Assembly (NCBI RefSeq): GCF_032917945.1
Contig: NZ_CP136624.1
Coordinates: 5,518,001-5,582,000 of the forward strand
DNA length: 64,000 nucleotides
DNA from: Bradyrhizobium sp. sBnM-33
Lineage (GTDB): Bacteria > Pseudomonadota > Alphaproteobacteria > Rhizobiales > Xanthobacteraceae
Reading direction: 5' to 3'
Shown here: positions 1 through 64,000 of the stretch, piece after piece
Position numbering within the stretch: position 1 is the first letter of the stretch
How the letters are laid out: each line of letters begins with the position of its first letter
Translations under genes and position numbers: made by a program
The notes under the pieces: model-generated
The model's input: only the letters and a program-made list of their open reading frames with translations
Database searches by the model: none
Told to the model about the DNA's origin: nothing

Positions 1-2227
1 TCACGTCGGCCCTCGGCGCATGGCCGGATACGGCGAACCGCAGCCGCATCCAGGCGCCGCGCTGTCCGGGGCGAAAATCGGAAGCGTCTTTGAGCTCGAT
101 GCGGCCGCCATGGTCTTCCAAGACGCGGCCGACGATGGCGAGCCCGAGACCGGTGCCCTTCTGGCGCGTAGTCACATAGGGCTCCAGCAACCGCGCGCGG
201 CTCACCTTCGGCAGGCCGATACCATTGTCGATTACGTCGATCACGATGTCGTCGTTCTCGCGCGCGGCGATGACGTCGATGCGTCCCTTGCCGAGTTCTT
301 CCGGCGGCACCTGCTCGATCGCCTCGGTCGCGTTCTTGATGATGTTGGTCAGCGCCTGTGAGATCAGCCGGCGGTCGAACTGCGCACGCATCGGGTCCTG
401 CTTGATATCGGCCTCGATATCGAGATCGGGATGCCCGACTTTCATCAGAAATACCGCCTGCCGCACGGTATCGGCGACGTCCTCGCCTTCCATGACCGGC
501 TTTGGCATGCGCGCGAAGCGGGAGAATTCATCAACCATCCGCCTGATGTCGTCGACCTGCCGCACGATGGTTTCGGTACATTGTTCGAAGATGTTCTTGT
601 CTTCGGTGATGACCTTGCCGAATTTGCGGCGGATGCGTTCTGCAGAAAGCTGGATCGGCGTCAGCGGATTCTTGATCTCATGGGCGATGCGGCGCGCGAC
701 GTCGCCCCACGCCGAGGTACGTTGCGCGGAGACGAGCTCCGTGATGTCGTCGAGCGTGATGATGTAGCTATCGCGCGAGTGGCTGGTCTGCTCGGCGCTG
801 ACACGGACCGACAGGTTGCGCTCATGGCCGTCGCGCATGATCGTGATCTGGCCCTGCACCAGGCGCTGCGTACCCTCGCGAGCGGTCTTCATCATGTCGT
901 CGAGCTCGGGCAGCACGTCCGACAGCGGATGGTCCAGCGTCTCGGATTCGGCATGGCCGATTAGTTTCTCGGCCGAGCGGTTCAGAATTCCGACGCTACC
1001 CGAGGCGTCGACGCCGATAATGCCGGCGCTGGCCGAGGACAGCACCGCCTCGATGAAACGACGGCGGCTGTCGATCAGGTCCGAGGCGCTGACCAGCTCG
1101 TCGCGCTGGGTGCGCAATTCGGCAGTCATCTTGTTGAAGGTCTCGCCGAGTTGGGCGAGGTCGCCCTCGGATTTATGGACCGGCACCTGGACATGCAGAT
1201 CGCCGGTCGAAACGATATTGGCCGCGCTCATCAAGTTGCGAATTGGCGCCACCAGCCAGTTGGCGAAATTCAAGCCGATCAGCACAGATGCGGTCAGGAT
1301 CGTTAGCGCAATCACAGCGAACATCAGCGCGAAAGTGACTTGGATACCGAGTCTTCGGGATTCGATCGCGGCGTATTCCGCTACGTTGGCCTGGGTCTGC
1401 TTGAGTTGGCCGACCACCCGCGGATCGAGCAGACGCGCGACGTAGAGGAACGTGTCGCTGAACGCGCGCAGACGAATGACCGCGGCGACGTAGTTCTCTT
1501 CCGGGAAGACTGCGATCTCCGGCTTGTTTTCATCGACGTTGCTGAGGAAGTCCTGCGGCGGCGTCGTGAATTCCTGCCGAATACCGGTCTGTGCGGTCTC
1601 CAGGACATTGCGATCCCTGTCGATCAGCATTGCACCTGGCAAATTGCGTGCTGCAGCACTTGCCGTCAGCAATTCGCGAAACGTGCTTCGGTCCTGGTCG
1701 AACAGCGGCCGCGCATTGGCGATATCGTTGGCCATCCCCAAAATGTCGCCATTGATCAGGGAGGCGTGCTCATTGACGTAGGCATGGGCAACGTTAAGCG
1801 AATTCTCGATCGCCGCTCGCGTCGGTCCCGAAAACAAGCGATCGAGACCGCGATCGAGGGTAACATTGGCGATAATGGCAACCAGCACCGCTGGCAGCAC
1901 GGCGATGATCGAAAACAGACTGACGATCTGCACATGTAGCCTTGCCGCTGCCCGGCCTCGGCGCCGTGCCTGGATCACCTGCCAGATCTCGCGGATGATG
2001 ATCCCGACCAGCAACAGGATGGTCGCCGTGTTGATCAGCAGGAACGAATAGACGACGTGGCGGGTCGGCTCGATCGGCGTCAGGCCGCTCAGGACGATGA
2101 AGGTCAGGAATGCCGACAGCAGCGCGATCCCGACCGCAAACGGCGCCACCCATTTCCGCAGGATCCCCCCTCCGGATTCGGTACGTGATGGATCGAACGG
2201 TGGTGCCGAGGTGTCTGCGGTGGTCAT
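1..2227 (-). CDS. ntrY: Nitrogen regulation sensor histidine kinase NtrY (3' end off the window)
   Basis: This is the membrane sensor kinase of the NtrY/NtrX two-component pair, which senses nitrogen or redox state and phosphorylates NtrX. The reading frame starts at the ATG at 2227 and stays open to base 1, about 742 codons, so only a short C-terminal tail is missing. Two hydrophobic segments lie near residues 25-90, with a periplasmic region and a further membrane segment and HAMP linker before a PAS-like domain. The H-box reads [19 protein letters not shown] and the ATP-binding part contains DNGIGLPK and GTGLGLAIV. ntrX would be expected just left of the window. Upstream lies an accessory block rather than ntrC. 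Confidence 0.93.
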   Translation of the reverse strand, partial: MTTADTSAPPFDPSRTESGGGILRKWVAPFAVGIALLSAFLTFIVLSGLTPIEPTRHVVYSFLLINTATILLLVGIIIREIWQVIQARRRGRAAARLHVQIVSLFSIIAVLPAVLVAIIANVTLDRGLDRLFSGPTRAAIENSLNVAHAYVNEHASLINGDILGMANDIANARPLFDQDRSTFRELLTASAAARNLPGAMLIDRDRNVLETAQTGIRQEFTTPPQDFLSNVDENKPEIAVFPEENYVAAVIRLRAFSDTFLYVARLLDPRVVGQLKQTQANVAEYAAIESRRLGIQVTFALMFAVIALTILTASVLIGLNFANWLVAPIRNLMSAANIVSTGDLHVQVPVHKSEGDLAQLGETFNKMTAELRTQRDELVSASDLIDSRRRFIEAVLSSASAGIIGVDASGSVGILNRSAEKLIGHAESETLDHPLSDVLPELDDMMKTAREGTQRLVQGQITIMRDGHERNLSVRVSAEQTSHSRDSYIITLDDITELVSAQRTSAWGDVARRIAHEIKNPLTPIQLSAERIRRKFGKVITEDKNIFEQCTETIVRQVDDIRRMVDEFSRFARMPKPVMEGEDVADTVRQAVFLMKVGHPDLDIEADIKQDPMRAQFDRRLISQALTNIIKNATEAIEQVPPEELGKGRIDVIAARENDDIVIDVIDNGIGLPKVSRARLLEPYVTTRQKGTGLGLAIVGRVLEDHGGRIELKDASDFRPGQRGAWMRLRFAVSGHAPRADV

Positions 2228-2393
2228 TCCGGCAATCGGTGAGCTGAAAGAGCTTAGGCCCGCCTGTTGCGGACTGATGCATTCATATCACAATGTTGCT
2301 GAAATGCGGCATCAGTAAGATGCTCGTCTTTTCAATCGCTTACCGCAATTCTCTTCCGGTAAGTGGTAAAATTGCCAAAATACCGAATCGCCA

Positions 2394-3518
2394 ATGCGGT
2401 CCTCACTTTACATGCGATGCCGAGACTGCTCGCAGGCTCGCGGCGAGAAGCGGACTGAGTTCGTGCGAAATGGTGACACATCGGAGAGGCTGCCATCGGC
2501 AAGCTTTGTCGCAGAATCGGACAAGGCATGGGGGATTCGGGAAAGACGCCCAAACTGTCCTGCGCAAGAGACGTGCATCGACGTTCGAACCCGAGGTCCC
2601 GTCCTGCCCAAGTTCCCGAGCGGCCCTGCCCGCCCCGCATCCATCGTCGCCGCCATGAAGCGGGTAGCCGGTCTTCCGCCAAAGGCACGTGCTAGCTTTA
2701 CCAGGGGCCGATGCGTTCGCGGCACCTATGCCCCATCGGATCAGGCCAAGGAGATCACGAAATCCTGTAGCTTCACCAAGCCATCGCGCGTGCTGGCGCG
2801 CTTCTCGGTGGAGCGAGGCCCGGGCACGACCGACCTGTTGCTGCGCGGCTTCAGCTTCCGGCTCGGCAGTGATGGCCAGCGCTCGGAGATCTTCACGCAG
2901 AGCGCCCCGGTTCATTTCGCGAGGACGCTTGACCAGATGCTGGCTTTCCTCCGAGCGCGCATTCCAGGACCGGACGGCAAGCCGGACGTGGAAAAGGTCG
3001 AGGCATTCTCAGCTGCTAATCCCGAGACGCTGCATCAAGCAAACTACATCGCCGCGCATCCGCCGCCCGCAAGCTTTGCCTGCACAACCTATTGGGGCGT
3101 GCACGCGTTTCCCGCCACGAATTCAAAAGGTGAGACACGGTTCATCAAGTTCAAGGTCACGCCGGTCGGCGAACAGGCGACGCAGCCCGAGGCAGCGGCC
3201 GGGGCAAAGCCTGCCGAGTTCCTGCACGACGACCTCGAATCCCGGATCGCGGCTCGCGATATGAGGTTCAGCGTGATGGCGCTGCTGGATCGTCCGGGCG
3301 ACCCCGTCATGGACGTGACCATCCGATGGCCCGATGAGGCCGGACGCGAGGCGGTGCGGCTGGGAACCATCGTGATCACCGGTGTTGAAGCAAACGATGC
3401 GTGCGATGAACCCGTCTTCAACCCGGCAACCCTGGCCGAAGGCATCGGTCATCCGTCAGACGAGATGTTTGCGGCCCGCCGCGCCGCCTACGCTATCTCA
3501 CAGACACGGCGTCGCTGA
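2394..3518 (+). CDS. Catalase-family heme peroxidase-like protein, distal histidine apparently missing
   Basis: The protein (374 aa from this ATG) matches small catalase-related peroxidases. The C-terminus carries GIGHPSDEMFAARRAAYA, the proximal heme-tyrosine motif, and the core contains the family-like TTYWGVHAF. In relatives the N-terminal heme pocket has a His in an N-H-A-(K/R)-G segment. Here the aligned stretch is RASFTRGRCVRGTY, with no His, so catalytic activity is doubtful. The start is uncertain: no convincing ribosome-binding site precedes 2394, the first 80 residues look unlike the family, and an ATG at 2655 would cut into the domain. It is transcribed toward the convergent araC gene. 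Confidence 0.7.
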   Translation: MRSSLYMRCRDCSQARGEKRTEFVRNGDTSERLPSASFVAESDKAWGIRERRPNCPAQETCIDVRTRGPVLPKFPSGPARPASIVAAMKRVAGLPPKARASFTRGRCVRGTYAPSDQAKEITKSCSFTKPSRVLARFSVERGPGTTDLLLRGFSFRLGSDGQRSEIFTQSAPVHFARTLDQMLAFLRARIPGPDGKPDVEKVEAFSAANPETLHQANYIAAHPPPASFACTTYWGVHAFPATNSKGETRFIKFKVTPVGEQATQPEAAAGAKPAEFLHDDLESRIAARDMRFSVMALLDRPGDPVMDVTIRWPDEAGREAVRLGTIVITGVEANDACDEPVFNPATLAEGIGHPSDEMFAARRAAYAISQTRRR

Positions 3519-3546
3519 GCGGACGAGGCTGTTGCCGTGGCTCCGA

Positions 3547-4479
3547 TCACGCTTCGCTTTCCGGCGCGCCCTGCGTTTCGCGGCGCCACACTCCCGGGCT
3601 GACGCCGATCACGGAGGTAAACACCCGCGTGAAGTGGCTCTGATTGGCGAACCCCGCTGACACCGCAATTTCGGACAGCGGCAGGTCGCGAACCGTCATC
3701 AGCTGCTTGGCCGCCTTCACACGCTGGCGCAGCAGCCACTGGTGCGGCGGCAGGCCGGTGGAGATGCGAAAGGCGCGCGAGAAGTGACTGACCGAGAGAT
3801 CGAATTCAGCCGCGATCTGTTGCAACGAAAGTGTCCCGCCGAGGTCGGCCTCCAGTCTTTCGCAGGCGCGCTTCACCTGCCACGGCGCAAGGCCGCCGCG
3901 GGCCAGCTCGGTATTGCGCCGCAGTCCGCCATAGGTCTGGGCAACGTGCGCGGTGAGCGCGAGCATCATGTGATCGATGAAAAGCTGGTTGGCCTCGGAC
4001 GGCCGCCGTAATCCTTCCAGGAACGAGGCGCCGATATGACGGATGACCGTGTCGTCGTGGCCGACGCCGATCTCACACGCAAGATCGCCAATGCGCGGCG
4101 CGCCGGACTGTTCAGCGATGCGGTCGAGCGCCGAGCGCGGAAGGTGAAAAAACAGGGAATGAAAGGGCTTGTCGATCACATAACGCGGATCGCGCTTGAG
4201 ATCGTACAGATAGGTTGCGCCTGCCCGGACATCCCTCTTCATGATGCACTTGCCGCGCTCCCAGAGCTCGCAGTCCGGATAATCGTGAAGCTTCAGGCTG
4301 ACGAGAAAGGCATCCTCGGATGTCAGCGAGCCGGACAGGCCGGGCACGGGGTTATCGTCGCGGGTTTCGGTGACCGCAAGTTCGACGCCGCGCAGTGAAC
4401 GCGTGACCAGCGACGGCGGCGCATCCTTCAGGTGCAGGAATTGCCCGAGCCTCGCGCCGAACGCGCCCGCCTGTGCCAT
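3547..4479 (-). CDS. AraC-family transcriptional regulator
   Basis: This is a DNA-binding regulator of about 310 aa with a C-terminal pair of helix-turn-helix motifs. The first lies around LSLQQIAAEFDLSVSHFSRAF and the second in the stretch LSEIAVSAGFANQSHFTRVF, ending with the usual GVSPGVWRR. The N-terminal 190 residues form a cupin-like effector domain of unknown ligand. I chose the ATG at 4479 (MAQAG). An in-frame ATG at 4539 would add 20 residues unlike the family. It converges on the catalase-like gene, and the two are separated by about 28 bp. Confidence 0.88.
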   Translation of the reverse strand: MAQAGAFGARLGQFLHLKDAPPSLVTRSLRGVELAVTETRDDNPVPGLSGSLTSEDAFLVSLKLHDYPDCELWERGKCIMKRDVRAGATYLYDLKRDPRYVIDKPFHSLFFHLPRSALDRIAEQSGAPRIGDLACEIGVGHDDTVIRHIGASFLEGLRRPSEANQLFIDHMMLALTAHVAQTYGGLRRNTELARGGLAPWQVKRACERLEADLGGTLSLQQIAAEFDLSVSHFSRAFRISTGLPPHQWLLRQRVKAAKQLMTVRDLPLSEIAVSAGFANQSHFTRVFTSVIGVSPGVWRRETQGAPESEA

Positions 4480-4539
4480 ATGCGTCGATCTCACTTGTGA
4501 AGTCGGAAAGTGCCGCTCATCGCCGTCAGCGAAATGCAT

Positions 4540-4966
4540 GCATATTATCTGCTTTCGCCGCGCGGCCGTCTACGACGTTTGGCGAGGCCGCTACGTCCTC
4601 AGTTTTGTGACGCAAAGCTCAACAGCTTGCTCTGGAGTGGCAGCGCTGTTGTCCATTCGCAACACTCCCGCTCAAGTACACGCATTGGTAGCGGCCGATT
4701 GCCTCATTCGACGGCAGAGGCCGCCCCTGCGCTTTCGTTGAGCGCGACGCGGGTCACAAACGCTTGATGACCGCTTGCAGCAAGATCAGGCAAAGCACGG
4801 CCGCTTTGGGAAAGACCCCGTAGTTCGACGCGCCTAGAACGCGCACCGAAAGCTCACGACGCTTGGCGGCATCAGTACGGGCAGACAGGAAGCAACAGCT
4901 TCGCGTCAGCACCGCAAGTCAGGCCCGGCGGCGCGAGCGAAAGACCCCTTCAAGCGAGCAACTGTC
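4540..4966. other. Intergenic region between two araC genes
   Basis: About 430 bases separate the two divergently transcribed araC-type genes. I see no convincing coding frame. It presumably carries both promoters. A short ATGCAT palindromic run lies near 4534-4545, but I can assign no function to it. Confidence 0.5.
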
Positions 4967-5911
4967 ATGAGCAAGCCAATCCTGCGCAATTCTTCGCAAA
5001 ATTCCCACACCGCGTCGGACGCGGATCCTTCGCCGAGCGCCGAGTCCCGTACTGCCGATGCGGAGATGGCACGCGTGCTCCACACCAAACCACTCCGCAT
5101 GGCTTTGGACCCCTCCGGTGCTGGGATCGCCCACTGGAAACATGAGCCATTGCACGACGTCGTCGAGCCCATGACCCACCACGTCATCATGGCTTACAAC
5201 GGCTCGGTTCAGCGCATGGAGCGGCGGTCAGGAAGATCGGTTGCCATTGGAACGTTTCGTCCCGGGGTTCTGATAATCATTCCGGAAGGATCAAGCTCCC
5301 GATGGGATATCCCGAAGCCTGTCGATGTCATACAGCTCTATCTTCCTCACACAACGCTGAAGCGGGTTGCCGACGAAGCCGACATCGCCACATCGACCAA
5401 TCTCGTGGAGCGAACGGCGCATCCCGACCCCATTACATCCCGATTACTCCTGAGCGCGGCGGATGTCCTCGAGGGCAATGAGGCCCTGGATGCGCTGTTC
5501 AGGCAGCAACTGACAGACCTCCTGGCCACGCGTCTGCTGGCTGCGCACACCGGCTCGCCAACCACGATCCAGCCGGTCATGGGCGGGTTGTCGCCGAAGG
5601 TGCTCGGCCGCGCTATCGAGCGTTTGCGTTCGGATGCCGACGCGGATGTCTCGCTCGCGGCGCTCGCTTCCGATGCTGGCCTGTCGCGCTTCCATTTCTG
5701 CCGCGCCTTCAAGGAAAGTACGGGGCTTTCGCCGCATGCCTGGCTACGCCAGCACCAACTCGAGCAGGCCATGAACATGCTGCGGGATACGGACGCGTCG
5801 GTCGTCTCGGTCGCAGCCGCGCTTGGCTATTCCTCCCAGACCGCCTTCGCTGCGGCATTCAGGAAGCTGACCGGCGAGACGCCGAGCGATTGGCGGCGAC
5901 GCATTCGGTAA
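4967..5911 (+). CDS. AraC-family transcriptional regulator
   Basis: This 314-aa regulator has an N-terminal cupin-type sensor region and a C-terminal AraC double helix-turn-helix. The signature sequences are LAALASDAGLSRFHFCRAFK and a second motif ending FRKLTGETPSDWRR. It lies directly upstream of twin direct repeats (5914-5944) and the hydrolase relic, so it most likely controls that promoter. A decayed copy of its last 40 codons recurs near 13.3 kb. The start ATG gives the fullest product, and the ribosome-binding site is weak. It is not closely similar to the AraC at 3547. Confidence 0.9.
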   Translation: MSKPILRNSSQNSHTASDADPSPSAESRTADAEMARVLHTKPLRMALDPSGAGIAHWKHEPLHDVVEPMTHHVIMAYNGSVQRMERRSGRSVAIGTFRPGVLIIIPEGSSSRWDIPKPVDVIQLYLPHTTLKRVADEADIATSTNLVERTAHPDPITSRLLLSAADVLEGNEALDALFRQQLTDLLATRLLAAHTGSPTTIQPVMGGLSPKVLGRAIERLRSDADADVSLAALASDAGLSRFHFCRAFKESTGLSPHAWLRQHQLEQAMNMLRDTDASVVSVAAALGYSSQTAFAAAFRKLTGETPSDWRRRIR

Positions 5912-5913
5912 CA

Positions 5914-5944
5914 GCAATCGCTCTACAGGTACGGCAATCGCTCT
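5914..5944 (+). promoter_or_regulatory. Twin direct repeats, probable AraC operator
   Basis: Two identical 11-mers, GCAATCGCTCT, start at 5914 and 5934, exactly 20 bp apart (two helical turns), just after the araC stop codon. AraC-type regulators commonly bind such tandem half sites. The same pair, slightly decayed but with the same 20-bp spacing, occurs at 13402-13432 in the degenerate copy of this region, which supports a function before decay. Binding is inferred. Confidence 0.6.
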
Positions 5945-6013
5945 GGCGCAGTCGCAAAGCTAATTCGCTAAATCAGCGTTACGCCCAACGCCAACACCGG
6001 ATGGAGACAAACG

Positions 6014-6325
6014 ATGGCCTGGATGAACGTCGTTAACCCCTTTGCAATCGCACCGCGGCGGAGAGTGGTCGCGACCGCACTCATGTACGGACTTTCGTTG
6101 AGCGTTCGCTTCACCTCGGCAGCGGGCGAAGAAACGGAAGTTCCGGCACATGCCCTCCAAACCGCCAGCCCCGTCAGTTCGATCATCTTCTACAAGGACT
6201 GGCCCGCGAAGCCCGCTCCGTTGATGGCTTTCCAACGCGGCTCGCTTTTGGGGTCCGGAGGCTGTCGAGCGGCATGTGAACGCCCCATGCCAAAGTCGCT
6301 AATGCTGGACTGCCCCGCGCCGTAA
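6014..6325 (+). pseudogene. Truncated alpha/beta hydrolase (haloperoxidase-like) remnant
   Basis: The 103-aa frame begins with a Tat-like leader (APRRRVVATAL), then reads SSIIFYKDWPAKPAPLMAFQ, which matches the N-terminal start of chloroperoxidase-type alpha/beta hydrolases (normally an FYKDWG stretch followed by an HGWPLS oxyanion segment). The similarity breaks off before the catalytic serine, and the C-terminus is unrelated. I read it as the 5' stub of a secreted hydrolase gene that lost its body by deletion. A second, even more decayed copy of the leader lies at about 13480-13550. Confidence 0.65.
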
Positions 6326-6445
6326 CAGCCGGGATTCGTTTCACATCATCTTTGCATCATCGATCGCAAGAGGTTTACCGCCAATGCAGAGCGGCGGCGA
6401 TGACGCGCGTACGTTCGAGAAAATTCAACCCACAGGAGCAAACAC

Positions 6446-7663
6446 ATGCGACTAGTCATCATTGGCGCCGGCTTCGCCGGCATGTACGCCGCACTTTCCG
6501 CTGCCCGCCTGCGCGACATCCGAGGCGTCTCACCCGAGGATCTCGAAATCGCGCTGATCGCACCCGAGCCGACGCTGGTAGTTCGCCCGCGGCTCTATGA
6601 ATCGAAGCCCGAGACCCTGACGGCGCCGCTGCTCGATGTCCTCAACGCCATCGACGTTGTCTACGTGCAGGGCAGCGCCGAAGCGATCGACACCAAGGCT
6701 CGCGTGGTGCAAGTCGCTACGGCCAAAGGCACCCGAAAGACTCTCTCCTATGATCGCTTGGTTGTGGCTACCGGCAGCCGCCTGTTCCGCCCGAATATTC
6801 CCGGTCTTGCCGAGCACGGCTTCAGCGTCGACCAGCTCGACGACGCGATTGCCCTCGACCGGCATCTGCAGAGCCTGGCCAATCGTCCGGCAATGAACGG
6901 GCGCGACACGGTCGTCGTCGCCGGCGGCGGGTTCACCGGCATCGAAGCGGCAACCGAGATGCCCGCGCGGCTGCGCAAGATCCTCGGCAAAAACGCCAAG
7001 CCGCGCGTCATCATCGTCGACCGCAACAGCGCGATCGCTCCCGATATGGGCGAAGGCCCCCGCCCCGTCATTCAGAACGCCCTGCGCAAGCTCGGCGTTG
7101 AGACCCGGCTCGGCGCCGGCGTCGCGTCGCTCGACAAATCCGGCGTCACGCTTTCCGATGGCGAGCGCATTGAAGCCGAGACCGTGATCTGGGCGGCGGG
7201 CATTCGTGCCGCCCCGTTGACCCAGCAGATTCCCGCCGAGCGCGACAATTTCGGCCGGCTGCTTGTCGACCGGGATTTGCGCGTGCCGTCGGTGGATGGC
7301 GTCTTTGCCACCGGTGACGCCGCTCGCGCGGCATGTGACGATATCGGCAATTACGCGCTGATGTCGTGCCAGCACGCCACGCGGATGGGCGCTTTTGCCG
7401 GCAACAACGCCGCCGCCGAACTGCTGGGCGTTCCGACCAAGCCATATCACCAGAAGGGCTACGTCACCTGCCTCGATCTCGGCGAAGCCGGCGCGCTGTT
7501 CACCGTTGGCTGGGAACGCCAGGTCAAGATGGTCGGCGACGTCGGCAAGAAGACCAAGCAGGAAATCAACACCGTCTGGATCTATCCGCCGCGTGCCGAG
7601 CGCGCTGCCGCGCTGGCCTCGGCCGATCCGGAGCGTGTGACTGACGTGAGTGGCTTCTTCTAG
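6446..7663 (+). CDS. FAD-dependent NAD(P)H oxidoreductase (NDH-2-like)
   Basis: This is a two-dinucleotide-fold flavoprotein of 405 aa, of the pyridine nucleotide-disulfide oxidoreductase/type II NADH dehydrogenase group. It has an N-terminal FAD-binding motif VIIGAGFAGMYAA, a second Rossmann motif VVVAGGGFTGIEAATEM around residues 150-170, and the flavin-contacting segment GVFATGDAARA. It probably passes electrons from NAD(P)H to a quinone or small acceptor at the membrane. A clear AGGAG lies upstream of the ATG. It is downstream of the AraC/hydrolase promoter and likely in the same stress-related block. Confidence 0.88.
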   Translation: MRLVIIGAGFAGMYAALSAARLRDIRGVSPEDLEIALIAPEPTLVVRPRLYESKPETLTAPLLDVLNAIDVVYVQGSAEAIDTKARVVQVATAKGTRKTLSYDRLVVATGSRLFRPNIPGLAEHGFSVDQLDDAIALDRHLQSLANRPAMNGRDTVVVAGGGFTGIEAATEMPARLRKILGKNAKPRVIIVDRNSAIAPDMGEGPRPVIQNALRKLGVETRLGAGVASLDKSGVTLSDGERIEAETVIWAAGIRAAPLTQQIPAERDNFGRLLVDRDLRVPSVDGVFATGDAARAACDDIGNYALMSCQHATRMGAFAGNNAAAELLGVPTKPYHQKGYVTCLDLGEAGALFTVGWERQVKMVGDVGKKTKQEINTVWIYPPRAERAAALASADPERVTDVSGFF

Positions 7664-7758
7664 ACCCGTCACGCGAAACGGGCCGCGCTCAGCGCTGGTT
7701 GCGCGGCCTGCTCAACCGAGACCAGCAAGTAGCCTCTACCATGAAACAGGAGACAAAC

Positions 7759-8691
7759 ATGAACCTACACAACATGAGCCTGGACAACACCTCACACCCC
7801 GGCGGATCGAGATCTGACGAATTGGTTCCATCGCGCTACGCGGTGCGGGTCGGCGACATCGACGTCCTGGTGGTCAGCGATGGCGTGCTACCGCTGCCAA
7901 CCGCAATGTTGGCACACAACATCGACCCGGCCGTCCGGGCGACCTGGCTGAAAGACATGTTCCTGCCGCCGGACGCTTACGATTGGGCGCTGAACGTGGT
8001 CGTGGTGCGTAGCGGCGACCGGACCATCCTCGTCGATGCTGGGCTTGGGCTCGATCCGGACTTGCACTTGCCGCGGGCCGGGCAACTGATCAAGCGACTG
8101 GAGGCCGCCGGCATCGATCTTGCGTCCGTGACCGACGTGGTGCTGACCCACCTGCACATGGACCACATTGGCGGGCTGCTCGTCGACGGGGTCAAGGAAC
8201 GGCTGCGTCCGGACCTGCGGATCCATGTGGCGGCCGCCGAGGTCAAGTTCTGGGAGGCGCCCGATTTCTCCCACGTCTCCATGCCGCCGGGATTCCCGGA
8301 CGCGCTTCGATCGACCGCCAAGCGGTTCGTGAAAGAGTACCGCAGCCAGCTGCGGCCGTTCGAGGAGGAGTACGAGGTGGCGCCGGGGGTGGTCGTCACT
8401 CGCACCGGCGGCCACACCCCCGGACACAGCGTGGTCCGCGTGGCGTCCGGCGGCGACCGGCTGACGTTCGCCGGCGACCTCGTGTTCGCGGTCGGGTTCG
8501 AGCACCCCGAATGGTACAACGGCTTCGAACACGACCCCGAGGAGTCGGCCCGCGTTCGTATCAGTCTTTTGCGGGAACTGGCTGAGACCGGTGGGCTGCT
8601 GGTGGCCACCCACCTGCCGTTCCCGTCCGTCGGCCACGTGGCAGTCGACGGCGACGCCTTTCGTTGGGTGCCGGTCTTCTGGGACTACTGA
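7759..8691 (+). CDS. Metallo-beta-lactamase-fold hydrolase
   Basis: This is a 310-aa MBL-fold enzyme. The zinc-binding signature is THLHMDHIGG near residue 130, followed by the second histidine in GGHTPGHS and the aspartate in FAGDLVF, with a late histidine in VATHLPFPS. The substrate is unknown; lactonases and similar esterases share this layout. I chose the ATG at 7759, which has AGGAG eight bases upstream; the frame is open from 7699 but without a good start. A GC-rich hairpin with arms 8740-8747 and 8763-8770 follows the gene. Confidence 0.86.
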   Translation: MNLHNMSLDNTSHPGGSRSDELVPSRYAVRVGDIDVLVVSDGVLPLPTAMLAHNIDPAVRATWLKDMFLPPDAYDWALNVVVVRSGDRTILVDAGLGLDPDLHLPRAGQLIKRLEAAGIDLASVTDVVLTHLHMDHIGGLLVDGVKERLRPDLRIHVAAAEVKFWEAPDFSHVSMPPGFPDALRSTAKRFVKEYRSQLRPFEEEYEVAPGVVVTRTGGHTPGHSVVRVASGGDRLTFAGDLVFAVGFEHPEWYNGFEHDPEESARVRISLLRELAETGGLLVATHLPFPSVGHVAVDGDAFRWVPVFWDY

Positions 8692-8787
8692 CCGCACGGT
8701 CCGAACGAGAGGCGCCTCGTAAGCGCTTCATTCGATACGGGCCGCGTTACCAGCGCCGGAGCGCGGCCCGCTCACCCAAAACCCTTT

Positions 8788-8921
8788 TGGAGCTCGACCT
8801 CTCGCTCGACTTCGCCTCGCCGGCGCAACTTGGCGGCGCCGTCGCTTTTCTGTGCTCGGCTGCGGCGGAGCAGATCACGGGCACCGCAATCTCGGTCGAC
8901 GGCGGCTGGACCGCAAGGTAG
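8788..8921 (+). pseudogene. C-terminal fragment of a short-chain dehydrogenase
   Basis: Only the last 45 or so residues of an SDR-family oxidoreductase remain. The segment FLCSAAAEQITGTAISVDGG is the typical C-terminal end of these enzymes (substrate-loop helix followed by the VDGG turn). No Rossmann motif or YxxxK catalytic pair is present upstream. It shows that a dehydrogenase gene once stood between the MBL gene and the efflux operon. Confidence 0.75.
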
Positions 8922-8973
8922 GCGCGACGAATGAGCGGTCGCTTCAGCGGAAACAACTGTTGCAGGAGGAGTC

Positions 8974-10005
8974 GTGGTGCATCTTAACAAGAAGAAGGTG
9001 GTCGGCTTGTTGCTGTGCCTCAGCGCCGTCGCGGTCGTGGCCGGCGGATGGGTCTATGCCCATTCAAACGAGACGTTCACCGACAACGCCTACATTCGTG
9101 GCGACATGACGTCGCTCGCGCCGAAAGTTGCGGGCTACGTCACGGCCGTCGAGGTGCAGGACAATCAGACCGTTCGCGCCGGTGACATTCTTTTCCGGAT
9201 CGACGATCGCGACTACCGCGCACGCCTTGCGCAAGCCGAGGCCAATGTCGAAGCCGCCCAAGCTCGCCTCACCAATGTCGATGCGGAGACCCAACTCCAG
9301 CATGCCCTGATACGGCAGGCCGAAGCTCAAAGACTTGCGAGCGTGGCCGAGATGAATCTGGCCCGCAAGGCCTCCGATCGCCGCCGTGAGCTGATCCGCA
9401 CCAACGCCGTCAGCCAGGCGCAGGTCGATGAAAGCGATGCGGCGCTATCGAGAACCGAGGCGGGCGTGTCGGCGGCGTCGGCAACGGTGGAGGCCCAGCG
9501 GCAACGCATCGCCGTCCTTGCCAGCCAGCGCGAAGCTGCAGTTGCTGCAGTGGCGCAGGCGCACGCCGCACGCGATCTCGCCCAGATCGATCTCGACCAC
9601 ACCGTGGTGCATGCGCCGGTCGACGGCGTTGTCGGCAACCGCCAGGTCCGCGTCGGCCGGCTTGTCGCGCCGGGTACCTCCTTGCTCGACATCGTTCCGG
9701 TCAAGGACGTGTGGGTGGTGGCGAACTTCAAGGAAAGCCAGATCGAACATATCCGGCCAGGACAGCGCGCCCGCATCAAAGTGGACGGCTATCCGAACCA
9801 GACGATTGAAGGTGTGGTGGACAGCTTTGCGCCCGGCAGCGGGTCTGCGTTCACCCTGCTCCCCACTGACAATGCGACGGGGAACTTCATTCGTGTCGTT
9901 CAACGCGTGCCTGTGAAAATCCGCTTTGCCAGAAATCCATTACCCGGCCGCGTCGTGCCCGGCCTGTCCGCGCGTGTCGAGGTAGATCGAGGAAGCGGCA
10001 CATGA
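8974..10005 (+). CDS. emrA: HlyD/EmrA-type periplasmic adaptor of an efflux pump
   Basis: This is a 343-aa membrane fusion protein linking an inner-membrane drug exporter to an outer-membrane channel. It has one N-terminal transmembrane helix (residues 8-28), the lipoyl half-motifs around YIRGDMTSLAPKVAGYV and IDLDHTVVHAPVDGVV, a long alpha-helical hairpin between them, and a beta-barrel end. The start is a GTG with a strong AGGAGGA. Its stop overlaps the ATG of the exporter gene in an ATGA, so the two are translationally coupled. emrA is used as the nearest family name. Confidence 0.88.
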   Translation: MVHLNKKKVVGLLLCLSAVAVVAGGWVYAHSNETFTDNAYIRGDMTSLAPKVAGYVTAVEVQDNQTVRAGDILFRIDDRDYRARLAQAEANVEAAQARLTNVDAETQLQHALIRQAEAQRLASVAEMNLARKASDRRRELIRTNAVSQAQVDESDAALSRTEAGVSAASATVEAQRQRIAVLASQREAAVAAVAQAHAARDLAQIDLDHTVVHAPVDGVVGNRQVRVGRLVAPGTSLLDIVPVKDVWVVANFKESQIEHIRPGQRARIKVDGYPNQTIEGVVDSFAPGSGSAFTLLPTDNATGNFIRVVQRVPVKIRFARNPLPGRVVPGLSARVEVDRGSGT

Positions 10006-11599
10006 CCGCGATCGCCGACGCCACGCCAGGCTACGACAGGCGCGCGGCAGGAAGTATTCTTGTCGCGGGCATCGTGCTCGCTACTCTGACGGAGGCGATC
10101 GCAAGCACTGTCCTGTCGTTCGGAGGCAACGATATCATTGGCGACACCCATGCAACTCCCGACGAGTTCGCCTGGCTGGACGTCGGATACACCGCTACGA
10201 AGCTGATCGGGTTCATGGCCGCCTCCTGGCTCATGACGCGCACCAGTCCGCGCCGCCTGATCATCGGTTCGACGCTGGTCATGGGCACGGCCTGCGGCAT
10301 CGCCGCGATCACATATCGGTTAGACCTGCTGGTCGCACTCCGCATGATGCAGGGCTTCTCCGGCGGCACCTTGCTTGTCGCGGGGCAGTCGATCATTTTT
10401 CTCGCCTATCCGCGATCCTGCCAGCCAATCCTGCAGGCACTGTTTGCGATGGGATCTGTCGTCGCTCCTGCGACCATCGCCCCGGCGCTCCAGGGATGGT
10501 TGATCGACAGCCAGTCCTGGGCATGGATTTTCTTCGGCGTTGTTCCGGTTGCCCTCGCCGCTGTCGGACTTCTGTTGATCGCGGACGCTCCGAGACCCGT
10601 TGCGACCTCGCGCCTTCCGTTCGACTGGACCGGCTTCTTGCTGATCTCAGTCACATTCTTCTGCTTCACCTGTGTTCTCAACCAAGGCAGCCGATGGCGG
10701 TGGTTCGCATCGTGTGGCTAACCCTGATCGGCGCAGCCACTTTGCTGGCGTTTCTCGGCCGACAGGTGATTGCCAGAGGGCAAGGCCTGGTCGATTTCAC
10801 CGTGTTCCGGTCGAGCGATTTCTCCTTCGCCTTCATCGTCAGTTTCGTCGCCGGTGCCGCCTTGTTCGGGAGCGCGTTCCTGATCCCGTCATTTGCCGTG
10901 TCCGTACTCGCGTTCACGCCTATCGACGCCGGCCAGCTCCTGTTGCCGAGCGGCGCGCTTTTCGTCGGCGCGCTCCTCATTGCTGCCTTTCTCATGCAGG
11001 TCAGAGGCGCTCCCCCTATCGCTACGGTGCCGTTCGGAATCCTGATGATCATGGCCGCGATGTGGATGCTGTCCGGCTCGACCAGCGAAAGTGGCGCCGA
11101 CGATATGATGGCCGCCATCCTGCTACGCGGCTTTGGACTTGGCTTCCTCTTCCTGTCGATCACCCTTATCGCTTTCAGCGACCTCAACAACCGCAATCGA
11201 GCGTCCGGCATCGGTCTTTTCAACGCGGGGCGCCAGCTCGGCGGCCTCATGGGGGTAGCCGGGCTCCAGACAATGATCGACCACAATGTCACTGCCAATG
11301 CCACGGTGCTCGGCGCTAGTGTCACCGCAGGCCTTCCTGCGGTCAGCGAGCGGCTGACGACGATGAGTGCCATGCTCGCGGCACGAGGGATGGACAGCGT
11401 GGCCGCCGGCCGGGCTGCGATGGGTCTGTTGGGTCGAACCCTCACTGGTCAATCCACGGTGATCGCTTTCGACACCGCGTTCGCTGCAGTCGCTCTTTTT
11501 TTCATCATCGCTGCGCCAGTGTTGGTCACCATCAAGATCGCTTTCGCCCTGCACGCGAAGAAGCGCGTGGCGCAGTTAGCCCGAACCGAGGAGCCGTAC
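10002..11599 (+). pseudogene. emrB: Frameshifted EmrB/DHA2-type MFS exporter
   Basis: The exporter is split into two frames. Codons from 10002 run to a stop at 10719-10721 after ...LNQGSRWRWFASCG, while the rest of the transporter (RIVWLTLIGAATLLAF onward) continues in another frame from about 10695. A small deletion near 10690-10705 explains both. Together the parts give the 14-helix DHA2 drug/proton antiporter topology, with the motif-A-like region at residues 75-90. No stop separates the second half from the following TetR frame. Unless reading is rescued, the pump is probably dead. Confidence 0.8.
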
Positions 11600-12256
11600 A
11601 TGACACATCCCGCGCAGAAACCTTCCCGACAAGGCAATGCCGTATCGAGGCTAGACCCTCGCGCCGAGATCGTGCTGGCGGTCAGCGAGGCTCTCGCCAA
11701 TCCGAACGGCGCGCCCGCTGACCTCGATAGTATCTTGGATCGAAGCGGATACTCGAAGGAAGACATTCTATCGGCATTCGAGAGCGTCGACGATCTCATC
11801 GTCGCGATCGCCGAACACAAAGCCTCCCTCATATCGCAGCCTTTGGTGAGGAGAGCGCGCCCCGGCACCGTAGACGATGCACGCGAAACACTCATCGCGT
11901 TCGGACGCGTTGCCTGGAAGGAATACTCGACCACCCTGGTCGGGTTCATTCGGATGATGATGACCGAAGGTGCACGCAATCCTGCGCTCAAGAAGCGGGT
12001 GCACGAGGCGGGGCAAGCGATTGTCACACTCAAGCTACGGAAGTTTCTGTCCGCAGCAAATGAGAGGGGGATCCTGTCGATATCGGACGCTCAGCTATAC
12101 GCCGAGCAATTGCTGGGACTGCTGAGGGAACCGCTCTATCAGGCACTGATGCTGACTCCTGCAATGCGCCAGGACGGAGGAGCTGCCGACCGCGTCAGAG
12201 CCAGCATCGAAAGCTTCATTCATGGATGCGCGAGCACGAGGAGCATCAAGCGATGA
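11600..12256 (+). CDS. TetR/AcrR-family regulator, in frame with the upstream MFS remnant
   Basis: From the ATG at 11600 (MTHPAQ), preceded by GAGGAG at good spacing, the frame encodes about 218 aa. It has a TetR-type N-terminal helix-turn-helix (around ADLDSILDRSGYSKEDILSA) and a helical ligand-binding region. There is no stop between the MFS frame and this ATG, so read-through would make an exporter-regulator fusion; the internal ribosome-binding site argues for a separate protein. Its natural target is probably the efflux operon. Its stop overlaps the next start in an ATGA. Confidence 0.72.
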   Translation: MTHPAQKPSRQGNAVSRLDPRAEIVLAVSEALANPNGAPADLDSILDRSGYSKEDILSAFESVDDLIVAIAEHKASLISQPLVRRARPGTVDDARETLIAFGRVAWKEYSTTLVGFIRMMMTEGARNPALKKRVHEAGQAIVTLKLRKFLSAANERGILSISDAQLYAEQLLGLLREPLYQALMLTPAMRQDGGAADRVRASIESFIHGCASTRSIKR

Positions 12257-13263
12257 GAGTAGCTAATGATATTGCCCGGTTAAGACGGTCTGGCCCGAGA
12301 GAGAGACCTTCAAGACTGAAGGTCGTCGGCGATGTCCCGCCGGACCTGGCGAACAACATCGACGAGAATGGATCCCTGGTGACAGTCGACCCCGCCGACT
12401 GGATCGTCTGTTTCGTACCCGGCCTTCGACGGCAATGGTGGCATCGCTTCGTCCATCACAGGCACAAGCATGTCTTTGCCATGCGACCCATAAGCACGGG
12501 GAGCTGGCTGCTTGTGGAGCCGTGGTGGACGCGAATGATGGTGACCATCCTGCCGCCGGCTGATGCCGTCAGATTTCTCCGGTGGGGTGCGACGGGCGAT
12601 ATTCTTCGCGTCCGCGAAGCGGTCCCGGGCAAAGCGAGCCAGCTTCGTGGTTGGTCTAACTGCGCGGTTCTCTCGGCGTTCTTGCTGGGCCGACCGAGCT
12701 GGACATGGACGCCGCACGGTCTCTACCGGCAGCTACTCCGCGAAAGATCAACGCGGCGCGAGAACGTGCAGCACCTTCTCGTCGACCAATTCACCAAAGT
12801 CGTCAGCCATTACTCGTCCAATGCACTGAGTGTCAGTGCCGACCAGCTCTCCTTGCCACTAAGGGAATTGCTCATCATCATTGGACGCAATCTTCTCGAG
12901 ACGATGATGACACCGCCGTTGCTGGAAGTTTGTTACACAGCCATCCTCGAAGCGGACCGCTACCCAGACGCGACGCAGGCCTATGCGCAACATGGCCCTA
13001 CGCCGGCAATCGCGGTCCTTACAAAAATTCTCGCGCAAGCGAAGCAGGCCGGCGAAATCGATCTTGCGGATTGCGAAGCCGGCGCCCGCCAGTTCCTTGG
13101 AATGCTCCACGGAAACGTCCATCTGGAAGCTGTGCTTCAACTCGGCGAGATACCGACGCTTTCCGAGATCGACAAGCGCGCCCGCACCGCGGTGAAAGTC
13201 TTTCTCGACGGCGCCGAGCCTGACGAGACATCAATCCTCGCACGAGGAACCTTAACGGCGTGA
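12253..13263 (+). CDS. Fusion of a permuted NlpC/P60-like domain with a TetR ligand-binding domain
   Basis: This 336-aa protein starts in the ATGA overlap with the previous gene. Residues 45-165 resemble permuted papain-fold (NlpC/P60-like) proteins: a His in HKHVFAM (about residue 73) precedes a Cys in WSNCAVLSAFLLG (about residue 137), then WTPHGLYRQLL. Residues 190-325 resemble the C-terminal ligand/dimer domain of TetR regulators (AefR-like). No helix-turn-helix is visible, so it is unlikely to bind DNA itself. It may be a recombination chimera replacing a TetR N-terminus, or a genuine partner of the TetR upstream. Domain calls are by pattern only. Confidence 0.5.
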   Translation: MRVANDIARLRRSGPRERPSRLKVVGDVPPDLANNIDENGSLVTVDPADWIVCFVPGLRRQWWHRFVHHRHKHVFAMRPISTGSWLLVEPWWTRMMVTILPPADAVRFLRWGATGDILRVREAVPGKASQLRGWSNCAVLSAFLLGRPSWTWTPHGLYRQLLRERSTRRENVQHLLVDQFTKVVSHYSSNALSVSADQLSLPLRELLIIIGRNLLETMMTPPLLEVCYTAILEADRYPDATQAYAQHGPTPAIAVLTKILAQAKQAGEIDLADCEAGARQFLGMLHGNVHLEAVLQLGEIPTLSEIDKRARTAVKVFLDGAEPDETSILARGTLTA

Positions 13264-13280
13264 CGGTCATCGCACAATGC

Positions 13281-13560
13281 ATGCCGCGCGACACTGACGC
13301 GTCGGTCGCGACGGCGCTTGGTATGCCTCGCAGAGCCGTCACCACGGCGTCCAGGCGGCTGACCGGCGAAACCCCGCAATTGACGACGGCGCGCGCTAGC
13401 AGCGATCGCTCTGTAAGTAGATCAATCGCTCTGGGGCAGCGGCAGTTCTCGTTCGCTAGAATGTTACGGGTGCCCAACGATGGCCTGAAAAAACTTCGTC
13501 AACCACCTCGCCATTCGGCCGCGGAGGAAAGTCGTTGTCACCGCAATTGCCATCGATGGC
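13281..13560 (+). pseudogene. Decayed duplicate of the araC end, operator and hydrolase start
   Basis: This stretch repeats the layout of 5785-6075. RDTDASV and RRLTGETP match the end of the AraC at 5911. Two GATCGCTCT/AATCGCTCT half sites follow with the same 20-bp spacing. Then comes a frame matching the hydrolase leader (NHLAIRPRRKVVVTA against NPFAIAPRRRVVATA) with a stop codon after its second codon. It is too decayed to function. The two copies flank the 6.3-13.3 kb cassette. Confidence 0.7.
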
Positions 13561-13618
13561 GGACTGGACCCTGCAATGACCACCCGTTGTCATTGCAGCG
13601 AGGCGGCCGATGCAATCC

Positions 13619-15061
13619 CTAGCCGCCGCTGCGGTAGACCTGGATGTCGAGATCCCTGATCTTCTTCCGGAGCGTGTTGCGGTTGAGGCCGAGCAGGTCG
13701 GCCGCGCGAATCTGGTTGCCGCGCGTGGCCGCCAGCGCCGCGGTGAGCAGCGGCACCTCGATTTCCTTGAGGATGCGGTGGTAGAGGCCCGGCGGCGGCA
13801 CGCCGTTCGGAAAGCCCGAGAAATGCGAGGACAGGTAGGCCTCGACCGCGCCTCCGAGGTTTTCCACGCCCATCGGGGCGTTGCTGCCCGAGGTGACCGC
13901 CGGCGGTGCCAGCTCGCCATCGATCACCGAGGCCGTAATGACGTCCTGCGGATAAAGCGCGGCCAGTCGGCGCGCGAGGTTTTCGAGCTCGCGCACGTTG
14001 CCGGGCCAGCGGTGCTGCTTGAGCCGTTCCAGCGCCAGGGTGTCGAGCTTCTTCGGCGGCAAGCCGTCCTTTTCGGCGAGCGAAAAGAAATGCCGGATAA
14101 GATCGGGCAGATCCTCGATCCGCTCACGCAACGGCGGCAGGCGCAGAGGCACCACGTTCAGGCGGAAGAACAAGTCTTCCCGGAACAGGCCCTGCTGAAT
14201 CAGGATGCGCAGGTCCTTGTTGCTGGCCGCCACGATCCGTACGTCGGTCTTGATCGGGGTACGCCCGCCGACGGTGGTGTATTCGCCCTGCTGCAGCACC
14301 CGCAGCAGCCGCGTCTGTGCTTCCATCGGCATGTCGCCGATCTCGTCGAGAAACAGCGTGCCGCCCTCGGCCTGTTCGAACCGGCCGGAAGCGCGGGTGT
14401 TGGCGCCGGTGAACGCGCCGCGTTCATGGCCGAACAACTCCGATTCGATCAGGTCGCGCGGGATCGCCGCCATGTTGACGGCGACGAACGGGCCGTTGCG
14501 GCGCTTGCCGTAGTCGTGAAGCGCGCGGGCAACCAGTTCCTTGCCGGTGCCGGACTCGCCGGAGATCATCACCGTAAGGTCGGTCTGCATCAGCCGCGCC
14601 AGCACGCGATAGATTTCCTGCATCGCCGGCGAACGACCGACCAGCGGAATCGAATCGAACTCACCCTCGTCCGCCGCACTCGTCACCCGCTCCTTCGGCT
14701 CGGCCAATGCACGGCCGACGATGGTGATGAGCTCCTTGAGGTCGAACGGCTTCGGCAGATATTCATAGGCGCCGCGTTCGGAGGCCCGGATCGCCGTCAT
14801 GAAGGTGTTTTGGGCACTCATGACGATGACGGGAAGGTTTGGCCGCATCTTCTTGATGCGCGGCAGGAGATCGAACGCGTTCTCGTCCGGCATCACCACG
14901 TCGGTGATGACGAGATCGCCCTCGCCCTGACTCACCCAGCGCCACAGCGTTGCGGCGTTCCCGGTCAGGCGCACTTCATATCCGGCGCGCGAAAGAGCCT
15001 GGTTCAGAACCGTGCGGATGGCGGTGTCGTCATCGGCAACGAGTATGCTACCTGCGGGCAT
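13619..15061 (-). CDS. ntrC: Nitrogen regulation response regulator NtrC
   Basis: This is the sigma-54-dependent activator of nitrogen-assimilation genes, 480 aa. The receiver domain (residues 1-120) has the phospho-acceptor aspartate in [10 protein letters not shown]. The AAA+ domain has the Walker [16 protein letters not shown], the sigma-54-contacting GAFTGA loop and FLDEIGDMP. The C-terminal Fis-type helix-turn-helix contains [19 protein letters not shown]. It follows ntrB by 9 bp in an operon with dusB. ntrY, its usual next neighbour, is displaced by an 11-kb insertion. Confidence 0.97.
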
Positions 15062-15070
15062 TGGTATTCC

Positions 15071-16246
15071 TCATCTTGCGTCCTGTGAGGCAGGCGGCAG
15101 CGTACCCGGAACGCCGTCGCGGTTGCTTTGGTCGAACTGTTTGGCGGGATTGAACATCGGCATCAGCACCCGGAACGTCGTCTTCCGCGGCTGGGATTCG
15201 CATTCGATGATGCCGCCGTGATCGCCGACGATTTTGGCAACCAGCGCGAGACCCAGCCCGCTCCCGGTCTGCTTGGTCGTCACAAAGGGATCGAACAGGT
15301 TCGGCAGCAGGTCTTCCGGCACGCCGGATCCGTTGTCCTTGACGCAAAACTCCAGCGGCAGCGACACCCGCGATTTCTTGCCCGGCACCGACAGGCGGAC
15401 GCCAGGACGAAAAGCGGTGGTGAGCTGGATTTCCGCATCGCTGCCGAGATCGGCGACCGCTTCGGCGGCGTTCTTCACGAGATTGAGGAAGACCTGAATG
15501 AGCTGGTCCTGATTGGCCAGCACCGGCGGCAACGACGGATCGTACTCCTCGATGAAACGGATGTTGCGGGCGAAGCCGGACTGCGCCAGTCGTTTGACAT
15601 GGTCGAGCACGGAATGGATGTTGACCGGCCCGCGCGCCACCGGGCGGTCGTCGCCGAACACCTCCATGCGGTCGACCAGAGTGACGATTCGGTCGGCTTC
15701 GTCGCAGATCAGCCGCGTCAGCATGCGGTCCTCGGATGAGGCCTGCTGCTCCAGCAATTGAGCCGCGCCGCGGATCCCAGACAACGGGTTCTTGATCTCG
15801 TGCGCCAGCATCGCGGCCAGCGCGATTACCGAGCGCGCCGCGCTCCGGTGCGTCAACTGCCGGTCCATCTTGTCGGCGATGGTGCGCTCCTGCAGCATGA
15901 CAACAATGTGCCCCGGCCGCTCAGTGAGCGGGGCGACGTGCAGGTCGACCTGGCGATCGCCGCCGATACGGGGCGTACCCAGATCGACCTTGTATTCGTT
16001 GACGGGCGAGCCGCTCGATCGCACCTGCTCGATCAGCGCCAGCAGCGGGCTGCCGAACGGGACCAGCTCTTTCAGGGATTGCCGGCGCAGGAACTGCGTC
16101 GAGATCTCGAAGAAAGATTCAGCGGCGATGTTGGCGTCGACGATGCGGCCGTCCGGCGCCACCAGCAGCACCGGATTGGGCAGTGCATTGAGGATGGCCT
16201 CGCTCTCGGAGGGGACGGCGCGGCGATATTCTGCGGCTGAATTCAT
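15071..16246 (-). CDS. ntrB: Nitrogen regulation sensor kinase NtrB
   Basis: This is a cytoplasmic histidine kinase/phosphatase that, with PII, sets the phosphorylation of NtrC. It has an N-terminal PAS domain ([20 protein letters not shown]), the H-box [20 protein letters not shown], and the ATP-binding boxes [15 protein letters not shown] and [13 protein letters not shown]. The frame is open upstream to 16372, but the ATG at 16246 overlaps the dusB stop (ATGA) and gives the family-like N-terminus MNSAAEY, so I use that start. The product is 391 aa. Confidence 0.95.
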
Positions 16247-17277
16247 GCAGCAGCACTCCATGCGAAATCGTCGAACGCGTCCTGCAGCGACCGGTGAACG
16301 CGGTGCGGATTCTCCGACGTCAGAATCTTCTGCCGCCAGCCCTTCAGCGTCTCCGCCGGCGCGCGGCTGCACTGCGCCGCGACCTCGAGCGCCCAGCCGA
16401 GATGCTTGCGCGCATGCTTGAGCCCGATGCGCAGCCCGTAATGGCTGCAGATTTCGTCGTAGAGTGCGCGCACATGCGCGAGTTGTTCGGCCAGCGACGG
16501 CGCAGTCTCCGCCTGTCCGGTTTCAAGCCGACGGCCGATCTGCCCCGGCAGCCAGGGCTGGCCCTGCGCGCCGCGCCCGATCATCACGGCGTCCGCGCCC
16601 GACACTTCCAGTGCGCGGACCGCCTGCTCGAATGAGGTGATGTCGCCGTTGACGACGAGCGGCACGGAAACCGCGTGCCTGACCGCGCGCACGGCGGCCC
16701 AATCGGCGACGCCCTTGTAAAACTGGCAGCGTGTACGCCCGTGCACGGTGATCATCTGCACCCCAGCGGCTTCCGCGCGGCGCGCCAGCTCGGGTGCGTT
16801 GAGCGAGCGATCGTCCCAGCCGAGCCGCATCTTCAGCGTCACCGGCACCTTGACCGCCGCGATCGTGGCTTCGATCAGCTTGAGCGCATGATCGAGATCG
16901 CGCATCAGCGCCGAGCCGGACTGGCCGCCGGTGACATGACGCGCCGGGCAGCCCATGTTGATATCGATGATGTCGGCGCCGGCGGCTTCGGCCACCCTTG
17001 CCCCCTCCGCCATCCAGTGCGCCTCGCAGCCCGCAAGCTGAACGACATGCGGTCCGACACCGGCCGTCTCGCAGCGCAGAATCGACATCGGCCTGCCGTG
17101 CACGAGTTCGTCGCTGGCGGTCATCTCGGAGACGACCAGTCCGGCGCCGAGCGTGGCGGCGAGGCGTCGAAAGGGGGCATCGGTGACGCCGGACATCGGC
17201 GCCAGAAGGACCCGGTTGGCGACAGCAATCTCGCCTATTTTCAACGGCTTAGAGCGCGAACTTTCCGGGCCGGTCAC
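16243..17277 (-). CDS. dusB: tRNA-dihydrouridine synthase DusB (NifR3)
   Basis: This FMN-dependent enzyme reduces uridine to dihydrouridine in tRNA D-loops. The 344-aa protein starts at a GTG and shows [14 protein letters not shown], the catalytic-cysteine segment [20 protein letters not shown], and [12 protein letters not shown], all typical of the family. It is the first gene of the dusB-ntrB-ntrC operon, an arrangement well known in alphaproteobacteria (nifR3). The 249-bp gap to ispDF should carry its promoter. I found no clear sigma-54 element there. Confidence 0.95.
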
Positions 17278-17526
17278 GGCGTTCTCTTGGTTAGGGCGGC
17301 GGCGTCATTGCAACCGTCGACGCATATTGTGAGCACAAATCTTGGGCAGTCAAGCTTCTTGCCTACACTTTAGACAGATCTATCATTTGCGCAAGTGCAC
17401 TGCAACAAAAACTGCTTTTCCCACAGGTAGTGGGAATCGCTCTGTTTTTCCCTATTCGGCGTGGTAAGGGCTGTGCGCCAGCGCACCCGCCCCTAATCAA
17501 CCCCTGATCGTTCGTATTTGAGCACG

Positions 17527-18723
17527 ATGCCCAGACCTGAGCGTACCGCAGCCATTCTCGTCGCCGCCGGACGCGGGCTTCGCGCCGGCGCCGGGGGACC
17601 CAAGCAATATCGCGAGATCGGTGGGCAAACGGTGATCTTCCGCGCCATGCAAGCGTTCAGCCGGCATCCAGATATCTTCGCGGTGCAACCGGTGGTGAAT
17701 CGCGATGACACCGTCATCTTCAACGAAGCCGTCGCAGGACTGCGCCATCAACCTCCCACCAGTGGCGGGGCCACCCGTCAGGCGTCGGTGCATGCCGGGC
17801 TCGAGGCGCTGGCTGCGGCGAAGCCCGACATCGTCCTGATCCACGATGCCGCGCGGCCCTTCGTGACCTCCGCGGTGATTTCGCGTGCGATCGATGCCGC
17901 CGGTCGAACGGGCGCTGCTATTCCGATAATTCCCGTCACCGATACGATCAAGCAGGTCGGTGATTCCGGTCACGTCGAGGCGACGCCCGAACGCGCATGG
18001 TTGCGTATCGCGCAAACGCCGCAAGCGTTTCGCTTCGATGTCATTCTCGATGCCCATCGCCGCGCCGCGCGCGACGGCCGCAGCGATTTCACCGATGATG
18101 CGGCGCTCGCGGAGTGGGCGGGATTGACGGTGGCGACCTTTGAAGGCGATCCTGCAAACATGAAACTGACGACGCCTGAAGATTTTATTCGTGAAGAAGC
18201 CCGGCTCGCCGCCCAACTCGGCGACATCAGGACCGGCACCGGTTACGACGTGCACGCCTTCGGCGACGGCGATCATCTGATGCTCTGCGGCGTGCGCGTG
18301 CCGCACGTCAGAGGCTTTCTCGCTCATTCCGACGGCGACGTCGGCCTGCATGCCCTGGTCGACGCCATCCTCGGCGCGCTCGCCGACGGCGATATCGGCT
18401 CGCACTTTCCGCCGAGCGACCCGCAGTGGAAGGGCGCGGCGTCCGACAAGTTTCTCAAATATGCCGTCGATCGCGTCACCGCGCGGGGCGGACGAATCGC
18501 CAATCTCGAAGTCACGATGATTTGCGAGCGTCCGAAGATCGGGCCGCTGCGCGATGTCATGCGCGCCCGCATTGCCGAGATCACGGGGCTCAGCATCTCC
18601 CGCGTTGCGGTGAAGGCGACGACCAGCGAACGGCTCGGCTTTACCGGCCGCGAGGAAGGCATCGCCGCAACCGCGAGCGCCACGATCCGCCTGCCTTGGA
18701 ACGATAAGGGTTGGAGCGAGTAA
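17527..18723 (+). CDS. ispDF: Bifunctional IspD/IspF of the MEP isoprenoid pathway
   Basis: One polypeptide (about 398 aa) carries both the CDP-methylerythritol-forming cytidylyltransferase (IspD) and the MEcPP synthase (IspF). The IspD half starts with [20 protein letters not shown] (nucleotide-binding loop) and contains [11 protein letters not shown]. The IspF half starts near residue 236 with [15 protein letters not shown] and includes the metal-binding [18 protein letters not shown]. The fusion is normal in alphaproteobacteria. I use the ATG at 17527; a TTG three codons upstream is less likely. The pncC-like gene follows after one base. Confidence 0.95.
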
Positions 18724-18724
18724 G

Positions 18725-19327
18725 ATGAGCGGCAGCGACGCCCGCGCCCTCGCCCGCTCGCTGCTCGATTTGTGCCGGATGCGCAAGCTGACGATTGCCA
18801 CCGCGGAGTCCTGCACGGGAGGCCTGGTCGCCGGCGCGCTGACCGATATTCCCGGCTCTTCGGACGTCATCGACCGCGGTTTCGTCACCTATTCCAATGA
18901 AGCCAAGCGCGCGATGCTCGGCGTCAAAGCCTCAACGCTGACAACCTTCGGCGCCGTCAGCAAGGAAACCGCGACTGCAATGGCGGTCGGCGCGCTGGAA
19001 AAGGCCGGCGTAGATCTTGCGGTATCCATCACCGGCATCGCCGGCCCCGGCGGGGCTACGCCGGGCAAGCCGGTCGGCCTCGTACATTTCGCCGTTGCGT
19101 CGCGCGACGGCAAGATCCTGCACCGCGAATTCCGTTTTGGCGCCGTCGGCCGCACCACTGTGCGCCAGCGCTCGGTAGTGGAAGCGCTGCGGATGCTGAT
19201 GGAACTCGCACGCGGACCGCAGCCGCCGGTCAAACCGCGACGCGAAACGATGAGCCGGCTACGCCCACGGGTGGCCCGTACGGCGCGGCGCAGTGCCGTT
19301 AAACGGCGCCGGCCGACGCGACCATAA
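18725..19327 (+). CDS. pncC: CinA C-terminal-type nicotinamide-nucleotide amidohydrolase
   Basis: This is a stand-alone CinA C-terminal domain, which converts nicotinamide mononucleotide to nicotinate mononucleotide in pyridine-nucleotide salvage. The 200-aa product has IATAESCTGGLVAGALTD, GFVTYSNEAKRAMLGV and SITGIAGPGGATPGKPVG, the three signature blocks of the family. The last 30 residues form an unusually basic, Arg-rich tail not needed for the fold. It sits one base after the ispDF stop, so both are co-transcribed. Confidence 0.92.
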   Translation: MSGSDARALARSLLDLCRMRKLTIATAESCTGGLVAGALTDIPGSSDVIDRGFVTYSNEAKRAMLGVKASTLTTFGAVSKETATAMAVGALEKAGVDLAVSITGIAGPGGATPGKPVGLVHFAVASRDGKILHREFRFGAVGRTTVRQRSVVEALRMLMELARGPQPPVKPRRETMSRLRPRVARTARRSAVKRRRPTRP

Positions 19328-19334
19328 ATCAGTA

Positions 19335-21008
19335 TCAAACCGCCGCGGCCAAAGCCTTAGCACGCGTTTCGCTCAGCGAGCTCACCGGCGTCAACGCCTC
19401 TGGGCTGATCGAAAGCTCGATGATGGCCGGAAGTCCGCTTCCGACAGCCTCGTCGAACGCGCGCGCGAAATCCTCGGTACGCTCGACACATGCGCCGAAG
19501 CCGCCACAGGCGCGTGCCAGTGCGGCAAAGTCGGGGTTGGCCAGGTCGGTGCCGGAGACACGGCCGGGATACGCCCGCTCCTGGTGCATCCGGATGGTAC
19601 CGTACATGCCGTTGTTGCAGACGATCACGATCAGCGGCAGCCGGTTTTCGACCGCGGTCATGAACTCCAGCCCGGTCATCTGAAAGCAGCCGTCGCCGGC
19701 GAACGCGATCACCGTTCGCTCGGGGTGCAGCAGCTTGGCGGCAACTGCCGCGGGCAAGCCGTACCCCATCGATCCAGACGTTGGCGCCAGTTCGGTGCGA
19801 TACTGCCGATAGCGCCAGAAGCGATGCACCCAGACGGCATAATTGCCGGCGCCGTTGCAGATGATGGTGTCATGGGGCAAGCGATCGCTCAAACTACGCA
19901 CGACCTGTGAGAGCTGCACGTCGCCGGGCGAGCGGGTCGGCTCGGTAAAGGCGAGATAGTCGGCATGCGCCGCCTTGACATAGTCGGCGCGCGACTGATG
20001 CTTCGGCTCCAGCCGCTTGATGGCGACTGCAAAGGTCGCGCTGCTCGCGACCACGCCGAGCGTCGGCGAATAAACGCGGCCGATCTCTTCCGGATCGGGA
20101 TAGATGTGAACCAATGGCTGTTTCGGTTTTGGAATATCGAACAGCGTATAGCCGGACGTGGTGGCCTCCCCCAGTCTCGCGCCGAGCGCGATCACCAGAT
20201 CGCTGGTGCGGATCCGGTCGGCGATTTTTGCGTCGAGACCGATACCGACATGGCCGCCATAGGCCGGATGCAGATTGTCGAAATAGTCCTGGCATCGGAA
20301 CGACACGCCGACGGGCACTTCATGCGCCGACGCAAATGCTTCGAGATCGCGGCGGGCCTGATCGCTCCATCCGCCGCCGCCGACGATCAGGAACGGCTTC
20401 TTCGCCTCCGACAGCAGTGCATGGAATTGCCGCAAGGCGCCGTCATCCGGCGCGACCGGAATCGGATTGTAGGGCGGCGCATCCGCCACCTCGGCGGTAT
20501 CGGTGAGCATGTCCTCGGGCAGCGCCAGCACGACCGGGCCGGGACGGCCCGAGGTCGCGGTGAAGAAGGCGCGCGAAATGAACTCTGGAATCCGCCGCGC
20601 ATCGTCGATCTGGGCGACCCATTTCGCCATTGGCCCGAACATCTGGCGGTAATCGATTTCCTGGAACGCCTCGCGTTCCATCATGTCGCGTCCGACCTGG
20701 CCAAGCAGCAGGATCAGCGGCGTCGAGTCCTGGAACGCGACATGGACACCGGAGGATGCATTGGTGGCGCCGGGGCCGCGGGTGGCGAATACGATGCCGG
20801 GCCGTCCCGTCAGCTTGCCATAGGCATCCGCCATCATGGCAGCGCCGCCTTCGTGCCGGGCATTGATAAACCGCACGCGTTGGCTCTGGTACATGCCGTC
20901 GAGGGCAGCCAGGAAGCTCTCGCCGGGCACGCCGAACACGGTGTCGGCGCCGTGCAAGGCCAATTGCTCGATGAGAATATGGCCACCGGTTCGAAGATTT
21001 GCGTCCAT
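19335..21008 (-). CDS. Thiamine-diphosphate-dependent enzyme, acetolactate-synthase-like
   Basis: This 557-aa ThDP enzyme has three domains: a pyrimidine-binding domain with the activating glutamate in ARHEGGAAMMADAYG, a central domain, and a diphosphate-binding domain with the GDG...N motif (AFAGDGCFQMTGLEF ending in VIVCNN). It is a catalytic-subunit-type protein with no small regulatory partner next to it, so a peripheral decarboxylase or acetolactate-type reaction is more likely than branched-chain synthesis. The stop is only 7 bp from the convergent pncC end. Confidence 0.85.
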   Translation of the reverse strand: MDANLRTGGHILIEQLALHGADTVFGVPGESFLAALDGMYQSQRVRFINARHEGGAAMMADAYGKLTGRPGIVFATRGPGATNASSGVHVAFQDSTPLILLLGQVGRDMMEREAFQEIDYRQMFGPMAKWVAQIDDARRIPEFISRAFFTATSGRPGPVVLALPEDMLTDTAEVADAPPYNPIPVAPDDGALRQFHALLSEAKKPFLIVGGGGWSDQARRDLEAFASAHEVPVGVSFRCQDYFDNLHPAYGGHVGIGLDAKIADRIRTSDLVIALGARLGEATTSGYTLFDIPKPKQPLVHIYPDPEEIGRVYSPTLGVVASSATFAVAIKRLEPKHQSRADYVKAAHADYLAFTEPTRSPGDVQLSQVVRSLSDRLPHDTIICNGAGNYAVWVHRFWRYRQYRTELAPTSGSMGYGLPAAVAAKLLHPERTVIAFAGDGCFQMTGLEFMTAVENRLPLIVIVCNNGMYGTIRMHQERAYPGRVSGTDLANPDFAALARACGGFGACVERTEDFARAFDEAVGSGLPAIIELSISPEALTPVSSLSETRAKALAAAV

Positions 21009-21117
21009 GCCTTGTCCCTCCGTGTCGGGGATTACGGATTTGCGACCGGCTTAAAGACTGGCGTCGGCACCAGCAACCGGTTTCCTGCGAGATCAGATAT
21101 GCCGCTGGGCATTATTG

Positions 21118-22026
21118 TCAGTCTTTCGGTCCTACCCGCGCGGCCACGCCGGTCACGGTCTCATAGGCCTTGATGACGGCGGTGCAGGACTCGCCGTCGT
21201 GCCCGAGCAGCGCCGCCTGCCGGTAGGTCTGGTGCACGGCCTCAGCCATGAACCCGGGCAGGCCCGCCTCCTCCAGCCAGCGCGCGTAGTAGCGGACATC
21301 CTTGCGGGCGTTCGCCAGCGACATCAGCGGGGTGAAGTCGCCATCGAGCGTGGCCTGGCCGTAGAGGTCGAGCATGCCGCTCTTGGCGCCTGCGGCCGAG
21401 ATGATGCCGATGAGTTGCGAGAGGTCGAGCCCGTCCTTGGCCGCTAGCGCAAACCCCTCGCACCACGCCGCCACATTGGCGAAGGCGATATAGTTGTGAA
21501 TAAGCTTGATGCGAATGGCGTGTCCGAGCGGCCCGATGTGGAAGATGTTTTCGGCATAGAGCTCAAAATAGGACCTGAGGTCGTCGAGAAGGTCGCGCTC
21601 GCCGCCGAACAGCACGTTGACCTTGCCGATGTCGGCGTGTTTCGGGGTTCGCGTCATCGGCGCTTCGGCATACCGGCCGCCGGCTGCCCGCACCATGCGG
21701 TCGAGCTTTGCGACCATCTGCGGGCTGCCGGTGGTATGATCCACGATGATGAATCCCGGCGCCGGACCGGCGAGCAGCCCATCGCCGCAAGTCATCAACG
21801 CCTCGACATCCTCGGCTTCGTTGACGCAGATCATGACGATGCGGCAATTGTCCCTGATCTCCTGCAGACTGCCGGCTGCCGTCGCACCAAAGGATGTGGC
21901 AACCGCCATAGCGGCGGGATTGAGATCGTAGGCGGTGACCGCCACGCCCTTGGCGACTAGGTTCTTGACCAGGCCGCGTCCCATTCCGCCGAGGCCGATA
22001 AAGCCAACGCGTTCGAATGTCGTCAT
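21118..22026 (-). CDS. NAD(P)-dependent beta-hydroxyacid dehydrogenase family protein
   Basis: This 302-aa protein is of the 3-hydroxyisobutyrate/tartronate-semialdehyde reductase family. The N-terminal cofactor motif is VGFIGLGGMGRGLVKNL, the substrate motif is VDHTTGSPQMV, and the catalytic lysine lies in the helix around AIRIKLIHNYI. It follows the ThDP-enzyme gene's direction. A synthase producing a semialdehyde and a reductase using one would make a sensible pair, but that link is inference only. Confidence 0.87.
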   Translation of the reverse strand: MTTFERVGFIGLGGMGRGLVKNLVAKGVAVTAYDLNPAAMAVATSFGATAAGSLQEIRDNCRIVMICVNEAEDVEALMTCGDGLLAGPAPGFIIVDHTTGSPQMVAKLDRMVRAAGGRYAEAPMTRTPKHADIGKVNVLFGGERDLLDDLRSYFELYAENIFHIGPLGHAIRIKLIHNYIAFANVAAWCEGFALAAKDGLDLSQLIGIISAAGAKSGMLDLYGQATLDGDFTPLMSLANARKDVRYYARWLEEAGLPGFMAEAVHQTYRQAALLGHDGESCTAVIKAYETVTGVAARVGPKD

Positions 22027-22100
22027 CTCTGGGCTTCCGTCACTGTTGGAGGATTTGTACTGGTGCGATGCTCGGCCGATCCCGCCGACCTTGCTGACGT

Positions 22101-22580
22101 CTAGCCGGCTTTCGCCGGCCCCGCTCCGGGCTTCCCGTAAATCACGTCCGCCCGCTTTTCGAACGCGGCGGCAAAACGCTGGAAGGCCGTATCGAACATC
22201 GTCCCCATGAGCATCGCCAGCATCCGGCTCTTGAATTCATAGGACAGGAAGAACCCGACGTCGCAGTCGGTTTCGGATTTCGGTTCGAACGTCCAGCGGT
22301 TTTCCAGATTGCTGAAAGGACCCTTCAAATACTCGACCATGATTTTCAGGTTCGGCCGGTCCAGCGTCACCCGGCTGGTGAAGGACTCCCGCACCAGCTT
22401 GAACGATACCGTCATGTCGGCGACGATGACTTCAGTGCCGTCAGCTTTCTGCGTACGCTGCCGTATCCTCAGCGATTGGCACAGCGGCACGAATTCCGGA
22501 TAGCGCTCGACATCGGCGACCAGATCGAACATGTGCGACGCGGTATGATGAACCCGGCGCTTGCTGGAAAAGCGAGGCAT
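22101..22580 (-). CDS. Coq10/RatA-type START-domain protein
   Basis: This 159-aa polyketide-cyclase/START-like lipid-binding protein is of the ubiquinone-binding Coq10 family. It begins with HTASHMFDLVADVERYPEFV, the family hallmark, and has the conserved central segment YLKGPFSNLENRW. It probably binds ubiquinone or its precursors at the membrane. Its start codon shares one base with the stop of the upstream kinase gene (TGATG), so the two are coupled. The bacterial RatA name has also been used for this fold, but a toxin role is not suggested here. Confidence 0.88.
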   Translation of the reverse strand: MPRFSSKRRVHHTASHMFDLVADVERYPEFVPLCQSLRIRQRTQKADGTEVIVADMTVSFKLVRESFTSRVTLDRPNLKIMVEYLKGPFSNLENRWTFEPKSETDCDVGFFLSYEFKSRMLAMLMGTMFDTAFQRFAAAFEKRADVIYGKPGAGPAKAG

Positions 22581-23119
22581 CAGTGGATTCTCGCCCGGCT
22601 TTGCTTCACCGTAATTTCCCTCAGGTAGTCGTCCGCCTGCATCCGATCGGTAAAACAGACGAGCGATTGGTCGGCGCGCAGTCCCTGAAAATACTCCAAA
22701 AGTTTCGGCCGCTGTTGCCGGCGATAGGTCCAGACGTAGTGAAAGAACTCGAAGTCGATTCTCTCGGGACAGCCCTCGGCCATTTCCGGGCGAACACGGC
22801 CGTAGCTGCTGGCGATTCGCTTCATGATGCCGAACATGCAGGTCCTGCGCGGCAAGTCGAACCAGATGACGGTGTCGCTGACTTCGCGGCGCAATTCGCC
22901 GGCGCCGTACCTAGTGCAATTGCCATCGATAACCCATTGCGGCTGACGCGCAACCTCGGCCACGCGCTGTCCGAACTCGGCATTGTCGGAAGTGACCCAG
23001 CCGGATCTCCAGTACAACGCATCCAGCGAAATGAAGGGAATGCCTGTTATATCCGACAGCCACCTGGCAAATGTCGACTTGCCGGATCCCGACGATCCCA
23101 TGACGAGAACGCGTTGCAT
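22580..23119 (-). CDS. P-loop nucleotide kinase-like protein (topology-modulation family)
   Basis: The protein has 179 aa with an N-terminal Walker A, VMGSSGSGKSTFARWLSD, and the layout of small adenylate-kinase-like proteins often annotated as DNA topology modulation (FlaR-like) proteins: LDALYWRSGW follows the P-loop and a WVIDGNCTR segment occurs mid-protein. The real substrate is unknown. It lies between lipA and the coq10-like gene in what looks like one operon. Confidence 0.8.
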   Translation of the reverse strand: MQRVLVMGSSGSGKSTFARWLSDITGIPFISLDALYWRSGWVTSDNAEFGQRVAEVARQPQWVIDGNCTRYGAGELRREVSDTVIWFDLPRRTCMFGIMKRIASSYGRVRPEMAEGCPERIDFEFFHYVWTYRRQQRPKLLEYFQGLRADQSLVCFTDRMQADDYLREITVKQSRARIH

Positions 23120-23134
23120 TGATGCAATCCGAGG

Positions 23135-24094
23135 CTAGCGGGCCCGCGCAATGCGCGCCGCCTGCAGCTTGGCAAAATCCTCACCCGCATGATGCGACGA
23201 GCGGGTCAGCGGACTGGCCGACACCATCAGAAAACCCTTGGTATAGGCGACCTTCTCGTAGCCCGCGAATTCGTCCGGCGTCACGTAGCGCATGACGGCG
23301 TGGTGCTTGCGCGTTGGCTGCAGATATTGGCCGATGGTCAGGAAATCGACGTCCGCGGAACGCAGATCGTCCATCACCTGCAGCACCTCGTGGCGCTCCT
23401 CTCCCAAGCCGACCATGATGCCTGATTTGGTGAAGATCGTGGGATCAATCTCCTTGACCCGCTGCAACAGCCGGATCGAATGGAAGTAGCGCGCGCCCGG
23501 CCGCACGGTGAGATAACGCGCCGGCACGGTTTCCAGATTGTGGTTGAATACATCGGGCTTGGCCGCCGCGACCACCTCCAGCGCGCCTTCCTTGCGCAGG
23601 AAGTCCGGGGTCAGGATTTCGATGGTCGTGGTCGGGCAGCGTGCGCGGATGGCGCGGATAGTCTGGGCAAAATGCTCCGCACCGCCGTCGGCGAGGTCGT
23701 CGCGATCGACCGACGTCACCACGACGTGGGTCAGCCCGAGCTTGAAGGTCGCCTCCGCGACATGTTCCGGCTCATTGGCGTCGAGCGCGCCGGGCATGCC
23801 GGTCTTGACGTTGCAGAATGCGCAAGCCCGCGTGCAGGTGTCCCCCATGATCATGAAGGTGGCGTGCTTCTTGTCCCAGCACTCGCCGATATTCGGGCAG
23901 CCGGCCTCCTCGCACACCGTGACGAGGCCGTTCTCCTTGACGATCTTTCGTGTGTCGGCATAGCCGCGGGTGTTCGGCGCGCGCACCCTGATCCAGTCCG
24001 GCTTCGGCGGCGACAACGCATCAGGCCGGTTCACCTTTTCGGGGTGACGCGGGCGAACCTGGTTCAGGGAAACGGTATCGACGAGCACGACCAT
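23135..24094 (-). CDS. lipA: Lipoyl synthase
   Basis: This radical-SAM enzyme inserts two sulfurs into octanoyl groups on lipoate-dependent enzymes. Among its 319 aa are the auxiliary cluster cysteines in [14 protein letters not shown] and the radical-SAM cluster motif [13 protein letters not shown]. The C-terminal RSSHHAGE segment carries the conserved serine ligand. The start ATG at 24094 gives the standard length. It is the first gene of the leftward lipA-kinase-coq10 group, the common alphaproteobacterial order. Confidence 0.97.
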
Positions 24095-24204
24095 GTTAAG
24101 TCCGGATATTGCGAGAACACTTAGCTAATCCGTGTTGCAGATGGCTGCAACTCTGTTGCGGAAAACCGCAACCTAGCTCGCGGAACCTAGCAGGAACGTG
24201 CAAG

Positions 24205-24855
24205 ATGTTGACGGTTTTCATCTGTTCCGCGAACGATTCTCACCTGGAAATGGCTCAAATCTCGAGGCCGGCCGATGCCGTCCCCCCTCGCCTCGGCAAG
24301 CCGCTGAAGCGCTCGTTTTTTAACCGCAGCGTGCATGAGGTCGCGCCCGACCTGATCGGCGCGACGCTGTTGGTCGACGGCGTCGGCGGCATCATCGTCG
24401 AGGTCGAGGCCTATCACCATCTGGACCCGGCCGCGCATTCGTTCCGCGGGCCGACGCCGCGCAACCGCGTGATGTTCGGTCCGCCGGGTTTTGCCTATGT
24501 CTATCGCTCCTATGGCATCCACTGGTGCGTGAACTTCGTTTCCGAGGCGGAAGGCTCGGCCAGCGCCGTGCTGATCCGCGCGCTGGAGCCGACTCACGGC
24601 ATAGGAGCGATGCGCCGACGCCGCGGCCTGCAGGAGGAGCGCGCGCTGTGCTCGGGGCCCGGCAAACTCTGCGAGGCGCTCGGCATCACGATCAAGCACA
24701 ACGAGCTGCCGCTGGACGCTCCGCCGTTCGCGTTGCATGCGCGGCACGCCAAACCCGATATCGCCGCCGGCGTGCGGATCGGCATCACCAAGGCGGTCGA
24801 ACTGCCGTGGCGTTACGGGTTGAAGGGGTCGAAGTTTCTGAGCAAGCCGTTTTGA
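24205..24855 (+). CDS. DNA-3-methyladenine glycosylase (Mpg/AAG family)
   Basis: This base-excision enzyme removes 3-methyladenine and related alkylated bases. The core shows [13 protein letters not shown], the catalytic stretch [36 protein letters not shown] and [12 protein letters not shown], all standard for the family. Two starts are possible: 24205, with AGGA nine bases upstream, and 24250 (MAQIS), the more family-like N-terminus. I list the first. It is divergent from lipA. Confidence 0.92.
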
Positions 24856-24887
24856 TGGGTGGCCTGAGTCAACATCACTAGCCGTCA

Positions 24888-24990
24888 TCACCCGCGAAGG
24901 CGGGTGGTCCAGTACGCCGCGGCTTATAAATTCTATCATCAACGTCTCTGGAATACTGGGTCGCCCGGTCAAGCCGGGCGATGACGACTG
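24888..24990. repeat. Palindromic intergenic repeat with paired hairpins
   Basis: About 100 bases begin with GTCATC and end with GATGAC in inverted orientation. Each end has its own hairpin: CACCCGC/GCGGGTG near 24894-24909 and CGCCCGG/CCGGGCG near 24962-24980. An AT-rich middle separates them. This is the layout of rhizobial dispersed palindromic elements. Only one copy of this exact type lies in the window. Confidence 0.65.
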
Positions 24991-25043
24991 ATTACGCGTC
25001 CGCGTTCTCGCGACACAATGCGCCCGAGCTTTTGCAAATCATC

Positions 25044-25169
25044 CGCCCTCGAAATGAGAGGGCGCAGGGAATGCCGGGTGCCGGCTGGCACCCGCGGTCT
25101 CGTGTGCAAGATGCACTCAAGAATGCGCACACGAGCATACAGGTACAGCCGGAGCATCCCGGCATTCCC
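25044..25169. repeat. Nested hairpin element
   Basis: Four perfect inverted repeats are stacked in 126 bases: CGCCCTC (25044-25050) with GAGGGCG (25058-25064); an outer 12-bp pair GGGAATGCCGGG (25067-25078) with CCCGGCATTCCC (25158-25169); inside it GGGTGCC (25076-25082) with GGCACCC (25087-25093); and TCGTGTGC (25100-25107) with GCACACGA (25127-25134). I recall similar long repeats in Bradyrhizobium genomes. A structured RNA or a mobile repeat are both possible. Confidence 0.6.
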
Positions 25170-25705
25170 CGCGCAATGGTTTTACGGCTTATGCCGCGCT
25201 CTCCCTGGAGACGAATTCCTCTTGCCTCCATCGCTGACGAATTGACGGCTCGCATGACCCGGTTGGGCGCCTGCAAACCTCCGCCAGCTTGACACCAGCC
25301 ACGGGTGCCAGGACCACACGGTTTTGCCGTACGCAGCTTCCCTCGCCACAGACCTCGACCAGCCAAGTGCGTGCCGGCCGAAGTGATGGCGAAAGCGTTT
25401 AAGCGCCGTTCGTCTGCGCGGCCAGTGCTCGCTCACGGAAGACCGCCCTGCAAACACCCTTCGCGCCTGACGCTGCCGCGTCCACCGCAACCCGCCCCAA
25501 CGTCAGTGACGATGGCCAACGCCCCTCTCTTCGGGACAGGATGGCGGGAGTTTTACGGGTGATTTGGGTCGCCCGAGAAGCGGAATATTTTTGACTCCGG
25601 GGCTTGACACGATTTCGGAAAATCCGAATTGATTCGTCCCATCGGTTGATTTGCGGCATCTTCAACGCAAGAACTGACTCCGAGAGACAACTCGTTGAAG
25701 CGAAC
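25170..25705. other. Non-coding stretch after the hairpin element
   Basis: No frame here looks coding. The composition and order (TTTTACGG box, then a stretch with many short GC-rich blocks) suggest it continues the repeat element that starts at about 25010, giving a unit of some 500 bases. The last 150 bases, from about 25560, are more AT-rich. Confidence 0.4.
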
Positions 25706-25739
25706 TACGGTGACAGTGCTGGACTGCACTATCACCGTA
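25706..25739. terminator. Long hairpin downstream of the SRPBCC gene
   Basis: The arms TACGGTGA-C-AGTGC and GCACT-A-TCACCGTA pair over 13 bp with one mismatch and a six-base loop. It lies 19 bp past the stop of the leftward SRPBCC gene, where a terminator is expected, but no T-run follows in that direction, so it may only slow or stabilise the transcript. Confidence 0.45.
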
Positions 25740-25757
25740 AATTACGCGGGATGACCG

Positions 25758-26243
25758 TCAGGATGGACGGCTTAACAGATCAGCGAAGCGCTGTAGGTAC
25801 AGCGGCCAACCCTGATCACCCGCAACCCCATCGCGCACGCTTTGCCACCCCTCGCCGTGGCGGTCCAGGTGTCGGTGCTCGATCTCAACGCGTGTCCGGT
25901 GCGCCGTCTCGGCGGTAAATCGCACTTCCCACTCGCTGGTCTTATTCGGATCGGTCTCGATCTGCCATTGCGGGCTAATGTTCCAGCTCAGGAGCACTCG
26001 ATTGGGCGGCTCGTAATCCAGCACTCGCGCCCATAGGCACTCGCTGCCGTCAATGCCGCGGTCATACAGATGGCCACCAACTCGAGGCTCGAACACCGTC
26101 TCGGCGATCGGCACGCCCAGCAGGTTGTGCTCGGCGGGTTTGAAACGGCCAAAGTCCTCGGTGAAGACCTTGAACGCGCGCTCGAGCGGCGCCTCCACCA
26201 CGACACAGTGCTTGACGGATGTGATTGCTGCTTGAGTGCTCAT
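25758..26243 (-). CDS. SRPBCC/AHSA1-domain protein
   Basis: This 161-aa protein of the START/Bet v1-like superfamily resembles Aha1-domain proteins that follow ArsR regulators. It has the N-terminal KHCVVVEAPLERAFKVFTED and the later VFEPRVGGHLYDRG, both typical. It starts in an ATGA overlap with the arsR-type gene, so the pair is translationally coupled. This ArsR-SRPBCC pairing is common in actinobacteria and proteobacteria; the ligand is unknown. Confidence 0.88.
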   Translation of the reverse strand: MSTQAAITSVKHCVVVEAPLERAFKVFTEDFGRFKPAEHNLLGVPIAETVFEPRVGGHLYDRGIDGSECLWARVLDYEPPNRVLLSWNISPQWQIETDPNKTSEWEVRFTAETAHRTRVEIEHRHLDRHGEGWQSVRDGVAGDQGWPLYLQRFADLLSRPS

Positions 26244-26557
26244 TTCCGCTCCTCCGGTGGTTGCTCGATGGCTGTCTTGTAGGCTGCCATCGTCTTGCTC
26301 CAGAACAGGTCGAGTTCCGCACGAAGGGCAGCCAACCCGGCGGGATCGACGCGGTAGATCCGCTGTTTGCCGGCCGGCGCGTCGACCACGAGTCCGGCGT
26401 CCTTTAAGACCCTCAGGTGCTGCGAGACGGCGGGGCGGCTGACCGGCAGGGCACGCGCAAGTCCACCGACCGAGCTCGGATTATCGACCAGCCGCTCGAA
26501 TATCGTGCGCCTGGTCGGGTCAGCGAGCGCCGTCCACCCACTCTTCGCGTAAGCCAT
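26240..26557 (-). CDS. ArsR-family winged-helix regulator
   Basis: This is a small repressor of about 105 aa. The winged helix covers ALADPTRRTIFERLVDN, the recognition helix ALPVSRPAVSQHLRVLKDAG, and the wing QRIYRVDPAG. There are no cysteine metal sites, so it is of the metal-independent group that controls a downstream SRPBCC gene. The ATG at 26557 is preferred to the TTG at 26575, which would add six residues and fall inside the operator. Confidence 0.9.
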   Translation of the reverse strand: MAYAKSGWTALADPTRRTIFERLVDNPSSVGGLARALPVSRPAVSQHLRVLKDAGLVVDAPAGKQRIYRVDPAGLAALRAELDLFWSKTMAAYKTAIEQPPEERK

Positions 26558-26565
26558 CGCTAACG

Positions 26566-26583
26566 CGTAAGGCAATGCTTACG
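26566..26583 (-). promoter_or_regulatory. Inverted-repeat operator in the arsR promoter
   Basis: CGTAAG-GCAATG-CTTACG is a perfect 6-6-6 inverted repeat (8 of 9 if extended one step). On the minus strand it lies just downstream of a TTGACA -35-like box (26587-26592) and about 9 bp before the ATG, where a bound repressor would block transcription. Autoregulation by the ArsR protein is inferred. Confidence 0.6.
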
Positions 26584-26659
26584 TGTTGTCAAGCCACTTT
26601 CCACGCGGGTCGAACCCGAGGGCTCACCCATCGACGTGCGCCACAAACACCGGCCATTT

Positions 26660-26882
26660 CGGCAGGGGCGTTTCGGATGTGTCGCTCTGGACGACGAGCA
26701 TCTCGCCGCGGCGCTCAACCCCGTACGCGCCGGTCTCGTCAGCCGCCCGCGCGACTGGGCGCTGATCTGCCGTGCGGGCGCAGCTCGGCGAGCGCGATGA
26801 CCGCGTGACCACGCTGGCGCCGGTCCGCGACCGCTATCCGGACTTTGCGGTTTTTCTTTCTGAAGACAGAGCACTCAATTGA
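26660..26882 (+). pseudogene. REP-associated tyrosine transposase (RAYT) remnant
   Basis: Conceptual translation in one frame gives QGRFGCVALDDEHLAAAL, then NPVRAGLVSRPRDWA, and in another frame LGERDDRVTTLAPVRDRYPD, the C-terminal third of IS200-like RAYT transposases. A short deletion removes the usual RYVAL between the first two, and a frameshift separates the third. No 5' part remains. REP-like sequence follows at 26926. Confidence 0.65.
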
Positions 26883-26925
26883 TTTCCTTCGACACCAACG
26901 CCGCTCGGCAAGCGGAAGCGTGGAT

Positions 26926-26952
26926 TGCTTCGCTCCGCTCGCAATGACGGAA
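26926..26952. repeat. REP-like sequence
   Basis: The stretch TGGATTGCTTCGCTCCGCTC followed by GCAATGACGG matches the REP palindrome seen twice at 30319-30405. It lies some 45 bp after the RAYT remnant, the kind of pairing expected if such transposases mobilise REP sequences. Confidence 0.55.
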
Positions 26953-27043
26953 CTGGCGGCTATGACGCCACCACCAGCAAATAACTAGCAATGAAGGATA
27001 GATCAGACCCGGATCTCGCTTTGCTCATCCGCGCGACGCTTGC

Positions 27044-27080
27044 TACAGCGTGAAGGTCTCGAATTTCCTGAGCAAGCCCT
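27044..27080 (+). pseudogene. Short copy of the 3' end of the 3-methyladenine glycosylase gene
   Basis: The bases around 27050-27077 read GTGAAGGTCTCGAATTTCCT and continue GAGCAAGCCCTTT, matching the end of the gene at 24820-24853 (encoding SKFLSKPF) with only a few changes. The match covers about 33 bases, so chance is unlikely but not excluded. It suggests that 24.86-27.05 kb was inserted or duplicated at the end of the glycosylase gene. Confidence 0.4.
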
Positions 27081-27330
27081 TTCGGTTTGAGTCGAGCTAT
27101 AACGATGCGCTAACAACGAGCATCACCCTTTCCACAATCGCAACATCGACTCAATCTCGTCACGACACGCCCACGTTGAACACGTAAGTGTGGTCTGCTG
27201 TTTCGCTTTGCGCGAGTGAAGTGCTCATAGATTGTGCCGCGTCGAATACGTGGAACACGCAGCGTGATGGGTCTGCGCAAACCACGTAGCCACCAAACAG
27301 CAGAAACTTCAAAAGAAAAGGAGCTGTACG

Positions 27331-29637
27331 ATGGCCGGCGTGTTTCCTGTTCAGGGATTTGGATTCCTCTCCAACTACAATGGTGCATTCGTCGCCAGTT
27401 CCGCGCAGGCCGCCATGCAGGCGATCGCGGGCACCAATGCAAACTCGATCGAGCTCGCTCCGCGGCTGTTTATGCAAACCAGGACGTCGAGTGACGTCTT
27501 CGCCGATCCGAATAAGACCGAGAGCGACGCCAATATTCTGCAGGCCATCGCAAATGCGCAGGCGCTCGGCCTTTCGGTGACGCTGAAGCCCATGGTCTCG
27601 GCCCTCGATGGCTCGCTTGCATACGTGCTCAATCCGAGCGATCCCGCCGCCTTCTTTGCTTCCTACAAGAACCACATGGTTCGTATGGCTGAAATCGCCG
27701 AACAAGCAGGCGTCAGCATGCTTGTGATCGGCAATGAGCTCGGCAAGCTCTCCGGCCCTGAATACCGAAGCTATTGGGTCGACCTCATCGATTCCGTACG
27801 CGCCGTGTTCCACGGCGAGATCACCTATGCGGCCGCAACCGACGAGGCCATCAATGTCAGCTTTTGGGACAAGGTTGATGTCATCGGAATCAATGCATAT
27901 CCGCCGCTGACGACGAAAACGGACCCGACCGTCGAGGAGATGGTCAATGCATGGAACAACATGTCCACCGACGACTACTGGGCGAAGGTGATGAACCACA
28001 TGTCGCCGGTCGATTTCTTCCATTCCCTTGCCTTGCAGTACGACAAGCAGGTGTTCTTCACCGAAACCGGCTACCGCAGTGTCGACGGAACCAATATCAG
28101 TCCCGGTGGCTGGGCCGAGAGCACGACGCAAGATGTCCAGGAGCAATACGATGCCTTCAACGCCTTCTTTCAGGTGTGGGGATCGGAAGGCGGAAGCTGG
28201 TTCAGGGGCGCGTCGATCTGGAACTGGGATACGAACAACAAGTATTCGCCGATCGGCTATTCGCCCGAAGGCAAGCCTGCGCAGGGGCTGATTACTGAAT
28301 GGTACGGAGGTCAGCACCAGCCGCCCGGCCAGACCCTGACGGGTTCTCCCTCCGCCGATTTGATGGATGTCGGCGGCGGCAATGACGTGCTGTCGGGCGA
28401 GGTCGGCAATGACACGATCAAGGCAGACGGGGGTGACGACACCATTACCGGCGGCCCCGATACAATTCCGAAACTCACGCAGACATCAGTCACGGTGACG
28501 GGCTACAGCTCCGTCGTCGACGGCGTCGGCGCCAAAATGCAGCTCCTGATCAACGGGCAGCAGATCGGCAGCACGGTCGAATTCCATGGCGCGACCGATC
28601 CATCGGGTTTCCAGACTTTCACATTCACATTCGCGAACCCGGCAACCGTCTCCAGCCTCGATCTCGCCTTCATCAACGATATCGCCAACGCCAATGGCGA
28701 CCGCAACCTTTATGTCAAGGACATCACCGTCAACGGCGAGCATCTTGCCGTGTCGGAAGGCGTCAATCCGAGTTCGCCGGGAACGTGGAATCTCTACCAG
28801 AACAAGTCCATCCACTATGACATGACTGCTCGCCAGGACCTGTTCTTCGGGTCATCGACGGACAATGACAGCCTTGATGGAGGAATAGGCAAGGACGTGA
28901 TCAATGGCGGCGCCGGGACGGACATGATCCAGGGCGGCGCGGGCAACGATACCCTCAATGGTGGTCCCGGCGCGGATGTGATCCGCGGTGGGGCGGACGA
29001 CGACACGATCAACAGCGGCGCCGGCATCACCACGGCCACCGATCAGCTCTACGGCGACGACGGCAACGACATCGTCAAGGCCAGCACCGGTGACACCGGC
29101 GCCCTGCTCGACGGCGGCAGCGGCAAGGACCAGCTCTATGGCGGCTGGGTCGCGAACGTCATGAACGGCGGTGACGGCAATGATTATCTCTCCGGCGGCG
29201 GCGGACTCGATACGATGCACGGCAACGCCGGCGACGACCAGCTGAAAGGCGGCCCGGCGGCAACCCAAATGTTCGGAGACGACGGCAACGATAGTTTGCA
29301 GGGCGGCACCGGCAACGAGTTCCTCTATGGCGGTGGCGGCAACGATCGGCCGACCGGTAACGCAGGGAACGATTATCTGGCCGGCGGCACCGGCAACGAC
29401 ACATTCGTGTTCGCCCCCGGCTTCGGCAAGGACACCGTTGCCGACTTCCAGAACACCGAAGGCGTGCAGGACATCATTCAGTTCGCCAAGACCGTGTTTG
29501 CCGACTTTAGCGCGCTGCAATCCCACATGGCCGAGGTTGGCACCAGTGTCGTGATCACGGTCGACGCCAATACTACGATCGAGATTCAGAACAGGACGAT
29601 GAGCCAGCTCCACGCCAGCGATTTTCTGTTCGTCTGA
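27331..29637 (+). CDS. Secreted RTX protein with a GH113-like glycosidase domain and an inserted carbohydrate-binding module
   Basis: This 768-aa extracellular protein lacks a Sec signal. Residues 1-310 form a TIM-barrel-like domain with two likely catalytic glutamates, in LVIGNELGKL (E136) and VFFTETGYRS (E246), the layout of GH113 beta-mannanases. Calcium-binding GGxGxD repeats begin near residue 345. A beta-sandwich resembling Ca-dependent CBM60/CBM36 modules (around SSVVDGVGAKMQLLINGQQI to DRNLYVKDITVNG) interrupts them, and repeats resume at 510-690. The C-terminus, with FGKDTVADFQ, is a serralysin-type type I secretion signal. AAGGAG precedes the ATG. No transporter genes lie alongside, but the tolC-type gene is at 34.5 kb. 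Confidence 0.85.
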   Translation: MAGVFPVQGFGFLSNYNGAFVASSAQAAMQAIAGTNANSIELAPRLFMQTRTSSDVFADPNKTESDANILQAIANAQALGLSVTLKPMVSALDGSLAYVLNPSDPAAFFASYKNHMVRMAEIAEQAGVSMLVIGNELGKLSGPEYRSYWVDLIDSVRAVFHGEITYAAATDEAINVSFWDKVDVIGINAYPPLTTKTDPTVEEMVNAWNNMSTDDYWAKVMNHMSPVDFFHSLALQYDKQVFFTETGYRSVDGTNISPGGWAESTTQDVQEQYDAFNAFFQVWGSEGGSWFRGASIWNWDTNNKYSPIGYSPEGKPAQGLITEWYGGQHQPPGQTLTGSPSADLMDVGGGNDVLSGEVGNDTIKADGGDDTITGGPDTIPKLTQTSVTVTGYSSVVDGVGAKMQLLINGQQIGSTVEFHGATDPSGFQTFTFTFANPATVSSLDLAFINDIANANGDRNLYVKDITVNGEHLAVSEGVNPSSPGTWNLYQNKSIHYDMTARQDLFFGSSTDNDSLDGGIGKDVINGGAGTDMIQGGAGNDTLNGGPGADVIRGGADDDTINSGAGITTATDQLYGDDGNDIVKASTGDTGALLDGGSGKDQLYGGWVANVMNGGDGNDYLSGGGGLDTMHGNAGDDQLKGGPAATQMFGDDGNDSLQGGTGNEFLYGGGGNDRPTGNAGNDYLAGGTGNDTFVFAPGFGKDTVADFQNTEGVQDIIQFAKTVFADFSALQSHMAEVGTSVVITVDANTTIEIQNRTMSQLHASDFLFV

Positions 29638-29735
29638 TGCACGACTCCCAGGCAAGCGCTTGATTCTGACAGCCATCGCGCGACTAGAGCATGATGAAAT
29701 AGGATTTGATTGCGACCACGACGAAGGTGCGCTCC

Positions 29736-29849
29736 CTCTCCCGCTTGCGGGGGAGGGCTGGGGTGGGGGTGTCGCCGCGGGCGACACTGCCCGAGTGGAG
29801 AGAGCCCCCACCCGGCGCTTCGCGCCGACCTCCCCCGCAAGCGGGAGAG
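29736..29849. repeat. Long perfect inverted repeat, rhizobial palindromic element
   Basis: A perfect 21-bp inverted repeat has its arms at 29736-29756 and 29829-29849 (beginning CTCTCCCGCTTGCGG). Between them are further pairings such as GGGTGGGGGT with a CCCCCACCC run. The element lies about 100 bp after the RTX gene and before the convergent VOC gene. It may act as a bidirectional terminator. Confidence 0.75.
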
Positions 29850-29897
29850 GTGAAGCGCGTCTGCGGCCAAATCGATCTTATCAAGAATCATCATGCG

Positions 29898-30284
29898 CTA
29901 CTCCGCGCGATGGCACACCCCCTCGACCTTGTTGCCATCAGGGTCGCGCAGAAATGCGCCGTAATAGGCGGCGTGGTAGTGACGCAAGCCGGGTGGCCCA
30001 TCATCGGTGCCGCCGGCGGCAATGCCGGCGCGCCAGAACGCGTCGACCTCGCTGCGCGATTTCGCCTTGAAGCACCAGTGCCGACCGGAGGCTTCGTCCG
30101 GCTCCGCGCCCCGGTAGATCGCGAGGTAGACGCGATCCGGATGTTCGGCGTCAGCCCGTTCGCCATAGCCGAGCCAGCGGTCGCTGCGGCCGACCTTGAT
30201 GACGTCGAGCGCCGCCATGATCGCGTCGTAGAAGCGTTCGGCGGCGGCGAAATCGGAAACCGTGATGGAGACGTGGTCCAGCAT
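29898..30284 (-). CDS. VOC (glyoxalase/bleomycin-resistance) family protein
   Basis: This protein of 128 aa has a vicinal-oxygen-chelate fold: it begins MLDHVSITVSDFAAAERFYD and ends with AFLRDPDGNKVEGVCH, where the aspartate/glutamate region usually binds metal. Its substrate is unknown. The ATG at 30284 gives the family start; the frame extends upstream only through repeat DNA. Confidence 0.86.
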   Translation of the reverse strand: MLDHVSITVSDFAAAERFYDAIMAALDVIKVGRSDRWLGYGERADAEHPDRVYLAIYRGAEPDEASGRHWCFKAKSRSEVDAFWRAGIAAGGTDDGPPGLRHYHAAYYGAFLRDPDGNKVEGVCHRAE

Positions 30285-30318
30285 CGATCGATCCTCGATA
30301 GTGACGGAGAAACCTCCG

Positions 30319-30405
30319 CCGTCATTGCGAGCGAAGCGAAGCAATCCATATCGCCGCATAACGGATAGATGGATTGCTTCGTCGCTTTGCTTCTCACAAT
30401 GACGG
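30319..30405. repeat. Paired inverted REP units
   Basis: A REP unit beginning CGTCATTGCGAGCGAAGCG is followed, about 20 bp later, by its inverted partner ending CACAATGACG. Together they form a BIME-like palindrome between the VOC gene and valS. The shared core ATTGCTTCG matches the single unit at 26926. Confidence 0.7.
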
Positions 30406-30424
30406 GGATGGGTCAGCGCCTCGC

Positions 30425-33289
30425 TTACGACGCCTTCTTCAACCGCTCCAGCGCTTCCTGCAGTTTTGCCTTGCGCGCCACCGCCGCCTCGCGCTTTTCC
30501 TTTTCCTCTTCGACGATCTCTTCGGGCGCGTTGGCCACAAATTTCTCGTTGCCGAGCTTGGCGTCGACGCGCTTGATGTCGGCGTCGGCCTTGACGATTT
30601 CCTTGTCCAGCCGGGCCTTTTCGGCCGACAGATCGATCACGCCCTTGAGCGGCAGCGCCACGACCTCGCCGCGCACGAGCAATTGCACCGCGCCTTCCGG
30701 CGCGGCATCGGCCAGGGACACGTCTGATAGCCGCGCCATGCGCCTGACAACGTCGTTCCAGCGCTGCGCGCGATCCTTCGTCTCGGCCGACGCGCCCACG
30801 ATCACCAGCGGCGTCAGTGTCGACGGCTGGATATTCATTTCGGCCCTCACCGAACGAATCGCGGAGACGAGGTCGACCAGCCAGCCAATCTCCGCTTCGG
30901 CCTCGGGATCGCTGAATTCCTCCGTCTCCGGCACAAGCAGCGCCGGTGGAATCGGCGGTGCATCCGGAAATGCCATCGACGTCGCGAGTTGCTCAGCCGT
31001 AAGCGCGCCGGCCTTGCGCGGCCATGGCGTCAGCACGAGCAGTTGTTGACGCCGGGCTGTCAACGCCCACAATTCCTCGGTGATGAAGGGCATGAAGGGA
31101 TGCAAGAGTTTCAGGATCTCGTCCCTCACCCACGCGATCATGGCGCGGGTCTCGGCCTTTGCAGGTCCGTCCTCGCCCATCAGCAGCGGCTTCGTCAGCT
31201 CGACATACCAGTCGCAGAACACGTTCCAGACGAAACGGTAAATCGCCCCAGCCGCGTCGTTGAACCGGTAGGCCTCGATCGCCTCGGTGACCTCGCGAGT
31301 CGCAAGCGCGGTCTCGTGCATGATCCAGCGGTTCAGCGTTTCCTTCACCTTCGTCGGCTCGAAGCCTTCCGTCAGCGCGGCTCCGTTCATCTCGGCGAAG
31401 CGAGAGGCATTCCAGAGCTTGGTCGCGAAGCTGCGATAGCCGTCGACCCGGCTCTCGGCGAGCTTGATGTCGCGGCCCTGCGCGGCCATGGCCGACAACG
31501 TGAAGCGCAACGCGTCGGCGCCGAATTTATCGACGAGATGGAGGGGATCGATCACGTTGCCTTTCGACTTCGACATTTTGGCGCCCTTCTCGTCCCGGAC
31601 GAGCGCGTGGATGTAGATCGTCGAGAAAGGCACTTCTTTCATGAAGTGGAGGCCGAACATCATCATCCGCGCAACCCAGAAGAAGATGATGTCGAAACCG
31701 GTGACCAGCGTGTTGGTGGGATAGTAGCGCTTCACTTCCGGCGTGTCGTCGGGCCAGCCGAGCGTCGAGAACGGCCAGAGCCCGGATGAGAACCAGGTGT
31801 CGAGCACATCCTCGTCACGCGTGATGAAACCCTCGCGCTTGGCGGGGTCCTGCGCCATCTCGCGCCCCTGCTCGGGCGTAATGACTTCCTGCTCGACGTA
31901 ATAGCCGAGCGCGTTGCCGACGGCTTCCTCTTCCGTCTCGGCGACGAACACCTTGCCGTCAGGCCCGTACCACGCCGGGATCTGGTGGCCCCACCAGAGC
32001 TGGCGCGAGATGCACCAGGGCTGTATATTTTCCATCCATTCGAAATAGGTCTTTTCCCAGTTCTTCGGCACGAAGCTGGTAGCGCCCGAGCGCACGGCCG
32101 CGATCGCCGGCTGCGCCATCGTCTTGGCGTCAACATACCACTGGTCGGTCAGATAGGGCTCGATGATGACGCCGGAGCGGTCGCCATGCGGCACCATGTG
32201 CGTGTTGGGCTCGATCTTCTCCACGAAGCCGAAATCTTCCAGCCGCGCCACGATCTTCTTGCGCGCAGCGAAGCGCTCGACATTGTGCAACTCTTCCGCG
32301 AGCATCAGCGCGCCTTCCGGCAATCCGCGCAGATAATCCTCGTTGTCGACGAGCGCCATGCAGCCCTCGCGATCGAACACGTTGATCTGCGGCAGGCCGT
32401 GACGCTTGCCGACCTCGAAGTCGTTGAAATCGTGCGCCGGCGTGATCTTGACCGCGCCCGACCCCTTTTCGGGATCGGCGTAGTCGTCGCCGATGATCGG
32501 GATGCGGCGGCCGACCAGCGGCAGGATCACGTGCTGCCCGATCAGGTGCCCGATCCGCTCGTTCTCCGGATGAATCGCGACAGCGGTGTCGCCGAGCATC
32601 GTCTCGGGCCGTGTGGTCGCGACCGCGATGAAGCTCGTGGGATCGTCGGGGCTAAATGTCTTGCCCGCGATCGGATAGCGCAGGTACCAGAGACTGCCCT
32701 TGACCTCGACCTGCTGCACTTCGAGATCAGAGATCGCAGTGAGCAGCTTCGGATCCCAGTTCACCAGCCGTTTGTCTTTATAGATCAGGCCGTCGCGATA
32801 CAGCTCGACGAACACTTTCACGACCGCGCGCGACAGCCCCTCGTCCATCGTAAAACGTTCGCGCGACCAGTCGCAGGAGGCGCCGAGGCGCTTCAACTGA
32901 TTGACGATGGTGTCGCCGCTCTCCGCCTTCCACTGCCAGACGCGCTCGAGGAATTTGGCGCGGCCGAGGTCGCGGCGGCCGGGCTCCTGCCGTTCCATCA
33001 ATTGCCGCTCGACCACCATCTGGGTCGCGATGCCGGCATGGTCGGTGCCGGGCTGCCACAGCACGTCGCGGCCGCGCATGCGCTCGAAGCGGCAGAGAAT
33101 GTCCTGCAGCGTGTTGTTCAGCGCGTGGCCCATATGCAGCGAGCCCGTCACGTTGGGCGGCGGGATCACGATCGTGAATGGCGCGGCATCTTTCCGTTCC
33201 GGGCGGCCGGCCTTGAACGCGCCGCTTTCCTCCCAGATCCGTGACATACGGCTTTCGATATCGGCGGGCTGGTAGTTTTTTTCGATCAT
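30425..33289 (-). CDS. valS: Valyl-tRNA synthetase
   Basis: This class I aminoacyl-tRNA synthetase of 954 aa charges tRNA-Val. The HIGH motif is in [20 protein letters not shown], the editing (CP1) domain occupies the middle with [19 protein letters not shown], and the KMSKS loop is [15 protein letters not shown]. The C-terminal arm is a coiled coil rich in Lys and Glu. Length and order match the family. It is a single gene with divergent upstream space. Confidence 0.98.
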
Positions 33290-33538
33290 GGCACTGCAAT
33301 TGGGATGTCGGGGGCGTTCTCGAGCAAGCCGTCGCCGGTCTGCTTAGAGAATACGCATCAAATCAACGTGGTAGCGCCCGGTTCTGATGTGATCGGCGCC
33401 GGGCCGGCCCCTAGAAAGCCGCCACAGCGCCTCAAGTCAACCTGACAACTCAGTCCGGGGCGGCGGGAGGCCCGCGATAACGCCGGTTTGAATGTCCGAA
33501 TGGGGATCTCGATCAGCGTCCGCCCGAACCGCCCGGAG

Positions 33539-34234
33539 CTAGCGTCCGCGCGAAACCCGCTCGATTTCGGCCTTGACGATCCGCTCCACCAATCCCGGCA
33601 GATTGTCATCGAGCCAGGATTTCAGCATCGGCCGCAGCATTTCCTTGACCAGATCTTCCAGCGTCCGCGCGTTATTGCTCAGCACGGTATTGGCCAGCGA
33701 ATTGAAGGCGGATTCGACCGCGGAGACGGTCGAGCGCGACAAGATCGGCTGCTGCGGTGCTTCGAACGACGGCGGCTCGTGGGCTGGCTGCCGACCACTT
33801 TTGGACTCGCTGAACTCGATGTCGTCCTCCGGCTCGATCTTGTTGAAGGAGGCTTTCGGTGGCGCCGGATCCGGCACCGCCATCTCGTCGGTAAGTTCGA
33901 ACACGTCGGCTTCCGGCTGCGCAGGCCTGATTTCCGCCTCGGGCGTTGCTGCGTCCAGGCTCGCCAGCATCGCGTCGATGTCGTCCTGACTGTTGCTAAT
34001 GGCCGGTTCAGGCGCGGGTGCAGGCGGCGGCGGGGCCGGCGCGGGCTTCGGAGCAGCCGGCTTGGGGGCAATGGCCGACGGCGGAATATCCTTCATCACC
34101 GGTTTTGGTGGCGGCGCCGCGGCGGCCTCCGGCTTGGCAGCGGCAGGCTTTGCCTCGTCGTCGGCAATGATGCGACGGATCGACGCCAGAATCTCCTCCA
34201 TCGAGGGCTCTTGGACCTTTGCAGGTTGCGTCAT
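33539..34234 (-). CDS. DUF2497/PopZ-like polar organizing protein
   Basis: This 231-aa protein has the PopZ layout: a short N-terminal helix (PSMEEILASIRRIIADDE), a long Pro/Ala-rich linker, and a conserved C-terminal helical oligomerisation region (TLEDLVKEMLRPMLKSWLDD then VKAEIERV). In Caulobacter, PopZ forms a polar condensate that anchors the chromosome. The ATG at 34234 is preferred to a GTG four codons upstream. valS lies downstream, the order usual in Bradyrhizobium as far as I recall. Confidence 0.87.
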   Translation of the reverse strand: MTQPAKVQEPSMEEILASIRRIIADDEAKPAAAKPEAAAAPPPKPVMKDIPPSAIAPKPAAPKPAPAPPPPAPAPEPAISNSQDDIDAMLASLDAATPEAEIRPAQPEADVFELTDEMAVPDPAPPKASFNKIEPEDDIEFSESKSGRQPAHEPPSFEAPQQPILSRSTVSAVESAFNSLANTVLSNNARTLEDLVKEMLRPMLKSWLDDNLPGLVERIVKAEIERVSRGR

Positions 34235-34551
34235 CTCCGACTCCACATCGAAACCATTTTACACCAAAGCCAAGAGGGAATTGCCGGTTCCGGATATGCA
34301 GGCCGGGATTTTCACCGCACAAGCCTGACTTGTCCCCAGATCAAGCCCGCCCGCGACATCGCGCGGGAGGTCTGCTCCCCTCAAAACACAACCCGACGCG
34401 CGTCCGTGAGATGCAAAGACGCAGGCCGCGAATCGCTCAGCTCGCCCCGGAAACGGTACGTCATGGCCACAAATGATTGCAAGCAAAGCGCCCGGCGCTT
34501 CAGGCGCCGGGCGACGATTTCATCTCGCCTGTGCGGGAATCTACTCGGGTG

Positions 34552-35976
34552 TCAGCGGCCGTCGGGTGTGCGAACGCCAGCCCAGCTATCGCGCACCTGA
34601 TGATAGTGAACGCTCGGGTCGTAGATCGTGGTGGGCAGGTTGAGCACCTGCGGCGTCAGCCGTCCAATCTTGTCCAGCACCGAATATGACGCCACCACGC
34701 GATCATGCTGGGCAGTGACCAGCGCAACGCGCGCATTGACCAGCGCCTGCTGCGCGTTCAGCACGTCGAGCGTCGTGCGCTGTCCGGCCTTGGCTTCCTC
34801 GCGCACGCCGTTGAGCGCGATCTCAGACGCCTGCACCTGCGCCTGGGCGGAAGCGACCTGCGCTTTACCGGCGACGAGCTGCCCCCATGCCGTAACGACG
34901 TTGGCGCGGGTCTGGTCCCGGGTCTGATCGAGCACGAGACGTTGTTGCGCCGCCGTTTCCTTGGACTGGCGGATCAGCGAATATTCAGTGCCGCCCTGAT
35001 AAATGGGCACCGTGAGCTGCGTGGTCACGGATGCGCCGAACGAGCGGTACTGGATCAGGCTCTGCTCATAGGCCTGCTGGACCGAGCCCTGAATCGTGAG
35101 CGTCGGCAGCAGCGCGCCTTCGGCGACCTTGACCTGGAGGTAGCTGACGTCGATGCCGAACATCGCCGCGGTGACATTCGGGTTTTGTATCAGTCCGAGC
35201 TCGACGGCGGCCGGCAGCGTCGACGGCAGGAAGCGGTCGACCGGCGAGCCCGGCGCCAGCGCTTGCGGTTCGTTGCCGATGATGCGGCGGAAGTTCGAGC
35301 GCGTTGTCGTCAGATTGGCTTCCGCGGTCAGGAGCTGCGTCCTGCCGGCGGCGAGTTGCGCTTCCGATTGCGCAACGTCGGTGCGCGTGACTTCGCCGAC
35401 ATTGAAGCGGTCGCGCGTCTGTTTCAGCGTCTGCTCCAGCACGCGAACGTTACTCTTCTGCACCTCGACGATCGCCGAATCGCGCAGATAGTCCATGTAG
35501 ATGGTCGCGGCACTGAGCAAGACGGTCGACTCAAGTGCCCGCAGGGCCTCGCGCGCGCCGGAAACCTGGCCCTCCGCCGCCCTGGTCCTGTTCGCGGTCT
35601 GCTGACCGTTGAACAGCGTCTGCGTGATGGTCCCACCGATGCTCCGCGGCGCATTGGCTCCGGTAATAGGGGTTCTCACGAGATTGGTAGGGGTGCCGCC
35701 CTGCGTGCTCAGCGCGTCTATATACTGGACGCCCGCGCTTGCGGTGACCGAAACCCGGGGACGATAGCCCGACAGCGCCTGCGGCACGTTCTCGTCGGTG
35801 ATGCGCACCTGCGCGCGCTGCGCGTTGAGTTGCGGATTATTCTGATAGGCGCGCACCAAGGCCGCCTCAATCGTGTCGGCCAGGACGGGCATCGGGCCCA
35901 AGCACACAAATAGAAAGGCCGAAGCCGCAGCCCCGGTAAATGCCTTCACCCCACGCATCCCAAGCAATCCAATCAT
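34552..35976 (-). CDS. tolC: TolC-family outer-membrane efflux/secretion channel
   Basis: This is an outer-membrane channel protein of about 474 aa with a Sec signal peptide (cleavage near PMPVLADT). The two structural repeats show ALVRAYQNNPQLNAQRAQVR at the start and VRTDVAQSEAQLAAGRTQLL-like coiled-coil helices, with a later TTLDVLNAQQALVNARVALV, typical of TolC. It would serve type I secretion and drug efflux, and could export the RTX glycosidase at 27-29 kb. I use the ATG at 35976. Confidence 0.92.
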   Translation of the reverse strand: MIGLLGMRGVKAFTGAAASAFLFVCLGPMPVLADTIEAALVRAYQNNPQLNAQRAQVRITDENVPQALSGYRPRVSVTASAGVQYIDALSTQGGTPTNLVRTPITGANAPRSIGGTITQTLFNGQQTANRTRAAEGQVSGAREALRALESTVLLSAATIYMDYLRDSAIVEVQKSNVRVLEQTLKQTRDRFNVGEVTRTDVAQSEAQLAAGRTQLLTAEANLTTTRSNFRRIIGNEPQALAPGSPVDRFLPSTLPAAVELGLIQNPNVTAAMFGIDVSYLQVKVAEGALLPTLTIQGSVQQAYEQSLIQYRSFGASVTTQLTVPIYQGGTEYSLIRQSKETAAQQRLVLDQTRDQTRANVVTAWGQLVAGKAQVASAQAQVQASEIALNGVREEAKAGQRTTLDVLNAQQALVNARVALVTAQHDRVVASYSVLDKIGRLTPQVLNLPTTIYDPSVHYHQVRDSWAGVRTPDGR

Positions 35977-36206
35977 TTTGGTCCGCCCGGCCAATGATCA
36001 TGATCACACATGATTATTAACCGAACGTCGCTTCACTCGAAGTGAGTCCCGGCTCACCTTATTCCGCACGTAGGTCGGACGGAACACCCCAGCAAGCAAA
36101 CCCCGTCGAAACTCTTCACGTGGGGCAATCGGGCCACACTTCTGATTTCGAAGAGGATTTAGCTGGCCACGGCGGGCGATTATTGGGCCCGGAAACGGCT
36201 GAAAGG

Positions 36207-36872
36207 CTAGAAAACGAAGGCCGGAACAAGTTCCATGCCGGGCAGCACCGGGGCAACGGCATCGAACAGCGTCCGGTGACCGAAATCGCCGTGCCAACAG
36301 GTCACCATGGTGGCCCGCGCGGGCAGCGACGTCGCAAAAACGCCTACCAATCGGCCACCATTCTGCAATTGCCCGTAGAGCCGTTCCGGCACGATCTCGG
36401 TTGCGCCGTTCAACACGATGACGTCCCAAGCCCCGTTCGCCGGGTCTCCATCGGCCGGCGCCGCGGTCCGAACCGTCACGTTTCCATAGCCATTGGCGGC
36501 CAGAATCGCCTGTGCCCTCGCCGCCAGCGCCGAATCGCTCTCCGTCGCGGTCACTTGGGTAACGAATCGGGCGATCACGGCGGCGGCGTAGCCGGTGGCG
36601 CAGCCGACCACGAGGACGCGGTCGGTCTGCCTGATCTCGGCCGCCTGCAGCATCTTCGCCAGCACCGCCGGCTTGATCAGGAAGCGCTTGGCTGAGCCCC
36701 CTTCGCTGACGTCGAGATCGAGATCCAGATAGGCCAGCGCCTGCTTGTTTTCGGGAACAAAGGCCTCGCGCGGCACCGCCAGCATGGCATCGATAATTCG
36801 GATATCGGTCACGTCGCTCGGACGCACCTGACCATCGACCATTTTCTGGCGCGCGGTCGCAAAACCGGACAT
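36207..36872 (-). CDS. Protein-L-isoaspartate O-methyltransferase-like protein
   Basis: This 221-aa SAM-dependent methyltransferase is of the PCMT family, which repairs isoaspartyl residues. It begins FATARQKMVDGQVRPSDVTD, and the SAM-binding motif I is DRVLVVGCATGYAAAVIARF. The canonical family reads GTGSGY at this point, so GCATGY is a variant typical of the alphaproteobacterial branch. ATG 36872 is preferred over an extension to 36950. The gene precedes the tolC-type gene in the same direction. Confidence 0.87.
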   Translation of the reverse strand: MSGFATARQKMVDGQVRPSDVTDIRIIDAMLAVPREAFVPENKQALAYLDLDLDVSEGGSAKRFLIKPAVLAKMLQAAEIRQTDRVLVVGCATGYAAAVIARFVTQVTATESDSALAARAQAILAANGYGNVTVRTAAPADGDPANGAWDVIVLNGATEIVPERLYGQLQNGGRLVGVFATSLPARATMVTCWHGDFGHRTLFDAVAPVLPGMELVPAFVF

Positions 36873-37015
36873 AGGCGAAGACCCTGAAAGCATGCGGCGT
36901 TGCCGCCGGGGAGCTGAAACCGGGGCCATCTTTGGTACAAGCTCCGGCAAAACGCAACATGCGGGCGCCTGTTGCGAGCCACTGCCGCCGGTCCCGGGTA
37001 AAGCCGCTGCTCTCG

Positions 37016-37231
37016 CTACTCTATCGTGACGGCTAATCGGGCGATCAGCCGCGCCACCTCATCCAGATGTTCGTTATCATCCAGATGTTCGTTATCATCC
37101 AGATGTTCGTTATCGTGTTCTTCAATGGCTTGCGCGAGCCGAAGCAGGCATTCGTCGTCGCTCATGGCGGGAATGTCGCTCGGAACGATCGGAGGCGCCG
37201 CACGTGTCAGTTCGGTCACAATGGGTGGCAT
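37016..37231 (-). CDS. Small acidic protein with three in-frame 6-residue repeats
   Basis: This 71-aa product is of unknown function. It starts MPPIVTELTRAAPPIV, with GGGGAG-like bases upstream, and contains three copies of DNEHLD encoded by perfect 18-bp tandem repeats at about 37061-37116, followed by a hydrophobic C-terminal helix. Repeat number probably varies among strains. It lies between the pcm-like gene and tRNA-Asn. Confidence 0.55.
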   Translation of the reverse strand: MPPIVTELTRAAPPIVPSDIPAMSDDECLLRLAQAIEEHDNEHLDDNEHLDDNEHLDEVARLIARLAVTIE

Positions 37232-37503
37232 CGAATCAGCTCCCCTGAAACCCGGCACCACGGAGGCTCCGGGCCGATTGAGTCGAATTGGCGGCCCGGT
37301 CCAGGGGCCCCCTATAGATGACGCAATTGCCCGCGCCCGGTTCCGTCCGCCGTCTGCCCGGAGGACGAAAGCTGCGACAAATCGTTGTAGTGCGGGGACT
37401 TTCCGGCCCCGCTTCAAGCGAATGCGCAGCCTGTGATTTGGTCCTTTGCAAGCCCGAAAGGCTTTGTTATACGCTGCCCGCTCGCGAACCTTCTTTCGCC
37501 TAT

Positions 37504-37578
37504 TCCTCGGTAGCTCAGCGGTAGAGCATTCGACTGTTAATCGAATGGTCGCTGGTTCGAATCCAGCCCGGGGAGCCA
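37504..37578 (+). tRNA. tRNA-Asn (anticodon GTT)
   Basis: The 75-base gene folds as a complete cloverleaf: acceptor arms TCCTCGG and CCGGGGA, a D-arm with AGCTCAGCGGTAGAGC, an anticodon arm with TTCGA-CTGTTAA-TCGAA (anticodon GTT), and a T-arm with CTGGTTCGAATCCAG. The 3' CCA is encoded. No integration scar is visible next to it. Confidence 0.97.
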
Positions 37579-37825
37579 GCCTACGGCTTTTCTATTTTCC
37601 GACACGACGGGACATTCGCAATCAGCGCGGCAGAGGCCGGCCGAGGTAAGGCGTTGTCTTCGGGTTCGTTACCGCCGAGGACCCCCTTATGGGCGAATAC
37701 GGGCCCTCACGCAACCTGGCGGCCCCGTATTTAATTTTTGGAAATTAATTACACCACACTTGACCGCTTATATAATATCTGAGAGAGTTCCATTTAATAA
37801 ATCGATAAAAATTGGGGTGTCTATT

Positions 37826-38542
37826 ATGGGTAAGATATTTAAATTTTTGGCCGCTGGTTTGCTCGCCGGCATCTTTCATTCGCCGGCAAACGCAGCGCTC
37901 GTGAGCTTCACCGGCGACGGCACTTTCTCCAATATCTCTAATTGCAACAACGGTAGCCCTGGCTGCTCCATTTCCCCCGACAAGAACGTGCTCAAAATGT
38001 CGGGGTCCGCGTGGCCGACGAACCAGCCGAGCACGCTGACCATCACGGACATCGTCGGCACCAATGTCCCGACCAATCAGAACGACTTCGTCATCGGCAA
38101 AATCACCTGGGTGAATCTCGCGACCTACAACACCGATCAGAACTTCAACGTCAATTATGAGTTCAAGCTGAGCTTCACCTCGCCGAGCGTGACGTCCGAT
38201 GCACAGGTGTTCAACCTGAACATCCGGCAGACGACCAATCCGTCGGCTGACAACATCTTCAACATCGGCCAGACCGCGCTCAGCAATCTTGGTCCATTCA
38301 CGCTCAACGGCGTTACGGTTTCCGACATTCACTTCGTTGAAGTCGGTGATGGATGGTACAATGGAAGCAAGTGGATCAACCCGGAGTACGGGACGTCGAC
38401 GCTTTACATCGTGGCAGACTTTACGGCTGCCCCGCCGGTCCCGGAACCCTCGACATGGGCGATGATGATCCTAGGCTTCGCCGGCGTCGGCTTCATGGCC
38501 TATCGCCGCAAGCGCGGTGGAAACGCGCTTCCCGCGGCCTGA
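37826..38542 (+). CDS. Secreted PEP-CTERM protein
   Basis: This 238-aa protein is exported. It has an N-terminal signal peptide ([13 protein letters not shown]), a beta-rich body with a few cysteines near the N-terminus, and a C-terminal sorting signal: [19 protein letters not shown] followed by an arginine-rich tail. That signal is recognised by an exosortase, which removes it, so the protein ends up outside the cell or in the matrix. The start at 37826 gives a proper leader; ORF space upstream lacks one. A strong terminator follows at 38568. Confidence 0.85.
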
Positions 38543-38567
38543 TCTCACTCCCCGAAAACAACGCGAA

Positions 38568-38598
38568 AGCCGCCCGTGATCCGGGCGGCTTTTGTTTG
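38568..38598 (+). terminator. Rho-independent terminator after the PEP-CTERM gene
   Basis: AGCCGCCCG (38568-38576) pairs perfectly with CGGGCGGCT (38582-38590) around a five-base loop, followed by TTTGTTT. It lies 26 bp past the stop codon, and may also serve the convergent gene at 38616. Confidence 0.88.
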
Positions 38599-38615
38599 CC
38601 GGCAGCTCCGGCGCC

Positions 38616-39107
38616 CTACCGCGCCGCAATCGCGGCAATGAACAGCGCACAAGCCGCCGTGGATGCGACCGTCCGCACGTGGTTCCAGCGTGTCCAGTCC
38701 GTCAGGTAGCGCGCCCACAGCGAGGCGGCCTCGGGGCTTGCGGGATCAGCCGCGGCAAGCGCGTTGTTCAGCGGCACGTTGAAGACCATTGTCACGACGA
38801 ACATGCCGAGCACATAGAGCAGACCGCCGGCCAGCATCGCCATCGCGCCGGGCTCACTCCAGCGCAACAGCGCGGTCACTGCCAGCACCGCGCTTGCCGC
38901 CGTCGTTCCCAGGAAGATCGGAATGAACAGCGACTGCACGATCGTGGCGTTGATCGCATTCATTGCCGCGATACCGGAGGCCTGCCCGATCCGGCCAAGC
39001 GCCGTCATGACGAAGGTCGAAAACGCGAAGTAGAGGCCGGCGAGCAGACCGCAGCCGATGGCGCAAAACCACAGCAGCCCGGTGATCAACACCTGCAGCA
39101 TGATCAT
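38616..39107 (-). CDS. DUF1772 integral membrane protein
   Basis: This 163-aa protein has four predicted transmembrane helices and matches DUF1772 (anthrone-oxygenase-like) proteins: an early GLLAGLYFAFSTFVMTALGR and a later NVPLNNALAA. It starts in an ATGA overlap with the NmrA-like gene, forming an operon repressed by the divergent TetR. Its enzymatic role, if any, is unproven. Confidence 0.85.
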   Translation of the reverse strand: MIMLQVLITGLLWFCAIGCGLLAGLYFAFSTFVMTALGRIGQASGIAAMNAINATIVQSLFIPIFLGTTAASAVLAVTALLRWSEPGAMAMLAGGLLYVLGMFVVTMVFNVPLNNALAAADPASPEAASLWARYLTDWTRWNHVRTVASTAACALFIAAIAAR

Positions 39108-39925
39108 GCCCTCCAGACACCTGTCGCGGCGGTTCGGCGGGCATAATCGGAAAAATCCCGCGCCGGACGCCCGAGCGCCTGCTCGACACCGTGTGCGACA
39201 GCCGAATTGCGCCCGTCGAGCAGGACGGTGAACAATTCCAACATCAGTTCGATGACGTCGTCGGGCAGATGGGGCCGCATGCCGGCCGCAAAATCTTCCG
39301 CTGCGATCTGCCGGTATCGGACCGGGCGGCCGGCGGCACCGGCGATCTCGGCGACCGCTTGCGCGAACGTCAGCGCGCGCGGTCCCGTCACCTCGTAGAC
39401 CTTGCCGGCATGGCGCCGATCCGTCAGCGCCGCGACCACGACTTCGGCGATATCGTCGGCGTCGACAAACGGTTCGGGCACGTCGCCGGCCGGCAAAGCG
39501 ACTTCGCCGGCGAGCACGCCTTCAAGCAGATGACCCTCGGAAAAATTCTGATCGAACCAGCTTGCGCGCACGATGGTCCAGGGGACGCCGGATTGCTGCA
39601 GCGCCGCTTCCGCCCGCTGCGCGCCCGGTTCGCCGCGCCCCGACAGCAATACGACGCGCTCGAGCCCATTCTCGCGCGCCAGCCGGCCCACTTCCGCGAT
39701 CGCATCAGCGGCACCTTCGACCGCAAGGTCCGGCTGGTAAGTGACATAGGCCATCGCGACGCCGGCAAACGCCGCCGGCCACGTCTCGGGCCGGGTCCAG
39801 TCGAACGGGACAGGTGTCGAACGTGACGCCAGCCGCGTCGGGATGCCGCTCGCCTTTAGCAGCGCATCGATTCGCGCGCCGGTCTTGCCCGCGCCGCCGA
39901 CGATCAGGATCGGGAGTTCTGACAT
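39104..39925 (-). CDS. NmrA-like NAD(P)-binding protein
   Basis: This 273-aa atypical short-chain dehydrogenase has an N-terminal dinucleotide motif ILIVGGAGKTGARIDALL and a central RASWFDQNFSEG, resembling NmrA/quinone-reductase (QorB-like) proteins that use NAD(P)H or sense redox state. A strong AAGGAGG precedes the ATG at 39925. The frame extends upstream to 39973 but over the operator. Operon with the DUF1772 gene. Confidence 0.87.
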   Translation of the reverse strand: MSELPILIVGGAGKTGARIDALLKASGIPTRLASRSTPVPFDWTRPETWPAAFAGVAMAYVTYQPDLAVEGAADAIAEVGRLARENGLERVVLLSGRGEPGAQRAEAALQQSGVPWTIVRASWFDQNFSEGHLLEGVLAGEVALPAGDVPEPFVDADDIAEVVVAALTDRRHAGKVYEVTGPRALTFAQAVAEIAGAAGRPVRYRQIAAEDFAAGMRPHLPDDVIELMLELFTVLLDGRNSAVAHGVEQALGRPARDFSDYARRTAATGVWRA

Positions 39926-39947
39926 GGCTTCCTCCTTTCTGAATGCA

Positions 39948-39992
39948 ATACGAGAATATCTCGCATTTGCCAAATCCGATAAACTCTCGTAT
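39948..39992. promoter_or_regulatory. Twin palindromic operators between nmrA-like and tetR genes
   Basis: Site 1 (39948-39966) is ATACGAGA-ATA-TCTCGCAT, a palindrome with one mismatch. Site 2 (39974-39992) is ATCCGATA-AAC-TCTCGTAT, a weaker copy of the same pattern. They are 26 bp apart in the divergent promoter region, the expected layout for TetR control of both directions. Confidence 0.7.
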
Positions 39993-40027
39993 TGGTAACG
40001 TCAAGTCGCTTTTACGTGAGAGGACCG

Positions 40028-40681
40028 ATGGCAAGGCGAAAAGCCGGACAGAACGTGGCCGCAACGGCTGCGCCCGTGTTCGCGCGACTGGTTCCGACCC
40101 AGCAGCGCAGCCGCGAGCGGTTCGAGAAAATCCTGCAATGCGCGGCAGAGCTGATGGCCGAGAAAGGTAGCGAAGCCTTCCGCATGAGTGACGTCGTCGA
40201 ACGCAGCGGCGTGCCGTTCGGCTCGCTCTATCAATACTTCCCGGACAAGACCGCGATCATCGGCACGCTCGCGGAACGCTACAACGAGATCGGCCGAGAT
40301 TGCGTCCGGCGCGATCTCGCCGTGGTCAAGACTACCCGCGATCTGCACCCGGCCCTGTGCCGCATTACCGACAGCTACTATCAGATGTTCATGGAAGTGC
40401 CGCTCATGCGCGACATCTGGCAAGCGACGCAGGCTGACCGGGCGCTGCAAAAGCTTGACGAGGAGGACGGCGCCTATCTCGCCGGGCTGCTCGGCGACAC
40501 CCTGCGGCGGATCGCACCCGATGCGCCCGCAACTGCGCTGGCCTCGTTTTCTCGGCTGATGATGACGCTGATTGCGGCGACCGTCCGCCATGCCATCACG
40601 CAGGACACAAAGGAGGCTGCCCGCATCCTTACCTTGTTCAAGCGGATGCTGCCGAAGAATCTGGCGGCGCTGGAGATGTGA
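40028..40681 (+). CDS. TetR-family repressor of the divergent nmrA-like operon
   Basis: This is a 217-aa regulator. The helix-turn-helix is MSDVVERSGVPFGSLYQYFP near residue 50, followed by the usual all-helical ligand domain. GAGAGGA lies before the ATG at 40028. It is divergent from nmrA-like/DUF1772 genes with two palindromes in between, a classic auto-regulated layout; an electrophile or quinone inducer is plausible but unproven. Confidence 0.9.
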   Translation: MARRKAGQNVAATAAPVFARLVPTQQRSRERFEKILQCAAELMAEKGSEAFRMSDVVERSGVPFGSLYQYFPDKTAIIGTLAERYNEIGRDCVRRDLAVVKTTRDLHPALCRITDSYYQMFMEVPLMRDIWQATQADRALQKLDEEDGAYLAGLLGDTLRRIAPDAPATALASFSRLMMTLIAATVRHAITQDTKEAARILTLFKRMLPKNLAALEM

Positions 40682-40709
40682 GAACGTCGGCGGATGCCGT
40701 GCCCCGCCC

Positions 40710-40967
40710 CTACCGCTCGAACACCGCAGCACAAGCGGCTCTCAGGCTCGCCTTCTGCCGGCGCAGGCATGCGGTGATCGCACGCGCGTTCGGGATCTCG
40801 CCGGCACAGAGCCGGTAGACGTCGGGCGTGCAGGCCCTGCGCTGTTCGGGTGTGCCTTGTTGGGCATGGGCCGGGCCGCTCGCCATCAGCGTGAGCAGGA
40901 AACCGAGCGTCGAAGCCCGGCGAGAACGACAGAGAAGAGCCGCACTTCGCGCAAACCTTGCCTTCAT
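40710..40967 (-). CDS. Small secreted cysteine-containing protein
   Basis: An 85-aa exported protein: signal peptide with cleavage near GPAHAQQG, then a short mature part with four cysteines (ACTPDVYRLCAGEI, ACLRRQKASLRAACAAVF). This spacing recurs in small periplasmic proteins of unknown function in Bradyrhizobium. It is the last gene before the presumed island boundary. Confidence 0.65.
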   Translation of the reverse strand: MKARFARSAALLCRSRRASTLGFLLTLMASGPAHAQQGTPEQRRACTPDVYRLCAGEIPNARAITACLRRQKASLRAACAAVFER

Positions 40968-41057
40968 GATTGCGTCTCCCGGACCATGCCCGCCTTGACA
41001 AGGCAGGCGCTATCCAGCCGAATACGCGAACTGATTTTTGCAAAATGTGATTTTTCT

Positions 41058-41076
41058 CACACGCGCCGCGCGTGTG
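41058..41076. other. Short perfect hairpin
   Basis: CACACGCG and CGCGTGTG pair with a three-base loop, 90 bp upstream of the small protein gene start at 41219. It could be a regulator site or terminator for the leftward side; nothing else supports a function. Confidence 0.35.
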
Positions 41077-41218
41077 CGGGCCTAGCGTTCGCACAGTAAA
41101 CTCAACACTTTAGTAACCAGCTTTGCCGCGGGCGCCGAATCGATAAAAATCGAACGATCCGCTCAATCTGAGAACAAAATACTTTTGAGATCATCGCCTC
41201 TGGAACCCGGAGAGCGCG

Positions 41219-41398
41219 ATGAGCGAAGTTGAATACGATTTGCTGCTGGAAGCCGTGCAGACGGCCGTTGCGCCAGTCCCGGAGGATGATTTCGTGGTCC
41301 AGACCCAGCGCTTTTATCCGTCGCCACGCGCCGCTAACGACAATGGAGCCTCTTGGCCGCTGGTTCCGTTCCCTGAGGGCTGGTACGCCGCTTGCTGA
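41219..41398 (+). CDS. Small hypothetical protein (59 aa)
   Basis: An ATG preceded by GGAGAG starts a 59-residue frame: MSEVEYDLLLEAVQTAVAPV, then an aromatic-rich C-terminal part ending PFPEGWYAAC. It has no transmembrane segment. I do not recognise it. It ends 60 bp before the tRNA-Cys scar, so it is either the last chromosomal gene or the first island gene. Confidence 0.5.
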   Translation: MSEVEYDLLLEAVQTAVAPVPEDDFVVQTQRFYPSPRAANDNGASWPLVPFPEGWYAAC

Positions 41399-41457
41399 CC
41401 CGAAGCCGTTTGCCGCGGCCTCTCCTATAATCAGGTCTAAGCCATTGATTATATGGA

Positions 41458-41501
41458 TGGAGGCCACGACCAGAATTGAACTGGTGTACACGGTTTTGCA
41501 G
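41458..41501 (-). repeat. Attachment-site scar: 3' half of tRNA-Cys
   Basis: Read on the minus strand, the 44 bases begin with CTGCAAA (the anticodon loop with GCA) and then contain a T-arm ACCAG-TTCAATT-CTGGT and the acceptor half CGTGGCC followed by T and CCA. This matches the 3' half of tRNA-Cys, including the four-base variable loop and U73. The 5' half is absent. Such duplicates mark the far end of elements integrated into a tRNA 3' end; the orientation places the element to the right. Confidence 0.8.
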
Positions 41502-41659
41502 CTCGCTAATTCGTGTGCCGGCAAGTGCCGCGCGGTGCCGAATTAACCGTTTCCATTGCTCTTTTGGCCGCGCTTTTGCCTCCCGGTGCTGACTGGTCCC
41601 GCCGCGTGCTGCCTAGTTGGGTAGCAAAAGCGGTAGCAGTCGAACCGCGGGGGGTCGAA

Positions 41660-41764
41660 ATGCATACAGCTTTCATTTTGGTCGGAATTTGCATTGCGCT
41701 GTACGTCGCCATTCGGTTGACGCTTCGATACTACTTTCCGGCGTGGCCTTTGAATACGAGGTGA
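41660..41764 (+). CDS. Single-pass membrane micropeptide (34 aa)
   Basis: The frame starts with MHTAFILVGICIALYVAIRL and is one transmembrane helix with a basic, aromatic end. GGGGG lies upstream of the ATG. Its last eight codons run in another frame through the truncated end of the gene seen intact at 57585, so the natural C-terminus has probably been replaced. Confidence 0.45.
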   Translation: MHTAFILVGICIALYVAIRLTLRYYFPAWPLNTR

Positions 41765-42069
41765 TCGGCCCAGAATAAAAATGGCCCCAGCGCGCGGCGG
41801 TGCGCCGAGGCCATCTAAAGTATTCCCATTTCAGAATGCCAGACGGAGTAGTGGGTACCCATCTGGCGTCCTGATAGAAGCGGGAAAAGGTGGCAACGTC
41901 TGCCCAACAGTGAACATAGCGCGGAAAGCCCGCCAGCCCTGTGTCGGCCCGTCCTTGGGAACCTCCAACCTTGCTGAGAGTCGATTCCATCGCTCCCGGC
42001 GGATCGTGGAGCCAAGCCGGGAGAAAGTGCGGCCCCAGCTTGCGCTGGAAACCTAGCTGGGGCCGTTTT
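41741..42069 (+). repeat. Duplicated small-gene module, copy 1 (truncated)
   Basis: This region matches 57717-58035 over about 320 bases with scattered changes. It starts inside the last codons of the 50-aa gene (FEYEVIG then a stop) and continues through a hairpin, a conserved non-coding stretch and a terminal hairpin: CGGCCCCAGCT (42030-42040) with AGCTGGGGCCG (42055-42065), followed by TTTT. The copy lacks the 5' part of the gene. Confidence 0.8.
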
Positions 42070-42179
42070 GCAAGCGGCCCGCCCAGCGTGAACCGGCGGC
42101 AGCTTGCATCCGAGCAGAGCAAGGAACGATAATCACGGCGCCAGTTTTACCCGTGCACTCAAGACAACGAGGAGCCGCC

Positions 42180-42422
42180 ATGATGATCCGCTTTGCTTGC
42201 GTAGGGGCCTTCTTTGTAGCTTTTGCTCTTGCCGAACCAGCTTTGGCCGGGGGCGGATGTGGAGTCGGGTGCAGCAGCACGTCTGAAGGGGCTTGCGTCC
42301 GTGATGGATGGCAGCAAGGTTTGCCCGTTCGGAACGTGTGCCCGGCCACATCCCAGCCATCTCCGCCTTGCGGCCCATATCACCGATGGAGTCGGCAATC
42401 CATGTCGTGCGTTGTGCGTTGA
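42180..42422 (+). CDS. Small secreted cysteine-rich protein
   Basis: An 80-aa product with GAGGAG upstream of ATG 42180. The signal peptide ends at ALAEPALAG. The mature part has GGCGVGCSSTSEGACVRDGW and PATSQPSPPCGP, with six cysteines likely paired in the periplasm. Relatives I recall end soon after a WR-aromatic motif; here the end differs (RQSMSCVVR), so the 3' end may be altered. Confidence 0.6.
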   Translation: MMIRFACVGAFFVAFALAEPALAGGGCGVGCSSTSEGACVRDGWQQGLPVRNVCPATSQPSPPCGPYHRWSRQSMSCVVR

Positions 42423-42615
42423 ATCGATCGGTTAGCGGCCCGGCAATACGCAACGCGGCCGCCAGTCACTGGAGATTGCCCCAGCCGGGGGCGTGAGGAG
42501 GGATGCAGCCGGGGCGAGCAGAGACTAGGCCCACGTCCGGCTCCTCGTCTGTCCGGGCCGCTGACAAGGGGTAGGCCCGCCAGCGTGAACGCCGGATGAC
42601 TGCGCCGATCAACCT

Positions 42616-42756
42616 ACCCTGAGGTTTTCGGCGGATTCCTTTTGCTAAGACTTCGTAGCTCACTTTTGCGCCCTCATTCAGACTGGTCAAACCTGCTCTC
42701 TCGACGGCCGAGATATGGACGAACTCGTCCTTGCCGCCATTACTCTGCTTTTCCAA
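42616..42756 (-). pseudogene. Cold-shock protein gene fragment
   Basis: The frame reads GGKDEFVHISAVERAGLTSL then NEGAKVSYEV, the second half of a CspA-type cold-shock domain with its RNP2-like motif (FVHIS). After that a one-base shift restores KESAENLRVG, the normal end. The 5' half is missing and replaced at about 42745 by other DNA. Confidence 0.75.
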
Positions 42757-42974
42757 ACGCCCCTAAGAAGATGACGTACGTCGATCTCCATGAACTGATC
42801 GAAAGCGTTCGTCGTTGGCGCAACCGCATCGCGCATCATCGGGCAATTTTTGATAAGGGCCCGAATCGAAAGCTTCAAGATGCAATCAATTTGATTGGCT
42901 GGGTTTGCGGCGACACAAAGAATTGGGTTTCCTCAGTATCCAAGGTTACAGACGCAATAAAACTTAGGCCGTAA
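42757..42974 (+). pseudogene. C-terminal fragment of an Abi-like protein
   Basis: About 70 residues remain: FPNAPKKMTYVDLHELIESV, RRWRNRIAHHRAIFD and later NLIGWVCGDTKNWVSSVS. The RNxxAHH segment and the IGW..D..WV motif are typical of Abi (abortive-infection, AbiD/AbiF-like) proteins, phage-defence or toxin-like RNases. The N-terminus is gone; the upstream DNA is the antisense of the cold-shock fragment. Confidence 0.55.
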
Positions 42975-42983
42975 TGCCGCGAC

Positions 42984-43157
42984 TCAGGCAATCCCAAGCG
43001 GCCGATAGCGCAGCGGTCGATTGAAGTCGGACGCGTCGCTTTCCTTACGACTGTAGGGCTTGCCAATGGGCTTGCCGCTCTCGTCGTGCATCGTCAGAAC
43101 GTCATCCGTCACCGAATAGAATCCCGGCTCTCCGGCGCCTGGATAGTCGGGTAGCCT
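42984..43157 (-). pseudogene. 5'-truncated hypothetical gene
   Basis: An open frame without a start codon encodes GAGEPGFYSVTDDVLTMHDE followed by SGKPIGKPYSRKESDASDFN and a short end. It looks like real coding sequence (a small orphan protein with a TMHDE.GKP motif), but a stop precedes it at 43158 and no start is available. Confidence 0.45.
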
Positions 43158-43247
43158 CTAGCTTCGCCGCCATTCAGGACAGCGAGCCGGGCAAGTATTC
43201 TGCTGGAAGGCTTGCCCGGCTCAGCTAGCCCTAGGTGGTGTGGACAC

Positions 43248-43601
43248 TTACCGCATCCATAAGATGATGGCTGCGAGAGTGACGACGGCACGGTAGTTTC
43301 GGGCAGTCTTTTCGAAGCGGGTTGCGACGCGGCGGAATTGCTTGAGTTTTGAGAAGCAGCATTCCACGAGATGGCGCTGGGCATAGAGATGCTTGTCGAG
43401 CGGATATTTGAGCGCGCGTGACGGATTGTTAGGGATGACGGCGAGCGCGCCTTTGGCAGCGATGGCCTGGCGCAAGTGATCGGCGTCATAGGCCGTATCG
43501 GCCATGACGACTTCGGCGGCCAATCCCTCGATCAATGCGGCGGCTTGCGGTGCATCGCCCTTCTGACCTGCGGTAAGGATGAACCGCACGGGACATCCCA
43601 A
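43248..43601 (-). CDS. IS5-family transposase, downstream frame
   Basis: This is the catalytic C-terminal part of the transposase, with VVMADTAYDADHLRQAI (second DDE aspartate region) and LVECCFSKLKQFRRVATRFE holding the E of the DDE triad in the family's Y-(2)R-(3)E-(6)K-like layout. It is reached from the upstream frame by a -1 shift at the A6 run at 43676-43681; translated this way it continues ...LGRSRGGLSTKIHLAVRG before the first listed codon. Confidence 0.85.
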   Translation of the reverse strand: MGCPVRFILTAGQKGDAPQAAALIEGLAAEVVMADTAYDADHLRQAIAAKGALAVIPNNPSRALKYPLDKHLYAQRHLVECCFSKLKQFRRVATRFEKTARNYRAVVTLAAIILWMR

Positions 43602-43630
43602 GCCTCGAACGGCCAGATGTATCTTGGTGC

Positions 43631-44011
43631 TCAGGCCACCGCGCGAGCGGCCGAGCGCCTGATCTTCAGACCCCCTTTTTTGGCCCCGGCAGCGTGCTGG
43701 TGGGCTCGGACGATGGTGGAGTCGACGATCAGATATTCGAAATCCGGATCATCGGACATCGCCTCAAAGATGCGCCACCAAACACCCTTGACGCTCCATC
43801 TACTGAAGCGACGGAATACACTGTTCCATTCCCCGAACGCTTCCGGAAGATCACGCCAGGGAGAGCCCGTACGCACGATCCACAGCACACCTTCCACAAA
43901 CATCCGATTGTCGCGGCCCGTCGAACCCTTCTGGTCAGGTCGGCCGATGATCAGCGGCGCCATCCGCTCCCACGCCGCGTCGCTCAAAACCAACCGGTCC
44001 ATCACACCCAA
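43631..44011 (-). CDS. IS5-family transposase, upstream frame
   Basis: The N-terminal 126-aa frame starts MGVMDRLVLSDAAWERMAPL and contains the first catalytic aspartate in YLIVDSTIVRAHQHAAG. It ends shortly after AAGAKKGGLK, where AAAAAAGGGGG (on the minus strand) provides a -1 slippery site. The complete transposase is the fused product. Confidence 0.87.
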   Translation of the reverse strand: MGVMDRLVLSDAAWERMAPLIIGRPDQKGSTGRDNRMFVEGVLWIVRTGSPWRDLPEAFGEWNSVFRRFSRWSVKGVWWRIFEAMSDDPDFEYLIVDSTIVRAHQHAAGAKKGGLKIRRSAARAVA

Positions 44012-44080
44012 GGCTGCCTCCCCAAAAGCAGCCTTGAATCTGATTTGCTCCTAAAAAGGAATCCTTAGAGTCCACACCAC

Positions 44081-45046
44081 CTAGCTGTTTAGTCCCGGCA
44101 TTTTCTGGAGCGGATTAAGTTTGAATCGTTCTGGCTGGGAAGTCCAGCATTTGCAGATGTATTCGTAGGGCGTGAGACCCTTCAGGGTCTTCAGCCGCCG
44201 AGCGCAGTTGTAGGCGTTAATGAAGTCGGCAAGGTGTGCTTCGAGCTGATCGTGTCGATCGTAATGGTAGCGTTGGACGGTCGCTTCCTTGATCGTGCGG
44301 TTCATGCGCTCGACCTGGCCATTGGTCCAGGGATGCTTGATCTTGGTTAGCCGATGTTCGATGCCATTCTCTTGGCAGCGCATATCGAACATATGTGTCA
44401 CGTATCTTGCCGTCGGGCCGTCTGCGTAGCGCGGCGGGAAAGTGAACTGGATCCCATTGTCGGTGAGAACCGTGTGGATCTTGTAGGGGACAGCCGCAAT
44501 CAGAGCTTCGAGGAAGGCCGCGGCGGAGGTCCTTCCCGTCTTCCTGACCAGTTGCACGAAGGCGAACTTGCTGGTGCGATCGATGGCGACGTAGAGGTAG
44601 AGCTTGCCTTCAGCGGTCTGGAGCTCAGCAATGTCGATGTGGAAATAACCGATCGGGTAAGCCTTGAACTTTTTCTTCGGAGGCTTGCTGCCTTCGACCT
44701 CCGGCAATCGGCTGATGCCGTGGCGCTGGAGACAGCGATGCAGGGATGATCGCGTCAGATGCGGGATGGTCGGCTGGAGCGCATAGAGGCAATCATCGAG
44801 CGGCAATAGCGTATGCCGCCGGAAAGCGACGATGATCGCCTCCTCCTCGATGGAAAGCACGGTCGATTTGGCTTCCTTCGGGCCTGTCGGGAGATCGGCG
44901 ACAGTCTCGCGCTCCTTCCACTTCGCGACGGTCTTCTGGTTGATCCCGTAGCGCTTGGCGAGCGCCCTCAGGCTCTCTTGACTATTCTGTATTGCTCGAC
45001 GGACTGCCTCCGTCGTGGTGGCGCAGCCGTGTAAAACTTGTCCCAT
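44081..45046 (-). CDS. IS481-family transposase
   Basis: This is an intact 321-aa DDE transposase. An N-terminal helix-turn-helix (LRALAKRYGINQKTVAKW) is followed by the rve core: HIDIAELQTAEGKLYLYVAI (first D), TDNGIQFTFPPRYADG (second D) and HPWTNGQVERMNRTIKEATV (E). The stop codon TAG is not inside the element but is supplied by the flanking CCTAGC duplication, just beyond the terminal repeat. Confidence 0.93.
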   Translation of the reverse strand: MGQVLHGCATTTEAVRRAIQNSQESLRALAKRYGINQKTVAKWKERETVADLPTGPKEAKSTVLSIEEEAIIVAFRRHTLLPLDDCLYALQPTIPHLTRSSLHRCLQRHGISRLPEVEGSKPPKKKFKAYPIGYFHIDIAELQTAEGKLYLYVAIDRTSKFAFVQLVRKTGRTSAAAFLEALIAAVPYKIHTVLTDNGIQFTFPPRYADGPTARYVTHMFDMRCQENGIEHRLTKIKHPWTNGQVERMNRTIKEATVQRYHYDRHDQLEAHLADFINAYNCARRLKTLKGLTPYEYICKCWTSQPERFKLNPLQKMPGLNS

Positions 45047-45102
45047 AGCGCATCCTTCGAATCGTGCGATAAGAATGCACCATCAAAGCTCGGGACTAAA
45101 CA
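44086..45102. mobile_element. IS481-family insertion sequence
   Basis: The 1017-bp element has perfect 12-bp terminal repeats TGTTTAGTCCCG (44086-44097) and CGGGACTAAACA (45091-45102). The six bases CCTAGC flank it on both sides (44080-44085 and 45103-45108) as a target duplication. It abuts the IS5-type element. Both used the same CTAG site, so the order of insertion cannot be told from the sequence. Confidence 0.9.
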
Positions 45103-45103
45103 C

Positions 45104-45286
45104 CTAGCCCTCTTCCCGCGCAGCTCTCGCTACCGCCTTCGCCATCTCCAGCGCAGTTTCTCGGTCCAACGTTTCCGGCCTGAGCCGCCGGGAAGGAAGG
45201 TCGTCGAAATAAAAGAACTGGCTGGGCCGATCGTCCCGGAATCGAGGCCTCGTGTTAGCTTGCGGACGGCCACGACGTCGAGCTAT
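45104..45286 (-). pseudogene. Small Arg-rich gene that appears to have lost its start codon
   Basis: The open frame encodes ARRRGRPQANTRPRFRDDRP, then SQFFYFDDLPSRRLRPETLD and ALEMAKAVARAAREEG. The position where MARRRGRP would begin reads ATA instead of ATG, and no other start lies upstream before a stop. Its own stop codon falls inside the IS481 target duplication, so the element landed exactly at the gene's end. Confidence 0.4.
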
Positions 45287-45340
45287 GGCAACTGGATCGG
45301 CAGATGGGGACGGTCAAGGCACAGGGCGAGCGCGATAGCC

Positions 45341-45700
45341 TCACGCTTGCCGTTCACGCGCCTTGATTTCAGACTCGGCTTGAAGCCAGAACTCCAGGTG
45401 GCGGCTTGCGGGGCAACCGTTTTGCTCCCAGAGTTCCCGAGCGCGTGCTTTGATCTCTTCGTGCGTCCGGTGAGTGGCGGACCGTTGCCTCAAACCCTGC
45501 CTCAGCTGCTCCACCCAGCCCCGTAGCCGCTCTATGGTCGTTTGGTCAGTGAGAGTCGAGGCGATCCGACTCGCTTGTTCGATCTTGCGTTCTAAGTTCC
45601 CGAGGATCTTCGCTCTGGTCCATCGACCATCTCCGTCCAAGTAAGACGTTTCTGGCCAAAACTGGTTCAACTCGCAGCGGATGGAACATGCAGCCCCCAC
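45341..45700 (-). CDS. DUF2934-domain small protein
   Basis: This is a roughly 119-aa helical protein. The C-terminal part, EEIKARARELWEQNGCPASR and HLEFWLQAESEIK, is the DUF2934 signature; the N-terminal part is a coiled-coil-like stretch around KILGNLERKIEQASRIASTL. The start is uncertain: the frame opens with a GTG at 45700 and has no ATG. Function unknown. Confidence 0.65.
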   Translation of the reverse strand: MGAACSIRCELNQFWPETSYLDGDGRWTRAKILGNLERKIEQASRIASTLTDQTTIERLRGWVEQLRQGLRQRSATHRTHEEIKARARELWEQNGCPASRHLEFWLQAESEIKARERQA

Positions 45701-45874
45701 GAAAAATCATTCTCGGCGAAATGCGGTCGTCGGGCAGCCCTACCCCCGATGCTGGGGCCGACGAAACCATTTTTCTAGCTCGACGAAGTCACCCGGAAAC
45801 GAACCAGTGCTCCCATCGCCCCTGATCAAACAACGGGGTTTGATCATGTATCGGGCGGAAACCGGAGGCTTCCC

Positions 45875-46051
45875 ATGAAGCATCTAATAGTGTCCGCAAT
45901 TGCAGCCGTTACCCTTCTCATTGCTGCAACCACCATGCTGTGGTCGCAATCACCTTCGACCGAGCGTCATGCCGCCGCTACAGTCATAGGTCATTGCAAG
46001 AATTTCCACAGCCTGACCGGAGCAAAAGCTTCCGAACTACTGCCTTACTAA
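45875..46051 (+). CDS. Small secreted protein, possibly frameshifted
   Basis: The product of 58 aa has an N-terminal signal-like segment, MKHLIVSAIAAVTLLIAATT, followed by SQSPSTERHAAA. Homologues I recall continue with SLQELH...; here SLQEF is found in the +1 frame near 45990 and the present frame reads HCKNFHSLTGAK, so a one-base indel is likely. CGGAGG lies upstream of the ATG. Confidence 0.45.
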   Translation: MKHLIVSAIAAVTLLIAATTMLWSQSPSTERHAAATVIGHCKNFHSLTGAKASELLPY

Positions 46052-46328
46052 GATGGGGGTTTCGCTTCACTGAAGCGCGGGTCGGACTGCCCTCGCCTTA
46101 TCTTGGCAGCATAAACCCATCAGCGTGAACCGGCGGGCCTCGATTTCGTGAGGATCAAGCGAACTGATCCCGCAGCATTGCTCCCGGCTCGCCGCCGACA
46201 CGTTGTTACTGACCCTATGGAAGCGTCCAAGGGATGGCTCTCAAGCGAACTCAAGCCACCTGATGAGCCGAGTCGGAACGATTGTCGGGGAAACACATTG
46301 CCGTGGCAACGCTCCAGAGATCCCTCGC
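46052..46328. other. Intergenic stretch with a recurring GC hairpin motif
   Basis: I see no supported gene. A variant of the AGCGTGAACCGGCGGGC hairpin motif, also present near 42074, 42573 and 56042, lies at about 46118-46137. Confidence 0.4.
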
Positions 46329-46412
46329 ATGGATTGCACCTCCCTCGCCCTCACCGCCACCGGATTCGCCCTGCTAATCGTGTCGTGTGCCGCTGCGCTG
46401 GCGCTGCATTGA
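46329..46412 (+). CDS. Single-pass membrane micropeptide (27 aa)
   Basis: The frame MDCTSLALTATGFALLIVSC then AAALALH is one hydrophobic helix. A weak AGAGAT precedes the ATG. It is followed, 11 bp after the stop, by a perfect hairpin. Small size makes the call tentative, but the gene-plus-hairpin unit recurs in this island. Confidence 0.4.
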   Translation: MDCTSLALTATGFALLIVSCAAALALH

Positions 46413-46423
46413 AAGCAAAAATG

Positions 46424-46445
46424 GCCGCAGATTGCTCTGCGGCCC
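46424..46445 (+). terminator. Hairpin after the 27-aa gene
   Basis: GGCCGCAGA pairs perfectly with TCTGCGGCC around the loop TTGC. No clear T-run follows, so termination efficiency is uncertain. Confidence 0.6.
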
Positions 46446-47197
46446 ACCGACTAAAATAATTCTGCCGTGTTGAAATCGCCGCCCTCGGTGCTTGGATACT
46501 AAACCTCAGCTCTGTTTCTGTTTCATTTCGTCGCTACCCCGTATGACTACGGGAGCGTTGAATTATGCGCCGGCTCGCCGGGAACGATCGCGGGCGGTGC
46601 GCATTGGCCCCACCGCGTGTCCGTGGAAGTAGCGGCACGCGGTTCGGGCGGCCCCAGTCGAGCTTGCCTGGCCCAGGCTGGGGCCATCTTCCAACCGCAA
46701 TTGGACCTCGGGGGCAGTGAGGCCCGGGACCGAACCGTGCCAGCCCGCTTGGTGGTTGGCGGCCTGATGTAATAAGTTCGGGTCAATTGCACCCGGTAAG
46801 GTGGACGACAAAAGTTCATGCAACGAGCGCGTTCCGTTCCTCCGTGATTTTAGCCATTCCGTATTTCTGCTTAGGCCACTGAGCCCGGAAACCGGCACTA
46901 GTAGATCGGCTCATTTCGAGAATGCGGCACCACACCGCGTGGGCGTCATCCAAGCAGCCGCACGATCACCGCCGCCTTCACCTCGATTATCTCAACGGGA
47001 GCCTGCAGACCAACGGGAGCCTGCAGACCAACGGGAGCCTGCAGACCGCGGCTGCTGGACAAGCGAGTCAAAAGCGGTCACGTATACATCAGTATCATTG
47101 AATGGCCGGGCGTGATCGGTTTTATGGTGCCGCAAGGGTCCTTGACGGGCCACCGGGTCTTAGGGCTCGCGCGCTTGTCATCCACCTCGTTTGCTTA
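46446..47197. other. Region without a recognisable gene, with an 18-bp tandem repeat
   Basis: No frame looks like a known family. Three perfect copies of an 18-bp unit (CAACGGGAGCCTGCAGAC) lie at 46993-47046. In one frame they encode repeated REPADQ, but no clear start or family supports that. The rest seems a patchwork of degraded DNA. Confidence 0.45.
46993..47046. repeat. Three perfect 18-bp tandem repeats
   Basis: CAACGGGAGCCTGCAGAC occurs three times without spacers at 46993, 47011 and 47029. Not a CRISPR: there are no spacers and the units are direct neighbours. Confidence 0.85.
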
Positions 47198-47232
47198 CCC
47201 CTGCCGACTTCACCGGCAGGGGTTTGCGTTTG
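47198..47232 (+). terminator. Strong Rho-independent-type terminator
   Basis: CCCCTGCCG (47198-47206) pairs with CGGCAGGGG (47214-47222), followed by TTTGCGTTTG. It has no recognisable gene directly upstream, so it probably belongs to a deleted or unrecognised small gene. Confidence 0.7.
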
Positions 47233-47339
47233 TGGTCCCTGCATCCAAACCCACGTAGAACCCCGCTGGTGGATCCATGTTCAATCGTGGTCCGCGGGGG
47301 ATAAAATCGCCATGCCGGCGTGAGCCAGCCGGCTTGAAT

Positions 47340-47414
47340 TCACCCGAGTCTTAGATTTTCCGCGGACGTTTTGCCCCGGTTGCTCATTTCTTCGTAGCTC
47401 ACCTTGGTACTCCC
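47340..47414 (-). pseudogene. 3' fragment of a second cold-shock gene
   Basis: The last 24 codons read STKVSYEEMSNRGKTSAENL then RLG and stop, the C-terminal end of a CspA-type protein. Upstream the frame continues into unrelated sequence. Together with 42616-42756 this shows cold-shock genes were repeatedly broken in the island. Confidence 0.65.
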
Positions 47415-47597
47415 GCGATCGGTGACGTGAAGGATGGCACTTCGGAAGCCGACATGCTTCGCAAACTTGGCTCCCCTAACAAATCGACGATTGCGGGTGT
47501 GACCAAGTCGGTTGAATACAATGACATCGGGGTAGCGCTTAAACTTGAGAAGGAAACCGTCTACTACCTGCTGGTGGGAAAGACGCCAATGCTTTGA
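47415..47597 (+). pseudogene. 5'-truncated gene of unknown family
   Basis: Open frame with GDVKDGTSEADMLRKLGSPN, then KSTIAGVTKSVEYNDIGVAL and KETVYYLLVGKTP, ending at 47597. Codon pattern looks coding, and the layout (G-D-x-x-D-G-T-x-E-A-x-x-x-x-LG-x-P) resembles small lipoprotein-like domains, but the family is not recognised. The start has been replaced by the cold-shock fragment's DNA; an internal ATG lies at 47454. Confidence 0.35.
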
Positions 47598-47698
47598 AGG
47601 AACACGCCGGTCAAGCAGCCCTTGCATGCGAAAAATACGAGTCCCATACTTGGCGCCGTCCGGATAGCCTCCCGGTCGTGAGAGACGGGAGTTTAAGT

Positions 47699-48043
47699 AT
47701 GCGTGAATGGCCGTCGATTGTTCCGGGTGCACCGGAAAATTTTTATATTGTCGTCAATCATTATGGCCGGTTCGGCACCGCGTTTGCGGAAACCGACCTC
47801 GACCGCGCCAACTATGAATCCACTATTGCCGACCTGATGAGCGGACAGCATTGTGATCCTCTGCGGGTGATCATGTTCAATCCCGAGACCCATCAATCCG
47901 AAGATGTTTCGCATGCCGTAGCACAGGATCTGCTGCGCCGCTTCAGTCTTGAAGGGCGCAGCGTGACGCCGTCGCCGAAGGACTTCATCGATCGTCACGC
48001 AGGCCGAGATCGTCAGCTGACGCTACGGCTGGCCGTGGCATAG
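47699..48043 (+). CDS. Duplicated hypothetical protein, copy A
   Basis: This protein of 114 aa, with GGGAG before the ATG, contains FYIVVNHYGRFGTAFAETDL, MSGQHCDPLRVIMFNPETHQ and VAQDLLRRFSLEGRSVTPS. Function unknown. From about codon 12 on it is almost identical at DNA level to 51465-51809, with one proline-to-leucine difference near the end. The first codons and the upstream DNA differ more. Confidence 0.7.
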   Translation: MREWPSIVPGAPENFYIVVNHYGRFGTAFAETDLDRANYESTIADLMSGQHCDPLRVIMFNPETHQSEDVSHAVAQDLLRRFSLEGRSVTPSPKDFIDRHAGRDRQLTLRLAVA

Positions 48044-48078
48044 CCTACAACCGCTGGACGTTTCGCGTCGGCAGCGAC

Positions 48079-48294
48079 CTAGTGAAAGTTTCGAACTGCG
48101 CTCGGGCTGGCAATCGCGCCGCTGGCCTGCTTTGCGGCGTTCAGCAGTTGCTTCGCGAGCATCGCATTCAACATCGTTTCCAGATCGCTAACGCCGACCT
48201 TGCCGTCGATCAGATGTTGATCCGCGGCTTCCAGCGCCTTGTAGTATGGCCCCTTGTCGGCTGCGATCTGTTCCGGGATGGTCGGGCCTTTCAT
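48079..48294 (-). CDS. Small helical protein downstream of an XRE-like gene
   Basis: The 71-aa product (PYYKALEAADQHLIDGKVGV, LNAMLAKQLLNAAKQ) is helical and unrecognised. It starts in a TAATG overlap with the stop of the 131-aa HTH protein and must be translated with it. Confidence 0.55.
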   Translation of the reverse strand: MKGPTIPEQIAADKGPYYKALEAADQHLIDGKVGVSDLETMLNAMLAKQLLNAAKQASGAIASPSAVRNFH

Positions 48295-48689
48295 TAATCC
48301 GCCCAGCCAGGAGGTTTACGATATGCCTGCGGTGGCAATCCTTTGACGCCACTGAACTGACTCCAGGCGCCGGCTGGCGCGACGTGATAAGACGGATGTG
48401 CGTCCGCATTGAAAGGCTCCGGCCGGATGGTCGCGAACGCTTTTGGCGGTTCGCGGTTGGCGCTGACCAGGCGGTCGGTTTCGGCGTCGTAAAGCGCATG
48501 ACCGTGCCAGATCTCAGTCGTCAGCGCGTTCAAAATTTCCGGCGACAAATTGTTTTTACCATCGAGAAAGTTGTTCAACAGCTGGCTAGAGATGCCGACA
48601 TCGCGCGCGATGTTGACGGCTCGGGAGTCTTTCGATCGTGCCTTCAATGCTTGCCTGATCGCGTCGGTGCCTGTGATGATTTCGGTCAT
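48294..48689 (-). CDS. HTH (XRE-like) protein
   Basis: A 131-aa protein with an N-terminal helix-turn-helix, NIARDVGISSQLLNNFLDGK, of the XRE/phage-repressor type, and a C-terminal tail rich in Pro and aromatic residues. It overlaps the upstream fragment's stop (ATGA) and the downstream small gene (TAATG), so three frames form one operon. Regulatory or antitoxin roles are possible; nothing decides between them. Confidence 0.6.
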   Translation of the reverse strand: MTEIITGTDAIRQALKARSKDSRAVNIARDVGISSQLLNNFLDGKNNLSPEILNALTTEIWHGHALYDAETDRLVSANREPPKAFATIRPEPFNADAHPSYHVAPAGAWSQFSGVKGLPPQAYRKPPGWAD

Positions 48690-48832
48690 CGGATATCGTC
48701 TCCCTTCATTTTCAGATATCGCGCCAGTGCGGCGAGCTGATCATCGTTCGGCAGAAAGGATCCGCTGACAAACAGGCGGAGTTGATCGAACGTCAGTCCG
48801 GCGTGCGCCGCGGTGTGCGGACTGATCGAAAG
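48686..48832 (-). pseudogene. 5'-truncated gene at the head of the XRE-like operon
   Basis: The open frame AAHAGLTFDQLRLFVSGSFL, PNDDQLAALARYLKMKGDDI ends in the ATGA overlap with the HTH gene. It has no start codon and a stop lies just upstream at 48833. The layout suggests the C-terminal part of a helical partner protein cut by recombination near 48820. Confidence 0.4.
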
Positions 48833-49064
48833 CTATTGCCGGGACCACAAGTGCAGCCACCACATCGAGGTCAGCGCCGACCGCTGGCCTGATCATGTCC
48901 GGCTGTCGGACATTGAGTCAGGTTTCGTCTGCACCGCCTGCGGCAAGCGCGGCGATGTCGCGACGGCAAGAAGCCGTCACCGGTGTCAGGGATACGGCGA
49001 CGGCTCCTCGTTTCAGCACAGTGTCCAGACAAAGGACGGGCCGATGGTCCACCCAATCGGTTAA
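48813..49064 (+). CDS. Possible small zinc-binding protein, perhaps decayed
   Basis: The 83-aa frame from a GTG has YCRDHKCSHHIEVSADRWPD and GFVCTACGKRG. C-x3-H-x-C and C-x2-C pairs suggest a zinc-ribbon. I recall relatives in which GKRG is followed by ADVRPDF; here the frame shifts into unrelated residues, so a small indel is likely at about 48960. Confidence 0.35.
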   Translation: MCGLIESYCRDHKCSHHIEVSADRWPDHVRLSDIESGFVCTACGKRGDVATARSRHRCQGYGDGSSFQHSVQTKDGPMVHPIG

Positions 49065-49104
49065 GGGAATGTTAACGGCAACGTTAATGGGGCGGAAGTG
49101 CGGC

Positions 49105-49236
49105 CGGCGCTTTCGCGCGCCCGCATGGGCACCGGCTGAATGGCGTGGTTCAAGCGGTTGCTGGTTGCCCGAGCGCGACGGGCCGGAAATGCTGGCGCGG
49201 ATCGCGGTCATGAAGGCGCTGAACCGGGCCCCGTGA
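49105..49236 (+). pseudogene. Fragment related to the 57286-57588 gene
   Basis: The end of the frame, ERDGPEMLARIAVMKALNRA, matches NDGPTMLARIGVMRALNRHV of the intact gene, and a PAEW match lies upstream. The 5' half is missing. It shows that this small-gene family once occurred in at least two places in the island. Confidence 0.55.
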
Positions 49237-49478
49237 GAGGCCCCGGCCCGGGAGTCGTGGCCATGAGGAAGATCAATCGAGCTCGGCGTGAGGAGACCGC
49301 GCGCAGTATTCCATAGAGAACGCGAAAGAGGTACGGCTGGTTTGCTCTGATGCGCGCCGATCTTGCCGCCCTTGGCGGTTTGGGGCCTTGCTGGGCGCGT
49401 TCTCAACCTCGCCCGCGATCCGGCTAACCGTTTATGACTCTACGACTTGTCATCTATCTCATTCATCAGGTCGCCAAT
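49237..49478. other. Intergenic DNA upstream of the SGNH hydrolase 3' end
   Basis: No supported gene. The base composition changes here from GC-rich to clearly more AT-rich toward the SGNH gene. Confidence 0.4.
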
Positions 49479-51029
49479 TCACTGTTCAACTTCGGGTCGT
49501 TCCGCAGGTTCAGGAAGAACCTTGCGCAACTCACGCTCCAGAGCGCGCGCGTATACCTCGGTTCCCTCCTCGTTTGGATGCATCGTGCCCTGGAAGTCTC
49601 CTTGCATATCGCATGACTGTTCCGCCGCTCTGTAAAAGCTTCGAGAACTGCAATAGCCGTGAGTCGCAAACTGATTGCTGATGCCTTGTACTAGGTTCCA
49701 GCCGTTGTTCTTTGCGAGTGATTTGACATCGTCGTTCAGCAAATCTCCCATGGTGTTCATAGCAACTGCATCCCGCTTCTTTACGCTCCAGAATAGCAGA
49801 GTCTTGAATACGCCACACCCCCTGGCCGGTTGACCGTCCGTGCGATTGAAGAGCTTCCCCGGATACTCGTTTATTAGTACCTTAGACACATTGAGATTTA
49901 GGTCTCCAATTGCTTTGCTGAGTTTTGGGTATTCCTCATTGCGAAGTATTAGGAGCTTCCGATTGAACTGCGACATAGCCCGCTCTGCCCCTCGGTCGAT
50001 GAAGTCACCCGCCATACCTTTCAATACGTCGGAAAAACCAACGTCGTTACCGCCGGCAGAAATTAGCAAGGCGTCGATCTTATGATCGCCAACCGCGGCT
50101 TTAACTTTGCCAAGCTGTCCCACGATGTCCGCGACAGTCGCGCCGGACTTGGCGAAGGTAAGAAACATGATGTAGGGCCAACGATCGAGCAGTTTTCGCG
50201 CGGCCAGAGCCGGGCCGGAGCGTAACGAGCGGTGATCTCGATCGTCGTACCAGTTCGCCTGCTTCATCATGTCCGGCTTTTTCTCGAAGTTGATCATGAC
50301 GGTCGTGTCGTCAAAGCAGTCCCTCTGACTTGTCGGATCGAGCACGCGCCTTCTGGAGCGTCCACGTATATCAGGATTTCCTTCACCTGAGGCCAATGAT
50401 TCACCGATGGAAACAATCAGGGGAACGCGACTGGGAACCGCAATAGCCTTAGATTGCGTCTTGAGAATCCGGTCTCCCGCGCGCATTTCTGCCGTGAAGG
50501 AATGTTGAGGCTCGGCACCCACGGCAATTCCGGACGCTAAAGGTACTTCGAACGTGTTGCCGCATTCCGTTGCCCTTTGAACAAGTTTCGTCGGCTTGCA
50601 TCTGCCGATTCCTCGGTACGTTTCTGACGAGACAACGAACTGCTTCAGCTCAACTCTCTTGTTGGGCATCGGGCTTGGCCCTGAGAGCGTCAGAACGATC
50701 GAAGACACCCCGTTAGGCAATGTCTGAACTGTTTCATCTTTGCAGCGGACGCCATCCTCGGTAGAGGTCATCTTGATCTTGACGCTCTCTAGAGCGCTGC
50801 ATACATCTGCGTGCACAGGTCGATGCTTCGGTTCGGTGATGTTGCTTTTGATAAAGTCGGGGTCGTAAGTCTGCGTGGACTCGTTGTAGCCGGCTCCGAT
50901 TCTATTTACGTAGTTGAGCTGGAGATTGAGCACCTGCGCCTCTGCTGGCAGCATCATCGCTATTCCAAAAACCCAAGCAAGCGATTGTAGAGCGCAGCGA
51001 CGCGACTTAAAAACTTGATGTTCGATCAT
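49479..51029 (-). CDS. Secreted SGNH/GDSL-type hydrolase
   Basis: This 516-aa exported esterase-like protein has a signal peptide ending near LPAEAQVL. The SGNH blocks are visible: block I IVSIGESLASGEGNP (Ser in a GES variant), block III ISAGGNDVGFSD (Asn), and block V GTMHPNEEGTEVYARAL (His). The N-terminal 200 residues are a separate beta-rich domain with cysteines. Codon use is visibly more AT-rich than the chromosome, which suggests a recent acquisition. A 40-aa secreted peptide gene precedes it. Confidence 0.82.
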   Translation of the reverse strand: MIEHQVFKSRRCALQSLAWVFGIAMMLPAEAQVLNLQLNYVNRIGAGYNESTQTYDPDFIKSNITEPKHRPVHADVCSALESVKIKMTSTEDGVRCKDETVQTLPNGVSSIVLTLSGPSPMPNKRVELKQFVVSSETYRGIGRCKPTKLVQRATECGNTFEVPLASGIAVGAEPQHSFTAEMRAGDRILKTQSKAIAVPSRVPLIVSIGESLASGEGNPDIRGRSRRRVLDPTSQRDCFDDTTVMINFEKKPDMMKQANWYDDRDHRSLRSGPALAARKLLDRWPYIMFLTFAKSGATVADIVGQLGKVKAAVGDHKIDALLISAGGNDVGFSDVLKGMAGDFIDRGAERAMSQFNRKLLILRNEEYPKLSKAIGDLNLNVSKVLINEYPGKLFNRTDGQPARGCGVFKTLLFWSVKKRDAVAMNTMGDLLNDDVKSLAKNNGWNLVQGISNQFATHGYCSSRSFYRAAEQSCDMQGDFQGTMHPNEEGTEVYARALERELRKVLPEPAERPEVEQ

Positions 51030-51080
51030 GCTGTCTCCTCTGCGTGACTTTGTAGGCTCGTCTGCCTTGCGAAATATTCT

Positions 51081-51203
51081 TTAGCGCTTGACCGGGACGC
51101 CGTGGGCCGACGTTTGCGGGTCGGGCTGCGCCTGCGCAGGTGCGGGGTTGTTGGCAGCGATAAGCAGCAAGCCCACGCAGGTTTGAACACGAAGATTTTT
51201 CAT
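51081..51203 (-). CDS. Small secreted peptide upstream of the SGNH gene
   Basis: The 40-aa frame has AAGGAG before the ATG. Residues 1-27 (MKNLRVQTCVGLLLIAANNP..) are a signal peptide with a cleavage site after APAQA; the mature part is about 14 residues, QPDPQTSAHGVPVKR. It is 50 bp upstream of the hydrolase start and in the same direction, so it may share the transcript. Confidence 0.55.
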   Translation of the reverse strand: MKNLRVQTCVGLLLIAANNPAPAQAQPDPQTSAHGVPVKR

Positions 51204-51464
51204 GGCTTCGCTCCTTCTTCATTGGAGCGGCGATCCGCTCGATGTTCCGACAGCTTTCACGTCTTGTCGAACAACGGCTGTTCGGGACGTAGGGGGTTGA
51301 TCCAGATCAAGGAATGTCCGTTCTTGTCTGCACGGTACGTCCGTTGTGCCCTCAAGAGCGGACTGTCGCTAGCCGTCAAAGGCAAGCCCTCCATGCCAAA
51401 AACGCCAGTCCCAATCCAAGCGCCGCCCGTATAGCTTTCAGGCTACAACAGCGGGAGTTGCGTA

Positions 51465-51809
51465 ATGCGTAAATGGCCCTCGATTGTTCCGGGTGAACCG
51501 CAAGATCTTTATATTGTCGTCAATCATTATGGCCGGTTCGGCACCGCGTTTGCGGAAACCGACCTCGACCGCGCCAACTATGAATCCACTATTGCCGACC
51601 TGATGAGCGGACAGCATTGTGATCCTCTGCGGGTGATCATGTTCAATCCCGAGACCCATCAATCCGAAGATGTTTCGCATGCCGTAGCACAGGATCTGCT
51701 GCGCCGCTTCAGTCTTGAAGGGCGCAGCGTGACGCCGTCGCTGAAGGACTTCATCGATCGTCACGCAGGCCGAGATCGTCAGCTGACGCTACGGCTGGCC
51801 GTGGCTTAG
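51465..51809 (+). CDS. Duplicated hypothetical protein, copy B
   Basis: 114 aa, near-identical to the product at 47699 (FYIVVNHYGRFGTAF here reads LYIVVNHYGRFGTAF). GGGAG precedes the ATG. Its stop overlaps the stop of the convergent antitoxin gene by two bases. Copy A likewise converges on an HTH-gene operon. Confidence 0.7.
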   Translation: MRKWPSIVPGEPQDLYIVVNHYGRFGTAFAETDLDRANYESTIADLMSGQHCDPLRVIMFNPETHQSEDVSHAVAQDLLRRFSLEGRSVTPSLKDFIDRHAGRDRQLTLRLAVA

Positions 51810-52132
51810 GCCGCTTTACGGGTCTTCCGCGCCACCTTGGCATTGTTGCGAAGCAGATTGAGAACGGCCTGCGGGTTGCGCTCGATGATCATCAGATACG
51901 CGCGCAACCCGTCCAGCGGTCGGGTGCGGCCCTGCTCCCAGTCGCGGATCTGGTTGATGGTGAAGCCGAACTCCTGCGCAAACTCGTCCTGCGACAGTCC
52001 AAGCCCTTTGCGAATGCCGCGAACATCGATCTCGGCCGGAACGTGCAGCTTGCTGGGCTTGGCGTTGCCGCGCGCAATGGCCAGCGCTTCGGTCAGTCCG
52101 CCTGCGATCTTGTCGAATGCTTTCTTAGCCAT
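51806..52132 (-). CDS. XRE-type antitoxin of a type II toxin-antitoxin pair
   Basis: 108 aa, helix-turn-helix RGIRKGLGLSQDEFAQEFGF followed by TINQIRDWEQGR, typical of HigA/MqsA-type antitoxins that end with a DNA-binding domain. A basic N-terminal region precedes it. It is downstream of the toxin gene by 39 bp, the toxin-first order of HigBA systems, and probably represses the twin operators at 52558-52598. Confidence 0.85.
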   Translation of the reverse strand: MAKKAFDKIAGGLTEALAIARGNAKPSKLHVPAEIDVRGIRKGLGLSQDEFAQEFGFTINQIRDWEQGRTRPLDGLRAYLMIIERNPQAVLNLLRNNAKVARKTRKAA

Positions 52133-52171
52133 GGTATTCTCCCGATTCTACTCTGCGAGCTAAACCCTGCT

Positions 52172-52546
52172 TCAGCCCGCCAACACTTTCCGCTTTTCCA
52201 AGCTGGAGATTTTCTTTTCGTATTCCGTCGCGATCAGTTTGGTCAGCACCTTCAGCGCTGCCGATTCCTTCGCCGTCAACGTTGCCTTCTCGCCTTTCGC
52301 AAACACTGTGATGAGAAACACAGGCATGATCTCACCAGAGTAGAACGTGATCGTCCGGTAGCCGCCGCGCTTGCCCTTGCCGCGACCGCCAAACCGGAGC
52401 TTCCGGCACCCCCCGGTGCCAACCATTTCCTCGCCGGCTTCAGGATGTTCCGCCAGATAGGATACGATGTCGGAAATCTCGTCCTCAGTCAGACCCGCCT
52501 GTTTGGCGGCAGCGTCAAACGACTTGGTTTGTGCAACAGTATGCAT
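52172..52546 (-). CDS. RelE/HigB-family toxin
   Basis: 124 aa with the RelE-like core VGTGGCRKLRFGGRGKGKRG, GYRTITFYSG and VFLITVFAKGEKATLTAKES, typical of toxins that cleave mRNA on the ribosome. It is the first gene of a two-gene operon with the XRE antitoxin. The pair is complete and probably stabilises the island. Confidence 0.86.
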   Translation of the reverse strand: MHTVAQTKSFDAAAKQAGLTEDEISDIVSYLAEHPEAGEEMVGTGGCRKLRFGGRGKGKRGGYRTITFYSGEIMPVFLITVFAKGEKATLTAKESAALKVLTKLIATEYEKKISSLEKRKVLAG

Positions 52547-52557
52547 GGCCCCGTTAC

Positions 52558-52598
52558 TACGTAATTAACGTACCATGCGTATATACGTAATTCACGTA
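52558..52598 (-). promoter_or_regulatory. Twin palindromic operators of the toxin-antitoxin operon
   Basis: TACGTAATTAACGTA (52558-52572) and TACGTAATTCACGTA (52584-52598) are 15-mers of the form TACGT-N5-ACGTA, 26 bp apart. They lie 12 and 38 bp upstream of the toxin start and overlap the expected promoter, so binding by the antitoxin is very likely. Confidence 0.8.
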
Positions 52599-52776
52599 GT
52601 GCCGTCAAGTTCCGGCTGCGATGGCTGGCAGGGTTACTTTTTCGTGAAGCCTTCAGGCCCGAAACACCCCCAGGGGCGACTGATGATAGGAAGCGCGCCA
52701 GGCCCGCAAGCATGGGCCACCTGCAGGCCGGCGCACGTCCGTAGCCGCCGAGATCACATCGGCGGCGATCAGGATC

Positions 52777-52854
52777 CTAGCACACCACAGCCGCTACCAA
52801 GGCCGCTACCAGCGTCAGAAACACCACGGTCTGGTATTCATCCATCAGCCACAT
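52777..52854 (-). CDS. Single-pass membrane micropeptide (25 aa)
   Basis: MWLMDEYQTVVFLTLVAALV then AAVVC: one transmembrane helix with a short acidic N-terminus. GAGGG lies before the ATG, and the gene follows the fragment that ends at 52867 by 12 bp. Tentative because of its size. Confidence 0.45.
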   Translation of the reverse strand: MWLMDEYQTVVFLTLVAALVAAVVC

Positions 52855-52866
52855 CGCGCGCGGCCC

Positions 52867-53066
52867 TCAATGCATCGTCGGCCGATTCACGCCGGTCGTC
52901 GTCATCGTCATGGTCTCCGGATCACCGAGCAGCGCGATCAGTACGGGAATTTTCCCCTCGCTGCGAATGCCGGCAGCGTCGTGTAAGTGCGCGGCGCGAC
53001 CTTCAGCTTTCAGCAGGATGGCGACGCCGGCCGCAATGGTCGCACAGGCTTCCGGCGTGGCCTCAG
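52867..53066 (-). pseudogene. 5'-truncated gene fused to the DUF6130-like gene
   Basis: The frame encodes EATPEACATIAAGVAILLKA, EGRAAHLHDAAGIRSEGKIP and VLIALLGDPETMTMTTTGVN. It looks like coding sequence but lacks a start; upstream the frame is inside the DUF6130-like gene in a different register. I take this as the remaining C-terminal part of a small helical protein joined at about 53065. Confidence 0.45.
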
Positions 53067-53315
53067 AACGCTGAGGGCGCCCGGCCCGAATACCTGTAAG
53101 AGACGCACGTTCTCCACCCGGTACTGGGCCAGGAATTGGCCCTGGGCCAGCGGACCGGGAGGCGGTGGATCCACAATCAGTTTGGCCGCGGGCTCGTTCG
53201 CGATTGTTTCGAACGGCGAAGCGCCGCGGATCTCCCTCGCGCTCTGGGCGAAGGCGCTCGTAGCGAACACAGTTCCAACCGCGACTGTGGCAAGCGTCTT
53301 GATGAGCAGGGTCAT
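53010..53315 (-). pseudogene. Truncated DUF6130-like secreted protein
   Basis: The N-terminal part MTLLIKTLATVAVGTVFATS is a signal peptide, followed by AREIRGASPFETIANEPAAK and QYRVENVRLLQVFGPGALSV. Relatives continue with a histidine-rich core (VGHLHVHVDD-like), which is missing here: the frame runs into the neighbouring fragment. The ribosome-binding site (GGAGAG) lies inside a 16-bp tandem repeat. Confidence 0.6.
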
Positions 53316-53320
53316 GGCAT

Positions 53321-53352
53321 ACTCTCCGTTGAGTGCACTCTCCGTTGAGTGC
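53321..53352 (-). repeat. Tandem 16-bp repeat that contains the ribosome-binding site
   Basis: ACTCTCCGTTGAGTGC is repeated twice without a gap. On the minus strand each unit contains CGGAGAG, so the duplication has also doubled the Shine-Dalgarno sequence before the ATG at 53315. Each unit is partly palindromic (GCACTC/GAGTGC). Confidence 0.75.
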
Positions 53353-53904
53353 AGGATGTCCCACGATCTCAAGCTCCACCGGTCGGGCAAGGGCCGCGAG
53401 CGCCCGCGCCGCTTTGTGGGTGGCGTCATGATTCCAGCAACCTTTGTGGCTCGGGTTAGAGCCGGGGCGGTTGTGGCAAGCGCCGCCCTGGCTTGCTATC
53501 TAGAAGCCAGCGAGCCACTCCCGAGCTTCGCAAGCCAACTGCTCACCCGGAAACAGGCACGCGTCCCATAGAGCCGGATCAGGCGCATGGGTCATCTCCG
53601 GCGGCTGTTGCTTGCCCTTTCGGGGGGCGCTTCGGCGCGTGTACTTGCTCTCCCGCCTGAGTTGCGAGACAGTCCGTGCCGCTATCTGCAGAAAGGCGGA
53701 CCGATGGCTAAGGAAGATTCGATGAGGGATGATGTCGAGGGCTGGATAGCCAGCAACTCAGCGGACTTGGCAGCGACATGGGCGTAATCCCTTCGGGTCG
53801 GGGTGGTACCAGTTTTGGCATCTTGGCCGTTACGGTGCGCAAAACCAAAGTTGGACCGTCCAAATTGGGACGCACAGCGTGCAACCAACTCAGGGAGACT
53901 TCAC
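53353..53904. other. Region with only weak small frames
   Basis: Two frames have plausible starts: a 47-aa frame from 53428 (MIPATFVARVRAGAVVASAA) and a 27-aa frame from 53704 with AAGGCGG upstream (MAKEDSMRDDVEGWIASNSA). Neither matches anything I know. A TACCAGTTTTGG motif near 53808 recurs near 55759. Confidence 0.35.
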
Positions 53905-54585
53905 ATGGGTAAACCGATGTTTCCTTCCGACACTATCGCGTTCAAGGTTTCGACCGCCGGCAACAGCGCAGGGAACGGTGGAAACGGTTACAACGAGGGC
54001 AATATCATCAGCAACCCGAGTATCAAGTTCGAGCCGACCAACAAGGCGGAAGGTGCCGACGTCCACGTCAAAAACGGCGATGACGTTTCCCAGAAGGCAT
54101 ATTGGGACGCCGGCGGCGCGAACGCCAAGGCAGAGGGCGGACCTGCCAAATCGAAAGGCGACCAGGAATCGTACGGCGGTCATAAGAAATCCGACGCCAA
54201 GGCGGAGAAGGATGCCAAGGCAGAGGGCGGACTTGCCAAATCGAAAGGCGACCAGGAATCGTACGGCGGTCATAAGAAATCCGACGCCAAGGCGGAGAAG
54301 GATGCCAAGGCGGAGGGCGGAACTGCCAAATCGAATGGCGACCAGGAATCGTACAGTGGCCATAACAAGTCCGACGTGGATGCCAACACGAAGGCCTATC
54401 AGGAAAACTGGCTCGATGCGGACCAGAGTCAGATGGTGATGGCCGGCATCGGCGGCGAAGGCGGAGACCACAGCAATGCGGAAGGCGGGGATGTTCACAT
54501 CAAGGCTAGTATCGAGACCGCCCACCTGAACGACGTGCTCAACGACTCAAAATACTTCGATGTCGACGATTTCGTGCATGTCTGA
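53905..54585 (+). CDS. Low-complexity protein with 90-bp tandem repeats
   Basis: 226 aa, GGGAG before the ATG. The N-terminal part is Gly/Asn-rich (STAGNSAGNGGNGYNEGNII); then a 30-residue unit with AKSKGDQESYGGHKKSDAKA occurs three times, the last diverged, encoded by 90-bp tandem repeats starting at 54124, 54214 and 54304. The C-terminal part is acidic with DVHIKASIETAHLNDVL. It is predicted disordered and hydrophilic, without a signal peptide or known domain. Function unknown. A terminator follows. Confidence 0.72.
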   Translation: MGKPMFPSDTIAFKVSTAGNSAGNGGNGYNEGNIISNPSIKFEPTNKAEGADVHVKNGDDVSQKAYWDAGGANAKAEGGPAKSKGDQESYGGHKKSDAKAEKDAKAEGGLAKSKGDQESYGGHKKSDAKAEKDAKAEGGTAKSNGDQESYSGHNKSDVDANTKAYQENWLDADQSQMVMAGIGGEGGDHSNAEGGDVHIKASIETAHLNDVLNDSKYFDVDDFVHV

Positions 54586-54613
54586 GTGACGCTTCCGAGG
54601 CCCTGATCAACTT

Positions 54614-54648
54614 GCCCCGTTTCCTCTGCCAGGCGGGGCTTTCTTTTG
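54614..54648 (+). terminator. Terminator after the repeat protein gene
   Basis: GCCCCG (54614-54619) and CGGGGC (54634-54639) pair, with additional CCT/AGG pairing inside, followed by TTTCTTTT. It lies about 30 bp past the stop codon. Confidence 0.7.
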
Positions 54649-54808
54649 GCTGGTTTACGGCCCACTCCTCACTGCACCGTAAACCTACCGCGCGGGAGAG
54701 CCGCGGGGCCGGATGACCACGAGTGCATCGAGGTCGCCGTGAGCGCTGTGGCACTGTCGCGCACAGACCGCGCGCGATAGGCGTCGCGTCGCCTAGCTAA
54801 CATTTGGG

Positions 54809-54892
54809 CTAACCCTCCTCGCCCATCGACCGCTTCATGATGAAGGCCATTACGAGGAAGAACACGAACCACAAGAGGATTATAGGTTCCAT
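54809..54892 (-). CDS. Single-pass membrane micropeptide (27 aa)
   Basis: MEPIILLWFVFFLVMAFIMK then RSMGEEG. An AAGGAG at ideal spacing before the ATG makes this one of the better-supported tiny genes of the island. One transmembrane helix with a cytoplasmic-type basic and acidic tail. Confidence 0.6.
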   Translation of the reverse strand: MEPIILLWFVFFLVMAFIMKRSMGEEG

Positions 54893-55083
54893 TATCGTTC
54901 TCCTTGCGTGAAGGGGCGGATATGAAGCCAACTTATTGTTAGCAAACCTACCCAGGCGTCATACTCTGTGCAGCCCGAGCTGCCCCGGTAAGCAGATCAC
55001 CGACAGGCCATATAGCGGTCGCTGTAGCGTCATGCAGTTCTCGGTTCGTCGGTGTCACGGGCGGGGATTGTTTTCCGCTAACC
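54893..55083. other. Intergenic stretch before the GcrA-like gene end
   Basis: No supported gene; presumably the promoter of the 27-aa gene and the 3' side of the GcrA-like gene. Confidence 0.35.
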
Positions 55084-55596
55084 TCAGCCAACCGGCAGCG
55101 AACCCACGGCAATCCTACTGGAACCTCTGCTAACCCGAAATGCACCGCGCTCGGATTGCGGCAGACCGCTGTCGTATCGCGCCATCCGCAGATGATACCC
55201 GCAGTAGGGAAAGCCTGGCACCGCGGCCTCGCCACAAAACAGCGCCACGGCCTGGTGTACGTCGCTAAGCGGCCAGCGGCATTCGCCGTTATCGAGTTCG
55301 AGTAGCGAGCAGCGCCGCATTTCCCGCGGCGGCACAGTGTCATCGACCGGTGGTGTCGGCTTTGCCAGCATGATCGATGTGACCATTGTCGTGGTGGAAC
55401 TCGGCCGCGTCTGCACCGGTTTCACCTCAAGATGTTTTTCCACGCCGGCCGGCAACAAATCACGGCGGCGCAGCCGTATTGCCTTTCCGCATACCGACGC
55501 GCGCGAGCGGTTCAACCGCCTCGAGATTTGCCCGGCTGATGCGTTCGGCCCAAGGCCGGTGAGCAGGGAGATTTTTTGGGTGGTCCAAGATATCAT
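55084..55596 (-). CDS. GcrA-like cell-cycle regulator homologue
   Basis: 170 aa. The N-terminal region, LTGLGPNASAGQISRRLNRS then RASVCGKAIRLR, fits the GcrA helix-turn-helix (GLSASQIA..LG.SRNAVIGK). The C-terminal part LLELDNGECRWPLSDVHQAV and ALFCGEAAVPGFPYCGYHLR carries the Cys/His motif typical of GcrA. GcrA recruits sigma-70 RNA polymerase to methylated GANTC promoters in alphaproteobacteria. This divergent copy on an island suggests a phage or plasmid origin. Confidence 0.75.
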   Translation of the reverse strand: MISWTTQKISLLTGLGPNASAGQISRRLNRSRASVCGKAIRLRRRDLLPAGVEKHLEVKPVQTRPSSTTTMVTSIMLAKPTPPVDDTVPPREMRRCSLLELDNGECRWPLSDVHQAVALFCGEAAVPGFPYCGYHLRMARYDSGLPQSERGAFRVSRGSSRIAVGSLPVG

Positions 55597-56037
55597 TGTA
55601 AGCCTCGCTAGCTCGCCCTGAAAACTGGGCGAGTATTCGCCATAAGCAGGTGCTCCGACGAGATACGCGCGCGGTCTAAGACGATTTGAACCAATGCGGT
55701 TTTCTCGCCGGAGGCGCGCATACCATGAAAATTGAAACGCCGTTCGGAAAGCCGGCAGTCTGAATGTACCAGTTTTGGTAGTAGTCGGTGGAACGGTTTT
55801 TTAACCTAGATCGAGTGATCGCAGCGATCCCGACTAAAGGCGCGTACACGGCAGAGACGTATTTCGGTATGCCGCGGTTTGCGGTGCCTTCTGGCCCGAT
55901 GAGATGCGTGAAGCCGTCAGAGACGGCATGGCAGAGGCCGGCATAGATGTCGATGACCTGCGCGAGCTGATCCGCAAGCTGGAAAGTCCGGCTCGCGATC
56001 AATAGCTCCGGCTTTAAAGCGTCGCTTTCGGAAACGA
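55597..56037. other. Region with a possible fragment only
   Basis: A frame ending at 56005 reads AFWPDEMREAVRDGMAEAGI then DVDDLRELIRKLESPARDQ. It could be the end of a small helical protein, but no start or family supports it. The TACCAGTTTTGG motif recurs at about 55759. Confidence 0.3.
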
Positions 56038-56041
56038 AAAC

Positions 56042-56117
56042 GCCCGCCAGCGTGAACCGGCGGGCTTCCGCCTATCGCTACAAAAAAAGCCGCCGCTGGT
56101 TAGGGTCAGCGACGGCT
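56042..56117 (+). terminator. Two consecutive hairpins
   Basis: GCCCGCC (56042-56048) pairs with GGCGGGC (56059-56065) around AGCGTGAACC; then AGCCG-CC-GCTG (56088-56098) pairs with CAGC-GA-CGGCT (56107-56117) with one mismatch. The first is the best copy of the hairpin motif also seen at about 42074, 42573 and 46118. Confidence 0.7.
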
Positions 56118-56224
56118 CTCCTTGTTACGAAACCACAAGCTGCGTCAACTGCGGTCCCGTCCCAAGACATCCAACAGGATAGTGGCTGAGCATGGCTAAT
56201 GTTGGATTGCGAAGCCGATCCGGA

Positions 56225-56549
56225 TCAGGCGCATCCGTTGCCCCCGATCCTGACTATCAGCGATTGCTGCGCTTAAGTCGGCGGTCCGTATAGGAGGTAC
56301 AGTAAAAGAACGACCATCGCGGCCATCGCGATGGTCTCCAAAATGATGCGAGGAATCGACCGTTGCATATCGCAACATTTGCCTTCTCAGGTGGTGGTGT
56401 CTGCCCGATAGACAACACAGCGGCTTCCTTCAGCACGAACCGGAACAGGCGGTTGCTAGCCGCGTTGATGCTGGCGCCAGTCATTGTCGCCCCTTTGACT
56501 TGGCGCATTGGAATGACGGCCCCGGCCCCCCAGCTGGGGCCGTTTCTTA
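56225..56549. repeat. Direct repeat unit, copy 1 (with the 31-aa gene)
   Basis: About 320 bases are nearly identical to 58066-58389. Differences cluster in the middle (GCCTTCTCAGGTGGTG here against GCATTCACAGGTGGTG) and next to the final hairpin. The unit contains one 31-aa membrane peptide gene on the minus strand and ends in a CCCAGCTGGGGCCGTTTC hairpin. Confidence 0.85.
56273..56368 (-). CDS. Membrane micropeptide (31 aa), copy 1
   Basis: MQRSIPRIILETIAMAAMVV then LLLYLLYGPPT: an amphipathic N-terminus followed by one transmembrane helix and a PP end. The coding bases are unchanged in the second copy at 58114. AAGG lies rather far upstream, so translation initiation is uncertain. Confidence 0.5.
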   Translation of the reverse strand: MQRSIPRIILETIAMAAMVVLLLYLLYGPPT

Positions 56550-56637
56550 TTTGGATACTGGTGGCGAGGACTGATCGGGAAGGACCTGCAAATTAATTAG
56601 GAACGCGCGGCTGTCAGCGGAGTCAGTTGACGAGATA

Positions 56638-56910
56638 ATGCCGAGTTGGAGTGAAGCGGATTTGAAGCGAGGAAGCATCGATTTCAACGGTGGCACGATC
56701 GCCTGTCTCATTCGTAACCAGTCCGATACTGGGGCGGCGCTGGAGGTGGCCAGCGCCCTCGGCGTCCCGGCGCAATTTAACCTTCTGATCGTTGCTGATC
56801 GCTTGAGGTACGGGTGCACGGTGATATGGCGAATGGAACGCTTGATCGGTGTCAAGTTCCACGAAGCTTATGTCCAAGGGATTACCCCGCCAGAGTTGCG
56901 GACAAAGTAG
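56638..56910 (+). CDS. PilZ-domain protein
   Basis: 90 aa. The frame has RGSIDFNGGTIACLIRNQSD (a variant RxxxR-to-(D/N)xSxxG region), GAALEVASALGVPAQFNLLI and TVIWRMERLIGVKF, the layout of a single PilZ domain. The N-terminal RxxxR of c-di-GMP-binding members is reduced to a single Arg, so ligand binding is uncertain. The gene lies between the two repeat units. Confidence 0.7.
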   Translation: MPSWSEADLKRGSIDFNGGTIACLIRNQSDTGAALEVASALGVPAQFNLLIVADRLRYGCTVIWRMERLIGVKFHEAYVQGITPPELRTK

Positions 56911-57084
56911 CCGGCCCGGCCCTTCTTTTCCCCCATAGTGTAGATTGTGCGCTCGGACAGGCGCGCAAGAGGACGGCTCCGGAACGCGCACTCCCAACTT
57001 CCGAGCCGGAGCCCACCCTCCCGTAAGACAACGGCGCCGTAAAGCTTCCGAAACCGATGCTCCGTATAGAGGGTGGGGCCCGTC

Positions 57085-57258
57085 ATGGAGCTATTTCGAG
57101 CTGAGAAGATTGCCACTGTTCACTACCAATCAAATTATGACTGCCGTTTCTGCGGAGGAAAGCTCACTCTCGTCCGGACAATCGTGGAATCTGAAAGCGG
57201 AGTTGTGATTCAAACGTTTGAATGCCTGCAGTGCGGAGATCACACTTGGACCGCCTAA
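57085..57258 (+). CDS. Small zinc-ribbon protein (57 aa)
   Basis: It starts MELFRAEKIATVHYQSNYDC and has two CxxC pairs, DCRFCGG and ECLQCGDH, enough for one zinc ribbon. Purine-rich GAGGGTGGGG lies upstream of the ATG at 57085. Function unknown; I recall near relatives in many Bradyrhizobium islands. Confidence 0.65.
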   Translation: MELFRAEKIATVHYQSNYDCRFCGGKLTLVRTIVESESGVVIQTFECLQCGDHTWTA

Positions 57259-57285
57259 GCAAGAAATTCTGCTGCTCCTGTTCTT

Positions 57286-57588
57286 TTGAAGGTTTCCTTG
57301 CCCTGGTCCACACCGTTTGAAGACCCGCTTCCGCTTCCGGATGGCCTGCAGCTCCTCACCTTGAGGGATGCCGCCAACTACATCACGAAGCTGTCAAAAG
57401 CCGGGCTCTCCGCGCCCGAATGGCAGGCCGCCATGGAGGCGCTAATCCTCGTTGCAGAGAACGACGGCCCCACGATGTTGGCCCGGATCGGCGTAATGCG
57501 GGCGTTGAATCGTCACGTCGAACGGGTCTTTAATTCCGAGCGCAAAAGTCATCATTGGGGCAAGCGCAAGCTGAAGAGAGACCAATGA
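57286..57588 (+). CDS. Small hypothetical protein coupled to the 50-aa gene
   Basis: About 100 aa: LPWSTPFEDPLPLPDGLQLL, LRDAANYITKLSKAGLSAPE, WQAAMEALILVAENDGPTML and ARIGVMRALNRHVERVFNSE. No known domain. There is no ATG; the best start is the TTG at 57286, without a good ribosome-binding site. Its stop overlaps the start of the next gene (ATGA). A broken relative lies at 49105-49236. Confidence 0.6.
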   Translation: MKVSLPWSTPFEDPLPLPDGLQLLTLRDAANYITKLSKAGLSAPEWQAAMEALILVAENDGPTMLARIGVMRALNRHVERVFNSERKSHHWGKRKLKRDQ

Positions 57589-57737
57589 CCGTTTTTGTCT
57601 ACGTCAACACAAGCAAGCAGGTCGGTGACGTTGAGCACATCAAGGTGTTCGCCACCACGGATGCCGCGGAAAAGTGGTTTGAGGAAAACGATCCTGAAGG
57701 CGTGGCCTTTGAGTACGAGGTGATCGGCGCAGAATAA
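57585..57737 (+). CDS. Small hypothetical protein (50 aa)
   Basis: MTVFVYVNTSKQVGDVEHIK, VFATTDAAEKWFEENDPEGV and AFEYEVIGAE. It is soluble and mixed alpha/beta. It starts in the ATGA overlap with the previous gene, and AGAGAG precedes it. Its 3' end is found again, without the rest, at 41741. Function unknown. Confidence 0.7.
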   Translation: MTVFVYVNTSKQVGDVEHIKVFATTDAAEKWFEENDPEGVAFEYEVIGAE

Positions 57738-58035
57738 AAATGGCCCCAGCGCGGAGGTTCTGCGCCGAGGCCATCTGAAGTATTCCCATTCAACGTGCCA
57801 GACGGAGTAGTGTGGGTACCCATCTGGCGTACCGATAGAAGCGGGAAAAAGTGGCAACGTCTGTCCAATAGTGAACAGAAGGGCAGTCGATTGTTGAACC
57901 CGCCAGCCCCTGCGTCGGTGCCGTTCTTAGGAACCTGCAGCCTTGCCCAGAGTCTATTCCATCGCTCCCGGGTGATCGTGGAGACAAACCGGGAGAAAGT
58001 GGCGGCCCCAGCGCTCTGTCCCCAAGCTGGGGCCG
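57717..58035 (+). repeat. Duplicated small-gene module, copy 2
   Basis: Matches 41741-42069. After the gene's stop come a hairpin (GGCCCCAGCGCG with CGCCGAGGCC), a non-coding stretch of some 230 bases containing GAAGCGGGAAAA and GTGGCAACGTCTG in both copies, and a terminal hairpin CGGCCCCAGC (58003-58012) with GCTGGGGCCG (58026-58035), then TTTCT. Confidence 0.8.
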
Positions 58036-58065
58036 TTTCTCATTCAGATTCCGGCGAGTGGCGGG

Positions 58066-58389
58066 TCAGGCGCATCCGTTGCCCCCGATCCTGACTATCA
58101 GCGATTGCTGCGCTTAAGTCGGCGGTCCGTATAGGAGGTACAGTAAAAGAACGACCATCGCGGCCATCGCGATGGTCTCCAAAATGATGCGAGGAATCGA
58201 CCGTTGCATATCGCAACATTTGCATTCACAGGTGGTGTGGCCTGCCCGATAGACAACACAGCGGCTTCCTTCAGCACGAACCGGAACAGGCGGTTGCTAG
58301 CCGCGTTGATGCTGGCGCCAGTCATTGTCGCCCCTTTGACTTGGCGCAATGGAATAACGGCCCCGGCCCCCAGCTGGGGCCGTTTCTCA
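58066..58389. repeat. Direct repeat unit, copy 2
   Basis: Second copy of the 320-bp unit at 56225-56549, in the same orientation and directly after the terminal hairpin of the module ending at 58035. It too ends in the CCCAGCTGGGGCCGTTTC hairpin. Confidence 0.85.
58114..58209 (-). CDS. Membrane micropeptide (31 aa), copy 2
   Basis: Identical in sequence to the peptide encoded at 56273-56368 (MQRSIPRIILETIAMAAMVV...). It lies within the second 320-bp unit. Upstream bases have changed between the copies while the coding bases have not, which mildly favours a functional gene. Confidence 0.5.
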   Translation of the reverse strand: MQRSIPRIILETIAMAAMVVLLLYLLYGPPT

Positions 58390-58517
58390 TTCAGAAGCGG
58401 GCCAGCTCTGGCCGAGCATGGCTGCCCACTTTATACTCGTGGTCGCGTTGCGCAGCCGCCGATTCTTGCGAGATTAGCGCCAGCGCAGAGTAATCAGATC
58501 AATTGCTGGGAAGGGCG

Positions 58518-58622
58518 ATGTCGGTACAGTTAGACACTCGAACAATTCTGATCGCGCTAGTCGTCGTCAACGCGATTGCCATTGGTCTCTCAGAAATCCA
58601 GCGGCGAGCGCTGGTCAATTGA
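58518..58622 (+). CDS. Single-pass membrane micropeptide (34 aa)
   Basis: MSVQLDTRTILIALVVVNAI then AIGLSEIQRRALVN: one hydrophobic helix with a polar C-terminal end. GGGAAGGG lies directly upstream of the ATG. No hairpin follows at once. Confidence 0.5.
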   Translation: MSVQLDTRTILIALVVVNAIAIGLSEIQRRALVN

Positions 58623-58765
58623 GGATCGTTGCGATGGCGAATCCTACCGGCCCTTTCCTAAGTGATGTTGCCGGTCATTAGCTCCGGCTATATTGCCCGG
58701 TCATCAAGTGGTTTCCAAGTTGTTAATGTATTGGTGGCAAGAATTCTGCTTGAAGGGGCAGAATC

Positions 58766-58918
58766 ATGAAAACCTTCGTTCTGCTTGGAGCGTTCGCCGC
58801 GTCGTATGCCTATGCATCGCCTATGGCGAACGGGAACTGGCAATCGCGCGCCATTGGCTTTGTCTTGGTCTGCATAGTCGCCACTGCTGGCGTGCTGGCG
58901 ATGACGGTCGAGGAGTGA
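58766..58918 (+). CDS. Small membrane protein (50 aa)
   Basis: MKTFVLLGAFAASYAYASPM, then ANGNWQSRAIGFVLVCIVAT and AGVLAMTVEE: an N-terminal hydrophobic segment and a second one at the end, so either a signal peptide plus anchor or two short helices. GAAGGGG precedes the ATG. Unknown function. Confidence 0.5.
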   Translation: MKTFVLLGAFAASYAYASPMANGNWQSRAIGFVLVCIVATAGVLAMTVEE

Positions 58919-59068
58919 ATTCCGATCTCGCCGCCTGGTCGGATTGTACTTTGGCCGCCCGCGTCTCTCTCTTGTAATCAAAGCGCTGCTCAGTCGCGCT
59001 TTTTCGACGGCGGATTTCAGGTTGACGTCGAAAGCTCTCAGCAGTTGCCGCGCTACACTGGCGTCGAC

Positions 59069-59209
59069 ATGGATGATCCGGACCGGCCGGAGATCGAGCA
59101 TTTCGGAAACTGTACTGTCTGCGGCGAGCTAATCGAAATGCGCGGCCTCGCCCAGGTGATGGCGCATATGCACGGCCAGAAACTAGACCCGGCACCGGAC
59201 AGACACTAG
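59069..59209 (+). CDS. Small zinc-finger-like protein (46 aa)
   Basis: MDDPDRPEIEHFGNCTVCGE, then LIEMRGLAQVMAHMHGQ. The C-x2-C pair and later H-x3/4-H (MAHMHG) fit a C2H2-type zinc site. No clear ribosome-binding site. I recall similar tiny proteins next to phage-like genes in rhizobia. Confidence 0.5.
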   Translation: MDDPDRPEIEHFGNCTVCGELIEMRGLAQVMAHMHGQKLDPAPDRH

Positions 59210-59677
59210 GCGTGAACCCATAATCTGCCGGGCTGACGGCTCGCCAAGTCCCAATGCCCCGATAGCGACCAAATTCCGCATCGAAATGACGCGATGCATG
59301 CCGGGCGCGTCCTGCCAATGGCTGGCGACGCGAATGACCTTTTCACTTTGAGCCACGCCTTCAATGGCCCCGACCGATAGGGCGCATCTGGCGCGATCGC
59401 CTCGGTTTGACCGGACCATGGCGACTTCCGGTCCACCCCTATGAACGGACATTCTCAGGATAGGCGGGCATGTCTCAAAGGTGCCATGAACGGACTCATG
59501 CAGTGCAGCAAACAACGCTCGCGCGCAATCCGCACGTCGTTGACACCGAGAAAAAGTCGGTAGAGAGCCCGTTCGACTGCTCTTGCCTTCGCTACGTCGT
59601 CTAGCGATTGAACGCGCCGCGAGTCAGGCGAATCCAGCTGGAGCACCTTCGGCAACTCTTCCGAGGTGCTCTTGCTA
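59210..59677. other. Intergenic region at the right end of the small-gene zone
   Basis: About 470 bases without a convincing gene. The segment GGCGACTTCCGGTCCACCCC followed by TATGAACGGACATTC (about 59420-59455) belongs to a sequence type I recall as a widespread intergenic repeat in Bradyrhizobium and Rhodopseudomonas. Confidence 0.4.
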
Positions 59678-60853
59678 TTATTCCGCGAGCACTTCGCCGA
59701 ACAACTCCCAGCTCGAACCATTGAACCGCATCATTCTCAGCTGACCTATCGGGGAATAGTTGTTCGCGCTATTGTTAAGTCTGATCCCCGGCAGCAACAT
59801 ATCCAATTCCAGGTTGGAAATGGACGTCGCCTGCTTCATTACATTTTCCCGGCTGAGGTCATCGCCGCACTCTTGCAGAACGTGAACTAGCGCTTGAGCA
59901 GCAAGATAGCCAGACACATTGAAAACGTCGGCTGCGTTGGCACCCGGAACGTATCTGCTCATGAAATCGCGGTACTTCTTCAGGCCGGCGTCGCTTGCCC
60001 ACTGCGGATCCCGGACGTCCTTCATGTACGTGCTGGAAATAATGCCGACCGAATGGTCCAGACCGGCAGGCTCCAGCACGGTCTGGATAGATGCTGACGG
60101 AAGGGCCAAGACCTGCGTTGGCCTCCAATTGAGTTCGGCCGCCTTTCGGATCGCTTGTGCCGCGAACTTGGGGGTGCTCGCGTTGAAAAAAACGGTCGCC
60201 TTCGACGACGCAAGGGTGGCCATTTCTGAATCGACAGTGGGACTCGTCGGCTCATAGGATGCTCGGGCTACGATCATACGCCCTGCTGCCGCGCCAAGCC
60301 CCGCCTCCAGTCCCTTCAGATAGTCCTTTCCAAAGTCGCTGTTCTGATAGAGGACGGCGATCCTCGCGTTCGGATGACTCTGCTGGATGTACTTTGCGTA
60401 CAATAGGGCTTCGGTCCTGAAAGTAGGCGGCCATTGCATGGTCCAAGGGAAGTGCTCCGGATCGTTCCACCGGGTGCCCCCCGCGAAGATAAAGATTTGG
60501 GGAACTTTCTTGGAATTGAGGTACTTCTGAACCGCCGCTTGGGTGGTGTCTCCTAGCGATCCGAACATGAACAACACGTTCTCCGACTCGACGAGCCTTC
60601 GGGTCTGCTCTACCGTTTTCGACGGGGTATACGCATCGTCAAGAGACAGCTGCTGAAGCTGACGCCCCCTAACGCCTCCGGTCGCGTTGATCATTTTGAA
60701 GTAGGCGGCTTGTACTTTTCCCATAGCGCTCCAGCCAGAGGTCGGACCGCTATAGGGCAACGTCTGGCCGAAGACGATTGGCTCGGCCGCAACGCCACCC
60801 GATACAAGGGAGAGCAAAAGCACGCCTAGTTTGAGTGCATGGCGCATTAGCAT
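59678..60853 (-). CDS. Branched-chain-amino-acid-type ABC transporter substrate-binding protein
   Basis: A 391-aa periplasmic binding protein (LivJ/Peripla_BP_6 type). Signal peptide with cleavage near VSGGVAAEP; then IVFGQTLPYSGPTSGWSAMG, INATGGVRGRQLQQLSLDDA and VLFMFGSLGDTTQAAVQ, all family hallmarks, and ARIAVLYQNSDFGKDYLKGL in the second lobe. The ligand is unknown. No permease or ATPase gene accompanies it, and the next gene upstream is a signalling protein, so it may feed a sensor or be an orphan. Confidence 0.9.
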   Translation of the reverse strand: MLMRHALKLGVLLLSLVSGGVAAEPIVFGQTLPYSGPTSGWSAMGKVQAAYFKMINATGGVRGRQLQQLSLDDAYTPSKTVEQTRRLVESENVLFMFGSLGDTTQAAVQKYLNSKKVPQIFIFAGGTRWNDPEHFPWTMQWPPTFRTEALLYAKYIQQSHPNARIAVLYQNSDFGKDYLKGLEAGLGAAAGRMIVARASYEPTSPTVDSEMATLASSKATVFFNASTPKFAAQAIRKAAELNWRPTQVLALPSASIQTVLEPAGLDHSVGIISSTYMKDVRDPQWASDAGLKKYRDFMSRYVPGANAADVFNVSGYLAAQALVHVLQECGDDLSRENVMKQATSISNLELDMLLPGIRLNNSANNYSPIGQLRMMRFNGSSWELFGEVLAE

Positions 60854-61080
60854 CGCGGACCTCCGTAGAAAGAACGCTCGGAGAGCATGCTCTCCTCTCT
60901 GGCAATGATCCGGACTCAGATTGTTATTTGCAGGACCTCAACATCGACAGAAATGCGTCAACTTGACTTCGCCATCCACCTCCGAGTTGTCCAGATCAGC
61001 AGGCACTTCGCATTTGCTCCTACGCTACATGATCGCTAGTTCGCTTTCCTCATTCCACGCATCCGCGTGGAGGGTCGAAT

Positions 61081-64000
61081 CTATCTGTGCAACGTGTCCA
61101 GAACTTTTCGAGCAGCGGCAAGATCAACGATTTCGTGCTTGGTGTCGAATGCGTCGATGATGGCGTGCAGGCGCGTCTCACCCGCCTGGGCACGCCCTTG
61201 ACGTGCGAGGACTGATGCCAGTTGTGTGGTGGCGCGCAGCTCGAACAGTCGCGCTTCCTGGCGCTGGGAAATGGCAATCGCTTTTTCGAATAAGCGAACA
61301 GCGCCCGTCAGATCGTTTCCGCAAGCGGCGATTTGGCCGCGAATGCGGATGCCTTCAGCCAAGGCGCCTGCTTCGTCGGTATCGATAACGAGGGCATCGG
61401 CCTCATCCAGCAGTTGTGATGCCTCCTGGAGGCGGCCCGCCTGCACCAGAAGATCACAGAGCCAGCATATTCGCTCTGGCGTATTAAATACGACGTCCTG
61501 ACCACGCCAAAGCACCATTCCCTCGCGGACATCGTCGATGCCGGCACTCAGTTCACCCAATCGCGAGCGCGCAAGTCCGCGCAATGAAAGACCATAGCTA
61601 AGCCGGGTCGTGTATCCGTGGCGTTCGCTGATCTCGATTATCTTTGCAGTGTCCTGCAGTAGCACATCGTTTCGGCCGAGCAGCGCGGATAAATTGCACC
61701 TCAAGAAAAGAGCCCAAGCGATGTCGAAGGGCTTCTCCATCCGCTCAATCGTTTGAACAAAGCGCTCTGCGGTTTCGACGGCCTCATCAATGAAGCCCAT
61801 CGCAACCAGGGATCGGAAAAGGTAAGACTGGGTCGAAATGGATTGATCCGCGCCTCCCAGCAAAATACGACGGCTGGCGTCAATCTGATCGATCAGATCT
61901 CGGGCGTTACGCAGCGCCTCTATCGCGAGGCGCCATTCTCCCCGGTTGAAATGAGCAACTCCCTTTGACGACCAAAGGCCGCTCACATAGGCCGGAGGTA
62001 GCAGACCGGCGTGATTTCCCAGTTGCTGATCGGCGAGCGCCAGATAATCGCGATTGCGCCCGGTGGCAAAAAGAAACGCAGCGGACGCAAGCGCCACTTC
62101 ACACTGCAATTCGACCGATGCAGTGTCCGCGGCGGCACGACGTGCATCTTCAAGCGCCAGACCAAGGCGCTCGGAACGATAGCCTTCCACCTGCATCAAG
62201 GCATTGGCCATCGCCAAGTGGAGACGTGCCATCCGCTCGGCGCCGCCGGACACATCATCAAGTCTCTTGCTGCAGTTGATCGCATTGGCAAAGTGCGATA
62301 CCGCCTCCTGGCTGGCAGCCCTGGCCATGGCGGCCGCTCCCGCCTTTTGCCAGTGTTCGAGCGCGCCGCCCCAATCGCCGGCCTCCTGAAGATGATGCGC
62401 CAGGAACTCCGGATTACGCTCGACCGCATCGGCGCGAAGCTCGACCAGGGTAACCGCGATCTGGCGGTGTAATTGGGCCCGCTGGTTGCGAAGAAGGGTG
62501 CCGATGGACGCGTCCTGAATCAGGGCGTGTTTGAACTGATAGCTTTCGCAGTGGGGGTCTCCTTGCGGGTAGATAAGCTCAGCCTCGATCAGGTCGTGCA
62601 GTGCCCGTTTCACCGTGGCAGCATCTCGCTGGCTCACCTCGACCAGAAGATCGGCGTCGAACACCCGACCCAAGAGCGCCGCCACCTGAATGATTTGCCG
62701 GATCGGCGCCAGACGATCCAAACGGGAGTGAAGCGCGGCCTGCAGGGTCGCAGGGATCTCGACGGCCGCGCCGAAGCCGAAATTACTCCTGCTTTCGGCG
62801 ACCGATTTGGTTAGCTCTTCGATGAATAGCGGCACACCGTCGGTCCTGGCGACCAATTGCGCCAACATGGCTGCCGGCAGATCGGGCGCGACGTCATGTA
62901 TCATCGCTTCGGTCTCGTGGCGGCTGAGCCTCTCGAGCGGCAAGGCAGCCACCTGCAATGAGTTCGACCACGGCGCCCGAAACTCCGGTCGGGCGGTCAG
63001 CAGCACGAAAAGCCGCTGGGACGCCATGTCAGAAAGCATCTGACCGACAAGTTCTGTTGTCGAGGGATCAATCCAGTGGGCATCCTCGACAACCACGAGC
63101 AGTGGACTTCGCCGCTGCATCGCTGAGGCAAGCCGCGACAGGGCAGCGAAGACAGCTCGGCGAACCTGTTCAGGATCGGCTGGGCCGGCATCCCACCCGG
63201 TATCCGGAGAAAGACCCAGCAGCATAGCGAGCGGTTCGACCACATCGGCACTGTCCAAATCGAGATCGCCGACAAAGTGTCGAAGGCGTTCGCGCCGCGC
63301 GACATCGTACTTTTCGCCGGCAGAACCCAGCGCCCGGTGCAATTGTTGGATCACCGGCCAAAGCGCGCTGGTCTGATGTTGGGGAGAACCATAAAAGACA
63401 ATCTCGAAGTGCGGCGTTTCGCGAAGCTGCATGCGAAGCGCCTGCAGCAGGCGGGATTTGCCGATGCCGGCTTCTCCCTGAAGCAGCACGGCCTGGCCTT
63501 CGCCTTTCATCGCGTTCTCCCACTGCCGGGTGAGAAAGCCGAGTTCGCTCTCGCGGCCGATGAGTGGGGTCAAGAATTGTCCCCGTTTGGCCTCAAAGCG
63601 GTTGGGGGCGGCGCTGGGGCGCAGCACCCGATAGATTGCAACCGGTGCGCCGACGCCCTTGAGCATTTGCGCGCCAAGCGGCTCAACCTCGAAGAAGCCC
63701 TCCACGAGGCGCTGCGTCGCTTCGCTCATGACCAGACTACCGGGCGGTGCCAAGGCTTGCAGTCGTGCGGCAATATTTGGCGCTTCGCCAACGATGCCGT
63801 CACGAAGGCGTTTCTCGCCTACTCCCATTTCGCCTACCACGACCGGGCCAGTGTGGACACCGCAGCGGGCTTCGAGACCTTCTGTCCCAAGCTCTGTCAA
63901 CCCGGCCAGGATGTCGAGGCCCGCCTGGACTGCACGCTGGGCGGAATCCTCATGGGCCCGCGGATAACCGAAATAGGCGGACACGCCGTCGCCGATGAAA
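61081..64000 (-). CDS. Adenylate cyclase-AAA ATPase-TPR regulator (5' end off the window)
   Basis: About 970 residues are visible; the frame is open through base 64000. The first visible part is the second half of a class III nucleotide cyclase (GDGVSAYFGYPRAHEDSAQR and RLRDGIVGEAPNIAARLQAL). Then a STAND/AAA_16-type ATPase with Walker A LLQGEAGIGKSRLLQALRMQ and Walker B LLVVVEDAHWIDPSTTELVG, and a C-terminal region of TPR-like helical repeats. In the canonical cyclase motif GDGVMA, Met is here Ser. Such proteins in Bradyrhizobium come in many copies; the signals are unknown. Confidence 0.9.
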   Translation of the reverse strand, partial: FIGDGVSAYFGYPRAHEDSAQRAVQAGLDILAGLTELGTEGLEARCGVHTGPVVVGEMGVGEKRLRDGIVGEAPNIAARLQALAPPGSLVMSEATQRLVEGFFEVEPLGAQMLKGVGAPVAIYRVLRPSAAPNRFEAKRGQFLTPLIGRESELGFLTRQWENAMKGEGQAVLLQGEAGIGKSRLLQALRMQLRETPHFEIVFYGSPQHQTSALWPVIQQLHRALGSAGEKYDVARRERLRHFVGDLDLDSADVVEPLAMLLGLSPDTGWDAGPADPEQVRRAVFAALSRLASAMQRRSPLLVVVEDAHWIDPSTTELVGQMLSDMASQRLFVLLTARPEFRAPWSNSLQVAALPLERLSRHETEAMIHDVAPDLPAAMLAQLVARTDGVPLFIEELTKSVAESRSNFGFGAAVEIPATLQAALHSRLDRLAPIRQIIQVAALLGRVFDADLLVEVSQRDAATVKRALHDLIEAELIYPQGDPHCESYQFKHALIQDASIGTLLRNQRAQLHRQIAVTLVELRADAVERNPEFLAHHLQEAGDWGGALEHWQKAGAAAMARAASQEAVSHFANAINCSKRLDDVSGGAERMARLHLAMANALMQVEGYRSERLGLALEDARRAAADTASVELQCEVALASAAFLFATGRNRDYLALADQQLGNHAGLLPPAYVSGLWSSKGVAHFNRGEWRLAIEALRNARDLIDQIDASRRILLGGADQSISTQSYLFRSLVAMGFIDEAVETAERFVQTIERMEKPFDIAWALFLRCNLSALLGRNDVLLQDTAKIIEISERHGYTTRLSYGLSLRGLARSRLGELSAGIDDVREGMVLWRGQDVVFNTPERICWLCDLLVQAGRLQEASQLLDEADALVIDTDEAGALAEGIRIRGQIAACGNDLTGAVRLFEKAIAISQRQEARLFELRATTQLASVLARQGRAQAGETRLHAIIDAFDTKHEIVDLAAARKVLDTLHR

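Follow-up and report, generated by a model that had tools for sequence, protein, structure and literature searches.

In integron gene cassettes, small genes and hairpins occur together in changing orders. Among relatives of the strain considered here, Hahn et al. 2016 (PMC5082802) describe for Bradyrhizobium japonicum USDA 110 many short open reading frames, with purifying selection shown for some, together with the small RNAs BjsR1-10, which are limited to the genus and of which BjsR5, 6, 7 and 10 have 2-4 imperfect copies, and the palindromic repeats Br-REP1/2.

The region examined here extends from 41458 to 59209 of the window, by which we mean the whole 64,000-nucleotide stretch of Bradyrhizobium sp. 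sBnM-33 that was analysed. An initial annotation described it as a series of tiny genes, several of them followed by hairpins, and suggested that such units are gained and shuffled as cassettes. The seven hydrophobic frames and five secreted or zinc-binding frames that it named are all present at those places. In our reading, which we hold to be likely, this DNA makes up the left part of a genomic island whose cargo comes from a genus pool of microproteins, secreted and zinc-ribbon-like proteins and terminator-ended RNA units, reshuffled by ordinary recombination.

A genomic island in tRNA-Cys

The window region belongs to a genomic island integrated in tRNA-Cys. The island measures 43.0 kb and runs from window position 41457 to 84518, beyond the end of the window; region 41458-59209 is its left part. 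Exact direct repeats of 45 nt flank it, at window 41457-41501 and at genome 5602474-5602518. The left attachment repeat, on the minus strand, duplicates 45 nt from the 3' portion of tRNA-Cys, and the second copy is contained in the intact tRNA-Cys at one island end (L111:475-548). The GC content of the island is lower (58.7% vs 62.7%). An open tyrosine-integrase frame, uninterrupted across the join of the two stretches, reaches from L110:19193 to L111:401 and ends 73 bp from the tRNA-Cys gene; searched as two pieces, it yielded the domains Phage_int_SAM_3 and Phage_integrase. Furthermore, five of the 19 loci checked (L054, L060, L061, L062 and L069) are empty sites in which the flanking 59-aa gene adjoins an intact tRNA-Cys. 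The integrase would move the island via recombination between the 45-bp repeats. Two minus-strand insertion sequences lie at 43225-45107, one IS5-like (43231-44084) and one IS481-like (44067-45107), both with copies up to 100% identical elsewhere; the IS5-like transposase is split.

Hydrophobic frames and other small proteins

The region might be mostly decaying debris, made up of truncated genes and chance frames in old islands with little of it expressed, an explanation that we regard as unlikely. The region was scored for ATG frames of 24-52 codons (n = 116) at 17-residue hydrophobicity thresholds of 1.6 and 2.2. At 1.6, 11 frames were found against a simulated mean of 2.5, and none of 150 order-3 Markov simulations reached 11; at 2.2, there were 8 frames against 0.15 expected, with a maximum of 2 in 150 such simulations. 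Markov orders 1-3 were also simulated, in 60 runs each. A Shine-Dalgarno match of at least 4 nt accompanies five of the eight frames that pass 2.2 (0.03 expected), and core DNA of the same genome holds two frames at that threshold in 80.9 kb. The ribosome-binding site of the frame at 54809, rated as good in the initial annotation, reads AAGGAG. Hydrophobic frames with ribosome-binding sites so far above simulation argue against debris.

Conservation of the peptides at the amino-acid level, the check proposed in the initial annotation, was found for two micro-membrane families and several small proteins, whose pN/pS intervals lie below 1. The sets comprised related sequences, with copies carrying stops or frameshifts left out. 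Nine families other than 46329 have pN/pS of 0.28-0.56, values that describe the family and not the window copy, and whose intervals are too narrow because the sequences within sets are related. The opposite-strand frame with matching third positions gives a pN/pS near the in-frame value, and inside its interval for 42180, 45875, 56273 and 57085.

The first micro-membrane family, called 'YFPPDT', is represented at 41660..41764 (+) by a fused copy. Near 41740 a 57585-type gene tail has replaced its C-terminus, and its final residues are an out-of-frame read of that tail. The family occurs without stops at 32 places in 21 of 242 genus genomes, the strain's own included, and its pN/pS of 0.45 (0.29-0.62) has a point estimate below all five other frames. 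The second is a 31-aa single-helix protein at 56273..56368 (-), with another copy at 58114-58209 (-), found at 19 places in 11 of the 242 genomes (again counting its own); ten of these places are weak, with E 0.001-0.01 for one genome. Its pN/pS of 0.56 (0.43-0.70) likewise lies below the point estimates of all five other frames, one of which (0.65) falls inside the in-frame interval. As judged from these substitution patterns, 41660 and 56273/58114 are families of single-helix proteins of about 30 aa under purifying selection, and their intact members would make functional single-helix inner-membrane peptides.

The remaining hydrophobic frames fared differently. The 27-aa frame at 46329..46412 (+) has a pN/pS of 1.14 (0.28-5.51) among five own-genome copies. 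That at 54809..54892 (-), also of 27 aa, is an orphan, present in one of 242 genus genomes, its own. Neither the 25-aa frame at 52777..52854 (-) nor the 50-aa frame at 58766..58918 (+) has a relative in a DNA search of 60 genomes or a peptide search of the compared loci. Finally, the 34-aa frame at 58518..58622 (+) is probably the truncated N-terminus of a longer protein: its nine matches in eight other genomes all fall within frames open for 101-261 aa, and the matching frame in L104 reads on.

Several other small proteins accompany these frames. By their substitution ratios, constraint is seen as well in an 80-aa Cys-rich secreted-type protein at 42180..42422 (+; pN/pS 0.37, eight distinct sequences), in a 58-aa protein with an N-terminal hydrophobic segment at 45875..46051 (+; 0.40, four distinct sequences), in a 57-aa zinc-ribbon-like protein with two Cys-x2-Cys motifs at 57085..57258 (+; 0.50, 13 sequences) and in a 46-aa Cys/His, zinc-binding-like protein at 59069..59209 (+; 0.28, four sequences, all from its own genome). 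Two conserved proteins lie next to one another on the plus strand, one of about 95 aa with an uncertain start at 57301..57588 (pN/pS 0.40), also present in nine Bradyrhizobium plasmid records, and one of 50 aa at 57585..57737 (0.30, 19 sequences), convergent with the RNA candidate A1 described below. A 90-aa protein at 56638..56910 (+), with a second sequence in L035, matches PilZ weakly and falls short of the gathering score. The 40-aa secreted-type open reading frame at 51081..51203 (-) has no relative among the loci compared.

Signs of decay are nonetheless present, and they are what the debris explanation can draw upon: cut copies of cspA, 58518 and 41660 and the split transposase, the pN/pS interval of 46329, which spans 1, and the frames for which no relatives were found, and copies of 57585 and 42180 elsewhere that carry stops or frameshifts, the latter including copies in L034 and L116 whose N-terminus is frameshifted or altered. 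On the other side stand the low ratios of the nine families, albeit a family-level measure, and the copies of two RNA candidates, A1 and U, that are conserved in sequence and fold.

RNA candidates

A1 is a minus-strand unit of about 147 nt with two window copies, 41774..41921 (terminator 41816-41779) and 57733..57882, which score 164.7 and 156.2 bits against a model, R1, that was built with both and so includes them in their own scores. Their folding z-scores on the minus strand are -4.60 and -6.66; the 57733 copy, the only one also folded on the plus strand, gives -2.31 there. At E <= 2e-14, A1 occurs at 31 places in ten of 391 same-family genomes, all of the window's genus, with up to six copies per genome. 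Among named genomes holding the core pattern, the model matches all 11 Bradyrhizobium stretches and none of the 14 others.

In an alignment of 24 copies, 37 of 38 proposed pairs persist in a majority of the sequences and 91% of cells are paired; the pair proposed for columns 43 and 98 survives in two of 24. Covariation is modest: four pairs changed on both sides, a number reached by 78 of 500 shuffles, and the covariation score was reached by nine of 500. The 5' stem is missing from the RNAalifold prediction, and the 41774 copy lacks it in its best fold. Alignment and folding support a conserved secondary structure with an intrinsic terminator for A1, in which the terminator and central hairpin are firm and the 5' stem less sure. 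Four distant relatives share the 5' part and have another 3' half. A1 would be a small RNA of about 147 nt read on the minus strand, whose functional part would be the first 45 nt or so, a stem-loop plus GACGUUGCC..UUUUCCCG, and whose 3' hairpin would end transcription. A consensus scan for sigma-70-type sites found none within 150 nt upstream of the window 5' ends, and promoter-like sites overall are near chance (8 vs 6.2).

With up to six copies per genome in varied surroundings, A1, alone or together with the adjoining segment A2, could instead be a non-autonomous mobile element of the MITE or REP type, and the block of A1 plus A2 does start and end with GGCCCCAGC-type hairpins. This we consider improbable, as inspection of the alignment reveals no terminal inverted repeats for A1 by itself, its G-U pairs and z-scores point to one strand as the RNA, its 3' end resembles an intrinsic terminator and distant copies keep the 5' part only.

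A2 (41949..42068, +), a repeated segment, ends in a T-tailed hairpin at 42030-42065. The second RNA candidate, U, has 11 copies among the retrieved loci and would be a second small RNA, read on the plus strand. The window holds two of these copies, at 56430..56556 (+; z -3.59) and 58271..58397 (+; z -4.43 on the plus strand, -2.70 on the minus strand). Neither A1 nor U matches a family of Rfam 15, as searched over the window at gathering score and over 41400-59300 up to E 0.5. A further unit, 46412-46465 (-), ends at the hairpin 46423-46444 and aligns end to end with BjrC68 (Rfam RF02353), whose consensus has a similar GC hairpin; it scores 23 bits against a gathering score of 39, below the level for membership. 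It shares with frame 46329 a 1.2-kb dispersed block, 46195..47410 (+), that ends in a cut cspA remnant and has copies at 2.01, 3.57 and 3.92 Mb.

Peptides of about 30 aa with one helix and several copies in some genomes, next to such RNAs, recall type I toxins, for which A1 or U would be the antitoxin RNA. In the window, the end of A1 lies 9 nt beyond the fused frame at 41660, and 56273 and U are divergently oriented. We think this pairing very improbable: A1 adjoins a 41660-type frame in one of 24 aligned copies, its 5' part shows no complementarity to 41660-family leaders (mean -17.1 vs -17.8 kcal/mol shuffled), and U occurs in two loci, L117 and L122, that yielded no relative of 56273.

Hairpins, junctions and reshuffling

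GC hairpins are denser in the island part of the window (0.76 per kb in 41457-64000 vs 0.34 in 1-41000), and the five named in the initial annotation (46424, 42030, 58003, 56520 and 58365) all exist. Their placement after tiny genes is another matter. The hairpins at 56520 and 58365 are on the 5' side of 56273 and 58114, which are minus-strand genes. For the hairpin at 46424, the T-run falls on the minus strand, opposite to the direction of 46329. Several hairpins carry a terminator-like T-tail and close other units, and several that recur are part of units of RNA type, namely A1, A2, U and a BjrC68-like one; from their sequence, several resemble small RNA gene ends.

If instead tiny gene and hairpin formed one cassette, with the hairpin as exchange point as in an integron, the same hairpin should follow the gene elsewhere. 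It rarely does for most families: the loci with a GC hairpin no farther than 150 nt from the stop number 8/30 for 41660, 2/15 for 56273, 11/52 for 57585, 2/15 for 57085, 0/4 for 45875 and 2/6 for 59069, compared with 35/300 random stretches. The A1 terminator after some 57585 genes went uncounted here because G-T pairs were disallowed. Only 42180 keeps its hairpin after the stop, at nine of 11 loci.

Shuffling itself is borne out. Two units are copied intact as claimed, 56221-56551 (the minus-strand 56273 gene with U on the plus strand) at 58062-58391 with 97% identity and 47617-48043 at 51385-51809 with 92%, and blocks recur elsewhere, both in this genome and in others of the genus, with their order changed. 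With only insertion sequences left out, 12 of 81 block ends fall within 15 nt of a GC hairpin (4.6 expected, P 0.002); a hand-trimmed version of the test gave seven of 62 (P 0.06). The cassette model, too, predicts this excess, which could come either from exchange at hairpins or from conserved units with terminators at their ends; in our reading such block ends would mostly be ends of conserved transcription units. The clear junctions, by comparison, cut through genes: a cspA remnant at 42606..42741 (-) has its 5' end cut off at 42741 and is uncut in L034 and L115, cspA is also cut at 47410 and uncut elsewhere, and the fusion of 41660 at 41740 likewise falls inside a gene. Because they do so, we attribute the reshuffling to ordinary recombination and not to a dedicated cassette system. 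Unlike integron cassettes, moreover, the island has genes on both strands instead of in one orientation, several hairpins that look like terminators and, as the one integrase found, a phage-type enzyme beside the tRNA. What finds no support is the notion that gene and hairpin travel together, and an integron-like system appears improbable. Within islands, the order of short genes would rather be changed by insertion sequences together with homologous and illegitimate recombination.

Comparison with known systems

We infer from the sequence that the island genes and RNA units are transcribed and translated. In DNA that gene finders usually skip, the analysis provides defined targets, open to testing: two RNA families, both aligned and one of them also modelled in searchable form, and two families of 30-aa membrane peptides whose relatives are spread over the genus. 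It also advises caution with cassette-array readings, since hairpins that crowd between tiny genes can be the terminators of independent RNA units. As a speculation that we put forward with little confidence, islands of this genus may spread multi-copy small RNAs (A1, U and relatives) and single-helix membrane peptides, orphan as well as conserved, as a transferable regulatory layer, in which the RNAs have a fixed 5' domain and exchangeable terminators and the peptides act on host membrane proteins.

The island resembles what is described for USDA 110 in its many short open reading frames, in purifying selection on some of them, in multi-copy small RNA candidates limited to the genus and in palindromic repeats; the Br-REP consensus sequences given there differ by eye from the island hairpins (PMC5082802). 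As a whole, the island is like ICE/IME-type tRNA islands with a tyrosine integrase in its 45-bp tRNA 3' repeat with the intact tRNA at one end, its integrase beside the tRNA, its lower GC and a nearby AAA_25 ATPase and weak HTH_17 match. No relaxase or transfer gene was found among those island proteins, a part of the total, that were searched against Pfam. The island differs from ICE/IME-type islands in its left part, which consists mostly of very short genes and RNA-like units.

Integration of the island at a tRNA-Cys gene

The island status proposed for this region in the initial annotation is borne out by 45-nt repeats, a tRNA-Cys gene, an integrase and a lower GC content, and the island reaches beyond the end of the window. 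In the 9.18-Mb genome, a single contig in which the window occupies positions 5518001-5582000, an exact 45-nt repeat lies at the island's edge at window position 41458 and again at contig positions 5602474-5602518, the latter inside an intact tRNA-Cys gene. The 43.0 kb of DNA between the two repeats has a GC content of 58.7% vs 62.7% in both flanks examined. Loci covering the right part of the island contain a tyrosine-integrase frame that runs uninterrupted from L110:19193 to L111:401 and stops 73 bp short of the tRNA-Cys gene; an AAA_25 ATPase is encoded close by, as is a protein that matches HTH_17 weakly. Other right-part cargo comprises cyclase-domain proteins (61081-63984 and L110:2024-3820), a citrate-type transporter, a GDSL-type protein and a carbamoyltransferase, alongside the AAA_25 ATPase.

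The empty site is represented in 5 of the 19 relatives' loci checked, where a 59-aa flanking gene adjoins an intact tRNA-Cys. Among the other loci, the gap is about 0.4 kb in L065-L067 and L073, and in L119 the tRNA is 6 kb from the 59-aa gene. Loci L053 and L133 carry a second copy of the 45-nt repeat 1.2-1.4 kb off, and an intact tRNA-Cys was not found in the L133 stretch. Since L053, L119 and L133 hold different DNA at the same tRNA-Cys, this site may be an integration hotspot.

Short hydrophobic frames and their conservation

The tiny hydrophobic frames reported in the initial annotation do exceed chance. At a hydrophobicity threshold of 1.6, fixed beforehand, 11 frames were counted vs 2.5 expected, a number reached by none of 150 simulations. 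At a threshold of at least 2.2, picked after an earlier count of the same frames, 8 of 116 short ATG frames qualified vs 0.15 expected (150 order-3 simulations, maximum 2), and 5 of these 8 have a Shine-Dalgarno match, vs 0.03 simulated. Frames at the higher threshold number 2 per 80.9 kb in core DNA of the same genome, 5 per 25.3 kb in the remaining island, and 30 per 400 kb in 20 same-genome stretches with related blocks or insertion sequences.

Four of these small frames, named here by window position, were searched at the protein level in 242 genomes of the genus, the window's own included. The single-helix family of 41660 occupies 32 places in 21 of the 242 genomes, with MDTAAIAITTCVALYVALRFTLRCYFPPDT as a typical member and a leader that is often GAGGGACAGGGAA-like; in the window copy the C-terminal end is missing. 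The 31-aa single-helix protein 56273 has relatives at 19 places in 11 of the 242; at 10 of these places the match is weak, with E 0.001-0.01 for one genome, and these weak matches also align from the start codon onward. Frame 58518 has matches in 9 genomes; it looks truncated in the window, because the 9 matches beyond its own genome sit in frames open for 101-261 aa. Frame 54809 matched only itself in these genomes, and 52777 and 58766 have no relative in a DNA search of 60 genomes and a peptide search of the compared loci.

Pooled pN/pS values with a codon bootstrap, drawn from stop-free matches that cover 75% or more of the query and thus biased to intact copies, are 0.45 (0.29-0.62) for 41660, 0.56 (0.43-0.70) for 56273, 0.37 for the Cys-rich secreted-type 42180, 0.40 for 45875, 0.50 for the zinc-ribbon-like 57085, 0.30 for 57585, 0.40 for 57301, 0.38 for 58518, and 0.28 for 59069 (four copies, all from this genome). 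In these alignments the five alternative frames range from 0.43 to 2.31, and the in-frame point estimate is the lowest in 9 of 9 families, with the closest control frame falling within the in-frame interval for 42180, 45875, 56273 and 57085. For 46329 the value is 1.14 (0.28-5.51), from five copies of its own genome. Decayed copies also occur, with a stop in several 57585-type copies and a frameshift in the 42180 copy of locus L034.

Among the tiny proteins tested (a set without 46329, 51081 and 52777), not one reached the curated cut-offs of Pfam or NCBIfam, and PHROGs gave weak matches only, the best at E 3e-4 for 57085. A 30-aa family member had no plasmid match. Transcription and translation in the region are predictions from sequence.

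Several other features lie among these frames. Upstream of the minus-strand frame 51081, TTGATCCAGATCAA at 51297-51310 resembles a FixK/FNR box. A helix-turn-helix antitoxin-like protein and a RelE-family toxin form a pair at 51806-52546 (minus strand). Three 90-bp tandem repeats (54124-54393) lie within frame 53905-54585; this frame has no match in Pfam, and relatives of it occur in the genus. A short stretch at 59394-59514 has about 10 genome copies at 84-91% identity, and one of about 70 nt at 53427-53499 reaches 94% identity in several relatives. A CCCGCCAGCGTGAACCGGCGGGC-type palindrome recurs in the island, as at 46116-46141 and 56042-56065.

Recurring blocks and the possible role of hairpins

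Further copies of the island's blocks lie elsewhere in this genome, at about 2.0, 3.56-3.60, 3.88-3.98, 4.05, 4.86, 5.35 and 6.18-6.22 Mb, and in relatives their orders differ. Loci L034 and L115 share the order 57301, 57585, the RNA candidate A1, its adjoining segment A2, 42180 and an uncut cspA. The window breaks this order: a junction at 41740 fuses 41660 with a 57585-type gene tail, and cspA is truncated at 42741 and at 47410. The window also carries insertion sequences at 43225-45107 and two local duplications. Plasmids are a plausible route between strains for related small genes, since such genes are found on Bradyrhizobium plasmids; relatives of 57301 occur in 9 of 72,556 plasmid records, all Bradyrhizobium.

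Hairpins are denser in the island than in core DNA, terminator-like sites number 27 vs 17.4 in shuffles (sd 4.3), and the strongest hairpins look like intrinsic terminators. Of 81 block ends, 12 have a GC hairpin no more than 15 nt away vs 4.6 expected (P 0.002), which probably mainly reflects conserved transcription units that stop at their terminators. Exchange of cassettes at the hairpins would equally place block ends there, and its odds have risen because this fuller test, which excludes insertion-sequence rows alone and is the fairer one, superseded an earlier version (7 of 62, P 0.06) in which short hairpin-only, cspA-only and internal-repeat rows had been excluded by hand. Hairpins were also considered as travelling partners of the microproteins, against a hairpin-after-stop background drawn from fetched loci that are themselves island-enriched; for the small proteins compared, they do not accompany the genes elsewhere, with 42180 as the sole exception. 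Of the proposed shuffling of gene-plus-hairpin modules, the recurrence of blocks in new orders stands, the joint travel of hairpins with small genes is seldom seen, and the block ends near hairpins fit both transcription-unit ends and hairpin exchange.

Candidate structured RNAs

The repeat present at 41774-42068 and again at 57733-58048 consists of two units, as many matches in the genus stop at query positions 144-153 and others span the second part alone. The first unit, A1, is a minus-strand RNA candidate of about 147 nt (41774-41921 and 57733-57882) with a 5' stem-loop, conserved GACGUUGCC..UUUUCCCG, a hairpin at its centre and a terminator with UUUUUAUU after it. Among the matches listed, those covering at least 100 nt occur in 18 of 242 genomes; a larger tally of 33 genomes also counts short matches confined to the terminator stem or to A2. 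A covariance model places A1 at 31 sites at E <= 2e-14 in 10 of 391 family genomes, all of the window's genus, and weakly (E up to 0.001) at 13 more, including two other genera. The A1 core pattern occurs in 25 stretches of named genomes, and the model matches 11 of 11 from Bradyrhizobium and 0 of 14 others; B. valentinum LmjM3 is among the genomes with A1 copies. In the alignment of 24 of the 29 distinct matches (excluding L206, cut at the locus end, and four distant relatives), covariation support is modest, and confidence is lowest for the 5' stem.

Around these 24 copies, a 57585-type gene lies within 25 nt in 8 and a 41660-type frame beside 1, while 10 have none of eight tested gene families inside 1.5 kb. 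Some distant A1 relatives are preceded by a GGTTCACGCCGG stretch similar to the CCCGCCAGCGTGAACCGGCGGGC-type palindrome. Pairing of A1 with 41660-family leaders was sought and none was found. A single coding gene across A1-A2 was rejected, as none of the reading frames is uninterrupted throughout the 14 translated copies; on the plus strand, one runs through several copies, and indels disrupt it in others. A1 has no match among 50,697 phage records, nor the A1-A2 block among the 72,556 plasmid records, and the exact core patterns of A1 and U, a plus-strand RNA candidate, are absent from IMG/VR contigs.

Other elements likewise end at hairpins. A2 ends at hairpin 42030 or 58003, and as a structured RNA it was set aside, having no significant fold past its hairpin (z-score -1.10). 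Hairpins 56520 and 58365 are the ends of U, which has 11 copies in the loci compared, two of them in the window (56430-56556 and 58271-58397); most conserve a GCGCATTGGAATGACGGCCCC core preceded by a variable-loop hairpin. Hairpin 46424 ends a minus-strand element that bears a weak likeness to BjrC68.
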